A DNA stretch of 64,000 nucleotides from Antrihabitans stalagmiti (GTDB lineage Bacteria; Actinomycetota; Actinomycetes; Mycobacteriales; Mycobacteriaceae). The notes beneath the pieces are model-generated. The model was not told where the DNA came from and searched no databases. It saw only the letters and a program-made list of their open reading frames with translations. A program made the position numbers and the translations under genes. The stretch covers positions 120,921 to 184,920 of the forward strand of contig NZ_JAEMNV010000005.1 in assembly GCF_016482825.1 (NCBI RefSeq). Direction: 5' to 3'. Below, in pieces: positions 1 through 64,000 of the stretch; position 1 is the stretch's first letter, and each line of letters begins with the position of its first letter.

Positions 1-339
1 GACATTCTCGATTGCCCAGCAGAGCGCTTCGGGCTCGAGTGTGCGGTCGAGTTCGAGCACGATGCGGTCGATCGAGTCGCGGGCGCCGAGCCTGCGCAGC
101 AGCGGAAGCAGATCCTCGCGCAGTGTGCACGACACGCAACCGTGTGCGAGCTCGAGGATCGATTCACGGCGGGCGTCGTACGTGGTGACCGTTCGACGGA
201 CGACCCCCTCGGTGACCTCGGCCAGATCATGGCGAACGACGACGGTCCTGGCGTCGAGCAGGGATCGAGCTGTCGCCGCGGTGGCGCCTGCCCAACCCGC
301 CACCAGGATTACCGGCGTTCTGCGATCGGTCGCGCTCAC
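1..339 (-). CDS. CobW/COG0523-family GTPase (N-terminal part, cut by window edge)
   Basis: Reading leftward from a GTG at 339 with a good GGAGGTGG ribosome site, the first 113 codons are visible and the gene runs off the window. The N-terminus carries a degenerate P-loop (VAGWAGATAATA in place of GxxGxGKT) and then GCVSCTLREDLL, the spot where COG0523 metallochaperones have the CxCC metal motif; here it is C-V-S-C. The gene diverges from zinc-independent ribosomal protein genes across two Zur-like boxes, so it is probably made under zinc starvation. In mycobacteria a CobW-like protein of the same regulon (Mrf) brings the hibernation factor to ribosomes; similarity to Mrf rather than to a true zinc chaperone is an inference from the altered motifs and context. 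Confidence 0.8.
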   Translation of the reverse strand, partial: MSATDRRTPVILVAGWAGATAATARSLLDARTVVVRHDLAEVTEGVVRRTVTTYDARRESILELAHGCVSCTLREDLLPLLRRLGARDSIDRIVLELDRTLEPEALCWAIENV

Positions 340-364
340 GGTCAAGCCACCTCCAGGGTTAATC

Positions 365-377
365 GACAACGATTGTC
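365..377. promoter_or_regulatory. Zur-type operator, proximal to the CobW gene
   Basis: GACAACGATTGTC is a perfect inverted repeat (GACAA, 3 nt, TTGTC) followed by ATTACG. It lies in the 130-bp divergent gap between the CobW-type GTPase and the alternative ribosomal protein genes. It resembles actinobacterial Zur boxes (TGAnAAyGATTnTCA type). The regulator itself is not in the window. Confidence 0.7.
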
Positions 378-419
378 ATTACGACAGGAGGGAATGTACC
401 GTGAATCCACCACGTTGTC

Positions 420-432
420 GAAAACGATTGTC
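420..432. promoter_or_regulatory. Zur-type operator, proximal to rpmB
   Basis: GAAAACGATTGTC followed by ATAAC shares the CGATTGTCAT core with the box at 365-377, 55 bp away. It lies 37 bp before the L28 start, a position suited to repressing that operon. The left half is less symmetric than in the first box. Confidence 0.65.
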
Positions 433-469
433 ATAACCGCAATCGCACAGTTCACGAGAGGCAAGACCG

Positions 470-706
470 ATGTCGGCGCACTGCCAAGTCACCGGACGGG
501 TGCCAGGGTTCGGGAAATCCGTATCGCACTCGCACAAACGGACCAGCCGCCGCTGGAACCCGAACATTCAACGCAAGACCTACTTCGTGCCGAGTGAAGG
601 TCGTCGAGTCACCCTCACCGTCTCGACGAAGGGCATCAAGACGATAGACCGCGACGGTATCGACGCGGTCCTAGCTCGCATTCGCAGCCGAGGGGAGAAA
701 ATCTGA
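470..706 (+). CDS. rpmB: Ribosomal protein L28, zinc-independent (C-) paralog
   Basis: 78 residues with the L28 signature [20 protein letters not shown] (residues 12-31). The usual CxxC near the N-terminus has become C-Q-V-T, so the zinc knuckle is lost; this marks the paralog that replaces the zinc-binding L28 when zinc is scarce. It is the first gene of a four-gene run, and its TGA overlaps the next ATG (TGATG at 704-708). Two Zur-like boxes lie upstream. Confidence 0.93.
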
Positions 707-870
707 TGGCCCGCAACGAGATTCGACCGATCATCAAGCTGAAGTCCACAGCGGGGACGGGTTACACCTACGTCACGAGGAAGAACCGGCGCAACGACCC
801 CGACCGTATGGTTCTCCGCAAGTTCGACCCGATCGTGCGCAAACACGTCGACTTCAGGGAAGAGCGCTGA
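706..870 (+). CDS. rpmG: Ribosomal protein L33, zinc-independent (C-) paralog
   Basis: 54 residues from an ATG that overlaps the L28 stop by one base. The sequence reads [18 protein letters not shown], then [16 protein letters not shown], with a C-terminal [12 protein letters not shown]: the L33 fold with no cysteine at all, whereas zinc-type L33 has two CxxC pairs. It is translationally coupled to L28 and is followed after 1 nt by S14. Confidence 0.93.
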
Positions 871-871
871 C

Positions 872-1177
872 ATGGCCAAGAAATCGAAGATCGCTCGCAA
901 CGAGCAACGAAAATTGGTCGTCGCCCGCTTCGCCGAGCGCCGGACCGAACTCAAGGACATCATCCGCAGGCCGAGCAGCAGCGACGACGAGCGTAGGGCC
1001 GCACAATCCGCTCTGCAGCGGCTCCCGAGGGACGCAAATCCAGTACGATTGCGCAATCGAGACGCGGCGGATGGACGTCCACGCGGCTACCTTCGGAAGT
1101 TCGGCCTATCTCGAATTCGCGTTCGCGAAATGGCCCACCGAGGGGAACTTCCCGGCGTCCACAAATCGAGTTGGTGA
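872..1177 (+). CDS. rpsN: Ribosomal protein S14, zinc-independent (C-) paralog
   Basis: 101 residues, the long S14 form without cysteines (short zinc-type S14 is about 61 residues with CxxC...CxxC). [14 protein letters not shown] at the start and [19 protein letters not shown] near the end are family signatures. The gene follows L33 after a single base and precedes S18 by 10 bp, so all four are one transcript. Placement in the small-subunit head near the decoding region is family knowledge. Confidence 0.95.
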
Positions 1178-1187
1178 GGAGCAGATC

Positions 1188-1448
1188 ATGGCAGTGAAAC
1201 GAGCACCCTCCAAGAAGACTCGCGCAGACGAGGGCCGCAAGCCGAAGAAGAATCCACTGATCTCCGCCGGTGTCGAGACTGTCGACTACAAGGACATCAA
1301 CCTGCTGCGCACCTTCATCTCCGACCGCGGCAAGATTCGCAGCCGCCGCGTCACCGGGCTCACCCCGCAGCAACAGCGGCAAGTTGCGGTAGCTGTGAAG
1401 AATGCTCGGGAGATGGCGTTGCTGCCGTTCACCAGCAGCAGTCGCTGA
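1188..1448 (+). CDS. rpsR: Ribosomal protein S18, zinc-independent (C-) paralog
   Basis: 86 residues from an ATG with GGTGAGGAGCAG upstream. An in-frame ATG at 1071 lies inside S14 and is not a likely start. [18 protein letters not shown] (residues 33-50) and [14 protein letters not shown] are S18 hallmarks. The CxxC of primary actinobacterial S18 near the N-terminus is absent. It is the last gene of the Zur-type operon and is followed 17 nt later by a strong hairpin. Confidence 0.94.
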
Positions 1449-1465
1449 CACCTGTCACCGAAACG

Positions 1466-1506
1466 ACAACGGCCGCACAACCCCAGCTGGGTTGCGCGGC
1501 CGTTGT
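1466..1506. terminator. Bidirectional terminator hairpin
   Basis: Arms ACAACGGCCGCACAACCC (1466-1483) and GGGTTGCGCGGCCGTTGT (1489-1506) pair over 18 bp with one mismatch or wobble and a 5-nt loop. It sits between the convergent ends of rpsR (1448) and the LysM gene (1519). There is no clear T-run. Confidence 0.8.
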
Positions 1507-1518
1507 GCTGTCAGCGAA

Positions 1519-2076
1519 TCACGGGATGGTGAGGACCTGTCCCGGGTTGATCAGATCCGGGTTGTCGACACCACTTGCGTTCGCGATTTCCTGGTAACGG
1601 TTGCCGTCACCGTAGAACTTCTCGGAGATTGCCCACAGGGTGTCGCCGGGCTCGACCGTGTAGGTGCGAGGGGCCGGCGGCGGCGGAGGAGGCGCGGGGG
1701 CCTCGGCCGGTGCGGGCTCGGGCTCGGCCGGTGCTTCGGCTGCCTCGACGTTGGTACCCGACGCCCAGAGGACATTGCCCTCGGCACCGTAGAGCACGAC
1801 GTTGCGGTCGGCCTGCAGCGTCAGCTTGGCGCCACTGTTTCCGCTGGTCTCCGATGCCCACTTGGGCTCGTTGGCGTCGTTGTACAGCACGAAGTTGCCA
1901 TCGTCCTGCAACGTCGCACGGACGGCGCCAGACCCGTTGGTCTCACTGGCCCACACTGCGTTGCCGTCTTCGGACAGCACGAGATTGCCGTCGTCCTGCA
2001 GCGTCAGCGCGTACGCACCGTTGTTGATCGACTGGCCACGGTCGAGGCCGCTACCCGCCTGCAAAGTGTCCGCCAC
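1519..2076 (-). CDS. Bulb-type lectin plus LysM domain protein
   Basis: 185 residues from a GTG at 2076 preceded by AAAGGGG; the ATG further upstream gives a poor start. Residues about 1-105 form a monocot mannose-binding lectin-like domain with three repeats. Two keep the mannose motif QxDxNxVxY (QDDGNFVLY, QADRNVVLY) and the first ends in Ser instead of Tyr. A linker rich in Pro, Ala and Glu follows, then a C-terminal LysM (TYTVEPGDTLWAISEKFYG) expected to bind peptidoglycan. No signal peptide or membrane segment is visible, so the route to the wall is unclear. It may be a surface or growth-inhibitory lectin; function not established. Confidence 0.85.
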   Translation of the reverse strand: MADTLQAGSGLDRGQSINNGAYALTLQDDGNLVLSEDGNAVWASETNGSGAVRATLQDDGNFVLYNDANEPKWASETSGNSGAKLTLQADRNVVLYGAEGNVLWASGTNVEAAEAPAEPEPAPAEAPAPPPPPPAPRTYTVEPGDTLWAISEKFYGDGNRYQEIANASGVDNPDLINPGQVLTIP

Positions 2077-2332
2077 GTGGTTCCCCTTTCGGAGGATTTG
2101 TCTCTTATGGATACTTTGGTGCAACTGCGCCGAACCTGCTGCGTAGCTTGCACCGACGCCGAACACTACTGCGCCGGGGCGCGGCGCGCCCGGGTTAAGT
2201 TCACCAATTCAAAGAATGTTCACTCCCGCCGCTGAACCCGATATCAGCCGACCTGCGAACTTGCAGTTACAGACACCTGACCGCCGATGTACAAATAGCG
2301 GCTCGATTGCTGGCGTGTTCCCCACCGTGTCG
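2077..2332. other. Intergenic region upstream of the LysM-lectin gene
   Basis: This 256-bp stretch holds the leader and promoter of the LysM-lectin gene and the end of the VWA transcript. The AT-richer part at 2195-2225 (TTAAGTTCACCAATTCAAAG) may include promoter elements, but no clear -35/-10 pair or terminator was recognised. Confidence 0.4.
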
Positions 2333-4267
2333 CTATTTCCGTCGCAGCCTCATGTAATCGCTGACGACTGCCGCCCCGAGACCATCGAGATCCGGGGCCA
2401 CCACACGACCACCCGCACGCCGCGCCATCCGATCGACGAACCGTGCCAGGCCCGGGTCGTCTCCGAGGCGGAAGAAGGTCACCTGCGCACCGAGCCGCGC
2501 CAGCAGATCGAGTTCCTTGATCGTCAGACCGAGGGTCCGCATGCTCGGCGGGTAGTCGAAATGCGCGTAGCCGTCAGGTTCGAGGTGCGCTGTCGGCTCG
2601 CCATCGGTGACGATCAAGACGACAGGCTGCGCATTCGGATTACGACGCAGATGCCGACCAGCAAGCATCAGCGCGTGATGCAGGTTGGTGCCCTGCTCGT
2701 ATGCACCGTCGAGACCTGCCAATTCCGAGGCGGTCAAGGTCCTCGCATTGCGACCGAACCCGATCAGCTGCAGGTCGTCACCGCGGAAACGTGTGCTCAC
2801 CAGATGATTGAGCGCGAGTGCGGTCCGCTTCATCGGCACCCACCTGCCCTCCATAACCATCGAGAACGACGTGTCGACGAGCAACGCGACAACGGCTTGC
2901 GCACGCTGTTCGGTCTCGGCGACCTCGACATCGGACACCTGCAAACGGACGGGTATCGCGCCCGGCTGCCGCAGCACGGCATTGGTGATCGTCCTCGTCA
3001 CGTCCCACGGTTCGGTATCGCCGAAGGCCCACTCCCTGCTCGCGCCCGTCGGTTCCCCCATCGCGCCGGCCTTGCGCGTGTCGCGTTCGCCGCGTCGACC
3101 CGACAAGCTGCCTGCGACATCGCGCAATGCCGATTCGCCGAGCCGTCGCATTGCTTTCGGCGAGAGCCGCCACTGACCGTCGGCACCTTTGTCGAGAAAG
3201 CCTTGCTGCTGCAACGCTTTCTCCAACTCCGCGAGGGTTTTCACATCCGCGGCTGCTTCGTCGCCGAGGTGCCGAGCCAACGCATCGAGATCGATGTCGT
3301 CGAGTTGAGCACCCGCATGTTGTTGCGCGAGTTGATCGCCGAGCTCTTCGAGTTCGGCGATCTCCTGCAGCGCTGCCGTTCCCTCGCCGAGTCCCATGCC
3401 CTGCTCACCACGGAAGCGCTCCGAGCCTTCCCAATCCTCCCCCGGCCGCGCCGACTGCAGATGCTGATCGAGGCGACCCAACTGATCCAGCAGCGACGGA
3501 CTGCCGAAGGCCTGCTGCGACAACGCATCCAGCTCGGCACGTTGGTCAGGGGTCAGCGAGTTTCTGAGCCGCTGCGCCGCGGCAGCGCGTGCCGCGAGCG
3601 AATCGAGTAGCTCCTCGACGTTGGTCGGATTGTCGGGGAAGAACTCACCGTGGCGGTCCATGAACTCGTCGAACTGCTCTTGGGTGTCTGTGCCCTGCGC
3701 ATGTGCGTCGAGCAGATTGTTGAGGTCGTCGAGCATGTCGGCGATCCGCTGCCGGTCCTCGTCCGACGCGTTCTCCAACGCCTGCTTCATGCCGGCGAAG
3801 CGTTGGTCGAGCAACTCGCGGCCGAGCAGATCGCGAATCTTGTCGTACTCCGCACGTGCTTCCGAGCTGCGCCAGTCGTAGTCCGAAAGTTCCTGCACCG
3901 CTTTGGCAGTCGATCCCGGCAGCTCCGCGAGCTGCATTTCGGCGAACCGCGCGTCGTCGTCGAGCGCGCGGGCAAGCGCCTTGCGTTCCTCCAACACGGC
4001 ACGGTCGAGCAGCTTGCGAACCTCTTCGAGAGTTCCGTCGAGATTGCTGCGCTGCAACATCTCTCGTCGTCTCTTCGCGGCCTTCATCGCAAGGTCGTCC
4101 AGACCGCGCATGTTGCCGGTACCGCGACGAAGCAACTCGCGCAACGCATGTCGAGGCGAACTGCCGCTCATGACATCGTTACCGATCGCCTCGAGCGCAT
4201 CGCGCAGGTCCACCGGCGGTGCGAGTGGATCGCTACCGTCGTACGGCGTGTACCGCGAATCCCGCAT
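2333..4267 (-). CDS. VWA-domain protein partnered with a MoxR-type ATPase
   Basis: 644 residues. The first ~450 are mostly helical and charged. A C-terminal von Willebrand A domain begins near residue 455, with the MIDAS motif DTSFS (about residue 465), a GTNLHHAL threonine loop and VTDGEP. Its ATG overlaps the stop of the upstream AAA+ gene (TGATG, 4265-4269), so the two are coupled. Such AAA+/VWA pairs resemble magnesium-chelatase I/D subunits but act mostly as metal-insertion or complex-remodelling chaperones of unknown client. The pair corresponds to Rv0958/Rv0959 of M. tuberculosis in the same neighbourhood. Confidence 0.88.
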   Translation of the reverse strand: MRDSRYTPYDGSDPLAPPVDLRDALEAIGNDVMSGSSPRHALRELLRRGTGNMRGLDDLAMKAAKRRREMLQRSNLDGTLEEVRKLLDRAVLEERKALARALDDDARFAEMQLAELPGSTAKAVQELSDYDWRSSEARAEYDKIRDLLGRELLDQRFAGMKQALENASDEDRQRIADMLDDLNNLLDAHAQGTDTQEQFDEFMDRHGEFFPDNPTNVEELLDSLAARAAAAQRLRNSLTPDQRAELDALSQQAFGSPSLLDQLGRLDQHLQSARPGEDWEGSERFRGEQGMGLGEGTAALQEIAELEELGDQLAQQHAGAQLDDIDLDALARHLGDEAAADVKTLAELEKALQQQGFLDKGADGQWRLSPKAMRRLGESALRDVAGSLSGRRGERDTRKAGAMGEPTGASREWAFGDTEPWDVTRTITNAVLRQPGAIPVRLQVSDVEVAETEQRAQAVVALLVDTSFSMVMEGRWVPMKRTALALNHLVSTRFRGDDLQLIGFGRNARTLTASELAGLDGAYEQGTNLHHALMLAGRHLRRNPNAQPVVLIVTDGEPTAHLEPDGYAHFDYPPSMRTLGLTIKELDLLARLGAQVTFFRLGDDPGLARFVDRMARRAGGRVVAPDLDGLGAAVVSDYMRLRRK

Positions 4268-5652
4268 CAGCCGTACACCAGCTGCCCGTCGTCGCTCGCG
4301 ATCTTGCTGATGCGACGAGCCAGATACAGGCCCTCCAGCGCGAACTCGGCCGCCGCCGCGCGTTCACCGTCGGATTCGGCGTGCAGCCTCTTCGCGACCA
4401 CATCGAGAATGTCGAGGTCGGGTAGTTCGGCCAGGAGCGCTTTGGCCGTGACCCGCTCGCCGGTCACAACCGGATCGCCGAGTTCGACCGCACTCACCAG
4501 CGTGGCAAGGTCGATCCCACCGAGACGTTCGCGCGCGGTGTCTGCCGTCGCGCGACGCAGCAGATGCTCGAGAACCTCGATCTCCCGACCTTCCTCGCCG
4601 GATTCGAACTCGATCTTGCCGCGCAGTACCTCGATGACTGTGCCGAGATCGACCGGACGCGCAACCGGGTCGGCCTCGCTGAGCACGACACTGCGATGCA
4701 CCGCCGACGCTGCGACCGTTTCAGCGGCAGCAACGGCGAAACGAGCCGACACACCCGACCGCTGATCGATCGCCGTCGATTCGCGCAGCAGTCGAGTGAA
4801 CCGCGCCAGCACCTCGAGCAGATATTCCGGGACGGTCGCTTCGAGGTGTGCTTCCTGATGAACGACTGCGATCTCGTCGCTCAGCAGCCGTGGATAGTGG
4901 GTACGGATCTCGGCGCCGAAACGGTCCTTGAGTGGAGTGATGATACGGCCGCGATTCGTGTAATCCTCGGGGTTCGCGCTCGCGACCAACAGGACGTCCA
5001 AAGGTAGCCGCAAGGTGTAACCGCGGACCTGAATATCCCGCTCCTCCATCACGTTCAGAAGCGACACCTGAATCCGCTCGGCGAGGTCGGGCAGCTCGTT
5101 GATGGCGACGATGCCTCGGTGCGCACGCGGAACGAGTCCGAAGTGGATCGTCTCCGGATCGCCCAGGCTGCGACCTTCGGCGACCTTCACCGGATCGACG
5201 TCACCGACGAGGTCGGCAACGCTGGTATCCGGCGTCGCCAACTTCTCCGCATACCGTTCGCTGCGATGCCGCCATTCGATCGGCAGGTCGTCGCCGAGTT
5301 CTGCCGACCGTCGAATCGAGGCGGGCGTGATCGGATCGTAGGGATGTTCGCCGAGTTCACTGCCCGCGATGACCGGGGTCCACTCGTCGAGCAGCAGGTT
5401 CAGGGTTCGCAGAAGTCGCGTCTTACCCTGGCCCCGCTCGCCGAGCAGGACGACGTCATGGCCTGCGATCAGCGCTCGCTCCAAACGGGGCAGCACGGTG
5501 TCCTCGAACCCGACGATTCCCGGCCACGGATCCCTACCGTCGCGCAGTGCAGCGATGAGGTTCGTTCGAATCTCTTGCTTGACGGACAGTTGCGCATGCC
5601 CAGAGGCACGCAGCTCGCCGAGTGTCGCGGGCTTGGTGTTGGCGTGAGTCAC
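4267..5652 (-). CDS. MoxR/Mg-chelatase-type AAA+ ATPase
   Basis: 461 residues. Walker A GERGQGKT lies at 71-78. A Walker-B-like strand GIVAINELPDL has Asn-Glu in place of Asp-Glu. Sensor 1 is LLVASANPED, and TPLKDRFGAEIRTHYP forms the arginine-finger region. The C-terminal part is a helical lid. It is the first gene of a two-gene operon with the VWA protein and is probably its motor. It shares a 68-bp divergent gap with the DUF4126 gene. It is not chlH/bchI context, so chlorophyll or cobalt chelation is unlikely. Confidence 0.9.
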   Translation of the reverse strand: MTHANTKPATLGELRASGHAQLSVKQEIRTNLIAALRDGRDPWPGIVGFEDTVLPRLERALIAGHDVVLLGERGQGKTRLLRTLNLLLDEWTPVIAGSELGEHPYDPITPASIRRSAELGDDLPIEWRHRSERYAEKLATPDTSVADLVGDVDPVKVAEGRSLGDPETIHFGLVPRAHRGIVAINELPDLAERIQVSLLNVMEERDIQVRGYTLRLPLDVLLVASANPEDYTNRGRIITPLKDRFGAEIRTHYPRLLSDEIAVVHQEAHLEATVPEYLLEVLARFTRLLRESTAIDQRSGVSARFAVAAAETVAASAVHRSVVLSEADPVARPVDLGTVIEVLRGKIEFESGEEGREIEVLEHLLRRATADTARERLGGIDLATLVSAVELGDPVVTGERVTAKALLAELPDLDILDVVAKRLHAESDGERAAAAEFALEGLYLARRISKIASDDGQLVYG

Positions 5653-5720
5653 CTCCTCACGTTACGAGTGTTCTTCCAAGGCGGCCACTGGAGCACCGAC
5701 CCGCGTCATAGGATCGGACC

Positions 5721-6296
5721 ATGGAGACCTGGGTCCTACCAGCGTTGCTCGGCCTCGGACTGGCTGCAGCCAGCGGTTTTCGCACCTTCCTACCCCTACT
5801 TATGCTGAGCGGTGCAGCGCATTTCGAACTGCTCGGCATCGATCTCAATTCGTCGTTCGACTGGGTCGGCTCGACTGGAGCCTTGGTTGCGCTGGCGATC
5901 GCGACGGTTGTCGAACTGCTCGCCGACCTGATCCCGGTCGTCGACAACGTCCTGTCCGTCGTCGGTAACGTCACCCGACCGATAGCCGCCGTCATTGCAG
6001 CGGGGGCGGTGTTCGCCTCGCTCGATCCGTCGACGGCGGCGATCGCGGGCCTGATCATCGGCGCTCCGACCGCACTCGCGATCAGCGGTGCGCAGACCAG
6101 CCTGCGTGGCGCGAGCACCGTCGGTACGGCGGGGGTCGCGAATCCCGTCATCTCGGTACTGGAAGACATCGTCTCGTTCGTGCTGTCGTTGATCGCGATG
6201 CTGCTGCCGATCCTGGTGCCGGTGCTTCTCGGCCTGCTCATCTGGGGAGTCTGGCGGCTGACCACACGGTTTCGCCGTAAACCGTCCCCCGCCTAG
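5721..6296 (+). CDS. DUF4126 family membrane protein
   Basis: 191 residues from an ATG at 5721. Five or six hydrophobic segments are visible, and the N-terminus LGLGLAAASGFRTFLPLL is typical of DUF4126. The C-terminus ends in a basic tail (RFRRKPSPA). It stands alone, divergent from the AAA+/VWA operon. A palindromic repeat begins 3 nt after its stop. No function is known for the family. Confidence 0.85.
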   Translation: METWVLPALLGLGLAAASGFRTFLPLLMLSGAAHFELLGIDLNSSFDWVGSTGALVALAIATVVELLADLIPVVDNVLSVVGNVTRPIAAVIAAGAVFASLDPSTAAIAGLIIGAPTALAISGAQTSLRGASTVGTAGVANPVISVLEDIVSFVLSLIAMLLPILVPVLLGLLIWGVWRLTTRFRRKPSPA

Positions 6297-6299
6297 CGC

Positions 6300-6355
6300 C
6301 GAGTGTGCACTTACGTCTCGTCCGAGTCGATCCAGCGACGAAAAGTGCACACTCG
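6300..6355. repeat. Palindromic repeat family A, copy 1
   Basis: CGAGTGTGCACTT (6300-6312) and AAGTGCACACTCG (6343-6355) are perfect 13-bp inverted arms around a 30-nt centre. It lies 3 nt after the DUF4126 stop. A second copy with the same arms lies at 7308-7372, so the pair flanks the DUF559 gene. It could act as a terminator. Confidence 0.85.
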
Positions 6356-6364
6356 CGGACGGCC

Positions 6365-6393
6365 TGTGGATGAATATGCGAACCTGTGGATAA
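6365..6393 (+). promoter_or_regulatory. Direct repeat with DnaA-box-like sequence
   Basis: CCTGTGGATGAA and CCTGTGGATAAA recur with a 20-bp period (TGTGGATGA at 6365-6373, TGTGGATAA at 6385-6393). TGTGGATAA is the complement of the consensus DnaA box TTATCCACA. The pair lies 41-69 bp before the DUF559 start. DnaA binding is only inferred. Confidence 0.5.
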
Positions 6394-6433
6394 ACGATTT
6401 TGACTTCGCGCAGGTCGGCAGCAGTCTCGTCGC

Positions 6434-7303
6434 ATGGGGGATTTCGATCGGCCGTTTCTCGGTAGCGTCGCCGTCGCTGCTGGTGCGGTCACTACAAGGC
6501 AACTTCGCGTCGACTGCACGCGCCTGTTCCGCGACGTCTACGTCTGTAAAGGCGTCACCGTCGATGCACTCGTCAGGGCGCACGCGGCAGCGATCTGGGC
6601 AGGTGACGATGGCATCCTGGCTGGACTCTCTGCGGCAGCGATCCATGGCGCGCTCTGGATCGATCCAAACGCACCCGCCGAAGTGTTCCGAACGGGTAGT
6701 CGACGCCCGCCACCTCGCACGATCGTGCACGGCGACGCCCTCGAACCGGACGAATTCGGTTTGTACGCAGGCAGATTGGCGTCCAAGCCGGCACGGACAG
6801 CCTACGACCTCGGTCGGCGACTACCTCTCGACAGCGCGATAGCGACCATCGACGCTCTGTGCCGAGCGACAGGACTCCAGCCCGACGAAATCACAGCGGT
6901 CGCCGAGCGTCACCCTGGCACCCGTGGGATCGTCTCGTTGCGTGCGGCAATAGAACTCGTCGACGCAGGAGCGGAATCACCGCAGGAAACGCGAACGCGA
7001 CTACTACTCGTCCGTGCCGGACTACCTAGGCCGACGACACAAATTCCGATCGTGGACGAGTGCGGTCGAGTCGTTGCCCGCGCCGACCTCGGCTGGGAGC
7101 GGTGGCGAGTGCTCGTCGAGTACGACGGCATTCAGCACTGGACCGACGAAGAGCAGCGAGCGTGGGATCACGAGCGATCCGAACTACTGGAACGGCTGGG
7201 CTGGAAAGTGATTCATGTCAGCTCGAAACGGCTTCGGCTGCGTCCACACGAAATAGTGGACCTCGCCCGCGGGAAGCTACGCGAAGCTGGAGCACCCGCC
7301 TGA
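6434..7303 (+). CDS. DUF559/Vsr-like endonuclease-fold protein
   Basis: 289 residues. The N-terminal ~180 residues resemble the winged-helix/AbiEi-like region of actinobacterial DUF559 proteins. The C-terminal ~85 residues (about 203-285) look like a PD-(D/E)xK or Vsr-type nuclease: ADLGWERWRVLVEYDGIQHW, then a WDHERSELLERLGWKVIHV block. The acidic residues of ADLGW and VEYDG are candidate catalytic residues. It is flanked by two copies of palindrome family A and preceded by DnaA-box-like repeats. The family is abundant and strain-variable in actinobacteria; the role is unknown, with DNA repair or defence possible. Confidence 0.75.
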   Translation: MGDFDRPFLGSVAVAAGAVTTRQLRVDCTRLFRDVYVCKGVTVDALVRAHAAAIWAGDDGILAGLSAAAIHGALWIDPNAPAEVFRTGSRRPPPRTIVHGDALEPDEFGLYAGRLASKPARTAYDLGRRLPLDSAIATIDALCRATGLQPDEITAVAERHPGTRGIVSLRAAIELVDAGAESPQETRTRLLLVRAGLPRPTTQIPIVDECGRVVARADLGWERWRVLVEYDGIQHWTDEEQRAWDHERSELLERLGWKVIHVSSKRLRLRPHEIVDLARGKLREAGAPA

Positions 7304-7307
7304 AACC

Positions 7308-7372
7308 CCGTCGAGTGTGCACTTATGTGTCGCCCAAGACGCTCGGGACGACGATAAGTGCACACTCGACGG
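7308..7372. repeat. Palindromic repeat family A, copy 2 (terminator-like)
   Basis: Perfect 19-bp arms CCGTCGAGTGTGCACTTAT (7308-7326) and its complement (7354-7372) surround a 27-nt centre. It lies 4 nt after the DUF559 stop (7303) and 4 nt from the convergent purH stop (7377), so it can serve both as terminator. It shares CGAGTGTGCACTTAyG with copy 1. Confidence 0.88.
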
Positions 7373-7376
7373 CAAA

Positions 7377-8930
7377 TCAGTGGGCGAAATGCCTCGCCCC
7401 GGTCAGATACATGGTCACGCCCGCCTCGCGTGCGGCCTCGATGACGAGATCGTCGCGGACCGACCCACCTGGCTGCACTATGGCCCGAACACCTGCTGCG
7501 GCAAGCACTTCCAGACCGTCGGGGAATGGGAAGAACGCATCCGACGCCCCGACCGAACCTTTCGTTCGATCGCCCGCACGCTGCACGGCGAGGTGCGCGG
7601 CGTCGACCCTGTTGACCTGTCCCATTCCGACGCCGACCGACGCGCCGTCGTTCGCTAGCAGGATCGCGTTCGACTTCACGGCCCGGCAGGCACGCCAAGC
7701 GAATTCGAGGTCAGCGAGGGTTGCTTCGTCCGCGCCCGGACCGACTGCAAGAGTCCAGTTCGCGGGATCGTCACCCTCCGCGTCGATGATGTCGCGTTGC
7801 TGCAGCAGCGCGCCACCCGAGATCGGGCGAAGTTCGGCACCACCGTGGACGGGTGGATGGGCGAGCAGAACTCGAATGTTCTTCTTGCGTTGCAACACTT
7901 CCACCGCGCCGTCAGCGTAGGCCGGAGCGATGATGACCTCGGTGAAGATCTCGGCGACCTGCTCGGCCATCTCGACGGTGACCTCGCGGTTCGCGGCGAT
8001 CACCCCGCCGAACGCACTGACCGGATCGCACGCGTGTGCCTTGCGATGGGCCTCGGCAATGTCGGCGGCGATCGCGATGCCACATGGGTTGGCGTGCTTG
8101 ATGATTGCCACAGCAGGCGACGAATGATCGAACGCCGCACGCCACGCGGCGTCGGCATCGGTGTAGTTGTTGTACGACATTTCCTTGCCGTGCAACTGCT
8201 GGGCCTGCGCGAGACCGTCGGCACCGGGGCCCGACTTGTACAGCGCCGCAGCCTGATGCGGGTTCTCGCCGTAGCGCAGCACGGCCGAGCGATCCCACGT
8301 ACCACCGAGCCACGACGGAAAGCCCTCGGGGTCGGTGACGAGGACGTTGGACATCCAGCTAGCGACAGCGACATCGTAGGTAGCCGTGTGTTGAAAGGCC
8401 TGCGCTGCCAAGGCCGTTCGCTCGGCGAGGGTGAACCCACCAGCCGAGACAGCAGTGAGCACATCGTCGTAACGCGCCGGATCGACGACCACCGCGACGG
8501 ACGGATGATTTTTCGCAGCGGCACGGACCATCGACGGACCGCCGATGTCGATCTGCTCGACGCACTCGTCGGGCGAGGCTCCCGAGGCAACGGTTTCGGT
8601 GAACGGATACAGGTTCACGACAACGAGCTGGAAGGCTTCGACCCCGAGTTCGGTCAGCTGATCGAGGTGTTCCTCCTTGCGGGTGTCAGCGAGGATGCCC
8701 GCGTGGACCCGGGGATGCAGCGTCTTGACGCGCCCATCCAGAGTCTCGGGGAATCCGGTCAGGTCTTCGACCTTCGTCACCGGAATTCCGGCGCCCGCGA
8801 TGGTCGCGGCCGTCGACCCGGTCGAGACAAGTTCGACACCTGCGGCGTGCAAACCGGTTGCGAGCTCTACCAGCCCGGACTTGTCGTACACGCTGACCAG
8901 TGCACGGCTGACAGCCTTGCGTTCACTCAC
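7377..8930 (-). CDS. purH: AICAR formyltransferase / IMP cyclohydrolase
   Basis: 517 residues from GTG 8930, which overlaps the purN stop by 8 nt (GTGAGTGA); an in-frame ATG at 8954 would sit deeper in purN. The N-terminal IMP cyclohydrolase domain has [20 protein letters not shown] and [16 protein letters not shown]. The AICAR formyltransferase domain has RYGENPHQ, the catalytic KHANPCG (about residue 276) and [12 protein letters not shown]. It carries out the last two steps of IMP synthesis in the cytosol. The purN-purH order matches Rv0956-Rv0957. Confidence 0.97.
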
Positions 8931-9570
8931 TTGGAATCTCGGCCTTTCGTCCATCGGAGATGACACCTCTTACGGCAACGGCGGCGACAACCTCCGCCAG
9001 TAGTCGACGTTCGACCACCTTGATTCGCTCGTGCAGGCTCGCTTCGTCGTCGTCGGGAAGGACCGCAACGCCTTCCTGAGCCAGGATCGGTCCCGTGTCG
9101 ACACCGGAATCCACCAGATGCACTGTGGCACCGGTGAGTTTCACACCGTAGGCCAGCGCATCGGGCACCCCGTGCGCGCCAGGAAACGACGGCAGCAGCG
9201 CGGGGTGGGTATTGATGATCCGACCGCCGAACGTCGACAGGAACGTCGGTCCGAGGATTTTCATGAAGCCAGCGGTGACGACGAGGTCAGGATCGTGTCG
9301 GTCGACGGCCTTCGTCAGCGCGACATCCCATTCGGCGCGGCCCGCGTGCTCGCGAAGTGCGACCTTGAAACGAGGCACGCCTGCGGCGTCGGCGTGCTCC
9401 GTTGCTGCGCAGGTTCTGTCGACACCGACCGCAACGATGTTCGCGGGATAGTTCGAACTACTTGCGGCCTCGAGCAGAGACCGCAAAAGCGTTCCGGTTC
9501 CGGATGCCAGCACGACGACTCGCGCGGGCGCCGTCGGCGGCAGCCGGATTGGTTCACCCGAGGTGGTCAG
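8923..9570 (-). CDS. purN: Phosphoribosylglycinamide formyltransferase
   Basis: [15 protein letters not shown] is the phosphate-binding start, and [15 protein letters not shown] plus [11 protein letters not shown] supply the catalytic Asn, His and Asp. It transfers formyl from 10-formyl-THF to GAR. No ATG, GTG or TTG lies at the expected N-terminus. A CTG at 9570 preceded by AGGAG (7-nt spacer) gives 215 residues, the size of M. tuberculosis PurN, so CTG is proposed as start. It is coupled to purH by an 8-nt overlap and sits 59 bp after the DUF6350 gene. Confidence 0.93.
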
Positions 9571-9629
9571 CGCTCTACTCCTGGCTGCATCGGTAACGGT
9601 CAGGGTCGGTATTCCGACCGGTAGAGAGC

Positions 9630-11093
9630 CTAGTCGGCGGTACCGGGGGCAGTCTCGGGCAGGTCCACAACTTCGGCGTCCACAACGTCGGCATCGCCCA
9701 CCTCGGCGACCTCGGCGTCGGCGGCATCGACTTCGACATCCACTGCTTCGACCACTTCGGCTTCCACGATGTCGCTGTCGTTGTGCGCTGCAGCTTCGCC
9801 GGACTCGACGGCCAACTGAGGGTCGTCCTCGACGATTTCGGCGTCGATGGCGACGGGCTCGGCGACGACACGAACCTCGTCCTCGCCTCGGCTCTTCCGC
9901 GCGGCTGCGGCGGTTCCGTTTCGGCCGAATATGAATGCCGACGCCGATCCGAGCAACGCCAACCAGCCCGCGACGGCCGCGCCCGCGGCAAATGCCTGAG
10001 CGCCGACGTGTCCGAACGTTCCGAGTTCGCCGCCGGCAGCGAAGGCGAGGAGACCGAAAACGACTCCCACACCGAGACCACCCGCCAGCGCAGCTTGCGC
10101 TGCTGCAGTCCGATCCGTATTCGCCGCGGCGCACTCGCGTCCGAGTTGCACTGCGACGTACACCGGAACGACGAGCAACGCAGGCCACCACGGCTGTGCC
10201 GTTCCAGTCGGCACCGCGGCAAGGACGGGTAGCCCGGGGACGGGTCCACCGACCACACCGAAAAGTCCGATCGACGCGACGCCGATGTTGGCAGTGGCCC
10301 CGACGACGACCGCACCGACTCCGACGACGACGTTCGGCAGATACGCCATTGACAGCAAACCCATGCCGAGCCCGCCGACGAAACCATCCGATGTGTGCAG
10401 CAACTCGAGCATCGTCGACAACGATGCGAGCAGAGAAACAACGGTGACGACGGCCGCACATACGAGTAGACGACGAATCGCGTGCAGACCGGCGGTCGTG
10501 CCTGCGATCACCCAACTCGGCACCTGCGCGGACACGACGAGGTAGCGCCACCGTGCGGTCGCAACGCCGAGCGCGGCCGCACCCAGATGCAGCGACACCA
10601 CCCAGGCGAACGCGGCGAGCGTGTTCGGCGACTGGAGTGAGATGACTGCCGACGCATCCTTGATGATCGCCAAGCAGACGACGGTCACGACGAACGGGCC
10701 ACCGACCGCCGCACCGACGATCCAGCCGATTTCACGTCGCGAGGTCAGCGGTTCGATTGCGGCGCTGCATCCGCGGACGACCATCCACAGCAGACCGAAA
10801 GTCGGCAGCAGGGGCAGCACTCCGATGGCCGTGCTGCCGATCGTCGGACCGACCTGGTGGACGCCGAGCCACGTGGCAGCGATCGCACCTGCTGTGCCGG
10901 TGAGGTCGCTGTTGGCCGTCACGAGAGTGACGAGAATGATCGCGGAGATCAGCGTCAGAACGACGACCGTCGGGCGGAAGGCTACAAGCAGCAGTCGTTT
11001 CGCGAGGTCGGGCGTCAGGGCTGGTTGTGCAGGCGCCCGACTGCCGGATCGCGTGTCGTTCGTGCGCGTTGTCGAATCAAGCAGAGCACTCAT
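9630..11093 (-). CDS. DUF6350 polytopic membrane protein
   Basis: 487 residues with about ten hydrophobic segments between residues 35 and 410. A cytosolic-looking acidic tail of about 75 residues follows, built from imperfect EVV/DAEV repeats (VEAVDVEVDAADAEVAEVG). It corresponds to Rv0955, also next to purN. The ATG has GGAGGG only 1 nt upstream, closer than usual. A long hairpin ends 5 bp before the start. Function unknown; the fixed neighbourhood with purN suggests co-transcription. Confidence 0.85.
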   Translation of the reverse strand: MSALLDSTTRTNDTRSGSRAPAQPALTPDLAKRLLLVAFRPTVVVLTLISAIILVTLVTANSDLTGTAGAIAATWLGVHQVGPTIGSTAIGVLPLLPTFGLLWMVVRGCSAAIEPLTSRREIGWIVGAAVGGPFVVTVVCLAIIKDASAVISLQSPNTLAAFAWVVSLHLGAAALGVATARWRYLVVSAQVPSWVIAGTTAGLHAIRRLLVCAAVVTVVSLLASLSTMLELLHTSDGFVGGLGMGLLSMAYLPNVVVGVGAVVVGATANIGVASIGLFGVVGGPVPGLPVLAAVPTGTAQPWWPALLVVPVYVAVQLGRECAAANTDRTAAAQAALAGGLGVGVVFGLLAFAAGGELGTFGHVGAQAFAAGAAVAGWLALLGSASAFIFGRNGTAAAARKSRGEDEVRVVAEPVAIDAEIVEDDPQLAVESGEAAAHNDSDIVEAEVVEAVDVEVDAADAEVAEVGDADVVDAEVVDLPETAPGTAD

Positions 11094-11098
11094 CCCTC

Positions 11099-11166
11099 CG
11101 AGCGTGACACTTCCGTCGGCGCGCAGTGCTCAGGCGCGCCGACGGAAGTCGGAAGTCACACTCTCG
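11099..11166. repeat. Long palindrome just upstream of the DUF6350 start
   Basis: Perfect 16-bp arms ACTTCCGTCGGCGCGC (11109-11124) and GCGCGCCGACGGAAGT (11134-11149) with a 9-nt loop sit inside weaker outer arms CGAGCGTGACACTT / AAGTCACACTCTCG. The outer ends recall palindrome family A (CGAGTGTGCACTT). It lies between two co-directional genes, 5 nt from the DUF6350 ATG, so in mRNA it could form a leader hairpin next to the ribosome site or end the upstream transcript. Confidence 0.7.
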
Positions 11167-11203
11167 TTTCAGCTGCTCGTCGGGCAACTGCTCGTCGGGT
11201 CGA

Positions 11204-12085
11204 CTACTCGTTGGGATTACGAAACGCCTGCGTGGCGTCGTTGCCGCCGTCGGGCGCGCGATGCTGCGGTGCCGCGGAACCGAAGTTCAGCTGCGAACCG
11301 TACTGCTGACCCGGCTGACCCTGCTGAGCCGAAGGCGGCTGGTACTGCTGCGTCGGAGCTGCCTGACCCTGGGGTGCCGACGGCGCACTCTGCTGCCCGC
11401 CCTGCGGTCCGGGCTGCTGTCCACCCTGTGGGCCACCCTGCTGGCCGTAACCCGCCGGTGCGCCGTAGGACGACTGCTGCGCCTGTCCGTAGCCCTGGCC
11501 CTGGCCGTAACCCTGCTGCTGCGGCTGGCCGTAGCCACCCTGACCGTAGGTCTGGCCCGGCTGGCCGTAACCCTGCTGGCCGTAACCGCCGAAAGCGGGA
11601 GCGGGCCGAGGCGCCGGTGCCTTGATGATGCCGGCTCCGAAGAGGAACGCGGCTACCGCAGCTCCTGCCTGAATCAGGCTGAGCAGCAAGACGATCCAGC
11701 CACCGAAGGCGACCTTGACACCGTCGGACACCGTGAATACCTGGAAGAGAAGCGTGAGAAATGCGGTAACCGAAACGGCGGCTGCCGGGGCGATCCACTC
11801 CTGCTTCGGCAGCAGCGAAAGTCCAGCGAACAGACCGCCGAGCAGCAGCAGCGCGACGATCAGCGAGCCGCCGGACTGGGACTCGAAGAACTTGATGCTC
11901 TCTCCGCCGTCGAAGTCCGCGGCCAGGTACGGCGCGAAGCCTGCGAGAAAGTTCAGTACGCCGAGTCCTGCGACGACTGCCGTCAGAATCCACGGCAATC
12001 CCTTGGCTGCTGTGGTTGCGGAGGTTGCGTTCGGGTTCGGCTGGGCCGGCTGACCGTACCCGGAACCCCCCTGCGGGTTAGACAT
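11204..12085 (-). CDS. DUF5336 / 34 kDa antigenic-protein-like membrane protein
   Basis: 293 residues. Four hydrophobic segments (about 28-150) follow a short Gly/Pro/Gln-rich head. The C-terminal ~140 residues are a low-complexity Gln-Gly-Tyr-Pro tail with many YGQ repeats (GYGQQGYGQPGQTYGQGGYG). This layout is that of the mycobacterial 34 kDa antigen family (Rv0954), which sits in the same neighbourhood. A role at the cell envelope or divisome has been proposed for that family. The start ATG has AAGGAGCAAG upstream. Confidence 0.9.
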   Translation of the reverse strand: MSNPQGGSGYGQPAQPNPNATSATTAAKGLPWILTAVVAGLGVLNFLAGFAPYLAADFDGGESIKFFESQSGGSLIVALLLLGGLFAGLSLLPKQEWIAPAAAVSVTAFLTLLFQVFTVSDGVKVAFGGWIVLLLSLIQAGAAVAAFLFGAGIIKAPAPRPAPAFGGYGQQGYGQPGQTYGQGGYGQPQQQGYGQGQGYGQAQQSSYGAPAGYGQQGGPQGGQQPGPQGGQQSAPSAPQGQAAPTQQYQPPSAQQGQPGQQYGSQLNFGSAAPQHRAPDGGNDATQAFRNPNE

Positions 12086-12154
12086 GGTCTTGCTCCTTGT
12101 TCAAGTCGCGAGTAGTCACACGGAACGCTACTGCACAAACTCCCCGAACGACCG

Positions 12155-12196
12155 ACGGTCGCCTCGTTGCGCTTGTTTCAGCAACGAGGCGACCGT
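12155..12196. terminator. Terminator of sucCD
   Basis: Perfect 16-bp arms ACGGTCGCCTCGTTGC (12155-12170) and GCAACGAGGCGACCGT (12181-12196) with a 10-nt loop lie 31 nt after the sucD stop and before the DUF5336 gene. The strong GC stem fits intrinsic termination; no long T-run. Confidence 0.85.
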
Positions 12197-12226
12197 ATCG
12201 GATCGCGTATCGGATCGGTTGGCTGC

Positions 12227-13141
12227 CTAGGCGGTCACAGCTGCCTGTTGCAGGATCTCCCGTGCCAGACCAGCGGTTTCGGACGGCGTCTTGCCGACTT
12301 TCACTCCCGCTGCTTCCAATGCATCCTTCTTGCCCTGCGCGGTGCCCGACGAGCCCGACACGATGGCGCCAGCGTGGCCCATCGTCTTGCCTTCGGGTGC
12401 GGTGAATCCCGCGACGTAGCCGACGACGGGCTTGGTCACGTTGGCCTTGATGTACTCGGCCGCGCGCTCTTCGGCGTCGCCGCCGATTTCGCCGATCATG
12501 ACGATGAGCTTGGTGTCGGGGTCCTTCTCGAAGGCCTCGATCGCGTCGATGTGGGTCGTACCGATGACCGGATCGCCGCCGATGCCGATGGCGGTGGAGA
12601 AACCGAAGTCACGGAGTTCGAACATCATCTGGTAGGTCAGCGTGCCCGACTTGGAGACCAGGCCGATCGGTCCGGTGCCCGTGATGTTGGCGGGGGTGAT
12701 GCCGACGAGGGCTTCGCCGGGCGTGATGATGCCGGGGCAGTTCGGTCCGATGATCCGGGTCTTCTTGCCCTTTTCGACGTTGTAGGCCCACGCGTACGCG
12801 GAGTCCTGCACCGGAATGCCTTCGGTGATGACCACGAGCAGGCCGATCTCGGCGTCGATGGCTTCGACGATCGCATCCTTCGCGAACTTCGGCGGGACGA
12901 ACGCGATTGACACGTCGGCGCCGGTCTTCTCGATCGCTTCGGCAACGGTCCCGAACACCGGGATCTCGAGTGCCGCACCGGATGCGTCGGTGTGACTGAC
13001 GGTGGTGCCCGCCTTGCGAGCGTTGACACCGCCGACGATCTGGGTGCCTGCCTTGAGCATCAGCGCGGTGTGCTTGGTGCCTTCGCCGCCGGTGATGCCC
13101 TGGACGATGACCTTGGAATCTTTGTTGAGGTAAATAGACAC
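12227..13141 (-). CDS. sucD: Succinyl-CoA synthetase alpha subunit
   Basis: 304 residues. [21 protein letters not shown] is the CoA-binding start (GITGGEG variant of the usual GxTGxxG). [13 protein letters not shown] and [10 protein letters not shown] follow, the latter with the phosphohistidine near residue 257. It makes succinate, CoA and ATP or GTP from succinyl-CoA in the TCA cycle, together with SucC encoded 13 bp upstream. Equivalent to Rv0952. Confidence 0.97.
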
Positions 13142-13154
13142 AGCCTGTTTTCCT

Positions 13155-14321
13155 TTACTTGGCCGAAGCCAGTTCGGCGGCCTTGTCGGCGCCCTCGTCC
13201 ATGGTCGCCGCCAGCGTCACCAGCGGGTGCGCAGCGTCTGCGAGAATCTTGCGGCCTTCCTCGACCTTGTTGCCGTCGAGGCGAACCACCAGTGGCTTGT
13301 TGGCCTCGTCGCCGAGCGTCTGCAACGCGCCGACGATGCCGTTCGCGACCGCGTCACATGCGGTGATACCGCCGAAGACGTTCACGAACACACTCTTGAC
13401 CTGTTCGTCGTTGAGAATGACGTCGAGTCCGGCTGCCATGACCTCCGCAGACGCACCGCCACCGATATCGAGGAAGTTCGCAGGCTTGACTCCGCCATGC
13501 TTCTCCCCCGCATAGGCGACGACGTCCAACGTCGACATGACCAGACCCGCACCGTTGCCGATGATGCCGACCGCACCGTCGAGCTTGACGTAGTTGAGGT
13601 CGTTCTCCTTGGCCTTCAGTTCGAGCGGATCGGTTGCGTCCTTGTCCTCGAACTCGGCGTGGCCCGGCTGCCGGAAGTCGGCGTTCGCGTCGAGGGTCAC
13701 CTTGCCGTCGAGGGCGAGAATCTGATCGTCGGGCGTACGGACGAGTGGGTTGACCTCGACGAGGAGTGCGTCTTCGGAGACGAAGACCTCCCACAGTTTC
13801 TGGATCGTGACCGCAGCGGCGTCGAGCACCTCGGCGGGCAGGTGGCCCTGCTCGGCGATGCTGCGAGCGAAGGCGAGGTCGACACCCTTGACGGCGTCGA
13901 CGGCGACCTTGGCAAGTCGGTCCGGCTTTGTTGCGGCAACTTCCTCGATCTCCATGCCGCCTTCGACCGAGCACATCGCAAGGTAGGTGCGGTTGGTGCG
14001 ATCGAGCAGGAACGAGATGTAGTACTCCTCGGCGATGTCCTTCGCCTCGGCGACGAGCAACTTCTTGACTACGTGGCCTTTGATGTCGAGGCCGAGGATG
14101 TTCTGCGCGTGGGTAAGCGCTTCGTCTGCGTTTGCTGCGTACTTGACTCCACCGGCCTTGCCGCGGCCGCCGACCTTGACCTGGGCTTTGACCATCACCG
14201 GCTTGCCGATTTCTTCGGCGATCCGCTTGGCCTCGTCGGCGTTGTCGGTAACTCGGCCTTTCGACGAAGGAACTCCGTGTTTTTCGAAGAGCTCTTTCGC
14301 CTGGTATTCGAAGAGATCCAT
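13155..14321 (-). CDS. sucC: Succinyl-CoA synthetase beta subunit
   Basis: 388 residues from the ATG at 14321 ([16 protein letters not shown]), with GGTGAGCAG upstream; the frame is open to 14435 but the family start is clear. An ATP-grasp domain ([19 protein letters not shown]) and the C-terminal ligase part ([37 protein letters not shown]) are present. It forms the nucleotide-binding half of the SucCD complex. A CRP-like half-conserved site lies about 105 bp upstream. Confidence 0.97.
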
Positions 14322-14425
14322 CTGCTCACCGTCTCGTCTGCGTTGACACCCACTCGCGGGTAGGAGCGGGTCAGGTTCGGACTTTAGCCACTTCGTTGCA
14401 TCGTCAATCGACCGCATACATGCTA

Positions 14426-14441
14426 TGTGGTTCATCTCACT
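14426..14441. promoter_or_regulatory. Weak CRP/GlxR-type site upstream of sucCD
   Basis: TGTGGTTCATCTCACT matches the consensus TGTGA-N6-TCACA at 8 of 10 fixed positions. It lies about 105 bp upstream of the sucC ATG. Confidence 0.4.
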
Positions 14442-14661
14442 CGGCGACCGACATTGCGAAGGAATTCACCAGCGTCTCGATCGCCGTTCGACGACGTCTT
14501 CGCTGGTCACGCCCACGATATCGCTACTGACGAGTAACCATGACGGGTTCGGTCGCAATTGGCTGCGCAGCGGCGGTTGGAACACGTTCCGTGACACGCC
14601 CGAGATGTCTCGATATGACATCGACCCCTTTGGAGGCTCTGCACATATTCCCAGGTCAGTT

Positions 14662-14677
14662 TGTGATGCATCTCACA
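14662..14677. promoter_or_regulatory. CRP/GlxR-type site upstream of the M23 peptidase gene
   Basis: TGTGATGCATCTCACA matches TGTGA-N6-TCACA at all ten fixed positions. It lies about 100 bp before the TTG start of the peptidase gene. cAMP-CRP family regulators of mycobacteria and corynebacteria (Rv3676, GlxR) use this motif and control cell-wall hydrolase genes such as rpfA. Confidence 0.75.
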
Positions 14678-14745
14678 TATCTGGATTCGTGGCCCCGTTA
14701 ACTTGCGCTGCTTGCAATCGTTTCGTTACCGTCCTCGAGGTCTAA

Positions 14746-14761
14746 GTCACAACCTGGTCAC
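14746..14761 (+). promoter_or_regulatory. 11-bp-period GTCAC direct repeat (possible MtrA-type box)
   Basis: GTCACAACCTGGTCAC contains GTCAC at 14746-14750 and 14757-14761, ending where the GGAGGG ribosome site begins. OmpR-family regulators bind such 11-bp-spaced repeats, and MtrA controls wall hydrolase genes in actinobacteria; the assignment is an inference. A similar repeat lies at 18741-18756. Confidence 0.4.
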
Positions 14762-14778
14762 GGAGGGAACGGCGCATC

Positions 14779-15957
14779 TTGTCGCAACATCGCAGTCCGT
14801 TCACACCCAGCCGTTTCGTGACCGATCAGGCGGATCCTTCGGGAGCGTTCGACAATCGCCTCGACAACACCAGCTTCGAGTTCGGAACGAACTTCGACGA
14901 CGCCGATGGCCCCTATGGCCGTCGCCCGGGTGTGCTCGGTCCCTCATCGACCGAGCAGTCATTCGGATATCAGCCCAATCGTCAGGATCGTTACATTTCA
15001 AATCCGGAGCTCGACCGCGAAACCGACCGAGTCACCGAGTACTCATCATCGACCTACAGCTTCCGCAGCTGGGACGACGAAGCCGCTAGCTCCTCCGACT
15101 ACCGCGCCGAGTTCGGTCCGGTAAGCCATCGGCGTCCGAGCGCAGAGTCGGCAGGTAGCTCCGAACAAGGCCCCAAGCGTCGTCGCGGCGCACACCGCCT
15201 CCCCGCTCCCCCTGCCGCCCTGAAAGGTCGCGCGGCGGTCGTAGCCGTCGCAGCGGGCGCAGTCGTCTCAGCGGGCCAGGCAGCGGTCAGCAGCAGCACC
15301 GACACGTCGCCTTCGATCGCCGACGTCGCGCTCTCCTCCGACGCACAGTCGGGCATCGCCGCCACAGCAATGCCACAGGCGGCGCAGTTCGTCGATACGG
15401 CAGGTGTCGCGGTCACTCCCGAGAACGAGTCCAAGACAGCGCCGCAGCTGCTCAACATCGCAGCGCCGCTCGATCCGACACAGTTCGCCGGCCTCATCGA
15501 AAAGGGCCAGAAGTTCGCCCAGGATCGCGCCGCACGCGAAGCCAAGGCTCTGCGTCCGCTGTTCGCACTCCCCGCGGTCGGATCGTTCACCTCCGGCTTC
15601 GGTGCTCGCTGGGGCACGCTGCATGCCGGTGTCGACATCGCCAACGCAATCGGCACGCCGATCCTCGCCGTCGCCGACGGCACCGTGATCGACGCGGGTC
15701 CGGCTAGCGGCTTCGGCATGTGGGTCCGCCTCAAGCACGCCGACGGCACCGTCACCATCTACGGCCACATCGACTCGGCGACCGTCACGGTCGGGCAGCA
15801 GGTCATGGCAGGCGACGAGATCGCCAAGATGGGCAACCGCGGCTTCTCGACCGGTCCACACTGCCACTTCGAGGTGTGGCTCAACGGCACCGACAAGGTC
15901 GACCCGCTTCCGTGGCTCGCCTCGCGCGGTATCAGCCTCGGCGTCGAACGCGACTGA
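14779..15957 (+). CDS. M23-family peptidoglycan endopeptidase (membrane-anchored)
   Basis: 392 residues from a TTG start (TTGTCGCAACATCGC), preceded by GGAGGG; the second M23 gene at 43316 begins with nearly the same codons. A polar, Tyr/Asp-rich cytosolic head of ~150 residues precedes one hydrophobic segment (about 152-174). The C-terminal LytM domain has the zinc ligands HAGVD (His near 282) and GPHCHFEVW (HxH near 360). The upstream His of the HxnnD class is not obvious. It is probably exported by the signal-anchor and cuts peptide cross-links; Rv0950c is the positional equivalent. Confidence 0.9.
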   Translation: MSQHRSPFTPSRFVTDQADPSGAFDNRLDNTSFEFGTNFDDADGPYGRRPGVLGPSSTEQSFGYQPNRQDRYISNPELDRETDRVTEYSSSTYSFRSWDDEAASSSDYRAEFGPVSHRRPSAESAGSSEQGPKRRRGAHRLPAPPAALKGRAAVVAVAAGAVVSAGQAAVSSSTDTSPSIADVALSSDAQSGIAATAMPQAAQFVDTAGVAVTPENESKTAPQLLNIAAPLDPTQFAGLIEKGQKFAQDRAAREAKALRPLFALPAVGSFTSGFGARWGTLHAGVDIANAIGTPILAVADGTVIDAGPASGFGMWVRLKHADGTVTIYGHIDSATVTVGQQVMAGDEIAKMGNRGFSTGPHCHFEVWLNGTDKVDPLPWLASRGISLGVERD

Positions 15958-16054
15958 TTCGCACCACCTTTCATCGCCAATAGCGGTGTGAGAGCACCCC
16001 TGCCGTCGCTGGGCGACGTGAAGGTGCCCCCGACACCACCGCGCGGCTGACGCC

Positions 16055-18541
16055 CTACAGCTTCATCATCGGCGCGCCGAAGCCTGGGACCACACGGACC
16101 TTGCCTGCGGAGCCGAAGTCGATCGTCACAGTCGGGTACTGACCGAGGGTGTCTTCGGAGATGACGGTCCCGAGGCCGTACTTGTCGTGATTGACACGGT
16201 CACCGAGCTTGTAGACCTCGACGGCCTTACCTCTGACGGATCCGGGCGCAGGCCTGGGCGACCCGTAGCTCTCGGCTCGTCTGCTCGGCCCACCGAAGCC
16301 GGACCCGCCGGTCCGTGTCCAATCGCGCGACTGCCCGCGACCGATGGCGTTGCCGACGGACTTGCCCGGATCGAGCCTGCGCCAGTTGATGAGTTCGTTC
16401 GGGATCTCCTGCAGAAACCGCGACTCCGCGTTGCTGATGGGCTGACCCCATGCCGACCTGACGATGGCTCTGGTGAGATAGAGACGCTTTCGGGCCCTCG
16501 TGATACCCACATAGGCCAATCGGCGCTCCTCGGACAACTCAGCGGCATCTCCGAGTGCTCGCATGTGCGGGAACTGGCCGTCTTCCCAGCCGGTGACGAA
16601 CACGATCGGAAATTCGAGCCCCTTCGCCGTGTGCAGCGTCATCATCGTGACGACGCCGGACCCCGAATCGGGCAGCTGGTCGGTGTCGGCGACGAGGGAC
16701 ACCCGCTCGAGGAACGCCGCGAGCGACCCCGGATCGACCTCACCGTCGGCGACCGCGGCTTCGCGTGTGCCCTCGGCGTCGGCGAGCGCCGCGGCATTGC
16801 GTGCCTCGGAACTGAATTCCGCTGCGACGCTGACCAATTCGTTGAGGTTGTCGAGTCGGGCACCGTCCTGCGGATCGCTGCTCGCAGCAAGTTCGGCACG
16901 ATAGCCGGTGCGTTCCAATATCGCTTCGACCATCTCGCCGACGTCGAAGTAGCCACCTTCGGTGTTTCCGACCTCGCGGATGCCGTCCATCATCTCGAGA
17001 AACGCCTGGATGCAGCGCTGCGAACGGGTGTTGAGCAGCGGGACCACACCTCGTCCCGCGTCGCGAAGTGCCTCCGCGAAACTGATGTTCTTCTGCTCTG
17101 CGTGCACGGCGACGCAAGCCTCCGCGCGGTCGCCGATGCCGCGGCGAGGCGTGTTCAGAATCCTGCGCAGGCTGACCGTGTCCTCGGGGTTGTCCAGGAC
17201 CCGCAGGTACGCGACAGCATCACGAACCTCCTTGCGTTCGTAGAAGCGCACACCGCCGACCACCTTGTAGGGCAGCCCACGACGGATGAACATCTCTTCG
17301 AGCGCACGCGACGAGTTGTTCGTGCGATAGAAGACCGCCACGTCGCTGAACTTGGCCTCGCCTGCATCGGAGAGCCGGTCGATCTCGGAGGCGACGAACG
17401 TCGCTTCGTCGTGCTCGTTGTCTGCGACGTACCCGGTGATCAACTCGCCGTCACCGGAATCGGTCCACAGTCGCTTCTCACGGCGACCCGCGTTGCGCGA
17501 GATCAGGGCATTGGCCGCGGAAAGGATGTGCTGGGTCGAGCGGTAGTTCTGCTCGAGCAGGATCGTCCGAGCATCCGGATAGTCGCGCTCGAATTCTTCG
17601 ATATTTCGTATCGTCGCGCCGCGAAACGCATAGATGGACTGGTCGGCGTCGCCGACGACGCAGAGTTCGCTCGGGGCGATGGCTGCAGCGGGGTCGTCGG
17701 GATTGTCTACGGTCTCGGAGCTGCCGCCGACCAGTTCCTTCACGAGGACGTACTGCGCGTGGTTGGTGTCCTGGTACTCGTCGACGAGCACGTGCCTGAA
17801 CCGTCTGCGGTAGTACTCAGCGACCTGCGGGTAGTTCTGCAGCACCGCGACGGTCTCGCCGATGAGATCGTCGAAATCCATCGCGTTCGCACTGCGCAGC
17901 CGCTTCTGATACTCGACGAACACCCTCGCGACCAGACGCTCCAACTCGGTGCCCGCCTTGTCGGCGTCGTCGGTCGCTCGCTCGGGATCGATCAGTTCGT
18001 TCTTGAGGTTGGAGATGCTCGTCGCGAGCAAACGCGCGGAGAACTTCTTCGCATCGATCTCGAAATCTCGGCTGATCATGGTGAGCAGACGACGCGAATC
18101 GTCGGCGTCGTAGATCGAGAAGTTCGAGTTGAGCCCCGGCAGCAGCGACGCCTGCATCCGCAGGATCCGCACGCAGCTCGCATGGAACGTGGACACCCAC
18201 ATGTTGCGAGCACGGGGCCCGACGATGCCGATCACCCGCTCGCGCATCTCGCCTGCGGCCTTGTTGGTGAACGTGATCGCGAGAATCTGGCCCGGCGTCG
18301 CTCCACGCGCAGCAAGGAGGTACGCGATCCGGCGGGTAAGTACCGCCGTCTTGCCCGAGCCTGCGCCCGCGACGATCAGCAGCGGCGACCCGGTGTGGAC
18401 GACAGCTTCACGTTGTTGTGGATTGAGACCGTCGAGCAGCCGCTCGGCCGTCTCTGCCGCGGTCTCCTTCGCCGACGGGACCGATCCTCCCTTGGGCGCA
18501 GTTGCTGCATCGGTCGCTGAATCCTTGGTCACAATGCTCAT
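16055..18541 (-). CDS. pcrA: ATP-dependent DNA helicase PcrA/UvrD1
   Basis: 828 residues from ATG 18541 (MSIVTKDSATD). Superfamily 1A motifs appear in order: LNPQQREAVVH (Q motif), AGAGSGKT (Walker A), ITFTNKAAGEMRERV (Ia), LVDEYQDTNHAQY (II), GDADQSIYAFRGA (III), LEQNYRST (IV), MTLHTAKGLEFPIVFV (V) and YVGITRARKRLYLTRA (VI). The C-terminus has a Tudor-like KLGDRVNHDKYGLGTV. It unwinds 3'-5' in nucleotide excision and mismatch-type repair; mycobacterial UvrD1 also works with Ku. A short leader ORF overlaps the start (ATGA). Confidence 0.96.
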   Translation of the reverse strand: MSIVTKDSATDAATAPKGGSVPSAKETAAETAERLLDGLNPQQREAVVHTGSPLLIVAGAGSGKTAVLTRRIAYLLAARGATPGQILAITFTNKAAGEMRERVIGIVGPRARNMWVSTFHASCVRILRMQASLLPGLNSNFSIYDADDSRRLLTMISRDFEIDAKKFSARLLATSISNLKNELIDPERATDDADKAGTELERLVARVFVEYQKRLRSANAMDFDDLIGETVAVLQNYPQVAEYYRRRFRHVLVDEYQDTNHAQYVLVKELVGGSSETVDNPDDPAAAIAPSELCVVGDADQSIYAFRGATIRNIEEFERDYPDARTILLEQNYRSTQHILSAANALISRNAGRREKRLWTDSGDGELITGYVADNEHDEATFVASEIDRLSDAGEAKFSDVAVFYRTNNSSRALEEMFIRRGLPYKVVGGVRFYERKEVRDAVAYLRVLDNPEDTVSLRRILNTPRRGIGDRAEACVAVHAEQKNISFAEALRDAGRGVVPLLNTRSQRCIQAFLEMMDGIREVGNTEGGYFDVGEMVEAILERTGYRAELAASSDPQDGARLDNLNELVSVAAEFSSEARNAAALADAEGTREAAVADGEVDPGSLAAFLERVSLVADTDQLPDSGSGVVTMMTLHTAKGLEFPIVFVTGWEDGQFPHMRALGDAAELSEERRLAYVGITRARKRLYLTRAIVRSAWGQPISNAESRFLQEIPNELINWRRLDPGKSVGNAIGRGQSRDWTRTGGSGFGGPSRRAESYGSPRPAPGSVRGKAVEVYKLGDRVNHDKYGLGTVISEDTLGQYPTVTIDFGSAGKVRVVPGFGAPMMKL

Positions 18542-18588
18542 TTCCGGGTACAGCTCATTTTCTGGGTGCTGCTCATTACCGAGTTCAT
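18538..18588 (-). CDS. Putative 16-residue leader peptide of pcrA
   Basis: From ATG 18588 the frame reads MNSVMSSTQKMSCTRK and stops at TGA 18540-18538, which overlaps the pcrA ATG as ATGA. Three in-frame ATGs arise from a tandem ~17-18-bp AATGAGC repeat. Only a weak GGGAA precedes the first ATG. Geometry suggests translational coupling; expression is unproven. Confidence 0.4.
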   Translation of the reverse strand: MNSVMSSTQKMSCTRK

Positions 18589-18992
18589 TTCCCGAACACG
18601 CTACCGGCGCGCACCGACATCGCAGCCATCGCCGCATTCGACGCCGGAGCCGGATGGAGCAACGGTAACGGCCCGATTACAGTATGATTAAGGCCCCCTG
18701 GTCAGCGGCATCGCCCGATGCGACCTGGGCCGACGTCCAACTCACAGCTAGGTCACAGGACTTTCTGTTTTGACAGACTCAGGACCCGTGGCAGACTAAT
18801 TTCATGATCAGAGTCGGTGCACCCCAGTTTCCAGAGATTTCCGACCGGTAGTCGCTACTGGAGACTGCAAGCCTGACCAGTCCACGTACCTGGGCTTTTA
18901 GACAAATTCCAGGTCTGTTTCGTGGAAGAAGCACTGGATCGGTAACAACTCGACGTTGATAGGCGATCCACGTTCTGACACGAGGAGAAGAT
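18589..18992. other. Divergent region pcrA / chorismate mutase
   Basis: About 400 bp without a convincing gene. It includes an 11-bp-period direct repeat (18741-18756), a TTGACA -35 element (18770-18775) with a loose ACTAAT (18795-18800) after 19 bp, and a 15-codon ORF at 18804-18851 (MIRVGAPQFPEISDR). An ACCTGG/CCAGGT inverted pair lies near 18888-18914. A long leader before the chorismate mutase gene is likely. Confidence 0.5.
18741..18756 (+). promoter_or_regulatory. 11-bp-period TCAC direct repeat upstream of chorismate mutase
   Basis: CTCACAGCTAGGTCAC carries TCACAG twice with an 11-bp period, 14 bp before the TTGACA element. It aligns with the repeat before the M23 gene at 14746-14761 (shared pattern kTCACAnCnnGGTCACnG). 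Confidence 0.4.
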
Positions 18993-19286
18993 ATGAGCAG
19001 CCCGACAAAGACAACTGGCTCCGGTTCTTCCATGCCGCAGAGCGAGGCAGAGATCGAAAAGCTCCGCAAGGAGATCGATCAGCTCGACGCCGAGATCTTG
19101 GCGGCGATCAAGCGACGCACTGAGGTTTCCCGCATCATCGGCCGCACGCGAATGGCTTCGGGCGGCACCCGCCTGGTCCACAGCCGCGAGATGAAAGTCC
19201 TCGAACGCTTCAGCGAGCTCGGCCAAGAGGGCCACACGCTTGCCATGCTGTTGCTGCGCCTCGGCCGCGGCCGCCTCGGTCACTGA
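18993..19286 (+). CDS. Chorismate mutase, AroQ type
   Basis: 97 residues from an ATG with GAGGAGAAG upstream. EIEKLRKEIDQLDAEILAAI is helix 1 of AroQ with the catalytic Arg of KLRKEID. KRRTEVSRIIGRTR and LVHSREMKVLERF follow. It converts chorismate to prephenate for Phe and Tyr synthesis. It matches Rv0948c, the short cytosolic enzyme that is activated by complexing with DAHP synthase; the C-terminal RLGRGRLGH fits that subgroup. Confidence 0.95.
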   Translation: MSSPTKTTGSGSSMPQSEAEIEKLRKEIDQLDAEILAAIKRRTEVSRIIGRTRMASGGTRLVHSREMKVLERFSELGQEGHTLAMLLLRLGRGRLGH

Positions 19287-19326
19287 ACCCCCGCGTCCGC
19301 GGCACCTGCCGCTGAACCATGCTCGA

Positions 19327-20781
19327 TCAGGGTGTCAGAGCTACATACTTCGTCTCCAGATACTCGTCGATACCTTCGAAACCGCCTTCTCGACCGAACC
19401 CGGACGCTTTGACGCCGCCGAACGGTGCAGCCGCATCCGAGATCACTCCCCTGTTCACACCGACCATCCCCGTCTCCAGAGCCTCGGCCACGCGTAGCGC
19501 GCGGTCGAGGTTTTCTGTGTAGATGTAGGCGACCAAGCCGTACTCGGTGTCGTTGGCCGCGGCGACAGCTTCCTCCTCCGTGTCGAAGCCGACGATCGGC
19601 GCGACCGGCCCGAACACCTCTTCCCGCAGGATCCGTGCGTTGGCAGGAACATCGGCGAGCACGGTCGCGGGATAGAAGAATCCGGCACCGCCCGGTGCCT
19701 TGCCGCCCAGTTCGAGGCTCGCGCCGACCGCAACGGCATCGTCGACCAGCTCGGTCACGGTTGCGAGTTGGTCCGCGTTGATCAGCGGTCCGAGTGTGGT
19801 CGCCGGATCGGTTCCGGGGCCGAGTTGCATCGTGCCCATTTTCTCGACCAGCTTGCTGGTGAACTCCGCACGCACCGAGTTGTGTACGTGGAACCGATTG
19901 GCCGCCGTGCACGCTTCGCCGCCGTTGCGGAGCTTGGCCAACATCGCGCCTTCGACGGCAGCATCGACGTCCGCGTCGTCGAAGACGACGAACGGTGCGT
20001 TGCCACCAAGTTCCATCGAGGTCCGAAGCAGTCCTTTCGCCGACTTCTCGACCAACTTCTGCCCGACCGCTGTCGACCCGGTGAACGTCAGTTTGCGCAG
20101 GCGCGGATCTTCGATGAGCGGTCCGGTCACAGCGCCGGACTGTTTGGTCGTCACGACAGAAAGCACACCCTCGGGCAGCCCGGCGTCGGCGCACAGCTGA
20201 GCGAGCAGCAACATCGTCAGCGGGGTTTCGGCGGCAGGCTTGACGATCATCGTGCACCCTGCGGCAAGCGCAGGCCCGATCTTCCTCGTGCCCATGGCGA
20301 GTGGGAAGTTCCACGGCGTGATGGCCAGGCACGGCCCCACGGGCTGTTTGGTCACGAGGATCCGGCCGTTGCCCGCGGGCGCGTGCTGGTAGCGACCATG
20401 GATGCGGACCGCTTCCTCACTGAACCAGCGGAAGAACTCGGCGCCGTAGCGGACCTCGTTGCGACTTTCGGCAATCGCCTTGCCCATTTCGAGGGTCATC
20501 AGCAGAGCCATGTCCTCGGCTCGCTTCGTGATCTCCTCGAACACAGCGCGCAGGATCTCCCCACGCTCGCGAGCGGGAGTCGCTGCCCACGTCGGCTGCA
20601 CGGCGACTGCGGCGTCGAGTGCCCGCATACCGTCGGCCGGCGAGGCGTCGGCTACGTGTGCGACAGGGTCACCGGTCGCGGGGTTGTAGACCGGAAACGT
20701 TTTGCCACCCTCGGCATCGGTGGGCTTTCCAGCGATCCAAAGTTGGGTGGGAATCGAATCGATGAGTTCGCGTTCGTCCAT
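19327..20781 (-). CDS. NAD(P)-dependent succinate-semialdehyde dehydrogenase family
   Basis: 484 residues from ATG 20781 ([18 protein letters not shown]). Aldehyde dehydrogenase motifs: [38 protein letters not shown] (general base Glu near 256), and [11 protein letters not shown] (nucleophile Cys near 290). The C-terminus [10 protein letters not shown] is typical of GabD-type enzymes. The likely substrate is succinic semialdehyde, but other short aldehydes are possible. It is divergent from pgi across 91 bp and ends 40 bp from the chorismate mutase gene. Confidence 0.88.
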
Positions 20782-20872
20782 GTTCCCAGCATGCCCGGTC
20801 GCGGACCGGAAATGGGCCGCAAGATCAAGATTCCTGCGAGACAACGCATCCGCGACGCTAGGCTCTTCGACC

Positions 20873-22516
<1,644 letters not shown>

Positions 22517-22517
22517 G

Positions 22518-22592
22518 GGCGCTTCGCGCCTCGTGAGTCCTTTCGGCGCGCCGGACCTCCGAAAAGACTCACGAGGGGTGGGCCGCCTTTCG
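22518..22592. repeat. Composite palindrome family B, copy 1
   Basis: After the pgi stop come mini-hairpin GGCGC-TTC-GCGCC (22518-22530), then the central hairpin CTCGTGAGTCCTTTCGG (22530-22546) / CCGAAAAGACTCACGAG (22559-22575) with one wobble, then a degenerate GGGTGGGCCGCC right flank. The right end overlaps the proposed start of the next gene. It probably acts as a terminator or mRNA-end structure. Confidence 0.85.
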
Positions 22593-23831
22593 GTAATCGA
22601 CGAGATGTTTCTGCGGTCCCATCGCGGCCTCGGCACGCCCATCGCTATGCAGGGATTGTGGCGCAGCAGCGAAGCGCTCGAGGTCGAGTTGCTCACCTCG
22701 ATCCATTCCGCGCTTGCTAGAGGGCCGTTGGGGCGCAGGGTCGTTCGACCGCGGACCCCCGGTGCGCGGCCGTGGTGGCGACGCGATATCGGCGCATACC
22801 CGCTGTCGATCGAAGCCGCGCCGATCCCTGCCGCCAACCTGCTCGAGTGGGCGGATGCTGCCGGTGCGAACCTCGACCCCACCGACGGACCGGGTTGGCG
22901 GTTCTCGGCGGCACGCCTCGACGACGGCGGAACCGTGCTGTCGCTGGTCTGTTCCCACGTCCTCGCCGATGCGCGCGGGCTTGTGCTTGCCGTCGACCGA
23001 GCGTTGGCGGGTGAGTCCGATTACGTTGTCCCGCAGCCAGGTTCGGACTGGTCGGATGCCCGGGCCCAGTGGGCGATCGTCGCAAAGGGCACCGCTCGCG
23101 CACTCGGCAAACTAGCCACACAGCGCGAGGTGCGTGCCGAACTCGCCCGACCGCCTCGGCTGTCACGATCGGAGTCGGTCGCAACGATCCGAACCGCGAT
23201 CGTCACCGTCGACACACATGAGTGGGACGAGGCCGCAACCTCTTTCGGCGGTTCGGCCAACAGCCTCTTCATCGCGGTGGTCACCGACATCCTCCGGTCC
23301 GCCGGGTACACCGAACCGAGCATCGGTGTGGCACTCCCGATCGATGTCCGCGGCGACGCCGGCATCGACAACGCCATGTCGATGACGGATATCGATGTCG
23401 TGGCGAGCGATTCACCTGCCACGATCCTGGCCAAGTGCCGGACCGCCTACCTCGCGCCAATGACAAGTCCGGCCGGTTTTCCGGAGGAACTACTCGGCGT
23501 GCTCCCCGACCGCCTTGCCCATCGCCTCGCCGAGGGTGCAGGCGAACGCGATGTGCTGTGCTCGAACATCGGTGTTATCGCCGACCGCATCGCCGATCTC
23601 GGTGGGCACCGCAGCACCGGTATCGCGACTCGCGCGCTGCACCCGGGCCTTACGGTCGCGCAACTGAATCGGTTGCGCACCAGGCTGTCCGGGTACCTCT
23701 GCAGGTCGGGCGAGGAGTACACACTCGCTCTCGTCGCCCTCGACCCACAGTTGTTCGGCTCGAACTCGGCACTGCTCGAACTCGCGCTCGAACGTATCGC
23801 GCGCTACGGCGTCACCGCCCGAGCGTGGTGA
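22578..23831 (+). CDS. Condensation/WS-DGAT-like acyltransferase-fold protein
   Basis: 417 residues from GTG 22578, which gives GRLSVIDEMFLRSHRGLG; ATG 22605 is a shorter choice. The start and overall plan resemble CoA-dependent acyltransferases such as wax ester synthases and condensation domains. The active-site motif is HVLADARG (His near 126), a variant of HHxxxDG with a single His. DVLCSNIG may match the DFGWG-like region. Substrate unknown; a lipid or mycolyl-related acyl transfer is a guess. The end overlaps the convergent PNPOx gene by 20 nt. Confidence 0.6.
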   Translation: MGRLSVIDEMFLRSHRGLGTPIAMQGLWRSSEALEVELLTSIHSALARGPLGRRVVRPRTPGARPWWRRDIGAYPLSIEAAPIPAANLLEWADAAGANLDPTDGPGWRFSAARLDDGGTVLSLVCSHVLADARGLVLAVDRALAGESDYVVPQPGSDWSDARAQWAIVAKGTARALGKLATQREVRAELARPPRLSRSESVATIRTAIVTVDTHEWDEAATSFGGSANSLFIAVVTDILRSAGYTEPSIGVALPIDVRGDAGIDNAMSMTDIDVVASDSPATILAKCRTAYLAPMTSPAGFPEELLGVLPDRLAHRLAEGAGERDVLCSNIGVIADRIADLGGHRSTGIATRALHPGLTVAQLNRLRTRLSGYLCRSGEEYTLALVALDPQLFGSNSALLELALERIARYGVTARAW

Positions 23832-24483
23832 CCGGTCGGTGCCGAACATGTTCCGGCACATCGACGCCGGGCTCGAGGTCGGTAGACGTCACCGGGTCGC
23901 CCCAACTCTGCTGCAGCGGAAGCACTCCCGCCCACACGCCACCGGCTTCGATATCGGATAGGTCGTCGCCGGGTCCACCGCTGCGCATCTTGACCGATGC
24001 TTCGGTCAGATCGATCGCATGCACACTCGTCGCAGCCAACTCACGCTTGTTCGGCTGTCGCACCACATCCCACGCGCCGGGCGCGAGGTGTTCGACGATC
24101 GACTGCAGTGCAGCTGCCTTCTCGTCGCCGCTCACCTGGCGGCAGCGGCCGAACACAACGGCGGAGCGGTAGTTCATCGAGAAATGCATGGCGCTGCGCG
24201 CATAGACGATGCCGTCGAGCAGGGTCACGGTGATCGACACGTCGGCCGCGAGCGCTTCGCGCAAACTCCGCGCGCCTGTCGAGCCGTGCAGGTAGAGCGT
24301 GTCTCCTGACCGAGCAAAGCTGGTGGGAAGCACGACGGGCGAGCCGTCGACGACGATGCCCAGATGGCAGATCAAGGCCGCATCCAAGATCTCGTACAGG
24401 TCCGCGCGGTCGGTCCTGGCGCGGTCCTTGAGTCGCTTGACCGTGCTGCGAGGAGTTGGCGAAAGAGTATCGGTGTTGGACAT
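23812..24483 (-). CDS. Pyridoxamine 5'-phosphate oxidase-family flavoprotein
   Basis: 223 residues with the split-barrel pattern of Pyridox_ox_2: LYEILDAALICHLGIVVDG, VVLPTSFARSGDTLYLHGS, and MNYRSAVVFGRCRQV. Such proteins bind FMN or related cofactors. It is divergent from a MocR/PdxR-type regulator across 70 bp, a pairing often seen, which suggests control by that regulator. True PNP oxidase activity is not implied. Confidence 0.85.
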   Translation of the reverse strand: MSNTDTLSPTPRSTVKRLKDRARTDRADLYEILDAALICHLGIVVDGSPVVLPTSFARSGDTLYLHGSTGARSLREALAADVSITVTLLDGIVYARSAMHFSMNYRSAVVFGRCRQVSGDEKAAALQSIVEHLAPGAWDVVRQPNKRELAATSVHAIDLTEASVKMRSGGPGDDLSDIEAGGVWAGVLPLQQSWGDPVTSTDLEPGVDVPEHVRHRPVTTLGR

Positions 24484-24505
24484 AACACCATCTTGCGAGC
24501 AATAG

Positions 24506-24524
24506 TGGCATCACAACAGTGCCA
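24506..24524. promoter_or_regulatory. Inverted repeat in the MocR/PNPOx divergent gap
   Basis: TGGCA (24506-24510) and TGCCA (24520-24524) form an inverted pair; AGTGGC-like steps recur as AGTGCC and, on the other strand, AAAGTGGCC near the MocR start. This repeated arrangement suits MocR/PdxR regulators. Confidence 0.5.
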
Positions 24525-24553
24525 ATTGGACGCAATATCGAAAGGCCACTTTC

Positions 24554-25948
24554 GTGAACGACGACCTCCCGATCACCCTCGATCGCGCCGCAGGCACTCC
24601 ACTGGCGACCCAAGTTGCCGACGCTTTCCGCGCTGCGGCTACCGACGGTCGGTTGCGTGCAGGCGACAAGTTGCCGTCCTCGCGCAGACTTGCCGACACG
24701 CTGGGTGTCAGCCGGACCGTCACGTCTGCGGCGTACGACCAACTGCACGCCGAAGGCTGGATCACGGGCAAGCACGGTGCGGGAACCTTCATCACCACCG
24801 CACCGAAACCCAGCCCGGCACATGATGTTTCCTACGAATTACCCGTCGGCGACGAGGGTTTGATCGACCTTGCGCCCGGTGCGCCCTGCGTCGCGACGAT
24901 CGACAAGGCTGCGTGGCGGCGAGCGTGGCGCGCTGCCGCCGACCATCCCTCCATGATTCGTCCGCAGCGGGCGGGCCTCCCCGACTACCGCGCAGCCGTA
25001 GTCGAACACCTGTTGCGGCACCGAGGCCTGGCGGCCGGTGTCGATTCGGGAACAGTACTGACGACGGCGGGAACAAGCTCCGCCACAGGTGAACTCGCCG
25101 AATCGATCCTGAAACCCGGTGATGCGGTCGCCATGGAGGAACCGGGTTACCGCAGGTCCGTCGGCGCACTGCGCGCGGCTGGAATGACCGTGGTTCCGGT
25201 ACCTGTCGATGCGGAGGGATTATGCGTCGACGCGATACCGAGGGGCGTGAAAGCGGTGTATTGCACACCGGCACATCAGTTTCCGATGGGAGGACGACTG
25301 CCTGCGGCACGTCGGGTTCAGCTTGTCGACCGGGCGCGTCGTGACGGCATCATCGTCATAGAAGACGACTATGACGGCGAATTGCGTTACGACGCAGCAC
25401 CACTGCCTCTACTCGCGTCGATAGGTCCGGATGTGGTCGTCCACCTCGGCACGACGAGCAAGATCCTCACCTCTGCACTCGGTGTCGGCTGGATGGTCGC
25501 ACCCGCCGCTGTCGCACATGCTGTGCTCGAACACCGCGACAGAACCGGAACGAGACCGAGCCCGGCCGGGCAATTGGTTGTCCGCGAACTCGCGACCTCG
25601 GGAGACCTGGCACGCCACCTACGCCGCACCCGCCGGGAGGTATCCGAGCGGCGAGAATTTCTCGTCGAGCAGTGCGCGACCGCGGGACTATCGGTCGTCG
25701 GCGACGATGCCGGCGCACACGTGGTTGTGCTGTTGCCCTCGGCGGAAGCCGAACGTGCGGTCATCGCCGCAGGACGTGCGGCAGGTATCCACCTCGACGG
25801 GCTGAAGCGACACCACTTCGGTCCACAGTCGACGTTCGGGATCGCACTCGGCTACACCGCATGCAGCAGAGCCGAATTGCACGATTCGATTCCCACGGTC
25901 GCGGCGCTACTTGCGCCTTTCGTGCATCGAGGGCCGTCACGTACGTAG
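24554..25948 (+). CDS. MocR/PdxR-type GntR regulator with aminotransferase domain
   Basis: 464 residues from GTG 24554. The GntR winged helix (LPSSRRLADTLGVSRTVTSAAYDQL) occupies ~1-80. A fold-type I aminotransferase-like domain follows from ~105, with a PLP lysine in GTTSKILTSALGVGW (about 303), IIVIEDDYDGELRY and the TPAHQFPMGG loop. It probably senses PLP and regulates the divergent PNPOx-family gene. The DUF2630 gene follows by 9 bp. Confidence 0.92.
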   Translation: MNDDLPITLDRAAGTPLATQVADAFRAAATDGRLRAGDKLPSSRRLADTLGVSRTVTSAAYDQLHAEGWITGKHGAGTFITTAPKPSPAHDVSYELPVGDEGLIDLAPGAPCVATIDKAAWRRAWRAAADHPSMIRPQRAGLPDYRAAVVEHLLRHRGLAAGVDSGTVLTTAGTSSATGELAESILKPGDAVAMEEPGYRRSVGALRAAGMTVVPVPVDAEGLCVDAIPRGVKAVYCTPAHQFPMGGRLPAARRVQLVDRARRDGIIVIEDDYDGELRYDAAPLPLLASIGPDVVVHLGTTSKILTSALGVGWMVAPAAVAHAVLEHRDRTGTRPSPAGQLVVRELATSGDLARHLRRTRREVSERREFLVEQCATAGLSVVGDDAGAHVVVLLPSAEAERAVIAAGRAAGIHLDGLKRHHFGPQSTFGIALGYTACSRAELHDSIPTVAALLAPFVHRGPSRT

Positions 25949-25957
25949 GGTGAACGA

Positions 25958-26203
25958 ATGAGCGAACAGGACATCCTCGCGCGTATCAAAGACCTCGTCG
26001 CCGCCGAACACGATCTGCGATCGCAGACAGCAGCGGGCAAGCTCGATCCCGAGACCGAGCACAAACAGCTTGCCCAACTGGAAACGCTCCTCGATCAGTG
26101 CTGGGACCTGTTGCGGCAGCGCCGTGCTCGCATCGATGCAGGGCAATCTCCCGATGACGCAACAGTGCAGTCCGTCGTACAGGTAGAGGGCTATCTGCAA
26201 TAG
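25958..26203 (+). CDS. DUF2630 family small protein
   Basis: 81 residues, acidic and helical, starting MSEQDILARIKDLVAAEHDLR and with LETLLDQCWDLLRQRRARI typical of DUF2630. Probably a short coiled-coil. It is 9 bp after the MocR gene and 31 bp before the flavoprotein reductase gene, so it may be co-transcribed. Function unknown. Confidence 0.85.
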   Translation: MSEQDILARIKDLVAAEHDLRSQTAAGKLDPETEHKQLAQLETLLDQCWDLLRQRRARIDAGQSPDDATVQSVVQVEGYLQ

Positions 26204-26234
26204 CTGAGCGGGTGTTCGGCGCTACGGTGAGCAG

Positions 26235-27674
26235 ATGGCATCCGATACCTACGACGTCGTCGTAATCGGCGGCGGACCCGCGGGCGAGAACGCCGCGGCA
26301 TACGCAATCGCAGGCAGCAATCGCACAGCCGTGATCGTCGAGCACGAACTGGTCGGCGGTGAGTGCTCCTACTGGGCATGTATGCCGAGCAAGGCGCTAC
26401 TCCGGCCGATTCACGTCCTCTCCGGCGCTCGCGCGATCGCAGGCGTCGGCGAGCTCCTCGCCGCCGGTGGCGTAAACCTCGAGGCCGTGCTGGCACGACG
26501 GGACTCGTTCACACACAAACGTGACGACTCCTCGCAGGTGCAGTGGGCAGAGAACACCGGCATCGACGTCGTACGAGGCCACGGCAGACTGACGGGAGAG
26601 AAGACGGTCGAGGTCAGCGGCGTAGCCGGAACCACAACCCTGACCGCCCGCCACGCGGTGGTGCTTGCGACCGGAACCACGGCGAACGTGCCGAACACGC
26701 CAGGACTCCGCGAAGCACTCCCCTGGACCTCCCGCGACGCGACCAACATGACCGAAGTCCCGAAACGCGTCGCCATCATCGGCGGCGGCGTGGTCGCCTG
26801 CGAAGCCGCCACCTGGCTGCTGGCCTTCGGCGCGGACGAGGTGACGATGATCGTCCGAGGTTCGGCGCTGCTCGCCACCTCGGAAGCATTCGCGAGCGAG
26901 CGGGTCGCCGACGGGCTCACCGGGGGCCGCGGCCGAATCATCTTTCACGCCGACCTGAAGAGTGTCGACCGGCCGGACGCACAGGACACCGGGATCGGGA
27001 CCATCCACGGCGGACCCGCAACACTTGACCTCGGCGACGAACAGATCGTCGTCGACGAGATCATCGTCGCGGCCGGACGCACACCGGCAAGCGCCGACAT
27101 GGGACTGGCAAGTGTCGGCCTCGACGACGGACGCTACGTCGAGACGGACGATCACCTCACCGCCACAGGCGACTGGCTCTACGCAGTCGGCGACATCAAC
27201 GGTCGGGCACCACTCACACACATGGGCAAGTACCAGGCGCGGGTGTGCGGCGACGTGATCGCGGCCAGGGCCGAGGGGCGGGCGATCGACGGTCCGCGTT
27301 ACGCAGCGACCGCCGATCACGGCCTGGTCCCGCAGGTTGTTTTCACCGAACCCGAGGTGGCGTCGGTCGGTCGAACCGAGCGCGAAGCGAAGAAGGACGG
27401 TTTCGACGTCGAGACGGTCGAGGTCGACATCGCCGTCGCAGGGTCATCACTGGCACGCGACGACTTCGCCGGTCACGCCAAGCTGGTCATCGACAGGTCG
27501 GCCGACACGCTGCTCGGTGCAACCTTCGTCGGACCTGACGTCGGCGAGCAGATTCACGCGGCCACCATCGCGGTCGTCGGCAAGGTGCCGTTGGAAACGC
27601 TCTGGCATGCGGTTCCGTCGTATCCGACGGTGTCGGAGTTCTGGTTGCGGTTACTGGAGAAGCGCCGCGGGTAG
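26235..27674 (+). CDS. FAD-dependent pyridine nucleotide-disulfide oxidoreductase
   Basis: 479 residues. FAD-binding GGGPAGENAA (about 12-21), redox-active CSYWAC (C45, C50), NAD(P)-binding IIGGGVVACEAATWL, a second FAD site YAVGDINGRAPLTHMGKYQ, and the C-terminal base pair in HAVPSYPTVSE. It is of the lipoamide dehydrogenase/mercuric reductase class. The N-terminal start without a heavy-metal domain and the altered YPTVSE loop suggest a quinone or disulfide reductase rather than a true E3. The first carboxylesterase gene follows by 10 bp. Confidence 0.9.
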   Translation: MASDTYDVVVIGGGPAGENAAAYAIAGSNRTAVIVEHELVGGECSYWACMPSKALLRPIHVLSGARAIAGVGELLAAGGVNLEAVLARRDSFTHKRDDSSQVQWAENTGIDVVRGHGRLTGEKTVEVSGVAGTTTLTARHAVVLATGTTANVPNTPGLREALPWTSRDATNMTEVPKRVAIIGGGVVACEAATWLLAFGADEVTMIVRGSALLATSEAFASERVADGLTGGRGRIIFHADLKSVDRPDAQDTGIGTIHGGPATLDLGDEQIVVDEIIVAAGRTPASADMGLASVGLDDGRYVETDDHLTATGDWLYAVGDINGRAPLTHMGKYQARVCGDVIAARAEGRAIDGPRYAATADHGLVPQVVFTEPEVASVGRTEREAKKDGFDVETVEVDIAVAGSSLARDDFAGHAKLVIDRSADTLLGATFVGPDVGEQIHAATIAVVGKVPLETLWHAVPSYPTVSEFWLRLLEKRRG

Positions 27675-27684
27675 AGCCGTGGTT

Positions 27685-29238
27685 ATGATCCGAAGCATGA
27701 CATCGTTGTCTGAGGTAACCACATGCGAAGGCGTTGTTCGGGGCACCCGCGAGGGCAAATTCCTCAGGTGGCGCTCTATCCCCTATGCCGCGCCGCCCAC
27801 AGGCGACCTCAGGTTCCGCGCACCGGCTCCGGTGACCCCGTGGACGGGAGTCCGTGACGCCACCGAGTTCGGGTTCGCGGCGATACAGAATCGCAAGGGT
27901 TCGCAAATCGGTGCTCGTGTGTACCAACCTCAGAGCGAAGATTGCCTGACGATCAATGTGACGGCGCCGGCCAAGCCCAGCGATCAGCCGCGTGCGGTCA
28001 TGGTGTTCATTCACGGCGGCGGCTACCTGTTCGGGACCTCGGCAGTCGAGCTCTACTCGGGGAAGAGTTTGGTTTCGCGTGGCGACGTCATCGTCGTCTC
28101 CTTCAATTACCGCCTCGGTCTGCTCGGCTACGTCGACTTCAGTCAGTTCTCCACACCCGAGCGTCCCTTCGATTCCAATCTCGGTCTGCGCGACCAGGTT
28201 GCCGCACTCGAGTGGGTGCAGCGCAACATCGCGGCCTTCGGTGGCGATCCCGGCAACGTCACCATCTTCGGCGAATCGGCAGGTGCTGCAGCGGTGACGA
28301 CGCTGTTCGCCACACCCGCAGCACACGGCCTCTTTCATCGCGGCATCGCCGAAAGCTCACCGGCGGACTGGGCAACGACGAAGGAGACCGCAGACGATTT
28401 CGCGCTGCGCTGTGTCGAGGCGATGGGCGCGACGGCGGACACAGCTGCGACCGTGTTGGGCACAGCCGACCCCGGTGACATGCGCCGTGCTGCAGGCAAA
28501 ATCGTGTATCGCCTGATGCAGGACCAGCCCGGCCGGTTCGCCATGATTCCGGTGGTCGACGGTGAATTCCTGCCCAAACATCCACTCGAGGCGTACGCCG
28601 ACGGCAGCGCGAATCGTGTTCCGTTGATCATCGGAACCAACCGCGACGAGGGCACGTTGTTCCCGAAGTTCGCCGATCACCTTCCGACCAACCCACAGCG
28701 CATCACGCGGATGCTGGGCCGCGCGAATATTCCGTCACCACAAGCGATTACCGCTGCGTACCCGGGCTATCCCGCCAAGAACGCGGCGGTGAAACTCGGT
28801 GGCGACTACATCTTCTGGCGACCGACGATCGAGGTCTGCGGTGCCCACAGCGCGCACGCGCCGACCTACAACTACCGCTACGACTTCGCGCCGCGTGTCC
28901 TCACCCGAATGGGGCTCGGCGCGACGCACGCCTCGGAGTTGTTCGCGGTCTTCGGCTTCGGTGATACCAGGGCAGGCCTCGCACTCACCGCGCTCGGCGG
29001 TCGAAAAGGGCTGCGTGAGGTAACCCAAGAGCTGCAAGGACATTGGCTGAGCTTCGCCAAGACGGGTGCGCCGCGCGAGTCGTGGCCCGCGTACGACACG
29101 GAAACCCGCAAGACGCTGGTCTTCGACGCGACAACCCGCGTGGTCTCGGACCTCAACAAGCAACGTCGTCTGGCATGGTCCGGTTTCCGCACGGCGCCGG
29201 GTGCTGGTGTCGACATCACCGAACAGGTTGCGGGTTGA
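27685..29238 (+). CDS. Type B carboxylesterase, copy 1
   Basis: 517 residues from ATG 27685 (MIRSMTSLSEV); ATG 27697 is equally possible. Alpha/beta hydrolase with IPYAAPP near the start, EDCLTINV, HGGGYLFG oxyanion loop, FGESAGAAA nucleophile (Ser near 197), GTNRDEGTLF (acid) and GATHASELF (His). It hydrolyses carboxylic esters; no signal peptide. Its stop overlaps the TTG start of a paralog (TTGA at 29235-29238), so the pair is a tandem duplication in one operon. Confidence 0.92.
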   Translation: MIRSMTSLSEVTTCEGVVRGTREGKFLRWRSIPYAAPPTGDLRFRAPAPVTPWTGVRDATEFGFAAIQNRKGSQIGARVYQPQSEDCLTINVTAPAKPSDQPRAVMVFIHGGGYLFGTSAVELYSGKSLVSRGDVIVVSFNYRLGLLGYVDFSQFSTPERPFDSNLGLRDQVAALEWVQRNIAAFGGDPGNVTIFGESAGAAAVTTLFATPAAHGLFHRGIAESSPADWATTKETADDFALRCVEAMGATADTAATVLGTADPGDMRRAAGKIVYRLMQDQPGRFAMIPVVDGEFLPKHPLEAYADGSANRVPLIIGTNRDEGTLFPKFADHLPTNPQRITRMLGRANIPSPQAITAAYPGYPAKNAAVKLGGDYIFWRPTIEVCGAHSAHAPTYNYRYDFAPRVLTRMGLGATHASELFAVFGFGDTRAGLALTALGGRKGLREVTQELQGHWLSFAKTGAPRESWPAYDTETRKTLVFDATTRVVSDLNKQRRLAWSGFRTAPGAGVDITEQVAG

Positions 29239-30719
29239 CCGACCCCGCCATCGAAGTCACGACCGATGCGGGTGCCGTACGCGGCACCCGCATCGGCGAC
29301 CTCCTCGCGTGGCGCGGAATCCCTTACGCCGCAGCACCTGTCGGCACGCTCCGATTTCGAGCGCCACAGCCGGTGGACCCGTGGACCGATGTCAGGTCGG
29401 CCGAAACCTTCGGACCGGTGGCACCGCAGTCGAGAATCCGTGCCGGTGCCAGCGAGGATTGCCTGACCCTGAACGTTGTTGCACCTGCGGCACCGAGCGC
29501 CGCACCTCGGCCGGTACTGGTGTTCATCCACGGCGGCGCTTATGTCACAGGCGGATCGTCCGAACCGATCTATCAAGGCAACCATCTCGTCGAGCGAGGC
29601 GACATCGTCTACGTCTCGCTCAACTACCGCCTCGGCGCCCTCGGCTACCTCGACTTCAGCGGGTTCTCCACTGCGCAAAGGCCGTTCGACTCCAACCTTG
29701 GATTGCGAGATCAGGTCGCCGCGCTGGAATGGGTGCAGCGCAACATCGCCGCGTTCGGTGGCGATCCGTCGAACGTGACGCTGTTCGGGCAGTCGTCGGG
29801 TGCCAACGCGGTGACGACACTGATGTGCACACCCGCAGCGGAAGGTACCTTCGCCCGTGCGATTGCCGAAAGTCCGCCCGCTGCTTCGGTATACGGCAAG
29901 CGGCGAGCTCGTGCCTGGGCAGCTGAGTTTCTCGAGATCCTCGGCGCTCGGGCAGGCGATGCTGTCCACGCACTGACCAATGCCTCGCCGAGCGACCTCG
30001 TCGCCGCCACTGCGACACTCACCGCGAGATGCACCGACGAACAGCCAGGTACTCGCGCGACGGCACCCGTCGTCGACGGCGAGTTTCTTCCCGCTCATCC
30101 ACTCGACGTTTTCGCGGCAGGAAAGGCACATCGAGTACCCCTGATCGTCGGTACCAATTCCCATGAGGGTCGGTACTTTCCGCTTTTCCTCGACATCATC
30201 CCCACGACGCGCGCACGGATCGACAAGATGTTCGACCAGACGCCCGACGACGTCAAGGAACGAGCAATTGCTGCCTACCCCGGTTACCCCGGACGACGTG
30301 CCGCCACCGACCTCGGCGGCGATGTCGTCTTCTGGGAACCGTCGATTCTTGTGGCCCAAGGACATTCGGCCGCAGCACCGACCTACAGCTATCGGTACGA
30401 CTTCGAACCCCGACTGTTGCGGACCGTTGGACTCCGAGCTACCCACGGGACCGAGCTGTTCGCGGTGTTCGGTGTCGGCTCCGAAGGTCTTGCCCGGCAG
30501 TCCACGCTGCTCGGTGGTCGACGGGGTCTCCGTGCGGTAACCGATGTCGTGCAATCACATTGGCTGCACTTCGTCACTCACGGTGAACCGGAGGCAACGT
30601 GGCCGCGCTACACCACCGACACCCGTGAGACCTTGATCATCGACGAGGACACCCGCGTCGAAGCCGACCCACTCGGCGACCGTCGTCGGGCGTGGATCGG
30701 CTACGAGCACCGTCGATAG
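29235..30719 (+). CDS. Type B carboxylesterase, copy 2
   Basis: 494 residues from TTG 29235, which overlaps the stop of copy 1. Motifs follow copy 1: EDCLTLNV, HGGAYVTG, GQSSGANAV (GxSxG with Ser-Ser-Gly), GTNSHEGRYF and GLRATHGTELF. NYRLGALGYLDFSGFST and RDQVAALEWVQRNIAAFGGD are almost identical to copy 1, which points to duplication with divergence of the acyl pocket. Confidence 0.92.
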   Translation: MTDPAIEVTTDAGAVRGTRIGDLLAWRGIPYAAAPVGTLRFRAPQPVDPWTDVRSAETFGPVAPQSRIRAGASEDCLTLNVVAPAAPSAAPRPVLVFIHGGAYVTGGSSEPIYQGNHLVERGDIVYVSLNYRLGALGYLDFSGFSTAQRPFDSNLGLRDQVAALEWVQRNIAAFGGDPSNVTLFGQSSGANAVTTLMCTPAAEGTFARAIAESPPAASVYGKRRARAWAAEFLEILGARAGDAVHALTNASPSDLVAATATLTARCTDEQPGTRATAPVVDGEFLPAHPLDVFAAGKAHRVPLIVGTNSHEGRYFPLFLDIIPTTRARIDKMFDQTPDDVKERAIAAYPGYPGRRAATDLGGDVVFWEPSILVAQGHSAAAPTYSYRYDFEPRLLRTVGLRATHGTELFAVFGVGSEGLARQSTLLGGRRGLRAVTDVVQSHWLHFVTHGEPEATWPRYTTDTRETLIIDEDTRVEADPLGDRRRAWIGYEHRR

Positions 30720-30736
30720 GTGTCGGATCCAGAAAA

Positions 30737-31369
30737 TTACCGCCCCTTCGTGACCTCGTCGGGTAGCGGCGTGCTCATCACGACTTCTGTTCCGTCCCAT
30801 ACGTAATCGATGGCGACCGGTCCGCCTTGCGGGCAGCAGAACGGCTCGTCGCCTGCCAACCATTTGTACTCGACCGTTGCCGAGTCCGACGTGCTGGTCG
30901 CGACGTGAGTGAACGCGTACGGTTCCGATGTCGCGGTGCCGAGGTAGCTGCCCTCGTGGAAGAACAGCACATGGATCGGCGCGCCGGCGGAGTTTCCGCC
31001 CGCTGCCGACAACCAGAGCAGCTCAGGACAGGACCCGACGGCCGAATCGCTGGAATGTTCTGCCACCCATGGGCCTCCGGACAGCGTCGCGAGGGCGGCG
31101 ACAACGCCGGGCGCCTGCGGATCGAGGCAGAGTCCGCTGCCGCTGATGTCGTCGGTCTTCGGTGCAACGGTTGTCGCCTCGCTCGTTGCCGTCGCCGCGC
31201 CGGTCTGTGGTTCTTCGGCGGCGGTCGTCCCGGCGGTCGCCGACGTGCTCACTGTCGCGGTGGTGCCTGGTACAGCAGTCGGTTCCTGATCGGTGCTCTG
31301 GCATCCCGTCGCGCATGCCAGAACTATTGCTGCTGGCACGCACACCCGTGCCATCGTCGAAATCCTCAT
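30737..31369 (-). CDS. LppP/LprE-type lipoprotein
   Basis: 210 residues. The signal peptide ends in the lipobox ACATGC (Cys near 23), followed by a Thr/Ala-rich linker (about 24-70) and a globular part with several cysteines: GLCLDPQAP, SCPELLWL, EPFCCPQGG and VDYVWDG-like end. This matches the LppP/LprE lipoprotein family of mycolic-acid actinobacteria. It is expected at the outer face of the plasma membrane. Function unknown. It is convergent with the carboxylesterase pair (17 bp apart). Confidence 0.85.
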   Translation of the reverse strand: MRISTMARVCVPAAIVLACATGCQSTDQEPTAVPGTTATVSTSATAGTTAAEEPQTGAATATSEATTVAPKTDDISGSGLCLDPQAPGVVAALATLSGGPWVAEHSSDSAVGSCPELLWLSAAGGNSAGAPIHVLFFHEGSYLGTATSEPYAFTHVATSTSDSATVEYKWLAGDEPFCCPQGGPVAIDYVWDGTEVVMSTPLPDEVTKGR

Positions 31370-31452
31370 CGCTGATCCTCCCCTGCGGCACCCGTGTCGG
31401 CGCTCTAGGAGAAATAGACCGACAGCGTGTGCCCGTTAACGAGCGAAGGGTC

Positions 31453-32322
31453 TCATTTCAGCAACCGCGACATCCGCCGATCCGCAAGCACCTTCCCGCC
31501 CGTCTGGCACGTCGCGCAGTATTGGAACGAGCGCTCGGCGAACGACACCTCGCGAACGATGTCTCCGCAGACCGGACACGGTAGACCGGTGCGCGCGTGC
31601 ACACGCATCCCGGATCGCTTCTCCCCCTTGAGCCGAGCCGCGTCCTGACCGACCGAGCGTTCGACGGCGTCGGTCAAGACCGCACGCATCGTCTCGTAGA
31701 TCACCGAAATCTTCGCCTCGGCCATCGTTCCCGTCGTCGCGAACGGCGAAATCTTTGCGGTGTGGAGTATTTCGTCGGAATACGCGTTGCCGACGCCGGC
31801 AATCACGGTTTGGTCGGTGAGCGCCGACTTGATCCGTTGCGACGTGCCTTTCAGCCGTTGCGCGAACTCGTCTTCGGTGACCTCGAGCGCGTCCGGTCCG
31901 AGTCTCGCGATGCCGGGAACGTCGTGCGGATCGCGGACCAGCCATACCGCGAGGCGCTTCTTCGTGCCCGCCTCGGTCAGGTCGATGGCCGGCGTCGCCC
32001 CTTCGGGCGTGAACAGGTGTACACGCAGCGCAAGCGGGCTTCGTCCACCGGGCTTCGGCGGTGCGGGACTCGGGTTGTCGACCCAGCGGAGCCACCCTGC
32101 GCGCGAGAGGTGCGTTATCAACCAGACACCGTCGCAGCTGATACCGAGATGTTTGCCCCAACGTCCGGCGTCGGTGATGTCCTTGCCCTGTAACGCCGTG
32201 ATGGGCGGATCGAACGTCTTCAGCACGGACAGCGCCGCGACGTCGATGCGGCCGACGACCGATCCGACTGCGTTCGCCTGCAGGAACTGCGTCAGGGCCT
32301 GGACCTCTGGTAGCTCGGGCAT
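31453..32322 (-). CDS. Fpg/Nei-family DNA glycosylase
   Basis: 289 residues starting MPELPEVQALTQFLQ, with Pro2/Glu3 catalytic N-terminus. The H2TH region has GVGNAYSDEILHTAKISP. The C-terminal zinc finger is CPVCGDIVREVSF then YCATCQTGG. It removes oxidised bases and nicks DNA. The unusual MPELPEVQAL and long loop (PSPAPPKPGGRSP) match an actinobacterial Fpg-like subgroup distinct from MutM. It ends 25 nt before the cobF stop side and is probably co-transcribed with cobF. Confidence 0.93.
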   Translation of the reverse strand: MPELPEVQALTQFLQANAVGSVVGRIDVAALSVLKTFDPPITALQGKDITDAGRWGKHLGISCDGVWLITHLSRAGWLRWVDNPSPAPPKPGGRSPLALRVHLFTPEGATPAIDLTEAGTKKRLAVWLVRDPHDVPGIARLGPDALEVTEDEFAQRLKGTSQRIKSALTDQTVIAGVGNAYSDEILHTAKISPFATTGTMAEAKISVIYETMRAVLTDAVERSVGQDAARLKGEKRSGMRVHARTGLPCPVCGDIVREVSFAERSFQYCATCQTGGKVLADRRMSRLLK

Positions 32323-32347
32323 TCCTCCAGCGTAAGCCGAGTGTCCG

Positions 32348-33091
32348 TCACATTTGCTGTCTCAGGAGGTAGGTATCCATGATCCAGCCCTTCCGGTCGC
32401 GCAATGTCGCACGAGTGCGGACGATGTCGTCTTCTACCTCACGCAGGTTTCCGTCGATCAACACCTCGTCCGCCATGCCGAGATACGCGCCCCACCAGAT
32501 GTGGATGTCGTCACCGGCTACCGCTGTGAAACTGCAATCGGCGTCGAGCATCACGACGGCGTTGCCGGTCGGCTCGTCCCGAAGCTTTCGTCCCGTCGTG
32601 ATGTGCACGGGTTCGCCGATCGCGTTGAGCACGATGCGATGCCGTGCCGCGAGCGCCTGCACGCTGGTGATTCCCGGGACGACGGTGTAGGCGAACGACA
32701 GGTTCCCGCGGGCAAGCACCCGCTCGACTATCCGCAGGGTGCTGTCGTAGAGGGACGGGTCTCCCCACACCAGGATGGCGCCGATCTCGTCGTCGGGGAC
32801 GGCCGCGAAATGCTTCTCCAGGACTTCGGCGCGCCGATCGTGCCAATCGTCGACGACCCCCTTGTAGTCGTCCGGGGTCCGGTCACGCGGCGGGTCGGCA
32901 ACCTCGACGATTCGGTACTCACCGTCGACGTGGGAGTCCAGGATCCCGGTCCGGACGTCGACGAGTTCCTGTTTCTCCGCTCCCTTGCCGATCACGAAGA
33001 ACACGTCGACGAGGTTCATTGCCTTGATGGCCTGCACGGTCACCTGGTCGGGATCACCCGCACCGATACCGATCACGGAGAGCTTGCGCAT
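32348..33091 (-). CDS. cobF: Precorrin-6A synthase (deacetylating)
   Basis: 247 residues from ATG 33091 ([21 protein letters not shown]). SAM-dependent tetrapyrrole methylase motifs: [39 protein letters not shown]. It methylates C-1 and removes the acetyl group of precorrin-5 in aerobic cobalamin synthesis. No other cob gene lies nearby, so it is a detached member of the pathway. Divergent from thyA by 36 bp. Confidence 0.94.
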
Positions 33092-33127
33092 GCTGGCGAC
33101 CCTAGAGCACGCGATAGGCTGGCCGAC

Positions 33128-33928
33128 GTGGCGATCGATACTCAATACGAGGACCTGCTCTCTCATGTCATGACGTCGGGAGCGGTGAAGGCCGACCGCA
33201 CCGGCACGGGCACACGCAGCATCTTCGGACATCAGCTGCGTTACGACCTCGCCGCCGGTTTCCCGCTGATCACGACCAAGAAGGTCCACCTCAAGTCGAT
33301 CGTGTACGAACTGCTGTGGTTCCTGCGCGGCGAATCCAACGTCAAGTGGTTGCGCGAGAACGGCGTCACGATCTGGGACGAATGGGCCGACGACGACGGC
33401 GAACTCGGGCCGGTTTACGGGGTGCAGTGGCGCTCGTGGCCGACGCCGAGTGGCGAGCACATCGACCAGATCACGCAGGTGCTCGAAACCCTTGCCAGCA
33501 ATCCGGATTCGCGTCGCATCATCGTCTCGGCATGGAACGTCGCGGAGATCCCCGAGATGGCGCTTGCGCCGTGCCATGCGTTCTTCCAGTTCTACGTCGC
33601 AGACGGCAAACTGAGCTGCCAGCTGTATCAGCGCAGCGCCGACCTGTTTCTCGGCGTCCCGTTCAACATTGCGAGCTACGCGCTGCTCACCTACATGGTC
33701 GCGCAGCAGACCGGTCTCGAGCCCGGCGACTTCATCTGGACCGGCGGCGACTGCCACATCTACGACAACCACGTCGAGCAGGTGACGACCCAGCTGTCGC
33801 GCGAGCCCTTCGAGTTTCCGAAATTGGAACTGCGCAAAGCTGATTCGTTGTTCGACTACTCGTTCACCGACGTCGCAATCGTGGGCTACGAACACCACCC
33901 CGCGATAAAGGCACCCGTTGCCGTCTGA
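33128..33928 (+). CDS. thyA: Thymidylate synthase
   Basis: 266 residues from GTG 33128 ([15 protein letters not shown]). [26 protein letters not shown], the nucleophile region [12 protein letters not shown] (Cys near 149), [18 protein letters not shown] and DCHIYDNH are all present. It makes dTMP from dUMP with methylene-THF. The 3' end overlaps the folA start by 11 nt. Confidence 0.97.
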
Positions 33929-34433
33929 GCCGGTGCCGTCCGAGACCGAGATCGGGCTGATCTGGGCGCAGACGACAGCGGGTGTGATCGGCCGCGAGGG
34001 CGGTATTCCGTGGCGAATCCCTGAGGACACTGCCCATTTCGTGACTGCCACGATGGGGTCCACCGTCGTGATGGGGCGTAAGACCTGGGATTCGTTACCT
34101 CCGCGGTTTCGGCCACTGGCGGGTCGCCGCAACATTGTGGTGACGCGGCAACCGGATTGGACCGCAGACGGCGCCATCAGGGCCTCGTCGCTGCAGGACG
34201 CGATGCTGACGAGCGTGGGCGACCAGGTCTGGATCGTGGGCGGTGGCGAATTGTATTCCGCCGCAATGCCACTGGCGGATCGACTCCTCGTAACCGAAAT
34301 CGATGCCGACATCGACGGCGACGCGTTCGCGCCCGTGATCGACGATCGCTGGGCGGCTGCCGACACACCGTGGCTGACGTCCGAGCCGTCCGGCCTGCGC
34401 TACCGCTTCCTCGAGTACTTACCTGTGAGGTAA
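33918..34433 (+). CDS. folA: Dihydrofolate reductase
   Basis: 171 residues from TTG 33918, overlapping thyA; GTG 33933 is an alternative. [47 protein letters not shown], and [24 protein letters not shown] are DHFR motifs. It regenerates THF used up by ThyA, which explains the pairing. A structured stretch follows its stop. Confidence 0.95.
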
Positions 34434-34435
34434 TT

Positions 34436-34495
34436 GTCGCGATTACGCCCTCGGGCGAAGCTTCCTGTGTCGAACCAATACACAGCAATCGCGAC
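34436..34495 (+). promoter_or_regulatory. Compact three-helix leader between folA and the next gene
   Basis: An outer 9-bp stem GTCGCGATT (34436-34444) / AATCGCGAC (34487-34495) encloses two hairpins: CGCCCTCGGGCG (34446-34457) and CTGTGT...ACACAG (34465-34485). The AGGAGG ribosome site begins 2 nt after the outer stem (34497-34502). It could be a folA terminator or a translational control element; no known riboswitch was recognised. Confidence 0.5.
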
Positions 34496-34509
34496 CAGGA
34501 GGCACCCCA

Positions 34510-34923
34510 ATGATCGCCCAACTCGAAGCCAAGACGAACCAGTCGTTCCTACATCTCGCCCTGAAAGTGGACGCCGTCGTCTCCGGCGCGAACGGCGTCG
34601 CCTACCTCGTCGCGGCACCCCTGCTCGACGATCTGTTCGGTACCTCGTCAGGTTTCCTGCGGGCTGTCGGCGCGTTCTTTCTCGTCTACGCGATCGGCGT
34701 GTGGTGCCTCGGCGCGCAGCACCGCCCGAACAGCGCACTTGTTGCCGCTGTGATCGGCGGCAATGCGCTATGGGCAACGGCGAGTGTGGTTTTCGCCGTA
34801 GCGGAGGCAGCCGGACTCACCGCCGTCGGTATCGTCTGGACCTTCGCGCAGGCTGTGGTGGTCGGCGGATTCGCGGTCGCGCAGGCAGTCGGTCTGCGGA
34901 GCCGACGCTCAACCGTTGCCTGA
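34510..34923 (+). CDS. Four-helix membrane protein of unknown function
   Basis: 137 residues. Four hydrophobic segments at about 18-38, 48-68, 75-98 and 104-127 with short loops; no cysteine-rich or catalytic motif. The ATG has AGGAGG 7 nt upstream. It follows folA by 76 bp that can fold into a three-helix structure. Not recognised beyond a small integral membrane protein. Confidence 0.8.
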   Translation: MIAQLEAKTNQSFLHLALKVDAVVSGANGVAYLVAAPLLDDLFGTSSGFLRAVGAFFLVYAIGVWCLGAQHRPNSALVAAVIGGNALWATASVVFAVAEAAGLTAVGIVWTFAQAVVVGGFAVAQAVGLRSRRSTVA

Positions 34924-35000
34924 TAACAGGTCAGCATCGGCGCGAGTGCGTCATACTCCAAGGGCTCAACCTTTCCGCTCAGCCCAAGGAGAGGCAATAC

Positions 35001-35327
35001 ATGGATAAGAAGTCACTGACCGCCGTTGCCCGGCAGCAATTGAAGCTGGCCAACACGGCGTCCAGCGGCCGCAGTTCGCAAACGATTTACGGTGGTCATT
35101 CACGAAGCCTCAGACAGACCGTCGTCGGACTTCGTGCTGGTCAGAGCCTCGCAGAGCACGACAACAGCGGTGAGTCCACGCTGTTGATCCTGAGTGGGAA
35201 GCTGCAGTTGATCAGCGGTGAGAACAGCTGGAAGGGATCCACAGGAGACCTCCTTGTTGTTCCCAATGCCCGCCACAGTGTCGAAGCGATCGAGGATGTC
35301 GCGTTTTTGCTCACGGTCGCGATGTAG
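35001..35327 (+). CDS. Cupin-fold protein
   Basis: 108 residues from ATG 35001, preceded by AAGGAGAGG. The core GLRAGQSLAEHDNSGESTLLILSG then LLVVPNARHSVEAIEDVAFLLTVA follows the two cupin motifs, with possible metal ligands His (AEHDN) and His (ARHSV). Members bind small ligands or metals. It ends just before three tandem 16-bp repeats and a terminator. Confidence 0.85.
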   Translation: MDKKSLTAVARQQLKLANTASSGRSSQTIYGGHSRSLRQTVVGLRAGQSLAEHDNSGESTLLILSGKLQLISGENSWKGSTGDLLVVPNARHSVEAIEDVAFLLTVAM

Positions 35328-35330
35328 CAA

Positions 35331-35378
35331 GTCGAGTAGGTAGCACCGCGAGTAGGTAGCAGGTCGAGTAAGTCAGCC
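35331..35378 (+). repeat. Three tandem 16-bp repeats
   Basis: GTCGAGTAGGTAGCAC, CGCGAGTAGGTAGCAG and GTCGAGTAAGTCAGCC follow head to tail just after the cupin stop. The third copy runs into the terminator stem. Confidence 0.8.
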
Positions 35379-35403
35379 CCTTCGCCGTCACCGGCGGAGG
35401 GGC
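35376..35403 (+). terminator. Terminator after the cupin gene
   Basis: GCCCCTTCGCCG (35376-35387) pairs with CGGCGGAGGGGC (35392-35403) with one wobble and a 4-nt loop; ATTGCTTT follows. Confidence 0.8.
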
Positions 35404-35435
35404 ATTGCTTTGCGCTGCACACCTCGGTCCATATT

Positions 35436-35451
35436 GACAAATTTATTTGTC
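35436..35451. promoter_or_regulatory. Operator palindrome in the promoter of the HTH gene
   Basis: GACAAATTTATTTGTC is a perfect 7-2-7 palindrome that overlaps a TTGACA -35 element (35434-35439). A GATGCT hexamer lies 17 bp further on, just before the GTG at 35469, so the transcript may be leaderless and self-repressed by the encoded HTH protein. Confidence 0.65.
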
Positions 35452-35468
35452 TATTGGATGCTTCAGAG

Positions 35469-36059
35469 GTGGACGCTTCGAAGAACATGGAACTTGTCGG
35501 GGATCCCGAGCAGCTCCGACAGGCGCTCACCCCGATCCGTCGCGATCTCCTGCTGCGGTTGCGGACCCCCGCCTCAGCCGTCGAGCTGGCACACGATCTC
35601 GACCTGCCACGGCAGAAGATCGGCTACCACCTTCGCCAACTCGAAGATGCAGGGCTGATCGAACTCGTCGAGACGCGGCGGCGGCGCGGCTTCACCGAGC
35701 GGGTACTCAAGGCGACGGCAACCGCGTATGTCATCGACCCCGATATCCTCACGCCCGCCACAACTCCCGCGCCACCGGCCGACAATGCGCGGCACGCCGC
35801 GGACCACCTCGTTGCCGTTGCCTCGAATGCGGTCCGCGACGTCGTACGGATGCAGACGAACGCCGACAAGACGGGTACGCGGCTGCTCACCTACACGCTC
35901 GAATCCGAGATCAGGTTTGCCGATCCTGACGATGTCCACCGCTTCACCGAAGCGCTTGCCGCTGCCACAGCGGCTGTGATCGAGCAGTTCGACTCCCCCA
36001 CCGGCAGGCAGTTCCGCATCGTTGCTGCCGGCTATCCGACCCCTCGAACAAAGGACTGA
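35469..36059 (+). CDS. ArsR-like winged-helix regulator
   Basis: 196 residues from GTG 35469 (MDASKNMELVGDPEQ); TTG 35454 gives five more but sits against the operator. The winged helix covers ~15-85: ALTPIRRDLLLRLRTPASAVELAHDLDLPRQKIGYHLRQL in pieces, with recognition helix RQKIGYHLRQLED. The C-terminal ~100 residues may bind a ligand. The SRPBCC gene follows by 3 bp. The palindrome upstream suggests autoregulation. Confidence 0.85.
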   Translation: MDASKNMELVGDPEQLRQALTPIRRDLLLRLRTPASAVELAHDLDLPRQKIGYHLRQLEDAGLIELVETRRRRGFTERVLKATATAYVIDPDILTPATTPAPPADNARHAADHLVAVASNAVRDVVRMQTNADKTGTRLLTYTLESEIRFADPDDVHRFTEALAAATAAVIEQFDSPTGRQFRIVAAGYPTPRTKD

Positions 36060-36062
36060 CCA

Positions 36063-36770
36063 ATGACCGAGCCAGTGATCATCGAAACCACCATCGCAGC
36101 ACCCGCGGCCACAGTCTGGCCTGCACTACGTGACCCGGATCTGATCCGCCGCTGGCACGGCTGGCACTACGACGGACTCGATGCCGAGATCGACACCATC
36201 TTCCTGACGGGCGGCACCGAATCCGAGGACTACACGCTGAGCCTCGGCGAAGACGTATTCACCCTGCGCGAGGACGACGGCGTCACGACAGTTCGAATCA
36301 CACGCGCGCCCAAGGGAAACAACCCGGAATGGGACGAATGGTACGACGACATCACCGAAGGGTGGACGACGTTTCTCGAGCAACTGCGTTTCGGCATCGA
36401 GGTGCATGCCCTCGCCGTGCGTCGCACGATCATGGTCGAGGGGCGGCTCGACATCGATCCGCGTGCAGCGTTCGGACTACCGATCGACGCCGAGGTCGGC
36501 CGGACCTATCGATCGACGACTGCACCGTCCGGCACGATCGACGGAATCGTTCGGCTCGTCACGCCACACCAGATCGCGGTGACCGTCGATCGACTCGGTC
36601 CAGGGTTACTGATCCTCGGCGAGCTCCCGGTTCATCCGAAACGACCGTTCGGCGGCTGGCTGATGGTGCTTACCTCCTACGGGCTCACGGAGGCCGCACA
36701 CGACGAACTTTCCCAGCGGTGGCAGTCGTGGTGGGACAGCCACCGCGTCGCAGTGGTGACGAACGCCTAG
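36063..36770 (+). CDS. SRPBCC/AHSA1-domain protein
   Basis: 235 residues. START/Bet v1-like repeats: VIIETTIAAPAATVWPALRDPDLIRRWHGW at the start is the AHSA1 signature (split here), with the C-terminal amphipathic helix EGWTTFLEQLRFGIE near 105. The extra C-terminal ~100 residues are a second partial barrel (RTYRSTTAPSGTIDGIVRLV). Partner of the HTH gene just upstream. The 3' end overlaps the convergent LLM gene by 4 nt. Ligand unknown. Confidence 0.85.
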   Translation: MTEPVIIETTIAAPAATVWPALRDPDLIRRWHGWHYDGLDAEIDTIFLTGGTESEDYTLSLGEDVFTLREDDGVTTVRITRAPKGNNPEWDEWYDDITEGWTTFLEQLRFGIEVHALAVRRTIMVEGRLDIDPRAAFGLPIDAEVGRTYRSTTAPSGTIDGIVRLVTPHQIAVTVDRLGPGLLILGELPVHPKRPFGGWLMVLTSYGLTEAAHDELSQRWQSWWDSHRVAVVTNA

Positions 36771-37813
36771 AGGTCGTCGCAGATCTCGCGCAGCTGTTCT
36801 ATCAGCTTCACTCTGGCGGCGGTGTCGGTGGCGAGCGGTGCAACGTTGAGCGTCGTTGCACCGGCCTCCTTGAACGCGACGACCCGTTCCTTCACGAAGC
36901 CGGCTGGACCGATGAGTGAGATCGCGCGTACCAACTCGTCGGGAACGACGGCGGCGGCCTCCTGCTTCTTGCCTTCGAGATAGAGCTCCTGGATCCGGTC
37001 GGCCTCGGGTCCGTAGCCGTAGCGGGTCGCCAACTCGTGGTAGAAGTTCTTTCCCTTCGCGCCCATTCCGCCGATGTAGAGGGCGAGGTGCGGTTTGACC
37101 CACTGCAACATCGGTTCGGTGTCGTCGCCGATGGCCAGCGCCGGACCCGCGAAAATCTCGAGTTCGCCGAGACTCGGATCGCGTTTTGCCCGGCCCTTGG
37201 CAAGCGCTTCACCCCAGGCGAGGTGCGCCTTCTCAGGATGGAAGAAGATCGGCTGCCAGCCCTGAGCGATCTCGGCGGCGAGCTCGACGTTCTTCGGCCC
37301 CAGCGCTGCGAGCAGGATCGGAATATCCTCGCGCACAGGATGATTGATCAGCTTGAGCGCCTTGCCGAGGCCCGTCCCCTGATCCTTGGGCAGCGGGATC
37401 TGGTAGTACTTGCCGCTGTATTCGAGTTGCTCACGGCGCCAGACCTTGCGGCAGATCTCGACGACCTCGCGCGTGCGCCCGATCGGCGCGTCGTATGGGA
37501 CACCGTGGAAACCCTCGATGACCTGCGGACCAGATGCCCCGAGACCGAGCACGAACCTGCCCTCGGACACGAAGTCGAGGCCTGCGGCTGTCATGGCAGT
37601 GAGCGTCGGCGTGCGCGTATAGAGCTGCAGGATGCCCGACGCCAGCTCGACCCGAGACGTTTTCGCGGCCAGGTAGCCGATGCCGCTCACAGCGTCGTAG
37701 GAGTACGCCTCCGGCACGAAGACGATGTCGATGCCGGCGCGTTCGAGATCCTCGACCTCGGCGGCTACTTCGCGGAAGCCTCCCGCATAGTTGAGTGTCA
37801 GCCCGATCCGCAC
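36767..37813 (-). CDS. LLM-class F420-dependent oxidoreductase
   Basis: 348 residues, luciferase-like TIM barrel: MRIGLTLNYAGGFREVAAEV, GLDFVSEGRFVLGLGASGPQVIEG, RTREVVEICRKVWRRE and IPILLAALGPKNVELAAEIAQGW in pieces. These match F420-dependent enzymes abundant in mycolic-acid actinobacteria. Substrate unknown. It is divergent from the dyp-encapsulin operon, sharing a palindrome. Confidence 0.9.
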   Translation of the reverse strand: MRIGLTLNYAGGFREVAAEVEDLERAGIDIVFVPEAYSYDAVSGIGYLAAKTSRVELASGILQLYTRTPTLTAMTAAGLDFVSEGRFVLGLGASGPQVIEGFHGVPYDAPIGRTREVVEICRKVWRREQLEYSGKYYQIPLPKDQGTGLGKALKLINHPVREDIPILLAALGPKNVELAAEIAQGWQPIFFHPEKAHLAWGEALAKGRAKRDPSLGELEIFAGPALAIGDDTEPMLQWVKPHLALYIGGMGAKGKNFYHELATRYGYGPEADRIQELYLEGKKQEAAAVVPDELVRAISLIGPAGFVKERVVAFKEAGATTLNVAPLATDTAARVKLIEQLREICDDL

Positions 37814-37835
37814 GTCCGTCCTACCCTTCCGTTAC

Positions 37836-37861
37836 GCGATGTGGCGCCGTTGCCACATCGC
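37836..37861. promoter_or_regulatory. Palindrome in the LLM / dyp divergent gap
   Basis: GCGATGTGGC (37836-37845) and GCCACATCGC (37852-37861) are perfect 10-bp arms with a 6-nt centre, 23 bp from the LLM start and 116 bp from the dyp start. A dimeric repressor could bind it. Confidence 0.6.
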
Positions 37862-37976
37862 CAATAACCAACATAGCCCTCGCACAGGTGCGCCGTTTAC
37901 GGGGTCTGTCGCACTACTACTCGACCCGAAGTCGATCTTCGCGAACGGGCTGGACGACCGCGTACTACGGTGAGGT

Positions 37977-38996
37977 ATGGCCGAAGCCCAGCCGATTCTC
38001 ACCCCGCTGACGACCGCGGCGATCTTCCTCGTCATCACCGTGAACGAGGGTGGCGAGGAGACCACACGCGATCTCCTGCAGGATGTCTCGGGCTTGCAGC
38101 GCTCCATCGGCTTCCGGGTACCCGCCTCGGGTTTGAATTGCGTCACCGCGATCGGCTCCAGAGCCTGGGACCGCCTGTTCGATGGCGGGAAACCTGCTGA
38201 GCTGCACGACTTTCGAGCACTATCCGGCCCGCGGCATTCGGCACCGGCCACGCCAGGCGATGTCCTGTTCCACATCCGCGCGAACGCACTCGACGTGTGC
38301 TTCGAACTTGCGGCGAAGCTCGTCGACCGTCTCGACGGCGCGGCGACCGTTGTGGACGACACCAACGGCTTCCGCTACTTCGAGCAACGCGACCTGCTCG
38401 GATTCGTCGACGGCACCGAAAACCCCACAGGACCGGCCGCGGGTGCGGCCGCATTGGTTCGCGACGAAGACCCGGACTTCGCGGGCGGCAGCTACGTGAT
38501 CGTGCAGAAGTATCTGCATGCGATGGCCGACTGGCGGTCGCTGCCGGTCCCCGATCAGGAGCGGGTCATCGGCCGAACCAAGCTCGAAGACTTCGAGCTC
38601 GACGACGCCGAGCAACCCGCAAATTCTCATGTCTCGATGACGTCGATCGTCGATCCAGACGGCACCGAACGCCAGATCGTCCGAGCCAACATGCCTTTCG
38701 GCAGCGTCAAGGACGGCGAATACGGTACCTACTTCATCGGCTACTCTGCGACACCGACGGTAACCGAACGAATGTTGGAGCGAATGTTCCTGGGAGCCGG
38801 TGCAGCGCAGCATGATCGGATCCTCGACTTCTCGACAGCGGTCACCGGGACACTGTTCTTCGCGCCGAGCGCGGACTTCCTCGACGATCTCCCACCCGCA
38901 CCGACACCAAGTGCAACAACGGCTTCGGAAAGCAAGCCGAGCAGTCCAGACAGTTCGCTGAAGATCGGCAGCCTGAGAAGGAGCACGACGTCATGA
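37977..38996 (+). CDS. DyP-type heme peroxidase, encapsulin cargo (DypB-like)
   Basis: 339 residues from ATG 37977 with GGTGAGGT upstream. GFVDGTENP holds the distal Asp, SHVSMTS the probable heme-ligating His, and IVRANMPFGS the distal Arg. A Pro/Ser/Thr-rich linker (about 305-328) leads to the C-terminal encapsulation signal SSLKIGSLRRS. It oxidises dyes, Mn(II) or lignin-like substrates with H2O2. The stop overlaps the encapsulin ATG by 4 nt, so cargo and shell are made together. Confidence 0.95.
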   Translation: MAEAQPILTPLTTAAIFLVITVNEGGEETTRDLLQDVSGLQRSIGFRVPASGLNCVTAIGSRAWDRLFDGGKPAELHDFRALSGPRHSAPATPGDVLFHIRANALDVCFELAAKLVDRLDGAATVVDDTNGFRYFEQRDLLGFVDGTENPTGPAAGAAALVRDEDPDFAGGSYVIVQKYLHAMADWRSLPVPDQERVIGRTKLEDFELDDAEQPANSHVSMTSIVDPDGTERQIVRANMPFGSVKDGEYGTYFIGYSATPTVTERMLERMFLGAGAAQHDRILDFSTAVTGTLFFAPSADFLDDLPPAPTPSATTASESKPSSPDSSLKIGSLRRSTTS

Positions 38997-39796
38997 ACAA
39001 CCTCTACCGGGATCTTGCGCCCATCACCGAGGTCGCCTGGGCGGCGATCGAGGAGGAAGCAACGCGAACCTTCAAGCGCCACATCGCAGGTCGGCGTGTT
39101 GTCGACGTGTCGGGTCCACATGGGACCGACTTCTCGGCTGTCGGACTCGGCCGGACTGTGCCGATCGAGTCGCCGGCGGCGGGCGTGCAGGCCCATCAGC
39201 GCACCGTTGCCGCGGTCGTCGAGTTGCGCGTCCCGTTCACGCTGTCGCGCAACGAGATCGACAACGTCGAGCGCGGCGCGCAGGACGCCGACCTCGATCC
39301 GGTCAAGGAGGCCGCGAAGCAGATCGCGTTCGCCGAGGACCGCGCGATCTTCGAAGGTTATGCGGCGGCAGGGATTGCGGGCATCAGGGCAAGTTCGTCC
39401 AACGATGCCGTGCCGTTGCCCAAGGACGCGAAACTGGTGCCCGAGGCGATCACGCAGACGCTCAGCAGCCTTCGTCTTGCCGGCGTCGACGGACCCTACT
39501 CCGTCCTGCTGAGCGCGGACCTGTACGCCGAGGTCAGCGAGACGTCCGACCACGGCTATCCGATCCGCGAACACATCCAGCGCCTCATCGAGGGCGACAT
39601 CATCTGGGCGCCTGCGATCGACGGCGCGTTCGTCTTGACGACCCGAGGTGGCGACTTCGATCTGCAACTCGGCCAAGACCTTTCGATCGGCTACACCTCC
39701 CACGATGCGGACAGCGTGCAGTTGTACTTCCAGGAATCGCTGACATTTCTCGTCTACACCGCAGAAGCTGCGGTCACCATGGAACCGACCGTATGA
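38993..39796 (+). CDS. Family 1 encapsulin shell protein
   Basis: 267 residues: MNNLYRDLAPITEVAWAAIEEEA at the N-terminus, HIAGRRVVDVSGPHG, RNEIDNVERGAQDADLD, AEDRAIFEGYAAAGI and a C-terminal LYFQESLTFLVYTAEAAV (HK97-fold strand). It self-assembles, typically as a 60-mer, around cargo bearing the SLKIGSL-type peptide. It lies between the DyP gene and a membrane protein gene, with ATGA overlaps on both sides. Confidence 0.96.
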   Translation: MNNLYRDLAPITEVAWAAIEEEATRTFKRHIAGRRVVDVSGPHGTDFSAVGLGRTVPIESPAAGVQAHQRTVAAVVELRVPFTLSRNEIDNVERGAQDADLDPVKEAAKQIAFAEDRAIFEGYAAAGIAGIRASSSNDAVPLPKDAKLVPEAITQTLSSLRLAGVDGPYSVLLSADLYAEVSETSDHGYPIREHIQRLIEGDIIWAPAIDGAFVLTTRGGDFDLQLGQDLSIGYTSHDADSVQLYFQESLTFLVYTAEAAVTMEPTV

Positions 39797-40335
39797 ATGT
39801 GCGCGCGGGAGTAGTACCCCTCGCGCGAACGGCGTTGTATGCGGCGACCGCCGTGGTCGTCGGGATCGTTGTGCTCGTCTTCGTCGTCGCGGTGTTCGGT
39901 GCCAATCGGATCGTCACCGGCCTGATCGCCGGCTTCGTGATCGGCGCGGCGTTGTACCTGACGTTGACCACGTTGCACAGGATCACCCTCACCGACGAGG
40001 CGATCACAGTTCGCGAACTCCTGCATAAGCAGGTGCTGTCATGGGACGACGTCGTCGGCTGTCGATTCGAGGTGGAAACCCATCCGGAACCCCACCACCG
40101 TCGAGACGAAAGCTGGCTTCTTGCATTGTATTTCGGGTCCGTCGGCGCCGGCGGTGGCGGTTTGGCACTTGCGGTGCTCGAGCCGGTCACCCATCCGTAC
40201 ACCAATGCCCGCGAGATGCATCAGCGCGAGATGATCGAATCCATCTTCGCGATGGCAAGGCGCAAGGGCTTGGACATCAGAGTCTCGCCCTCCATCGCCG
40301 CTGCGGTGCAACAGCATTGGAAAATCACGATCTAG
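39793..40335 (+). CDS. Membrane protein with PH-like domain, third gene of encapsulin operon
   Basis: 180 residues from an ATG overlapping the encapsulin stop (ATGA). Two hydrophobic segments (about 11-36 and 42-60) are followed by a PH-like stretch (ITLTDEAITVRELLHKQVLSW) and another weakly hydrophobic part (LLALYFGSVGAGGGGLALAVL). No enzyme motif. Tight coupling suggests a role linked to the encapsulin, such as membrane docking, but this is inferred. Composite palindrome B begins directly after its stop. Confidence 0.75.
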   Translation: MNVRAGVVPLARTALYAATAVVVGIVVLVFVVAVFGANRIVTGLIAGFVIGAALYLTLTTLHRITLTDEAITVRELLHKQVLSWDDVVGCRFEVETHPEPHHRRDESWLLALYFGSVGAGGGGLALAVLEPVTHPYTNAREMHQREMIESIFAMARRKGLDIRVSPSIAAAVQQHWKITI

Positions 40336-40405
40336 GGCGCTCCGCGCCTCGTGAGTCCTTTCGGAGGGCCCGACCTCCAAAAGGACTCACGAGCGGCGTA
40401 GCCGC
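40336..40405. repeat. Composite palindrome family B, copy 2 (bidirectional)
   Basis: It fills the whole gap between two convergent stop codons. Mini-hairpin GGCGC-TCC-GCGCC (40336-40348), central arms CTCGTGAGTCCTTTCGGAGG (40348-40367) / CCTCCAAAAGGACTCACGAG (40374-40393) with one wobble, then mini-hairpin GCGGC-GTA-GCCGC (40393-40405). Probably a two-way terminator. Confidence 0.9.
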
Positions 40406-41164
40406 CTACCCCAATCTTCGGAGCACGGCGAGCGGCGCGATACCGACCACCTTCGCGAAAGCGGTCCACGGCCACCACGGCACGTAGGCGTTGGCCGGCT
40501 CCTTCTCGATGGCGTCGACCATCGCCTTGTGACCCTTCTCGGCGCTTGCCATCAGCGGTGTCTTGCCTGCCTGCGCCGTCATCTCGGATTCGATGTAGCC
40601 GGGGAGCAGAGTCGTCACCGCGATCGGCTTGTTCAGGACGTCGAGCCGTATTCCTTCGGCCAAGTGCGCGGCAGCGGCCTTCGACGCGGCATAGGTCGTG
40701 ACGTTGCCTCGCATGCCGCGCACAGCGCTGACGGAGGAGACGACAACCAGATGACCCGCGTTGCGTTCGCGGAAGATCTGCATTGCCGCTTCGCACTGAG
40801 CAAGCAGCGCAATGAAGTTGGTCTCCGCGGTCTGCTTGTTCGCATCGAAACGTCCGGTGCCGACGGGTTGGCCCTTGCCGAGGCCTGCGTTCGCGATGAC
40901 ACGATCCAGTCCCCCGATCTCCTGGTCCGCTTCGGTGAACACACTGAACACGGCATCGTGGTCGTTGACGTCCAAAGTCCGGACGAGCACCGAGATCTCG
41001 GGATGGCTGGCAGTGAGTTCCGCGGCCAATGCATCGAGCCGGTCGGTGCGGCGCGCGCACAAGACCAGGTTTCGTCCCTTGGCGGCGAAGAGACGTGCCA
41101 TTCCCTCCCCGAGGCCCGAACTTGCACCCGTGATCAGGATGTTCTGGCGGACCGGCTTGCTCAC
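40406..41164 (-). CDS. Short-chain dehydrogenase/reductase
   Basis: 252 residues. Cofactor loop ITGASSGLGEGMA, NNAG variant VIANAGLGKG, catalytic Ser (VSSVSAVRG) and YAASK. The Arg in CARRTDR suggests NADP preference. C-terminal helix VPWWPWTAFAKVVG resembles SDRs acting on lipids or steroids. It starts within the acyl-CoA dehydrogenase stop (4-nt overlap), so the two form an operon. Confidence 0.92.
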   Translation of the reverse strand: MSKPVRQNILITGASSGLGEGMARLFAAKGRNLVLCARRTDRLDALAAELTASHPEISVLVRTLDVNDHDAVFSVFTEADQEIGGLDRVIANAGLGKGQPVGTGRFDANKQTAETNFIALLAQCEAAMQIFRERNAGHLVVVSSVSAVRGMRGNVTTYAASKAAAAHLAEGIRLDVLNKPIAVTTLLPGYIESEMTAQAGKTPLMASAEKGHKAMVDAIEKEPANAYVPWWPWTAFAKVVGIAPLAVLRRLG

Positions 41165-42387
41165 GTGTGTGCTCCATTCGCAGTAGTTGTAGCGGCGGTC
41201 TTGTAGCGCGCCAGCTCGATCCGTGCGACGACGCCGAGATGAACCTCGTCAGGTCCGTCGGCAAGTCTGAGCGACCGGGCGGCCGTATATGCGCCGGCGA
41301 GTGGGAAATCGTCGGTGAGCCCGGCGCCGCCATGCAGTTGGATCGCCATGTCGACGATCTCGAGGGCCATCGCAGGCACAGCGGCCTTGATCTGGGACAC
41401 CTGCGAGATCGCGCCGGCGATCCCGTGTGTGTCCAGCAACCAGGCGGCGTGCAGCACGAGCAGACGAGACTGCTCGATCGCGATGCGCGCCTTGGCAATT
41501 CGCTCGCGGTTGCCGCCTAGGTTCGCAATCGGTTTACCGAAGGCACTCCGCGACATCGCGCGTGTGCAGGCCAACTCGAGCGCCTTTTCGGCCAACCCGA
41601 TCAGGCGCATGCAGTGATGAATCCGCCCCGGACCCAACCTGCCCTGCGCGATCTCGAAGCCACGTCCGACGCCTGCGATGACGTTCTCGGCGGGAACCCG
41701 AACGTCGGTGAAGCTGACGTCACCATGACCGTAGGGCTCGTCGTGAAAGCCGAAGACGGGCAGCATGCGCTCGATCTTCACACCGGGTGCGTCGACGGGA
41801 ACGATGACCATGCTGTGGCGTTGATGCCGGTGGGCGTCTGGGTCGGTCAACCCCATGAAGATGATGAACTTGCAGTTCGGATGCCCGATGCCGGTCGAGA
41901 ACCACTTGCGACCGTTGACGACGACCTCGTCGCCGTCGAGGACGACCGTCGACTCCATGTTGGTGGCATCCGACGATGCGACGTCGGGTTCGGTCATGCC
42001 GAACGCCGAGCGAATTTCACCCGCGAGCAGCGGCGTCAGCCACTCCCGCTGCTGCTGCTCGCTGCCGAAGTGCACGAGCACCTCGGCGTTACCGGTGTCG
42101 GGCGCGTTGCAGTTGAAGATCTCGGGTGCGATGAACGAGCGACCCATCAATTCGGCGAGCGGTGCATAGTCGGTGTTCGACAGCACGCTCGGCAGAAACA
42201 GATTCCAGAGCCCAGCCGACTTAGCCTTGGCCTTCAGCTCTTCGATGATGGGGAGCACCTGCCACGGGTTGTCGAGCGCCCGCAGTTGGCGGTGGTAGTC
42301 GACCTCGATCGGGTCGATCTCGTCGGCGATGAATGCGGAGATTCGACGGTGATAGTCCGCAGCCACCGGTGAGAGAGCGAAATCCAT
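41161..42387 (-). CDS. Acyl-CoA dehydrogenase
   Basis: 408 residues: MDFALSPVAADYHRRISAF, AFGMTEPDVASSDATNMES (FAD/substrate), GRKWFSTGIGHPNCKF, YGHGDVSFTDVRVPAENVI, and AIQLHGGAGLTDDFPLA at the C-terminus. The form resembles the FadE/ACAD10-11-like subgroup. It oxidises acyl-CoA; chain preference not deducible. Paired with the SDR downstream. Confidence 0.93.
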   Translation of the reverse strand: MDFALSPVAADYHRRISAFIADEIDPIEVDYHRQLRALDNPWQVLPIIEELKAKAKSAGLWNLFLPSVLSNTDYAPLAELMGRSFIAPEIFNCNAPDTGNAEVLVHFGSEQQQREWLTPLLAGEIRSAFGMTEPDVASSDATNMESTVVLDGDEVVVNGRKWFSTGIGHPNCKFIIFMGLTDPDAHRHQRHSMVIVPVDAPGVKIERMLPVFGFHDEPYGHGDVSFTDVRVPAENVIAGVGRGFEIAQGRLGPGRIHHCMRLIGLAEKALELACTRAMSRSAFGKPIANLGGNRERIAKARIAIEQSRLLVLHAAWLLDTHGIAGAISQVSQIKAAVPAMALEIVDMAIQLHGGAGLTDDFPLAGAYTAARSLRLADGPDEVHLGVVARIELARYKTAATTTANGAHT

Positions 42388-42422
42388 CCAGCGAGCCTAG
42401 CCCGGCGAGAATTTCGGTTGAC

Positions 42423-42452
42423 CGAGACCGGGCGAACGACCGCCCGGTCTCG
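42423..42452. terminator. Terminator after the second M23 gene
   Basis: Perfect 12-bp arms CGAGACCGGGCG (42423-42434) / CGCCCGGTCTCG (42441-42452), 6-nt loop, 18 nt beyond the M23 stop. Confidence 0.85.
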
Positions 42453-42470
42453 AGTCGCGAATCGAGTTGA

Positions 42471-43316
42471 TCAGGCGTTTGCAGCGCCGAGGCCGAGCTT
42501 GACGCCGTGAGTGGTGAGCCAGTTGGCCGGGTTGAGCTTGACACCGCTCGGATCCCAGATTTCCAGGTGCAGGTGCGGCCCGGTCGAGTAACCGCGGTTG
42601 CCGACGGTCGCGATGGTTTCGCCCGCGGTGACCCGCTTGCCGACGAACGTCGTGATGTCGTTGACGTGGCCGTACACGGCTGTCGTGCCGTCGTCCTGCT
42701 TGACGCGGACCCAGAGGCCGAAGCCCGACGCAGGACCCGCCTCGATGACGACACCGTTGGATACCGACGCGATGGGAGTGCCGATGGCGTCGGCGAAGTC
42801 GAGACCGGAGTGCATCGCACCCCAGCGAGCGCCGTAGCCGGACGTGATCGCACCGTTGACGGGACGAACGACCGGTGCGCGCGGCGCGAACTGCGCAGCG
42901 AAATCCTGGCCGAGCTTGTTGAGCTGCTCGATGCCGTTGGTGATCTCGGGCGGCAAAGCAGGCAACTCCGGACCGGCAACGGGAGCGGCGTCAGGAGCAG
43001 CGGCCTCCGGTGCGGCGGTGAGGCTTTCCGTGAACTTGTTCAGCTGGTCGAGGCCGTTGCTGATCTCGATCGGCAGACCTGGGATGACAGGAGCAGCACC
43101 ATTGGGAGCCGCCTGCGCGGTCGCCGGGTTACTCACCTGATATCCCGTCGCAATCAACGCGCCGGCAGCAACGGCAACAGTCGCGGCAACTCCGGTTCGA
43201 TCATTCATTCGAGTCGGCGCGCGATGGCGGCCCTTCGATGAAGACTTGCTGGTCACGACATTGCCAGTCAGTAGCGCTGTCGAGTCGGACTTCGTGCTGT
43301 TGCGATGCTGCGACAA
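42471..43316 (-). CDS. Second M23-family peptidoglycan endopeptidase
   Basis: 281 residues from TTG 43316 (TTGTCGCAGCATCGC), matching the start of the M23 gene at 14779; GAGGA lies upstream. A short basic head (SSSKGRHRAPTRMNDRTG), one hydrophobic segment (about 42-62) and a Pro/Ala linker lead to the LytM domain with HSGLDFADAIGT and GPHLHLEIW zinc ligands. Expected outside the membrane, cutting peptidoglycan peptides. A paralog of the 14779 gene. Confidence 0.9.
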   Translation of the reverse strand: MSQHRNSTKSDSTALLTGNVVTSKSSSKGRHRAPTRMNDRTGVAATVAVAAGALIATGYQVSNPATAQAAPNGAAPVIPGLPIEISNGLDQLNKFTESLTAAPEAAAPDAAPVAGPELPALPPEITNGIEQLNKLGQDFAAQFAPRAPVVRPVNGAITSGYGARWGAMHSGLDFADAIGTPIASVSNGVVIEAGPASGFGLWVRVKQDDGTTAVYGHVNDITTFVGKRVTAGETIATVGNRGYSTGPHLHLEIWDPSGVKLNPANWLTTHGVKLGLGAANA

Positions 43317-43420
43317 AGGGTTGTCCTCAGTTTTCGGCCGGCCGTAAGTAACGAATCGATATAGGTGTGCGTAGAAGGATACAACTCCGTGACCATTCCG
43401 CAACCCGGACCCCAAATCCG

Positions 43421-43485
43421 CGCCGCGGTCGTGAGTCTTTTCGGAGGGTCTGCCCGCCGAAAAGACTCACAAGGCGCGGAGCGCC
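43421..43485. repeat. Composite palindrome family B, copy 3
   Basis: Central perfect 14-bp arms GTGAGTCTTTTCGG (43431-43444) / CCGAAAAGACTCAC (43457-43470); on the right mini-hairpin GGCGC-GGA-GCGCC (43473-43485), 1 nt from the stop of the minus-strand gene at 43487. The left mini-hairpin is degenerate (CGCCGCGG). Confidence 0.85.
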
Positions 43486-43486
43486 C

Positions 43487-43915
43487 TCAGTCCGTAAAGG
43501 TGATCCGCACGGAGATCGGATTCGTCTGCAGCGCCCGAAACGTGTAGCCGGCAAGTGCGCTCGCGATGCGATTGTCGGCGAAGGTGCGTGCGCGAGCGTC
43601 GACGTCGTCGTCGGGTACGAACTCCGCATTTCCGCTACGCCATTCGTCGCCTTGGCGAAGTCGAACGCGGGGGTCGGCGGTGATGTTGCTGCCCCAGCCC
43701 GAGCGGCGACCGTGCTGCGAGATCACCCAGGCGCCGGTCGCGTCGACGGAAACCGACACCGGCACCCGCCGGACCTGGCCCGTCTTGCGCCCGGTTGTCT
43801 CCAACTCCGCCATGATCGTCGAGCGGACCCCGACCTTGTCGAGAGCCGCGACGAGTGGATTGGCCACGTAGCGGCCGACCCCTCGTTCGAATCGGAATTT
43901 CAGAGGTGTTGCCAT
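43487..43915 (-). CDS. Deazaflavin (F420)-dependent nitroreductase-family protein
   Basis: 142 residues with the Ddn/F420 split-barrel pattern: AELETTGRKTGQVRRVPVSV, GAWVISQHGRRSGWGSNITADPRVRLR in pieces. Such proteins use F420H2 to reduce quinones or other small molecules. It follows the OYE-type gene by 21 bp in the same direction, so probably one operon of reductases. Confidence 0.88.
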   Translation of the reverse strand: MATPLKFRFERGVGRYVANPLVAALDKVGVRSTIMAELETTGRKTGQVRRVPVSVSVDATGAWVISQHGRRSGWGSNITADPRVRLRQGDEWRSGNAEFVPDDDVDARARTFADNRIASALAGYTFRALQTNPISVRITFTD

Positions 43916-43936
43916 GTCGTCCTCCAGGTCGGTTGG

Positions 43937-45202
43937 TCAGCCACGTTTGCGGGTGAATGCGCCGACGCCGTTGCGGTTGAGCATCGAGGTCGCCGTTCGC
44001 CACCACTGCCGATCGAGATCGGGTTCGAGCCCATCGGCAAGCCTGTGCAGTTGGTCGGTGTGCCACTGCAGATCGAGTGCGCCGTCGAGCGCCTTGAGAT
44101 CCGACACCAGACCGAGCGGACCCCGGAGACCGAATTCGACGGCCGGCGCCACCAGTGTCTCGCTGCGCGATTCCAGAATCACGGCCGCAGCGTCAGGCGT
44201 TGTGCAGGTCGGTCGGCCGAGGCCGACGAGGTCGCAGTCGCCGCCAGCGACGGCAGCACTCATCGCGGTCCGCGAACGGAATCCGCCGGTGACGGCAAGT
44301 GGGACGTTGCCTGCAACCTCTCGCACCGTCTTGGCGTAGTCGAGGAAATACGCCTCGCGTTCGAGCGTGCTCGCCGATGCGGACTTTCCCATCATTGCCG
44401 GGGATTCATAACTGCCGCCGCTGATTTCGATCAGGTCGAGGCCCTCGTGCGACAGGGCGGCGACGACATCGCGCGACTCGTCTTCGGAGAATCCGCCACG
44501 TTGAAAGTCTGCGGAGTTCAACTTGATTCCGACGGCGAACCCGGGGCTCACACATTTGCGTATGGCACGAACGATCTCGAGCAGGAATCGCATCCGCCTG
44601 GTCGGGTCGCCACCCCATTCGTCGGTGCGCTGATTGGCGAGCGGCGAAAGAAACTGCGCCACAAGGTAACCGTGAGCACCGTGGATCTGCACACCCGAGA
44701 AGCCTGCAGTCTCGGCAACGACCGCCGTCGTCGCGAATCGCTCGATGATGTCTTCGATCTCGGCACCGGTGAGTGCTCGCGGCGTCATTGCACCTGGCAC
44801 CTTCGCCGCTATTGCACTCGGACCGACCGGACGCTTCCGCGCCGCAAGCGGATTCGCTTGTCTACCTGGATGATTGATCTGCATCCACAGTGGTGCACCG
44901 CCGTCCTGCGCAGCCTTCGCCCAGCTGCTAAGCCCCTCCAGATCACGTTCGTCTTCGACGACGACATTGCCAGGTTCACCGAGTTGAGTTCGGTCGACCA
45001 TCACGTTGCCGGTGACGATCAGGCCGTAGCCGCCGTCGCCCCAGCGCCGAAAGAGGGTTTCGAGACGATCCGACGGCCCATTCCCTCGTCCACCGAGCGC
45101 TTCGCTCAGAGCCGACTTCATCATGCGATTCCGAAGAATCTGACCGCACGGAAGTTCGAGCGCATCGTTGAGTGTGGCTACTGTCGCCTCTTGTGCTGCC
45201 AT
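43937..45202 (-). CDS. NADH:flavin oxidoreductase (old yellow enzyme family)
   Basis: 421 residues. FMN TIM barrel: LPCGQILRNRMMKSALSEAL near the start, GLIVTGNVMVDRTQLG, QINHPGRQANPLAARKRPVGPS, GFSGVQIHGAHGYLVAQFLSP and LAVTGGFRSRTAM in pieces. It probably reduces enals, enones or related compounds. Divergent from a crotonase across 120 bp. Confidence 0.9.
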   Translation of the reverse strand: MAAQEATVATLNDALELPCGQILRNRMMKSALSEALGGRGNGPSDRLETLFRRWGDGGYGLIVTGNVMVDRTQLGEPGNVVVEDERDLEGLSSWAKAAQDGGAPLWMQINHPGRQANPLAARKRPVGPSAIAAKVPGAMTPRALTGAEIEDIIERFATTAVVAETAGFSGVQIHGAHGYLVAQFLSPLANQRTDEWGGDPTRRMRFLLEIVRAIRKCVSPGFAVGIKLNSADFQRGGFSEDESRDVVAALSHEGLDLIEISGGSYESPAMMGKSASASTLEREAYFLDYAKTVREVAGNVPLAVTGGFRSRTAMSAAVAGGDCDLVGLGRPTCTTPDAAAVILESRSETLVAPAVEFGLRGPLGLVSDLKALDGALDLQWHTDQLHRLADGLEPDLDRQWWRTATSMLNRNGVGAFTRKRG

Positions 45203-45322
45203 GACTCCCTCGTCGACACTCGTCTATGCGTGACGGCTCGTCACGCTTGCTTGCGACGGTAGTAGAACGATCGGTATACGGCAAGTGTCAGCCCCGGAAG
45301 TTCACTCGAAGAGGAGACGACG

Positions 45323-46114
45323 TTGACGGAGCATCAGCCCGCGGTGACGCTGCAGTGCATCGGCCACACGGCACTCATCACGCTCAACCGCCCGGATGCG
45401 ATGAACGCCGTCGACGCCGCGCTGTCGATCGCGCTCGGTAACGCGGTCGCCGAACTCGCCGCAGACCCGGAGCTTCGAGTCGGCGTCGTCACCGGTGCGG
45501 GTCGGGCATTTTGCGCGGGAGCCGATCTCAAAGCACTCGCATCGGGGCAGAACATCATGGACAGCGACCACCCGGAGCGGGGCTTCGCAGGCTTCGTCAA
45601 GCATTTCATCGACAAGCCGATCATCGCCGCTGTCAACGGTTTTGCTCTAGGCGGCGGCACCGAGATCATGTTGGCCTCCGACCTCGCCGTCGTCAGTGCC
45701 GACGCAAAACTCGGTCTGCCCGAGGTGAAGCGCGGACTCGCTGCGGCGGCGGGTGGACTGTTGCGGCTGCAGCGCCAGATTCCGCTGAAGCTCGCATTGG
45801 AAGTCGCGTTGACGGGCGACCCGATCGACGCCGAGACCGCGCTGCGATGGGGACTTGTCAACCGCGTCGTCCCTGCCGATCAGGTACTCGACACCGCGCT
45901 TGCGCTCGCCGAGAAGATCGCAGCCAACGCTCCCCTATCCGTGCAGGCGTCCAAGCGAATCATCTACCGAAGCGCGGAGTTCGGCTCGGAATGGAAAGAC
46001 GACATCTGGTCCATGAGCATGCAGGAACTTGGCCCGGTGCTGATGAGCAAGGACGCAAGGGAAGGTCCGCGGGCCTTTGCCGAGAAGCGCGAACCCAAGT
46101 GGCGGGGCATCTAA
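45323..46114 (+). CDS. Enoyl-CoA hydratase/isomerase (crotonase family)
   Basis: 263 residues from TTG 45323 with GAGGAG at 45311-45316. Crotonase motifs: LITLNRPDAMNAVD, GAGRAFCAGADLKALASG (oxyanion), AVNGFALGGGTEIMLASDLAV and GLPEVKRGLAAAAGGLLRL (Glu of PEVKRG). Hydrates or isomerises enoyl-CoA; exact substrate unknown. Next to the OYE gene, suggesting a degradative set. Confidence 0.93.
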   Translation: MTEHQPAVTLQCIGHTALITLNRPDAMNAVDAALSIALGNAVAELAADPELRVGVVTGAGRAFCAGADLKALASGQNIMDSDHPERGFAGFVKHFIDKPIIAAVNGFALGGGTEIMLASDLAVVSADAKLGLPEVKRGLAAAAGGLLRLQRQIPLKLALEVALTGDPIDAETALRWGLVNRVVPADQVLDTALALAEKIAANAPLSVQASKRIIYRSAEFGSEWKDDIWSMSMQELGPVLMSKDAREGPRAFAEKREPKWRGI

Positions 46115-46246
46115 ATCGAACGCGACGAACGGGCCGACAGTGCGCACTTTCGGCGAAAATATGACCACTGGTGACCCGTTCGATCCGATCGAATGTGCAG
46201 ACGGCCGACCGTTCCAGATACACTCGCGCCCGTGTGAAGCACACGC

Positions 46247-46319
46247 GCCTTCGTAGCTCAGGGGATAGAGCAACCCTCTCCTAAAGGGTAGGTCGCAGGT
46301 TCGAATCCTGCCGAGGGCA
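46247..46319 (+). tRNA. tRNA-Arg (anticodon CCT)
   Basis: 73 nt cloverleaf. Acceptor GCCTTCG / CGAGGGC pairs fully (one G-U), D-arm GCTCAGGGGATAGAGC, anticodon stem ACCCT / AGGGT with loop CTCCTAA (anticodon CCT, reads AGG), T-arm with GGTTCGAATCC. CCA is encoded at 46320-46322. A TACACT -10-like hexamer lies at 46219-46224. No integrase or att duplicate is seen nearby. Confidence 0.95.
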
Positions 46320-46340
46320 CCACGCCCCCGCACCAGGCGA

Positions 46341-48161
46341 GTGCGAATTCGTAGTACGGCCTGCTCAGCGCAACTACGCTCAGTGGTCGTGCGGACAACC
46401 GAGGATGGCAGCAACTTCCGCCTGCTGCAGGGTGCGCCCCCGGCTCTGGCGTCGCGCACGGTTATGGCCCGCACCGCGGCTGCATTTTTTGCATCGACCG
46501 GCGTCGCTGGCATTGTTCTTTTTGCTGTGATTCCGGCAGAGGCGGTCGTCAGCAAAAGCATTCTGTTCATCGGTGCCATCGTTTCGATCGCGACCGCGTG
46601 TTCGGTCCTTGCCTTGGGGCGATATCTCAACGCGACCGCCCACGCCGGTCTGATCGTCTTCGCGACCATCGTTCTGACGTACATGCTCACTCTGTCTCAG
46701 AGTCCCGCTCTCACTGTGGCGATGGCGTGTCTGTACCCGTGCATGGCATGCCATTCAGCATTTGTGTTCTCGTGGCGCAGAGCCTTTCTCATAACGGCGT
46801 TCACCGTGCCGCTGTGTGTGTTCGGCGTCAGCAGTAACTCCGAGTTGGCTTGGTGGGCAGCACTTCTGCCGGTGACGACAGCTCTGATCGTCGGCACCGC
46901 CGTCGCTGTTCTGAGTCGTGTCGCATCCGAAGCCGATACTGACGTGCTTACGGGGCTGCTCAACCGGCGTGGTTTCGACCGCGCGCTGGCGGCCGCGCTC
47001 GCGGTGCCGGTCGGCTCGCGCTCCGGCCTCGCGATGGTCCTGTTCGACCTCGACGACTTCAAGTCGACGAACGACAGGCTCGGTCACAGGGCAGGCGACA
47101 CGATGCTCGAAAACGTCGCCGCACGGTGGATCGACCAACTCAGCCCCGACGCGATACTCGCCCGCTACGGCGGAGACGAATTCGGGCTGCTCCTTCCGAA
47201 TACCACCGAGGCGCAGGCCATCGAGATTGCCGACCGGATGAGGGCGTCCATTACGACCAACTGCTCGGCTGGAGTCACGTCGTGGCGGCACGGGGACACC
47301 GCGTCCCTGTTCGTCGGTCGTGCCGACATCGGGTTGTACCGCGCGAAGGCGACAGGGCGGAATCAGACGACGCTGGAATCCGCGCAACGTCCCGCGGTCG
47401 TCAGCGAACTTCGGGATGCTCTCGACTCGGGAACCGTCGACGTTCACTACCAACCGATCGTCGATGTTGCCGACGCCGGTCGCATCGTCGGATACGAGGC
47501 GCTTGTCAGATGGACGTCGATCGAACAACCGGATCTGACGCCGTCGGGCCTCATCACGATCGCCGAAAGCAGTGACCTGATAGACGAATTGGGCCGAGCC
47601 GTGCTCTACCGAGCTTGCACCGACGCACATTCCATGCAGCGCACACTCGGCACTCCGCTGACCGTGAACGTCAACGTGTCGTGCCTCGAACTTGTTCGTC
47701 AGACGTACGCGACGAGAGCGCTGGCCACTGTCGCTGCCGCAGGCTGGCCGTTCGATCAACTTGTTCTCGAGATCACCGAAAGCGAGTTGGCCGCCGACTC
47801 GGAACAGGCCATCGCACAACTCGCGCAATTGCGACGAGCTGGCGTCCGGATCGCGATCGACGACTTCGGCAGTGGCTACTCGTCGTTGAACCGGCTGGCG
47901 TCGTTGCCGTGGGACATCTTGAAGATCGACCGCCCCATCATCGGCGACGCAGCATCGGCGCGGCCGATGTTGACTGCGATCACCGCACTGAGCGCGGCTT
48001 TCGGACTCGACGTGATCGTCGAGGGTATCGAGACGCAGGACCAGGCGGTTCTCGCAAAGGAACTCGGCATCGGCAGCGCTCAGGGTTTCCTGTACGGCCG
48101 AGCGATGTCGCTGGCCGAGATCACGTCGGCGATACCTGCAGTCAATGCTGCGCCCGACTAG
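46341..48161 (+). CDS. Membrane-bound GGDEF-EAL cyclic-di-GMP protein
   Basis: 606 residues if GTG 46341 is used; GTG 46383 or ATG 46464 are possible. About six hydrophobic segments (~45-195) form a MASE-like sensor. The GGDEF domain keeps RYGGDEFGLL (about 273-282) and DLDDFKSTND; no RxxD inhibitory site is seen. The EAL domain keeps YEALVRW, NVNVS, EITESE, DDFGSGYSS and EGIE, so both cyclase and phosphodiesterase may work. It controls c-di-GMP at the membrane; the trigger is unknown. Confidence 0.92.
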   Translation: MRIRSTACSAQLRSVVVRTTEDGSNFRLLQGAPPALASRTVMARTAAAFFASTGVAGIVLFAVIPAEAVVSKSILFIGAIVSIATACSVLALGRYLNATAHAGLIVFATIVLTYMLTLSQSPALTVAMACLYPCMACHSAFVFSWRRAFLITAFTVPLCVFGVSSNSELAWWAALLPVTTALIVGTAVAVLSRVASEADTDVLTGLLNRRGFDRALAAALAVPVGSRSGLAMVLFDLDDFKSTNDRLGHRAGDTMLENVAARWIDQLSPDAILARYGGDEFGLLLPNTTEAQAIEIADRMRASITTNCSAGVTSWRHGDTASLFVGRADIGLYRAKATGRNQTTLESAQRPAVVSELRDALDSGTVDVHYQPIVDVADAGRIVGYEALVRWTSIEQPDLTPSGLITIAESSDLIDELGRAVLYRACTDAHSMQRTLGTPLTVNVNVSCLELVRQTYATRALATVAAAGWPFDQLVLEITESELAADSEQAIAQLAQLRRAGVRIAIDDFGSGYSSLNRLASLPWDILKIDRPIIGDAASARPMLTAITALSAAFGLDVIVEGIETQDQAVLAKELGIGSAQGFLYGRAMSLAEITSAIPAVNAAPD

Positions 48162-48175
48162 CTCCCAGGCTTCCG

Positions 48176-48236
48176 CAACCACATGGTTGACAACGGGATA
48201 CCGACCAGCTTAACCTCATATTCAACCAAACGGTTG
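48176..48236. promoter_or_regulatory. Two CAACC-N4-GGTTG operators of the ArsR unit
   Basis: CAACCACATGGTTG (48176-48189) and CAACCAAACGGTTG (48223-48236) are inverted repeats 47 bp apart, the second 12 bp before the ArsR ATG. This pattern is typical of ArsR regulators placed before AHSA1 genes; autoregulation is likely. Confidence 0.8.
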
Positions 48237-48248
48237 AGGAGCGCTCGA

Positions 48249-48599
48249 ATGACGGACCAGCTGTCGAAAGTCTTTGCAGCGTTGGCAGATCCGACTCGAC
48301 GCGACATCGTCGCGCGACTCACTGTCGGCGATGCGACGGTCGGCCAGCTCGCCGAGCCGTACGACGTCAGCATGCAGGCCGTATCGAAACATCTGAAAGT
48401 GCTCGAAGACGCAGGCCTGGTGAGTAGAAGCCGCGACGCTCAACGCAGACCGTGCCATCTCGAAGCGGAGGTGTTCGACCTGATGACGAAATGGATCGAG
48501 CGTTACCGGCGGGAGGCGGAAGACCGCTTCCGTCGACTCGACGACGTGCTCGCACGAATGGAACAGCCCACCGAGATCGACACCGAGAAAGGCGCATGA
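48249..48599 (+). CDS. ArsR-family regulator
   Basis: 116 residues from ATG 48249. Winged helix KVFAALADPTRRDIVARL then YDVSMQAVSKHLKVLEDAGLV. No metal-binding cysteine pair, so it probably senses something else. The stop overlaps the AHSA1 start (ATGA). Two operators lie upstream. Confidence 0.93.
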   Translation: MTDQLSKVFAALADPTRRDIVARLTVGDATVGQLAEPYDVSMQAVSKHLKVLEDAGLVSRSRDAQRRPCHLEAEVFDLMTKWIERYRREAEDRFRRLDDVLARMEQPTEIDTEKGA

Positions 48600-49090
48600 T
48601 GTCAACGACTGATACGAAGCACGAAACCGAGATCACTGCAGGCACAACGCTGCCGACGATCGTGGTCGTCCGCGAATTCGATGCGCCCGTCGACCGGGTA
48701 CACCGCGCCTGGACCGATCCAGTCCTTTTTGCGCAATGGCTCGGACCGAAGTCGCTCGAAACACGAATCGAGCAGTGGGACTGCAGAACCGGTGGCAGCT
48801 GGCGATACTCGTCGATCCGTGACGGCGAGGCGATCGCAAGCTTCTTCGGCTCGTTCCACGAGATCCGGTCCGACCGCATCGTGCAGACGTTCACCTACGT
48901 CGGATTCCCGGATGGTGTTGCGCTGGAGACGATTCGGTTCGACGCGCTGGCCGACGACCGGACTCGCATCACGTCGACCATGCTCGTCGACAGCTTCGAA
49001 GGTCGTGACGGCCTCTTGTCGAGCGGCATGGATGTCGGAGTCACAGAGGGTTACGTCAAACTCGACGCATTGCTGGGGCGCACAGCATGA
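48596..49090 (+). CDS. AHSA1/SRPBCC-domain protein
   Basis: 164 residues. TIVVVREFDAPVDRVHRAWTDPVLFAQWLG in pieces is the AHSA1 signature; GGSWRYSSIRDGE and the C-terminal helix SSGMDVGVTEGYVKLDALLG complete the fold. Middle gene of an ArsR-AHSA1-DinB-like operon, with 4-nt overlaps at both ends. Ligand unknown. Confidence 0.9.
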   Translation: MMSTTDTKHETEITAGTTLPTIVVVREFDAPVDRVHRAWTDPVLFAQWLGPKSLETRIEQWDCRTGGSWRYSSIRDGEAIASFFGSFHEIRSDRIVQTFTYVGFPDGVALETIRFDALADDRTRITSTMLVDSFEGRDGLLSSGMDVGVTEGYVKLDALLGRTA

Positions 49091-49647
49091 ATCCGGCCGA
49101 GGAGCACCGCGCGATCGCTGCGACGTTCACCGACCGTGTCGAGGGCGTCACGAACTGGGACGCGCCCGCGCCGCCGGAAGGCTGGCGTGCACGCGACGTG
49201 GTTCGCCATCTCGTGGAATGGTTTCCCGCTTTCCTACGGGGCGGTGCGGGCATCGAATTGGCAAGCGGCCCTTCGGTCGACGACGACCCTGTCGAGGCAT
49301 GGCGGGTGCATTCCGCTGCGGTGCAGGGCGTGCTCGACGACCCGGCTACAGCAGCAAAGTCGTTGCGGAATCCCAATACCGGCGACCTCCCGGTCCCACA
49401 GGCGATCAGCATGTTCTACACGGCGGACGTCTTCATGCACACCTGGGATCTCGCGCGAGCGACCGGACAGGACGAGACACTGGACCCGCAGCGCTGCGCA
49501 ACTATGCTCGCCGGAATGGAACCGATGGACGAAATGCTGCGCACGAGCGGACATTACGGCCCGCGGGTGCAGGTTCCCGACGACGCCGACGCTCAGGTCA
49601 AGTTGCTCGCGTTCATCGGTCGCGACCCCCTTGGCACCGAACGTTAA
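49087..49647 (+). CDS. TIGR03086-type DinB/mycothiol-dependent family protein
   Basis: 186 residues. WDAPAPPEGWRARDVVRHLVEW and FYTADVFMHTWDLARATGQ hold the His residues of the DinB/MDMPI four-helix fold, likely a divalent metal site. Third gene of the ArsR operon. Such proteins may use mycothiol in detoxification (family knowledge, not shown here). Its end overlaps the TetR gene by 4 nt. Confidence 0.85.
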   Translation: MNPAEEHRAIAATFTDRVEGVTNWDAPAPPEGWRARDVVRHLVEWFPAFLRGGAGIELASGPSVDDDPVEAWRVHSAAVQGVLDDPATAAKSLRNPNTGDLPVPQAISMFYTADVFMHTWDLARATGQDETLDPQRCATMLAGMEPMDEMLRTSGHYGPRVQVPDDADAQVKLLAFIGRDPLGTER

Positions 49648-50159
49648 TCCGACTTCGGCAACAACCGCTCGACAACTTTCGCGTACAAGGTCGGGTCCGG
49701 CGCTGCTAGCCCCAGCATCGAGGCGAGAAACACCCCGTCTCCGACGAGCCGAATGATTTCAGCTTGCACAGGGTCCCCGATTTCCGCCCGTAGGGCGTCG
49801 TCGTAGGCGGCCATCGCTTCGATCACAGCCTTCTTTACGGTGCCTTCTGTCCCGTCGACGCTGCGTAGCACCGCAATGAGTGAACCGTAGAGCGCCGTCT
49901 CCGCCGGGTCGTCTGCGGAGCGTAGGTACCACTCCGCCATCGACGTTCCCGCTTCGGCGAACTGCTGGTCGGAGCGCTCGCTCTGTCGGCGAACCATCCC
50001 AGCGAGCAATGCTTCCTTGCTGCGAAAGTGATAAAGCAGCCCGCCTTTGGATACACCGGCCTTTGCTGCGACCGCTTCGAGCGTGACCTGAGTGAGTCCG
50101 CCCTCGATCAGCAGCGCCTCTAGTGCGTCGAGGATTCGGTCGGGCGTGCTGGGTGCCAT
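49644..50159 (-). CDS. TetR-family repressor
   Basis: 171 residues from ATG 50159 (MAPSTPDRILDALEALL). HTH: VTLEAVAAKAGVSKGGLLYHFRSKEALLAGM. The C-terminal domain is helical and resembles repressors of DHA2 drug pumps such as LfrR. It is divergent from an MFS pump; two operators in the gap fit repression of both. Confidence 0.92.
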   Translation of the reverse strand: MAPSTPDRILDALEALLIEGGLTQVTLEAVAAKAGVSKGGLLYHFRSKEALLAGMVRRQSERSDQQFAEAGTSMAEWYLRSADDPAETALYGSLIAVLRSVDGTEGTVKKAVIEAMAAYDDALRAEIGDPVQAEIIRLVGDGVFLASMLGLAAPDPTLYAKVVERLLPKSD

Positions 50160-50170
50160 GTAAATCACTT

Positions 50171-50224
50171 TACCGGCTGGACGGTTCAGTGCTAGCCTAT
50201 GACTACTGTACCGGCTGGACGGTA
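50171..50224. promoter_or_regulatory. Two TetR operators between the repressor and pump genes
   Basis: TACCGGCTGGACGGTT (50171-50186) and TACCGGCTGGACGGTA (50209-50224) share the inverted repeat TACCG-N6-CGGTA. They lie 38 bp apart, one at each promoter side. Confidence 0.88.
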
Positions 50225-50257
50225 TAGCTCAATTTGTACTCGAACAGGAGAATTTCC

Positions 50258-51781
50258 GTGACGATCACCAAGGCCGTCGAATCCGGTACGCCGGTTCGCG
50301 CGACGCGCCGCGAATGGATCGCCCTTATAGCGCTGTCGCTCGCTGTCCTACTGATTTCCGTCGACGCGACGGTCCTCGACCTCGCGTTGCCCGCGATCAG
50401 CGCCGACCTCACCCCGAGCAGCACGCAGTTGCTCTGGATCATCGACGTCTACTCGTTCGTCCTCGCAGGCCTGCTCATCACGATGGGCACCCTGGGCGAC
50501 CGGATCGGGCGACGCAAGCTGCTTTTGATCGGTGCCGCTGGGTTCGGTGTCGCATCGGCGATTGCCGCGTGGTCGGTCGATCCCGAAATGCTGATCGCGG
50601 CCCGCGTGCTGCAGGGCATCTCCGGCGCGACCTTGATGCCGGCCACACTCGGCCTCATTCGCTCGATGTTCCGCGACGCTCGCCAGCGCACCGCCGCCAT
50701 CGGCGTGTGGAGCGCGATGGCAGGCGGCGGTGCCGCAGGCGGACCGCTGATCGGTGGTTGGCTGCTCGAGCACTACTGGTGGGGCGCGGTCTTCCTCATC
50801 AACGTCCCAGTCATGCTCGCGTTGATCGCCGTCGGTCCGTACCTGATTCCAGAATTCAAGGACCCGAACCCCGGCCGCTTCGACCTGATCAGCGCAGTGC
50901 AGTCGATGGTCGCGATCGTGCCGATCGTGTACGCGGTCAAGGAAACCGCGGTCCACGGCCCGACTGCCGAGACTGCGATCATCGGCCTCGTCGGCGCGTT
51001 GGTCGGCTGGCTGTTCATCCGCAGGCAGCGGATCCTGAAGGACCCGCTGCTCGATCTCGAACTGTTCGCCAACAGGCACTTCTCGACCGCGGTTCTGACG
51101 AACCTCATGTCGGTGTTCGCGCTTGCCGGCGTGCTGTTCTTCGGTTCGCAATACCTGCAGTTGGTGCTCGGCAAGTCACCGCTCGAAGCCGGTTTGCTGA
51201 TGTTGCCGGGCACCTCGGCGAGCATCGTGACGTCGCTCCTTGCGGCCTGGCTCGTGCGTCGCTGGCAGCCACGGCTCGTGTTGTCCGCGGGTCTTGCGGT
51301 CTCGGCCATCGGTGCGGCTGCGATGGTGTTTTTGCAGGCAGACGCCGGAGTCGTGCTGTTTATGCTCGCGTTCGTTCTGGTCGGCTTCGGTGTCGGCATC
51401 GGACTGACTTTGACGTCCGACATCGTGGTCAGCTCGGTCCCAGCCGACCGTGCAGGCGCGGCGTCGGCCGTCTCCGAGTCGGCTTACGAGCTTGGCATCG
51501 CGCTCGGTGTAGCCATCCTCGGGTCGGTTGTGATGAGCATCTTCCGTGGTGACGTGGACGTGTCCGACCTCGCGGACGCCGACAAGGCGGTTGCGCAGGA
51601 CACGCTCGGCAGCGCTGTCGACGTTGCGCACACGCTGCCTGCGGAGACCGGGCAAGCACTGCTCGAATCCGCGCAGGCCGGGTTCGTGAGCGGCATGCAC
51701 GTGGCAGCGATCCTCGTTGCCGTGCTGCTCATCGCCAACGGTGCTCTTGTCATGCGGATGCTGCGACCGCATCGCAGTTAG
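50258..51781 (+). CDS. MFS drug efflux pump, DHA2 (14-TMS) family
   Basis: 507 residues from GTG 50258 with ACAGGAG upstream. Fourteen hydrophobic segments are visible. Motif A GDRIGRRK, motif C-like GGGAAGGPLIGGWLLEHYWW and acidic LISVDATVLDLALPAI in TM1. Resembles LfrA/EmrB exporters of cationic drugs by proton antiport. Controlled by the divergent TetR repressor. Confidence 0.92.
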   Translation: MTITKAVESGTPVRATRREWIALIALSLAVLLISVDATVLDLALPAISADLTPSSTQLLWIIDVYSFVLAGLLITMGTLGDRIGRRKLLLIGAAGFGVASAIAAWSVDPEMLIAARVLQGISGATLMPATLGLIRSMFRDARQRTAAIGVWSAMAGGGAAGGPLIGGWLLEHYWWGAVFLINVPVMLALIAVGPYLIPEFKDPNPGRFDLISAVQSMVAIVPIVYAVKETAVHGPTAETAIIGLVGALVGWLFIRRQRILKDPLLDLELFANRHFSTAVLTNLMSVFALAGVLFFGSQYLQLVLGKSPLEAGLLMLPGTSASIVTSLLAAWLVRRWQPRLVLSAGLAVSAIGAAAMVFLQADAGVVLFMLAFVLVGFGVGIGLTLTSDIVVSSVPADRAGAASAVSESAYELGIALGVAILGSVVMSIFRGDVDVSDLADADKAVAQDTLGSAVDVAHTLPAETGQALLESAQAGFVSGMHVAAILVAVLLIANGALVMRMLRPHRS

Positions 51782-51788
51782 AGCTGGT

Positions 51789-51825
51789 CACTGACGGGTC
51801 GGGCCGATCTGCCGACCCGTCAGTG
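51789..51825. terminator. Two-way terminator after the MFS gene
   Basis: Perfect 14-bp arms CACTGACGGGTCGG (51789-51802) / CCGACCCGTCAGTG (51812-51825), 9-nt loop. It overlaps the last codons of the convergent DinB-like gene. Confidence 0.85.
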
Positions 51826-52425
51826 CTGCCAACTCGGCGACCGACCGAGCCCGAGCAGGATCCGGTCCAGCGTCGACGCACTCGCACCAACCAACCCCGG
51901 CGCGAACGGCGCACCGGGCGCCAGTCTCATGTCGTCGTCGGGCACGGTTTCCGCAATCTGCAGGGTCGCCGCGGCCAGTTCGTCGTCGACGGTGATCGTG
52001 TTTCCGATCGAGCGCGCGACGTCCCAGGCGTGCACGACCGAGTCGACGAGATGAAACCGCAGCAAGGCCGCGCCGGGAAAGGTCTGCTCGGCGCTGAACT
52101 CGAGCAGCACACACTCTCTCGTCAGCGCGCCTTCGCCGGCGAAGGCGTCGATCACACGCTCGGACGCGGCCAGGTACGCACCCACTGGATCGTCGAAGTC
52201 GCGCAGTTGCCAGATCGCAGGGTCGGCGCCGTTGCCCTCGACGGCCGCGGCGAAACCGAGATTCTGAACCGTCATGTGCTGCAACAGTTCCCGTAGGTTC
52301 CACGCCGCGCAGGGCGTTGCGTATTCCAAGTGGTCGGCACGTACCGGCGATACCGCGTCGACGCTCAGGTCGACTGCCCGGGCGTGCAGAGAAAGCTGGG
52401 CTTCCGAATCCGATTTAGTAGGCAT
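51820..52425 (-). CDS. TIGR03086-type DinB-like protein
   Basis: 201 residues from ATG 52425 (MPTKSDSEAQLSLHARA); an ATG two codons upstream is also possible. YATPCAAWNLRELLQHMTVQNLGF and RFHLVDSVVHAWDVARSIG carry the metal-ligand histidines. Divergent from a MarR gene; a palindrome overlaps its start codon, so MarR probably represses it. Confidence 0.88.
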   Translation of the reverse strand: MPTKSDSEAQLSLHARAVDLSVDAVSPVRADHLEYATPCAAWNLRELLQHMTVQNLGFAAAVEGNGADPAIWQLRDFDDPVGAYLAASERVIDAFAGEGALTRECVLLEFSAEQTFPGAALLRFHLVDSVVHAWDVARSIGNTITVDDELAAATLQIAETVPDDDMRLAPGAPFAPGLVGASASTLDRILLGLGRSPSWQH

Positions 52426-52452
52426 ACGCATATCGTACGCGCATGCCTACTA
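52416..52452. promoter_or_regulatory. MarR operator overlapping the DinB-like start
   Basis: TAGTAGGCAT (52416-52425) and ATGCCTACTA (52443-52452) are perfect 10-bp arms with a 17-bp centre that is itself rich in ACGC/GCGT. It covers the start codon of the minus gene and lies 25 bp before the MarR ATG. Confidence 0.8.
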
Positions 52453-52477
52453 TTTGGGCGAGGGTAATCTTCGAGTT

Positions 52478-52924
52478 ATGGTGGCCGACCGACCGGACCT
52501 CGCCGCGATGCTCGCGCCGCTCGTACGGGCACTCATCGCGATCGAGCAACCCATCCTCGACACCAACGACCTCACGATGTGGGGTTACACGGTTCTGCTG
52601 CGCCTGGACGACTCACCGACCCGCACTCAGGCGGCTCTCGCGCAGTCGATCGGCGCCGACAAAACCCGAATCATCCGCGTCCTCGACGACCTCACCGAGC
52701 GTGGCTACATCCTGAGAAAGCCTGATCCGTCCGATCGCCGTGCGCATCTGATCTCGCTGACACCCGCCGGTCGCGAGGTCCGAGACCGCGCGCAAGTCGA
52801 GATTCAACGGCGCGAAGAGGTCGTCCTTGCAGCACTTCCGGCCGGCGAACGGCGCAGCTTTCTCCGAGCACTACAGCAGCTTTCCCGCTCGGTCGAGGCC
52901 GACGGACCGAGCGGTCGCGAGTGA
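52478..52924 (+). CDS. MarR-family regulator
   Basis: 148 residues from ATG 52478 (MVADRPDLAAMLAPLV). Winged helix: SPTRTQAALAQSIGADKTRIIRVLDDL, wing RKPDPSDRRAHLISLTPAG. Divergent from a DinB-like gene with a shared palindrome. Confidence 0.93.
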   Translation: MVADRPDLAAMLAPLVRALIAIEQPILDTNDLTMWGYTVLLRLDDSPTRTQAALAQSIGADKTRIIRVLDDLTERGYILRKPDPSDRRAHLISLTPAGREVRDRAQVEIQRREEVVLAALPAGERRSFLRALQQLSRSVEADGPSGRE

Positions 52925-53026
52925 CCCGGGACCCCCGCACGGCCGCGCGGGCGGCACGTCACAGCATTCGTGACCTCGACATTCGATAGCCTGTCACTGA
53001 CACCCGCCACCGAGGAAGCGAGTCGG

Positions 53027-53833
53027 ATGCTCGTCCTAGCGCACGTCAGCGATCTTCATTTCGACGGCGGTCGACGCAATGTCAAAAGAGCCGGCCGAGT
53101 CATGAAGTATCTCAACGGTTTACCGGGACGCGTCGACGCCGTACTCGTCACAGGCGATATCGCCGACCGTGGCAGGCCTGACGAGTACCAGCAGGCTCGC
53201 GCGATACTCGACACCGACATACCGGTGCTCTGCCTGCCCGGCAATCACGACGACCGCTCGGAATACCGCACTCACTTCCTGAACGAGGAAGGTTCGGGCC
53301 CGATCAATCGGGCGCACATGATCGGCGACGCGATCGTGGCGATGTGCGATTCCTCCGTGCCGGGCCGCCCCGGCGGACTACTCGCCGACGAAACCATCAC
53401 CTGGCTACGAGCCGTCCTCGACGACGCACCGCCGGCCGCGCCCATCCTGATCGCCGCACATCACCCCCCGCAGAAACTCTTCACCCCGATCGTGGATCGC
53501 ATCCTGCTCGACGACACCGACCCGCTCGAAGAAATCATCCGAAGCGATTCCCGAATCGTCGGGATGTTCTGCGGTCACGCACACACGTCAGCCGTGACGA
53601 CGTTCGCCGGCGTACCGCTCGTCGTTGCACCGAGCGTGTCGTCCGTGCTAGGTCCTGAGTGGGAGGGCGACGGCCGTTCGCACGATCCGGTCGTCGACTA
53701 CGACGCTCCCCCGGCCATCGCGTTCCACGTCATCGACGACGACCACCGACTGACCACCCATTTCCGTTCCATCGCCAAAACGAACAGTGCCCACGGGTTC
53801 AGGCGGTCGGCTCAGCCGACGCTGCCGACGTAG
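53027..53833 (+). CDS. Calcineurin-like metallophosphoesterase (Icc/CpdA type)
   Basis: 268 residues from ATG 53027 (MLVLAHVSDLHFDG) with GAGGAAG upstream; GTG 52970 is an alternative. All five metal blocks: DLHFDG, GDIADRG, GNHDD, AHHPP and GHAHTS. Likely a cyclic nucleotide or related phosphodiesterase. The 3' end overlaps the AraC gene by 22 nt, tail to tail. Confidence 0.92.
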   Translation: MLVLAHVSDLHFDGGRRNVKRAGRVMKYLNGLPGRVDAVLVTGDIADRGRPDEYQQARAILDTDIPVLCLPGNHDDRSEYRTHFLNEEGSGPINRAHMIGDAIVAMCDSSVPGRPGGLLADETITWLRAVLDDAPPAAPILIAAHHPPQKLFTPIVDRILLDDTDPLEEIIRSDSRIVGMFCGHAHTSAVTTFAGVPLVVAPSVSSVLGPEWEGDGRSHDPVVDYDAPPAIAFHVIDDDHRLTTHFRSIAKTNSAHGFRRSAQPTLPT

Positions 53834-54876
53834 GCGCGTCGACGTTTCCGCTGGTACGCGGCGGGCGTCGTACCCTTCCATCGTTTGAAGGCGTAGATGA
53901 ACGTGGACGCTTCCGAATAACCGAGCCGGATCGCGACGTCGGAGACCGACAGCGGCGTTGTGGACAACATCTGCTCCGCGAGCGCTTCACGCACCTCGTC
54001 GAGCAGTGCCCGGTAACTCGTGCCGGCGTCGGTCAGCCGTCGCCGCAAGGTGCGCGTACTGGTATTGAGACTGCGGGCAACCTCGTCGATCCCCGCACTG
54101 GCACCACCCACCTGTACCAACCGTTCCCGAACCTCGTGCGCTATGCCGGTACGCGCACGGCGTCGCGTCACCATCGCGCCACACTGCGCCTGACACATGG
54201 CGAGTGTTTGTGAGTTGGCTTGCGGCAGTTCGAGATCGAATATCGCAGGGTCGAAGGTGAACGAGTTGACCGCACGGTCGAAAGTAGCGGCGATGCCGAA
54301 CACCGCCGAGTAGTCGTCCCCGCTCGGCGGCGCCGGGTAGGAGAAGGTCACGGTGCGCAGCGGCATGCTCGCGCCGAGTAGATCCGACAGCACCGTGAAC
54401 ATCGCAGCGGTGTCGCGTTCGACGAGAAATCTCCGGACATCGTCGGGAACCCGGTCGATCAGGAGGCGTCCCACGATCTCGTCGCGGCCGAGTTCCACGA
54501 CCGGTATGCAGAAGGTGAAACTCAGTTCGAGATAGCGCAACGCCATCGCAACCGCGTCCCGCAGCGTCGGACTGCTCACACACGCGAACCCGAAGATGCC
54601 GAACGTCGTGACGCGATAGCGGCGGCCGACATCGATGCCGAGACCCGGGGTGTCGCCGAGCGCCCGCACCAGATTTCGAACCACCGCCAGCTCGACCCGG
54701 GCGTCGATCTGAGCGTCGGGGTCGTCGAGCAGGTCGGCGGTCAGGGTGGTGTCGCGCAGCAGTTCGTCCTGGTCGACGCCATGGTCGCGGCCGTATCGAA
54801 CCAACAGCGCGACACTCGCGACGCTCCTCGGAAAATCCCAGTCCAGCACACCGGGGATCGGAACGACTTCTGCCAT
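53812..54876 (-). CDS. AraC-family regulator (Arabinose-binding-like N-domain)
   Basis: 354 residues from ATG 54876. N-terminal ~210 residues of the PF12625 type (GLGIDVGRRYRVTTFGIFGFA). Two HTHs at the C-terminus: IDEVARSLNTSTRTLRRRLTDAGTSY and VSDVAIRLGYSEASTFIYAFKRWKGTTP in pieces. Such regulators often control nearby lipid or alcohol catabolism, but none is adjacent. Composite palindrome B lies upstream. Confidence 0.92.
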   Translation of the reverse strand: MAEVVPIPGVLDWDFPRSVASVALLVRYGRDHGVDQDELLRDTTLTADLLDDPDAQIDARVELAVVRNLVRALGDTPGLGIDVGRRYRVTTFGIFGFACVSSPTLRDAVAMALRYLELSFTFCIPVVELGRDEIVGRLLIDRVPDDVRRFLVERDTAAMFTVLSDLLGASMPLRTVTFSYPAPPSGDDYSAVFGIAATFDRAVNSFTFDPAIFDLELPQANSQTLAMCQAQCGAMVTRRRARTGIAHEVRERLVQVGGASAGIDEVARSLNTSTRTLRRRLTDAGTSYRALLDEVREALAEQMLSTTPLSVSDVAIRLGYSEASTFIYAFKRWKGTTPAAYQRKRRRAYVGSVG

Positions 54877-54905
54877 ACACACCAGTATGGCCGAAAATCT
54901 CGATA

Positions 54906-54977
54906 GGCGGCTTCGCGGCTTGTGAGTCTTTTTGGTGGTTCCGCCCTCCGAAAAGACTCACGAGCGGCGTAGCCGCC
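54906..54977. repeat. Composite palindrome family B, copy 4
   Basis: Central arms CTTGTGAGTCTTTTTGGTGG (54919-54938) / CCTCCGAAAAGACTCACGAG (54945-54964), 17 of 20 paired, then mini-hairpin GCGGC-GTA-GCCGC (54964-54976) directly abutting the CDF stop at 54978. The left flank GGCGGCTTCGCGGC is a weaker hairpin. Confidence 0.85.
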
Positions 54978-55904
54978 TCACCAGCTCAATTCGTTGCACC
55001 GCTTCGCGGAATCCATGCCTTCGATCTGCAGCGTCGCGTGCTCGATGTGGTAATCGTTCGCGAGCACCTCCTGCGCGCTGCGCAGAACCTCGTCGGCATT
55101 CGCGCCGGCAGCGGTCGTGAGGTGCGCCGAGGCGACCTCCATACCCGACGTCAGCGTCCAGACATGCAGATCGTGGACGTCTTCGACGCCGGGCAACGCT
55201 TGCAGTGTCGAGGAGACCAACTCGACGTCGAGTCCCTCAGGGCTGTGCTGAAACAGGATTCGCAGCGACCGACGAGCCAGAATGTACGTCCGCGGCAGGA
55301 CCCACAATCCGATCGCGACGCCGATGATCATGTCCGCGTAGAGCCAGCCGACGGTCAACGTGATGACTGCGGACAGCAGCACACCGACCGAACCGATGAG
55401 GTCGGCGAGCACCTCGAGGTACGCCCCACGGATGTTGAGGCTCTCCTTCGCGCCGGAACGCAGGAGCAGGAACGACGCGATATTGGCGCCGAGACCCGCG
55501 ATGCCGGCAATCAACACGGGGAACCCGGCCACCTCGGGTGGCTCGCCGATTCGCGAGATCGCCTCGTAGAGAACGTATCCCGCGACGGCGAACAACAGGA
55601 CGGCGTTCGCGAGTGCTGCCAGCACTTCCGCTCGGTAGTAGCCGTAGGTCCGCGTGTAGGTCGGCGCGCTGCGTTTGGCCAGCATGATCGCCCCGAGCGC
55701 CATCGACAGTCCGACGACATCGGTGAGCATGTGCGTCGCATCGGACAGGGTCGCCAGCGACGACGTCGCGAACGCGATCGCGAACTCGAGCACCATAAAT
55801 GTTGCGCCGATTCCGAGTGCCATCGCCAGGCGACGGACGTACTTCCCTGATGCACTTTCGCCGATCGGCGCGTGTGTATGTTCGTGTCCCACGGGAGACA
55901 ACAT
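54978..55904 (-). CDS. Cation diffusion facilitator (Zn/Co/Cd exporter type)
   Basis: 308 residues from ATG 55904 (MLSPVGHEHTHAP). An upstream ATG at 55928 would add a Cys/His-rich MHSCACTH, and a GTG gives MGHEHTHAP. Six hydrophobic segments; metal site DATHMLTDV in TM2 and HxxxD-type ADLIGSVGV in TM5. The C-terminal cytoplasmic domain has DVHDLHVWTLTSG. Exports divalent cations by proton antiport. A palindrome lies at the start. Confidence 0.9.
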   Translation of the reverse strand: MLSPVGHEHTHAPIGESASGKYVRRLAMALGIGATFMVLEFAIAFATSSLATLSDATHMLTDVVGLSMALGAIMLAKRSAPTYTRTYGYYRAEVLAALANAVLLFAVAGYVLYEAISRIGEPPEVAGFPVLIAGIAGLGANIASFLLLRSGAKESLNIRGAYLEVLADLIGSVGVLLSAVITLTVGWLYADMIIGVAIGLWVLPRTYILARRSLRILFQHSPEGLDVELVSSTLQALPGVEDVHDLHVWTLTSGMEVASAHLTTAAGANADEVLRSAQEVLANDYHIEHATLQIEGMDSAKRCNELSW

Positions 55905-55920
55905 ATGCGTACATGCGCAT
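55905..55920. promoter_or_regulatory. ATGCG-N6-CGCAT palindrome between CDF and ECF genes
   Basis: ATGCGTACATGCGCAT is a perfect 5-6-5 inverted repeat adjoining the CDF start in the 66-bp divergent gap. Candidate metal-sensor (SmtB/ArsR-like) operator; no sensor gene lies next to it. Confidence 0.5.
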
Positions 55921-55970
55921 GAATGCAAGACTCACACAATTTGCTCAGAACTCCCTGGCACACTGGATGC

Positions 55971-58004
55971 GTGAAAACCACGGCCCGCCGCGAGCTGCCA
56001 ACGCGCGGACCCTTGCGCCCGATCGAACTCGCCACCGGCGCTGTGATGAGCGGTCTCACGATCGCGCTGTCCGTGCTGGCGAACATCATCCCGTTCCTCG
56101 GCGCGGTCCAGGTCCTCGCGGCCATCCCGATGGCCATCATCGCTCAACGCCATCGCCTCCGCGCTCTCCTGATAGCGACCGCTGCAGCGATGCTCGTCGC
56201 CTTCGTCGCAGGCGGTGTTCTCGCTGCATTCAGCGTGGGATCGTGCGCGCTGCTCGGCGGCATCGTCGGAAGCGTCAAACGGCGCGGCCGCGGCTTGATG
56301 TACGTTCTCGTCTACTCCACCGTTGCAGGCGCGGCAACAGCCGCCTTCGCGGTCGGCATGCTGCTTGCCTTCTCCGTCACGCGGCAACTGTTCTTCGACA
56401 CGATTCGCAACACCGTCGACGGCCTCACCAACCTCGCGTCTCGGCAAGCCTTCCTTGTCCCCATCGCCGAGGGCTTCGCCGACATGGCGAAGTCGATCCT
56501 GCAGTACTGGTACTTGTGGATCGGCGGTTCCGCGATCGTCGGAACGGTCATCGGGGCAGTGTTCGCCTGGTACGTGCTCGGCGCCGTGCTGGACCGACTC
56601 ACCTGGTTGCCCGCCGAAGATCATCTCGACGCCCCCGACGACGGTCGTCCCGTCGCACCGCTCCCGGTCGGACTCGTCGACGTCAGCTATCGCTATCCGG
56701 CCGGCGACGCCGACGCGCTGTCCGGCATCGACTTCACCGTCGACGTAGGCGAGTTCGTTGCGGTCGTCGGACACAACGGGTCCGGTAAGTCGACGCTCAC
56801 CCGCATCCTCGCAGGCCGACCGCCGACCTCGGGAACGGTCAGCCGACCCGGCTCTGCTGGGCTCGGCAAGTTCGGCGGCACCGCAGTGGTCCTGCAGCGT
56901 CCGGAAAGCCAGATCCTCGGGGTCCTCGTTGCCGACGACGTCGTGTGGGGCCTGCCCGACGGTGCCGAAGTCGACGTCGAAGGTCTGCTCGCCGAGGTAG
57001 GACTCGCGGGCTTCGGATCCCGCGAAACGAACTCGCTTTCCGGCGGACAACAGCAACGGCTAGCTGTCGCCGCAGCACTCGCCCGCCGACCCAGCCTGCT
57101 CATCGCCGACGAGGCAACCGCGATGGTCGATCCCGCAGGTCGACTCGAACTCGTCGCCCTGCTTTCCTCCCTACCCAAGCGACATCCGATGGCCGTCGTG
57201 CTCGTGACCCACCAGGAGTCCGAAGCCGACGCAGCCGACCGCGTCGTACACCTGTCCGGCGGACGTGCGGTCGACCGACTGCCCGTCTGGCACCAACCCG
57301 TCACAGACGACCTACCGAACGAGCCATCCAACGAGCCACTGCTGCAGCTCAGCGGCGTTCGCCACACCTACCTAGCCGGAACACCATGGGCGACAGAGGC
57401 TTTGCACGGCATCGACCTCACAGTCAACAGAGGCGACGGCGTCTTGATCGTCGGCGGCAACGGCTCGGGCAAGTCGACGCTGGCGTGGACGATGGCGGGT
57501 CTGGTCGAACCGACGATGGGGACCTGCGAACTCGACGGCAGGGCGATGACGAAACAGGTCGGCAAGGTCGGACTCGCCTTCCAACATTCCCGCCTGCAAT
57601 TGCAACGCCGCACGGTCGGAACCGAAATCGCGTCGTGGGGCGGTCCGGAAATCGGGTCCGGTCAGGTCGGCAGAGCACTGGACGACGTCGGCCTCGACCG
57701 CACGCTCGCAAGCCGCGCGATCGATGAACTGAGCGGCGGGCAAGCGCGTCGGGTCGTCCTCGCAGGCATCATCGCGAGCCGTCCTCGTTTGGTCGTCCTC
57801 GACGAACCCCTCGCCGGACTCGACCCCGACGGCCGACGCGGCATCGTCGAACTGCTCGGCGAACTGCGGCGGCGGAAGGGCCTCACCCTCGTCGTGATCT
57901 CACACGATGTCGAGGGTTTCGGCAGCGTCTGCAACCGCGTTATCAAGCTCGATTCGGGACGAATAGTGACCGACGCGCCGAGCCCGGCAGGTGATCGCCG
58001 ATGA
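55971..58004 (+). CDS. ECF-type transporter: membrane S-like domain fused to two ABC ATPases
   Basis: 677 residues from GTG 55971. N-terminal ~200 residues are a polytopic S-component-like region (LATGAVMSGLTIALSVLANI). Two ATPase domains follow: GHNGSGKST, LSGGQQQRL, LLIADEAT; then GGNGSGKST, LSGGQARRV and LVVLDEPLAGLD. The three parts that are usually separate (S, A, A') are joined. The T component follows with an ATGA overlap. Substrate, a vitamin or metal, cannot be told from sequence. Confidence 0.9.
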   Translation: MKTTARRELPTRGPLRPIELATGAVMSGLTIALSVLANIIPFLGAVQVLAAIPMAIIAQRHRLRALLIATAAAMLVAFVAGGVLAAFSVGSCALLGGIVGSVKRRGRGLMYVLVYSTVAGAATAAFAVGMLLAFSVTRQLFFDTIRNTVDGLTNLASRQAFLVPIAEGFADMAKSILQYWYLWIGGSAIVGTVIGAVFAWYVLGAVLDRLTWLPAEDHLDAPDDGRPVAPLPVGLVDVSYRYPAGDADALSGIDFTVDVGEFVAVVGHNGSGKSTLTRILAGRPPTSGTVSRPGSAGLGKFGGTAVVLQRPESQILGVLVADDVVWGLPDGAEVDVEGLLAEVGLAGFGSRETNSLSGGQQQRLAVAAALARRPSLLIADEATAMVDPAGRLELVALLSSLPKRHPMAVVLVTHQESEADAADRVVHLSGGRAVDRLPVWHQPVTDDLPNEPSNEPLLQLSGVRHTYLAGTPWATEALHGIDLTVNRGDGVLIVGGNGSGKSTLAWTMAGLVEPTMGTCELDGRAMTKQVGKVGLAFQHSRLQLQRRTVGTEIASWGGPEIGSGQVGRALDDVGLDRTLASRAIDELSGGQARRVVLAGIIASRPRLVVLDEPLAGLDPDGRRGIVELLGELRRRKGLTLVVISHDVEGFGSVCNRVIKLDSGRIVTDAPSPAGDRR

Positions 58005-58744
58005 GCAGCACAGTCCTTCTTCGTCGCGTTCCAGGAACGTCGCCAGTCCACGAACTGTGGGCGGGAACCAAACTTCTTGCCGTCCTGGCGATCAGCCTGC
58101 TGCTGATGGTGCTGCCGACGTGGCCTGTCCTCGGCCTGATCACAGCATTCCTGATCGGTTCCGGTGTGGCAGCAAAGGTGCCGCTGCGCGCATTGCCCCG
58201 ACTCCCCTGGTGGGTCTGGGGACTGATGGTGCTCGGCGGCCTGATCAACGCACCGATCGGCATGGACGCGGTCGTTCGCTATCTGCAGGTCACTGTGTTC
58301 AGTCTCCTGCTGCTTTCATCGTCGATGATGATCGCCTGGACCACCGCGCTCAACGAAATCGCCCCTGCCATAGCAACTCTCGGCGCGCCGCTGCGCAAGT
58401 TGCGCGTCCCCGTAGACGAATGCGCAGTTGCGATCGCACTCTGCCTACGCAGCCTGCCCCTGCTCATCGAAGAGATGCGGATCCTGCGTGCCGCGCGAAA
58501 GCTTCGCCCCAAGGGCGGTCGACCTGCGCACAGTCGCGACGACAACGCGCTGATCGACGTCGTGACGGCAGCCATGGCTGTCGCGATGCGGCGTGCCGGT
58601 GAACTCGGCGAGGCCATCACCGCTCGCGGCGGGACCGGTCAGCTGACCGCATACACGTCACGTCCGGGGCTACGGGACGTGATCGCGTTGGCGATCGTCG
58701 TCGTCGTCTGCGGGGCGGGCGTCGCGATGGGTATTGCCCTCTAG
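58001..58744 (+). CDS. ECF transporter T component (CbiQ/EcfT family)
   Basis: 247 residues. About five hydrophobic segments and the EcfT coupling motifs: ALCLRSLPLLIEEMRILRAARKLR and AMAVAMRRAGELGEAITARGG (A-R-G type). Start overlaps the ATPase gene stop (ATGA). Links the ATPases to the substrate-binding part. Confidence 0.93.
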   Translation: MSSTVLLRRVPGTSPVHELWAGTKLLAVLAISLLLMVLPTWPVLGLITAFLIGSGVAAKVPLRALPRLPWWVWGLMVLGGLINAPIGMDAVVRYLQVTVFSLLLLSSSMMIAWTTALNEIAPAIATLGAPLRKLRVPVDECAVAIALCLRSLPLLIEEMRILRAARKLRPKGGRPAHSRDDNALIDVVTAAMAVAMRRAGELGEAITARGGTGQLTAYTSRPGLRDVIALAIVVVVCGAGVAMGIAL

Positions 58745-58754
58745 GCCACCGCTT

Positions 58755-59444
58755 TCAACCAACAACGATCGTTGCGTTCGCGACCGGAACCGCGAAGGCG
58801 CGGCACCAGATCAGGAGTGTGTGTTCCGGTCCGATGTCGACGCCGTCGGGTAGCTCGTAGTTCTGGTCTCCGCGCGTTCCTTTGAGCGCGCCGAGTTCGA
58901 TCCCACCGTCCGGTCGCTGCCGATCGGAGCCCGCCGAGAAGTAGACGCGATAGTCGGGTCCGGGTTCGACGTCGAAGTTTTCGAGCCGGACGATTCGCTC
59001 GCCGGTGCCGAGGTCGATCAGCTTCGCGACACCTTCGGCGGTGTGATCGATGCCGACGAACTCTGCGGTTGCGACAAGCCTCGGGCCAGCCGGCGGGACG
59101 TCGCCGGCCGCGCTCGGCGGCGAACTCCCTTCCGACCGACTCACGCTCGCAAGGGGATCCGCTTCGTCGACCGTCGTCGAACGGAACGTCGGCACCACAA
59201 CGAGGGCGACGAGCGCCAGCACACCGATGCCAGACACGACGTACGCGGGCCAACGGCGTTTGGTGATCTTGTAGACGAGCCAGCCGACCAACACGAGGAT
59301 GGCGATCGCAGCGGCAGCGAGTGCCCAGGTCCGTGGATGGGTCGAGGTGTTGCGCACCAGATTCGGGCGCACAGCGGCCGTGATCGCGAGGCCGGTCACC
59401 GCGACGATTGCGGCTCCGACGATCAGCGCAACTCGGGTTTTCAT
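58755..59444 (-). CDS. DM13-domain membrane protein
   Basis: 229 residues. Three hydrophobic segments (about 5-25, 40-60, 68-88) precede an extracytoplasmic DM13 domain with EFVGIDHTAEGVAKLIDL, RLENFDVEPGPDYRVYFS and LIWCRAFAVPVANATI. DM13 is proposed to carry a redox-active Cys (here LIWCRAF). Function unknown. Convergent with the ECF T gene, 10 bp apart. Confidence 0.88.
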   Translation of the reverse strand: MKTRVALIVGAAIVAVTGLAITAAVRPNLVRNTSTHPRTWALAAAAIAILVLVGWLVYKITKRRWPAYVVSGIGVLALVALVVVPTFRSTTVDEADPLASVSRSEGSSPPSAAGDVPPAGPRLVATAEFVGIDHTAEGVAKLIDLGTGERIVRLENFDVEPGPDYRVYFSAGSDRQRPDGGIELGALKGTRGDQNYELPDGVDIGPEHTLLIWCRAFAVPVANATIVVG

Positions 59445-59511
59445 GGGCTCAGCCTAACGCCGGACAATCCGGGAGAAGCAGACAAATCGGTGCCCGTAAG
59501 ACTTCGGTCAT

Positions 59512-59874
59512 TTACATCTCGAGGCCCTCGTTGCCCATCACGGGCCGCACCTCTACGCCGCTGATCCTGGCATCGGGTATTTGCGCCGCGATCTCCAACG
59601 CCCGGTCGACGCTCTCGCATTCGACGAGGTAGTAACCGGCCAAATACTCTTTCGCCTCCGCGTACGGACCGTCCGTCGTCGACACGATCCCGTCCCGCAC
59701 GCGGACCGCCTTCGTCGCGGACGGCGCGGCAAGCGGGTGCGCGCTGATCAACTCCCCGGACTCGATCAGGTCGGCGTTGACGGCGAGGTGTTCGCGCCAA
59801 CCCCACTCGTCCTCGGGTCTGGGCGGGTCGGTCCAACTGGTCGGGTTGCTGTAGATCAGCACGAGATATTTCAT
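59512..59874 (-). CDS. YCII-related (DGPF) protein
   Basis: 120 residues from ATG 59874 (MKYLVLIYSNPTSW). YCII fold with VRDGIVSTTDGPYAEAKEYLAGYYLVE (DGPF-type loop TDGPYAEAKE) and C-terminal VEVRPVM. Often accompanied by a sigma factor, which is absent here. Function unclear. Confidence 0.9.
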   Translation of the reverse strand: MKYLVLIYSNPTSWTDPPRPEDEWGWREHLAVNADLIESGELISAHPLAAPSATKAVRVRDGIVSTTDGPYAEAKEYLAGYYLVECESVDRALEIAAQIPDARISGVEVRPVMGNEGLEM

Positions 59875-59978
59875 CGGTCCACCTTTCGGGTCGATTCCTT
59901 CGTAGATGACGTCGAGACCGAGATCTCCGCCTCGACGTACCCGCATCACCTCCGGTGCGATCACGAGGAGCAACCGTC

Positions 59979-61229
59979 ATGCAAGCAACATCTCCCGCCC
60001 TTGCCGAGACACTGCGACGCCGATTGCTGCCGCTGCACGTCGCGGCGATGCTTCAAGGAATCATGCTCTGGCTACCCGTCGAAAAGCTGTTCATGATGGA
60101 AATCGGCTTCGATGCGGCGAGTGTCGGGGTGATGGCTGCGGCGTACGCGGCCGTGGTTCCGATCGTCGAGTTTCCGTCCGGAATCCTTGCCGATCGCTGG
60201 AGCAGGCGTGGCGTGCTTGTGATCTCCAGCCTTGCTCTGACCGGGACCGCACTAGTCGGTGGCCTCTCCACGGGCGTCCCCCTCTACGTTGTCAGCGCAC
60301 TGATCCTCGGCATCTACTTCGCGATGTATTCGGGGACGATGGACGCGATCGTGTACGACACGGTGCTCGAAGAGACCGGCGACAGCGACGCCTACGAGCG
60401 CTGCCTCGGCAGAATCCGGATGGTCAACAGTGCTGCGCTGGTTGGTAGTTCGCTAGCCGGAGGGCTGCTCGCCGGTTTGTTGTCGACACGAGTCACCTAC
60501 TTTGCAACGGTTCCGATCGCGGCTCTCTCGATCGTGGCGTTGCTGGGTTTCCGTGAGCCGCAGCTTCATCGCGCAGGCGAGCCGGCAGCACTGCGCGCAC
60601 ACGTCGCGCTGACCATTACGACCATCACCCGTCGACGCCGACTGCTCCCGATCATCGTGCTTGCGATGCTCACTGCGCTTGTCACACAGCTGGTCTTCGA
60701 GTTCGGACCGTTGTGGTTGGGCGCTCTCGACGCATCGCCCGTGCTGTACGGACCGTTGTGGGCGGGGCTGATCGCCTCGCTAGGACTTGGCGGCCTGCTT
60801 GCTGGGCGACTGCAATTCGACCGGCCAGCACATCTGGTCCCTCTGGTCGCCGTCATGATCGTTGCCGCAATCGTTCCGGCGACGGTGCACAACATCGCGG
60901 CCGTGACGTGCGCCCAGATCGCGCTCGCCATCGTCGTAGTTGCCGCCGGAATCCACGCGAGCAAACTGTTGCACGACGAGGTTCCCTCGACCATCAGAAC
61001 AGGCGTCGCATCCGGTGTGAGCACCCTGACCTGGGTGGTGTTTCTGCCACTCGCACTAGTTTTCGGCTTCGTCAGCCGTGACGCAGGCGTATTCGGCGCG
61101 GGGTGGATCATCGTTGGAATCGCCTGCGGCACAGGGGTCTTGCTCCTTGTGCAGATTTATCCCTCGGCCATCGACAAGGGCGACATGAAAACAGACGCCC
61201 AGTCACCTCAGCACGCTGAACTTAGCTAA
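59979..61229 (+). CDS. MFS transporter
   Basis: 416 residues from ATG 59979 with GAGGAG upstream. Twelve hydrophobic segments; motif A variant GILADRWSRRGVLV. The pattern (MSGTMDAIVYDT-like SGTMDAIVYDTVLEE) resembles actinobacterial MFS exporters of unknown substrate. Its end overlaps the next convergent gene by 8 nt. Confidence 0.9.
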   Translation: MQATSPALAETLRRRLLPLHVAAMLQGIMLWLPVEKLFMMEIGFDAASVGVMAAAYAAVVPIVEFPSGILADRWSRRGVLVISSLALTGTALVGGLSTGVPLYVVSALILGIYFAMYSGTMDAIVYDTVLEETGDSDAYERCLGRIRMVNSAALVGSSLAGGLLAGLLSTRVTYFATVPIAALSIVALLGFREPQLHRAGEPAALRAHVALTITTITRRRRLLPIIVLAMLTALVTQLVFEFGPLWLGALDASPVLYGPLWAGLIASLGLGGLLAGRLQFDRPAHLVPLVAVMIVAAIVPATVHNIAAVTCAQIALAIVVVAAGIHASKLLHDEVPSTIRTGVASGVSTLTWVVFLPLALVFGFVSRDAGVFGAGWIIVGIACGTGVLLLVQIYPSAIDKGDMKTDAQSPQHAELS

Positions 61230-61668
61230 CCGATTGTTGCCAAATATGGAGCAGGTAGTGAGCTACGACCGGGACACCCAGCGGGCTTGGCGGTTGAACG
61301 CGGTTGTTCCAATGCGCCCGGACCTGCACGATTGCGGGGCCGGGCTGTGTCACGGGTCCGGCCAATTCACCTTGGCATTCTTCGAGCTCGCTGCTTCGAA
61401 CTCGCTGCAATCCCAGCTGCGTCCGGAAATAAGCTTCTTCGACGCCGTCCCACTGCTCGGTACTTTCAAGCGGCAGTGCGTCATCGAAGGTCTCGACCTC
61501 GATTCGAACGAGTCCGAAGGTGATCTGCGTTCGGATTCGCAGAATCCCCTCTCCGGGATCAAGATACGTCCCTTCCGTGTAGGTGAGTGTGTCCGTTTGA
61601 TCATCGAGTGCGTCGTCGGAGAGGTAGAAGCATTCGTCGGTATCGACGACATCGGAATATCTAGTCAT
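61222..61668 (-). CDS. Hypothetical protein, beta-rich
   Basis: 148 residues, acidic N-terminus (DVVDTDECFYLSDDALDDQ), then alternating strands such as RIRTQITFGLVRIEVETF. No signal peptide, membrane segment or known motif. Codon use fits a real gene, and it is convergent with the MFS gene and divergent from the next small membrane protein. Not recognised. Confidence 0.6.
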   Translation of the reverse strand: MTRYSDVVDTDECFYLSDDALDDQTDTLTYTEGTYLDPGEGILRIRTQITFGLVRIEVETFDDALPLESTEQWDGVEEAYFRTQLGLQRVRSSELEECQGELAGPVTQPGPAIVQVRAHWNNRVQPPSPLGVPVVAHYLLHIWQQSVS

Positions 61669-61748
61669 GACGAAAGTCTCCTCAGTTCAGTTTGTGGACG
61701 TCGTTCTCGTCGAATTCGGTTGCCGGGGTACCCCAGTAGCCTGGGCAG

Positions 61749-62180
61749 GTGACGGTCTTGCGAGCAGGGTGGTCGGTGTTATTCGTGATTGCCCTCGTCG
61801 CCATGACGTTTACCGCGTGGGAACCGGTATCGACTGTGTCTTTGGAGTGTTCCAAGATCGGGGAGTTTCGTCTGGACCTTGCGCCCGATGATGCGAACTG
61901 CAATTCCTCAATCGTCTATGTGTTCGGAGTGTGGCCTCTTCTCGGCTTCGGAGCCCTCCTCGGCGCACCGGCACTATTTGCTGCGACGTGGATGCGACGA
62001 TGGAGTTCCTGGACGGCGGTCGCCGCCTTGTTCTGCGTGTCTGTTGTAGCACTCGCGAACTGGTCAGGATGGTGGGGCAGTCTTCTCCTTCTGGCCATCC
62101 CGATGACGTTTGTTGCTGCTGCCCTCGCAACCGCGCACCAAGTCCGCGGACAGTCCACACGTTCGCTCACAGAGCGTTAG
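61749..62180 (+). CDS. Small membrane protein of unknown function
   Basis: 143 residues from GTG 61749. Four hydrophobic segments (about 6-23, 55-80, 88-105, 110-130); two cysteines in the first outer loop (LECSK, DANCNSS) could form a disulfide. The 5' region overlaps no other gene. Not recognised. Confidence 0.65.
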   Translation: MTVLRAGWSVLFVIALVAMTFTAWEPVSTVSLECSKIGEFRLDLAPDDANCNSSIVYVFGVWPLLGFGALLGAPALFAATWMRRWSSWTAVAALFCVSVVALANWSGWWGSLLLLAIPMTFVAAALATAHQVRGQSTRSLTER

Positions 62181-62192
62181 CAGGCACCCAAC

Positions 62193-63230
62193 TCACTCCG
62201 TCGGCAACCGCAGCACACCGGTCCCGTCTCGTAGATCCCGGTACAACGTGAACTCGCCCGTCGGGTTGCCGTCGAGATCGGTCACAACACCGACGGCGTG
62301 GTCGCCGATGCACTGCTTGCCCTGCGGCGGCGGGTCGCAGACGACTACGTACCCGTGAATGCGGTCGACGGTTCCCGGCTCCAACTCGGTGACACCCAAC
62401 ATCCCGGCCTGGGAGATACCGAGATCGAGGTTGTTTGCGTTCAACCATTTCTCGACGTTCGGAATGACCCGACTTTCGTATTCCTGGCCTTGGTCGAACG
62501 GCATGACAATCCGCATCGATGCGACGGGTTCGCCAACGGTGACGGGCAGGCTTGCGCTCAGATATGCGTCGTGGGTCAGTGCCGCGGTCCGGTCGCCGAA
62601 GCTCAGCCGAATCAACGACGGCAGATCCGAATCCGCGTCGGGCAACTTGGCTGCAGTATCGAGATCGACGATGTTCACGCCGAGCCGAGTCCGGTCCGGC
62701 GCCAACACAATTCCTCGAGCGGCGGCGGTATCGCGCCATTGCTCGGCGCAGCTGGTGAGTTCGGCCAGGACGGTCGCCACGTTCTCGTTGGTCACCGACG
62801 CTGCCACCCACGGTATCGAAGCTTGCTCGTTCAAGCCGACAACCGGATGCCCGCACTCATCGAAGCTGTCGAGCAAAGCTCGCGTCTCCGACGCTAGTTC
62901 CCGAGCCCGCGTCACCTTCTCCGTAAGCGCTGCGGCACAGGATGTTCCGTCACAACGTCCCGAACCATCCGCCTCGTCCGAGTCGATCCGTAAGCGGACC
63001 ACCGCGTCGGCATCGCCGACGATCGCGAACGTAATCTCGGAACCACCCTGCGCCGGCCAGAGGTTGCGCGCATCGATCAGTTCGAGTTGACCAGGAAACT
63101 GCTGCTCCGCAATGTCTTTCGCAAGCCGCTCGTCGTCAGCCGTGCCGAAGACGCTGCAACTCGTCAGCATCGTTGCGGCCATGGCGGTCGCACCGATGAG
63201 CAACACGGGAACGATAGGTCTGCGCCTCAT
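62193..63230 (-). CDS. Lipoprotein of unknown function
   Basis: 345 residues from ATG 63230 (MRRRPIVPVLLIGATAMAA), signal peptide ending in lipobox LTSC (Cys near 25). The mature part has several cysteines (RCDGTSCAA, FDECGHP, LTSCAEQ, VVCDPPPQGKQCIG) probably in disulfides. No family recognised. Expected on the outer face of the membrane. Confidence 0.8.
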   Translation of the reverse strand: MRRRPIVPVLLIGATAMAATMLTSCSVFGTADDERLAKDIAEQQFPGQLELIDARNLWPAQGGSEITFAIVGDADAVVRLRIDSDEADGSGRCDGTSCAAALTEKVTRARELASETRALLDSFDECGHPVVGLNEQASIPWVAASVTNENVATVLAELTSCAEQWRDTAAARGIVLAPDRTRLGVNIVDLDTAAKLPDADSDLPSLIRLSFGDRTAALTHDAYLSASLPVTVGEPVASMRIVMPFDQGQEYESRVIPNVEKWLNANNLDLGISQAGMLGVTELEPGTVDRIHGYVVVCDPPPQGKQCIGDHAVGVVTDLDGNPTGEFTLYRDLRDGTGVLRLPTE

Positions 63231-63411
63231 TCCTCGACGATAGGACGAGCGCACAAGCAACCGCACGAGTGAATCTACTCGAGTCCGGAATGGCGAAAGC
63301 AAGGTCCTCACGATCGATCTGGTCCTGCTGGGCGCCGATTGTGGCTACGGGCGGGGTTGCTGCCCAACCTCCATCTAGGCGCCGACGATCCGGACTGTGG
63401 AGGCCGGAAAC

Positions 63412-64000
63412 CTAGGCCGCCGATGCCAGGGTGTCGGTGTTGCGGCGGCGTTTCTCCAGGTCCCAGTTGCGGAGCAGGACGTCGGTGGCGAAGCTGGCAT
63501 CGAGCGGTTCGCCGGACCAGTCAGCAGTGACGGCATCGGGATCGACGTAGTGGTAGCGGCGACTGAGGTCGTCGGCATCGCCGGACAGCAGTGGCGCGTA
63601 GTCGATTCTGCGTCCGTCGAGGTCAGCGAAGGTGAAGTGCTGATCGCCGTCGGCAGTAATGGTGAACAGCCCGTCGTGCAATGCGCGATGATGCTCACCG
63701 CACAGCAGGGTCAGATTGTCGAGATCGGTCGGACCGCCCCGCGAATAGTAGACAACGTGATGCGCATGCAGAAACCTCGTGCGGCCACAGCCCGGAACTG
63801 TGCAGCACCGATCCCGGATCAGCAACTGCCGCAGCAAGGTTCGACTCGGTCGACGTCGAGACTTGTCCCAGGCGATGGTCGGTCCGAGACGCCCGTGACG
63901 GATCAGCCGCACCGACGCGGTGCACAACACTGTTTCCAGAGTCTGCGAGTCGAGACCGGGTCCGTCGTCGAGATGAGCATGCGGAGCGTCCAGTGGTGTC
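63412..64000 (-). CDS. HNH endonuclease, DUF222/13E12 type (C-terminal part)
   Basis: The frame is open to the window edge, so the N-terminus (DUF222) is missing. The HNH domain has LLRQLLIRDRCCTVPGCGRT, HAHHVVYYSRGGPTDLDNL and LLCGEHHRALHDG, including zinc-type CxxxxC and HH. These genes occur in many copies in actinobacteria and resemble M. tuberculosis 13E12 repeats. Confidence 0.9.
   Translation of the reverse strand, partial: TPLDAPHAHLDDGPGLDSQTLETVLCTASVRLIRHGRLGPTIAWDKSRRRPSRTLLRQLLIRDRCCTVPGCGRTRFLHAHHVVYYSRGGPTDLDNLTLLCGEHHRALHDGLFTITADGDQHFTFADLDGRRIDYAPLLSGDADDLSRRYHYVDPDAVTADWSGEPLDASFATDVLLRNWDLEKRRRNTDTLASAA

What the first reader, a model, noticed from the sequence alone, without database searches (positions are those of the whole stretch)
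22518..54977. Family of composite three-hairpin palindromes starting 0-1 nt after stop codons
Four copies (22518-22592, 40336-40405, 43421-43485, 54906-54977) share the order mini-hairpin (5-bp stem, 3-nt loop), central 14-20 bp hairpin with GTGAGTCyTTTyGG, and a second mini-hairpin, some flanks being degenerate. Reading from the gene, each follows a stop codon directly: stop, 0-1 nt, GGCGsyhCGCsGC, TyGTGAGTC. Copy 40336 fills the gap between two convergent stops exactly. Such precise placement suggests either a special class of terminator or mRNA-end element, or a mobile palindrome with a stop-linked target. I know of no published description, but I could not search.
Basis: seen in the sequence. 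Interest (0 to 1): 0.75.

Follow-up and report, generated by a model that had tools for sequence, protein, structure and literature searches.

The report
Stop-codon palindromes dispersed through actinobacterial genomes
The four palindromes are copies of a short DNA repeat found more than a hundred times in this genome, with a 40-letter core usually pressed against the end of a gene; related repeats occur in other soil bacteria, and jumping genes use them as landing sites.

Summary
The genome (genus of Antrihabitans stalactiti) holds 110 strict copies of GTGAGTCYTTTYGG-N12-CCRAAARGACTCAC. Of 67 examined, 56 have a stop codon within 25 nt of the core and 41 at 13-16 nt; uniform intergenic insertion predicts 1.6% for the latter.

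The core belongs to a wider family, GTGAGT-N28-ACTCAC: 33 of 120 genomes sampled from one related family, five Rhodococcus, 0 of 196 others sampled across the class. Interiors are genome-specific. The half-sites vary independently in four genomes, as a protein-read DNA site would, but are correlated at one position in A. stalactiti. Insertion sequences land at the arm/centre border in 11 of 11 junctions seen, with a 12-bp duplication in 3 of 3 pairable cases. Congeners share some sites but carry different interiors there.

Best reading: a new superfamily of REP-like palindromes, without RAYT in most carriers tested, used as insertion-sequence targets. Spreading agent and effect on transcripts are unknown. 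New variant of a known kind.

The parts
22514..22516 (+). TGA stop of the phosphoglucose isomerase gene, abutting the element
22518..22530 (+). left mini-hairpin GGCGC-TTC-GCGCC of copy 1
22533..22572 (.). 40-bp core of copy 1 (0 mismatches in the arms)
22575..22589 (.). degenerate right flank of copy 1; no supported gene ends here
40333..40335 (+). TAG stop of the left gene (39793-40335; no Pfam match, but orthologs in three congeners)
40336..40348 (+). left mini-hairpin of copy 2
40351..40390 (.). 40-bp core of copy 2; site empty in G001, G002 and G003
40393..40405 (-). right mini-hairpin of copy 2
40406..40408 (-). TAG stop (CTA on the + strand) of the convergent short-chain dehydrogenase gene 40406-41164
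43431..43470 (.). 40-bp core of copy 3; left flank degenerate
43473..43485 (-). right mini-hairpin of copy 3
43487..43489 (-). TGA stop of the F420H2-dependent quinone reductase gene 43487-43915
54907..54919 (+). left mini-hairpin of copy 4 (one mismatch; no gene ends here)
54922..54961 (.). 40-bp core of copy 4; absent next to the orthologous gene end in G002 and G003
54964..54976 (-). right mini-hairpin of copy 4
54978..54980 (-). TGA stop of the cation efflux gene; the G003 ortholog ends with the same residues and stop

Best explanation
The copies belong to a new superfamily of REP-like extragenic palindromes. Each is a 40-bp, two-fold symmetric double-stranded DNA site, in this genome a 14-bp arm, a 12-bp centre and a 14-bp arm. 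It is read half by half by protein, not maintained as a base-paired hairpin. SHOWN: near-fixed length, dispersal, abutment on stop codons, empty orthologous sites, shared sites with genome-specific interiors, and exact insertion of a mobile element at the arm/centre borders. INFERRED: that a protein reads the halves; that a still unidentified agent (not RAYT in most carriers) spreads the sites into gene ends, where they do least harm and may mark or end transcription from both sides, as E. coli REPs are reported to act on mRNA and translation; and that the insertion sequence uses the palindrome as a safe landing site, cutting 12 bp apart at the borders of the centre.
For: 110 strict copies, reversed control 0. 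Positions 1, 2, 3, 5, 9, 10 and 14 never vary in 134 half-sites, while 4, 8, 12, 15 and 18-20 vary freely. Paired cells do not exceed shuffles: 533 of 737 against a mean of 545.4. No solo half-site at 1 mismatch or fewer in 994 kb. In the DNA held here, 9 of 9 insertion-sequence junctions in G000 and 2 of 2 in A. stalactiti read arm(14)-centre(12)-IS end; 3 of 3 pairable insertions show the 12-bp centre duplicated. Stop at 13-16 nt in 41 of 67 copies; in A. stalactiti 47 of 58 copies have a stop within 25 nt. Empty orthologous sites: 40336 in three congeners; 24152 and 305296 of G931 in three congeners. No Y1/RAYT match in G000-G003, G931, G910, G959, G926, G626, G950, G462, G935 or G917.
Against: In A. 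stalactiti the halves are correlated at position 12 (34 of 49 paired, shuffle mean 17.1), as expected for a hairpin or for recent copying of symmetric masters. The G000 mini-hairpins are pairing-constrained (82 of 134 fully paired, shuffle mean 24.7). No binding protein and no spreading agent was identified. No target duplication around the element itself was seen. Three carriers (G947, G922, G911) do have Y1 transposases, though none of the four such loci fetched holds an element. At G931 site 245174, G947 and G959 have what look by eye like ordinary intrinsic terminators where G931 and G910 have the element, which points to a transcript-end role at the RNA level. Length is not perfectly fixed: cores of 39, 41 and 45 nt occur in G003, Rhodococcus and family f14.
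Confidence: 0.55

Rival explanations
1. Bidirectional RNA hairpins at gene ends (intrinsic-type terminators or 3'-end stabilisers) that evolve in place and act after transcription.
For: RNA folding of the four copies, z -4.1 to -8.7. Placement behind stops and between convergent genes: 8 of 155 convergent versus 2 of 154 divergent pairs in C1, and 13 of 67 versus 4 of 67 in G931. Terminator-like hairpins, judged by eye, at the same site in relatives. Pairing kept at position 12 in A. stalactiti. Mini-hairpins more often intact on stop sides (70 of 78 versus 39 of 56).
Against: No covariation between arms in G000, G931, G626 or G950. No preference for G-U over A-C mismatches on the transcribed strand (position 8: 7 versus 7). 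No T-run, and the terminator scan of 37000-56900 hits none of the three copies in it. In 21 of 29 tandem cases in G000 the next start lies 26-80 nt past the core. Hairpin function does not need invariant letters.
Confidence: 0.2
2. A purely selfish miniature transposon family with no role in the host; the stop link reflects target choice plus purifying selection.
For: Patchy distribution: 0 copies in G001 and G002, 197 in G003. Empty orthologous sites. One copy lies in frame inside a called ORF (L084). The gene end was replaced at G931 site 24152. Some copies outside contig C1 have 3-4 arm mismatches or worse.
Against: Sites are shared between G931 and G910 (3 of 4 G910 copies in 240 kb; hypergeometric 2e-4, all pairs taken as eligible) with genome-specific interiors, not independent decay. 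In contig C1 all 21 copies have 0-2 mismatches and no half is solo at 1 mismatch or fewer. No target duplication. No recurrent transposase-like family among flanking genes, judged by eye from the clusters.
Confidence: 0.2
3. The sites are created or maintained by the insertion sequences that land in them, as scars or dedicated landing pads.
For: All 11 IS junctions found in the held DNA lie at the arm/centre border, in G000 and A. stalactiti. In G931 a different repeated end abuts the centre at two places, though its exact boundary could not be fixed.
Against: The 12-bp centres differ between insertions, so the IS does not carry them. By eye the IS ends share only a short stretch (TGAGTC) with the arm. 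In contig C1 every half-site with at most 1 mismatch is in an intact pair.
Confidence: 0.07
4. Ordinary GTAG-type REPs spread by a RAYT transposase.
For: Abundance, palindromy, TAG among the abutting stops (41 of 64), placement near stops; Y1 transposases in 3 of 12 carriers of family f14.
Against: No Y1_Tnp match in G000-G003 or in 9 of 12 carriers of family f14, the one with 339 copies included. No one-sided unpaired tag; on sides without a gene end the base before AG is T in 11 of 39.
Confidence: 0.02

Closest known systems
REP sequences / BIMEs of Escherichia coli
   Same: Hundreds of extragenic palindromes; many within 15 nt of a stop codon (446 of 4,072 in PMC12306157, which quotes an earlier study that proposed 260 of 496 to act in translation; abstract and passages seen); often between convergent genes; targets of insertion sequences (PMC1525189, passages seen).
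   Different: 40-bp core, fully two-fold symmetric, GTGAGT at both ends, genome-specific interior, no RAYT in most carriers tested.
GTAG- and CGTC-tagged REP superfamilies (PMC3733652, passages seen)
   Same: REP termini often supply the TAG stop of flanking ORFs; CGTC REPs also seem to lack a dedicated transposase.
   Different: Those carry an unpaired tetranucleotide tag at one end; here both ends are the same paired hexamer. A term search of its main text found no Actinobacteria, Rhodococcus, Amycolatopsis or Mycobacterium.
REP-targeting insertion sequences (IS1397, IS621, ISKpn1 and others; PMC1525189, passages seen)
   Same: IS elements that insert specifically into REP palindromes at gene ends.
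   Different: Here the duplication is the exact 12-bp centre between two 14-bp arms; the transposase body is masked in the data and its family is not determined.
Intrinsic (Rho-independent) terminators
   Same: Stem-loop right behind stops, bidirectional between convergent genes.
   Different: No T-run; strict letter conservation; no arm covariation in four genomes.

Membership tests
REP sequences (general) | short palindrome, more than 100 dispersed, mostly extragenic copies | tested here: met
REP sequences (general) | placement near gene ends | tested here: met
   56 of 67 copies
REP sequences (general) | target of REP-specific insertion sequences | tested here: met
   11 of 11 junctions in the held DNA at the arm/centre border
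GTAG / CGTC REP superfamilies | unpaired GTAG or CGTC tag at one end | tested here: not met
   both ends are paired GTGAGT; the outer border is AG, preceded by T in 11 of 39 sides without a gene end
GTAG REP superfamily | RAYT (Y1_Tnp) in the genome | tested here: not met
   0 of 10 genomes (7 of them carriers); 3 of 12 carriers of family f14 have Y1 matches (G947, G922, G911), 9 have none; no element in the four Y1 loci fetched
MITE | target-site duplication around the element | tested here: not met
   direct repeats of 4 nt near the borders in 2 of 46 copies (shuffle mean 3.0); of 3 nt in 13 (mean 10.4)
MITE | autonomous parent transposon with the same ends | tested here: inconclusive
   none noticed among flanking-gene clusters, no solo halves in C1; whole genomes not annotated and some stretches masked
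Intrinsic terminator | T-run directly after the stem | tested here: not met
   and direct reading of the window copies; one G931 site (288545) has an outer stem plus T-run shared by three species
Intrinsic terminator | ends transcripts in vivo | not testable with these tools
   needs 3'-end sequencing
Rfam RNA families | match at gathering score | tested here: not met
   no match at any copy in the window or in seven other loci

The most novel reading that the evidence does not exclude
The palindromes are bidirectional roadblock sites at gene ends: a dedicated two-fold symmetric DNA-binding protein, whose specificity shifts from genus to genus, sits on all of them. The whole set of 100-300 sites then changes its interior letters in concert, while the outer GTGAGT and the positions at gene ends are kept. 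This would be a bacterial counterpart of protein-bound transcription terminators, and a case of concerted evolution of dispersed 40-bp sites.
Probability: 0.15. Interest if true: 0.85.

Novelty: new variant of a known kind. Interest (0 to 1): 0.64.

Why it matters
The known tagged REP repeats reside mainly in Proteobacteria (PMC3733652, abstract passages seen), and GTAG REPs are thought to depend on RAYT transposases. Here is a superfamily in Actinobacteria with a 40-bp rule, no RAYT in most carriers tested, close abutment on stop codons, and turnover of the interior at shared sites. It bears on how dispersed short repeats spread, why REPs sit at stop codons, and how some actinobacteria mark gene ends. 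The exact 12-bp target duplication implies a protein that already reads the palindrome, which gives an experimental handle.

Tried and rejected
RAYT/Y1 transposase as general agent: rejected. IS630-type TA target duplication: rejected, because AG, not TA, is conserved on sides without a gene end, and direct repeats do not exceed shuffles. Random insertion into coding ends with the element supplying the stop by chance: does not fit the reading-frame split (53 sides at 13-16 nt and 14 at -4), although it seems to have happened at G931 site 24152. Phages, plasmids and viral contigs: no match. Recurrent neighbour genes: the clusters shown looked metabolic, transport or regulatory. Conservation of sites between G000 and A. 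stalactiti: one locus with clear orthologs, a gene pair that flanks one copy there and two copies in G000; no more than chance by a rough estimate of mine outside any call. A 42-nt palindrome in G002 proved single-copy. Enrichment of elements at synteny breaks (8 of 13 versus 8 of 109 orthologous pairs in G910) is confounded by operon structure and not used.

Sampling limits. The A. stalactiti loci came from a strict pattern and are biased at positions 8 and 12; the 49 cores are not biased at position 12. Only 67 of at least 134 G000 copies (loose-pattern count) were examined, and six half-sites met in the fetched stretches were left out. G931 was tiled over 400 kb only. In family f14 the reversed control pattern matched in 2 of 120 genomes, so single matches there may be chance. 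The class sample held no genome of family f14. PMC12306157, PMC3733652, PMC1525189, PMC5217627, PMC1590033 and PMC4210621 were not read whole: abstract, outline or search passages only. The listings of ten paper searches showed no description of these palindromes in that open-licence library; subscription papers are mostly not held there.
Full report
WHAT IS THERE. The four copies are as described. Each has a 40-bp core, GTGAGTCYTTTYGG-N12-CCRAAARGACTCAC, flanked through 2 nt by mini-hairpins of about 13 nt, two of the eight degenerate. A stop codon abuts the element on 5 of 8 sides. Four of the five genes ending there have Pfam matches; the fifth, 39793-40335, has orthologs in three congeners.

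GENOME-WIDE. The window's genome, G000, is in 44 contigs. It has 156 + 153 exact half-sites, 0 for the reversed control, and 110 strict full copies. I tiled one contig of 994 kb and fetched 40 other stretches; 67 copies were analysed. All have a 12-nt centre. In the tiled contig the 21 copies have 0-2 arm mismatches (the scan took up to 3 in the left and 4 in the right arm); elsewhere up to 4 were met and one with a still worse partner was left out. Distances from stop to core peak at 15 nt (31 sides) and 16 nt (13 sides), with 14 sides where the TGA inside the core's own GTGA is the stop. Of 67 copies, 41 have a stop at 13-16 nt, against 1.6% expected from uniform intergenic insertion; among one-sided copies it is 23 of 34 against 2.1%. 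Abutting stops are TAG 41, TGA 21, TAA 2; all called C1 genes have TAG 229, TGA 569, TAA 64. The genes were called with my own simple caller, and the element carries stops in two of three frames, so part of the abutment may be made by the element itself.

RELATIVES. Of four genomes of this genus, G000 and G003 carry the element; G001 and G002 do not, even with a loose pattern (G003 197, others 0). In 401 genomes of the family, 7 had the strict pattern, G000 included. Five Rhodococcus genomes, recognised by identical cores in the named scan, carry 1-45 copies with the looser pattern, and one further genome of that genus none. In family f14, 33 of 120 genomes and 19 of 46 genera match GTGAGTNNTT...AANNACTCAC; the reversed control matched in 2 genomes. 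The highest counts are 339, 120, 107, 65 and 41. In 196 other genomes drawn from the class there was no match. The interior differs by genome.

SYMMETRY WITHOUT PAIRING. In G000, seven positions never vary in 134 half-sites, and others vary freely. Left and right halves vary independently: 533 of 737 variable cells are paired against a shuffle mean of 545.4. The same holds in G931 (300 against 310.6), G626 (232 against 237.7) and G950 (82 against 83.1). Orientation makes no clear difference. By contrast, the mini-hairpins are pairing-constrained (82 of 134 fully paired, shuffle mean 24.7), though inherited subtypes may explain part of this. Against this picture, A. stalactiti shows correlated halves at position 12 (34 of 49, mean 17.1), which could be recent copying of symmetric masters or hairpin selection.

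EMPTY AND SHARED SITES. Copy 40336 is absent in G001, G002 and G003, where the same convergent genes end 4 nt apart or less. Copy 54906 follows the same stop and C-terminus as the element-free G003 ortholog. Three congeners of G931 were compared. Sites 24152 and 305296 are empty in all three; at 24152 the relatives have about 35 nt, with the last codons and the stop, where G931 has the element. At 142767, 245174 and 288545 G910 also has a 40-bp element, but with a G910-type interior; 288545 is also filled in G947, and its outer arms are shared by all three. Of the four copies in 240 kb of G910, three lie at sites that also carry one in G931 (hypergeometric 2e-4, assuming all pairs equally eligible). 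So positions are inherited at least in part, while interiors change in concert within each genome. I have no mechanism for that.

INSERTION SEQUENCES. Nine contig ends of G000 and two of A. stalactiti stop inside an insertion sequence, and in all 11 the element side reads 14-bp arm, 12-bp centre, IS end; the IS ends were found nowhere else in the DNA held here. Three insertions could be paired, and each has the same 12-bp centre on both sides. This is a 12-bp target duplication that exactly covers the centre. In G931 two junctions with a different repeated end lie at or near the same point, but the boundary could not be fixed. The exact junctions imply a protein that recognises the palindrome with two-fold geometry. 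The IS bodies are masked in the data and were not pursued.

INTERPRETATION. The family works like REPs: abundant, extragenic, near stops, targeted by insertion sequences. It fails the defining tests of the GTAG and CGTC superfamilies and, in most carriers tested, of RAYT association. I therefore call it a new superfamily of REP-like palindromes. The most likely mechanism is a DNA site read by protein; a role in ending transcripts is plausible but not shown. Papers used: PMC12306157, PMC3733652 and PMC1525189, abstract or passages only.

Noticed in passing
G000 contig ends: L151, L157, L163, L171, L177, L331, L342, L348, L355: Nine contig ends stop inside an IS (ends CTGT...ACAG) inserted at the centre of an element; three junction pairs show a 12-bp duplication and join contigs C4-C23, C34-C4 and C8-C3.
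   Followed up: yes
L036 and L051 (A. stalactiti contig starts): A related IS end (CTGTCCAGTC) sits at the same position of the palindrome in A. stalactiti.
   Followed up: yes
G931 contig C1, about 302 and 92003: A different repeated end abuts the centre of the palindrome in G931; its coding fragment looks IS1380-like to me (recalled, not tested) and part of it is masked.
   Followed up: partly
L084, 677-716: A copy lies in frame inside a called ORF of the Pseudonocardiaceae MAG and is read through as protein.
   Followed up: no
MAG loci L068, L069, L075, L081: Cores are flanked, on at least one side, by hairpins of unrelated, site-specific sequence (by eye).
   Followed up: partly
G931 400 kb compared with G910 and G947: Gene pairs holding an element are more often non-adjacent in relatives (8 of 13 versus 8 of 109 in G910); operon structure may explain this.
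   Followed up: partly
G002:C1:1234659-1234700: A single 42-nt palindrome flanked by CACCCC/GGGGTG-like arms, not repeated in that genome.
   Followed up: yes
G959 at the site orthologous to G931 142767 (L287): A tandem array of small TGCAACNAATG hairpins sits where G931 and G910 have the 40-bp element.
   Followed up: no
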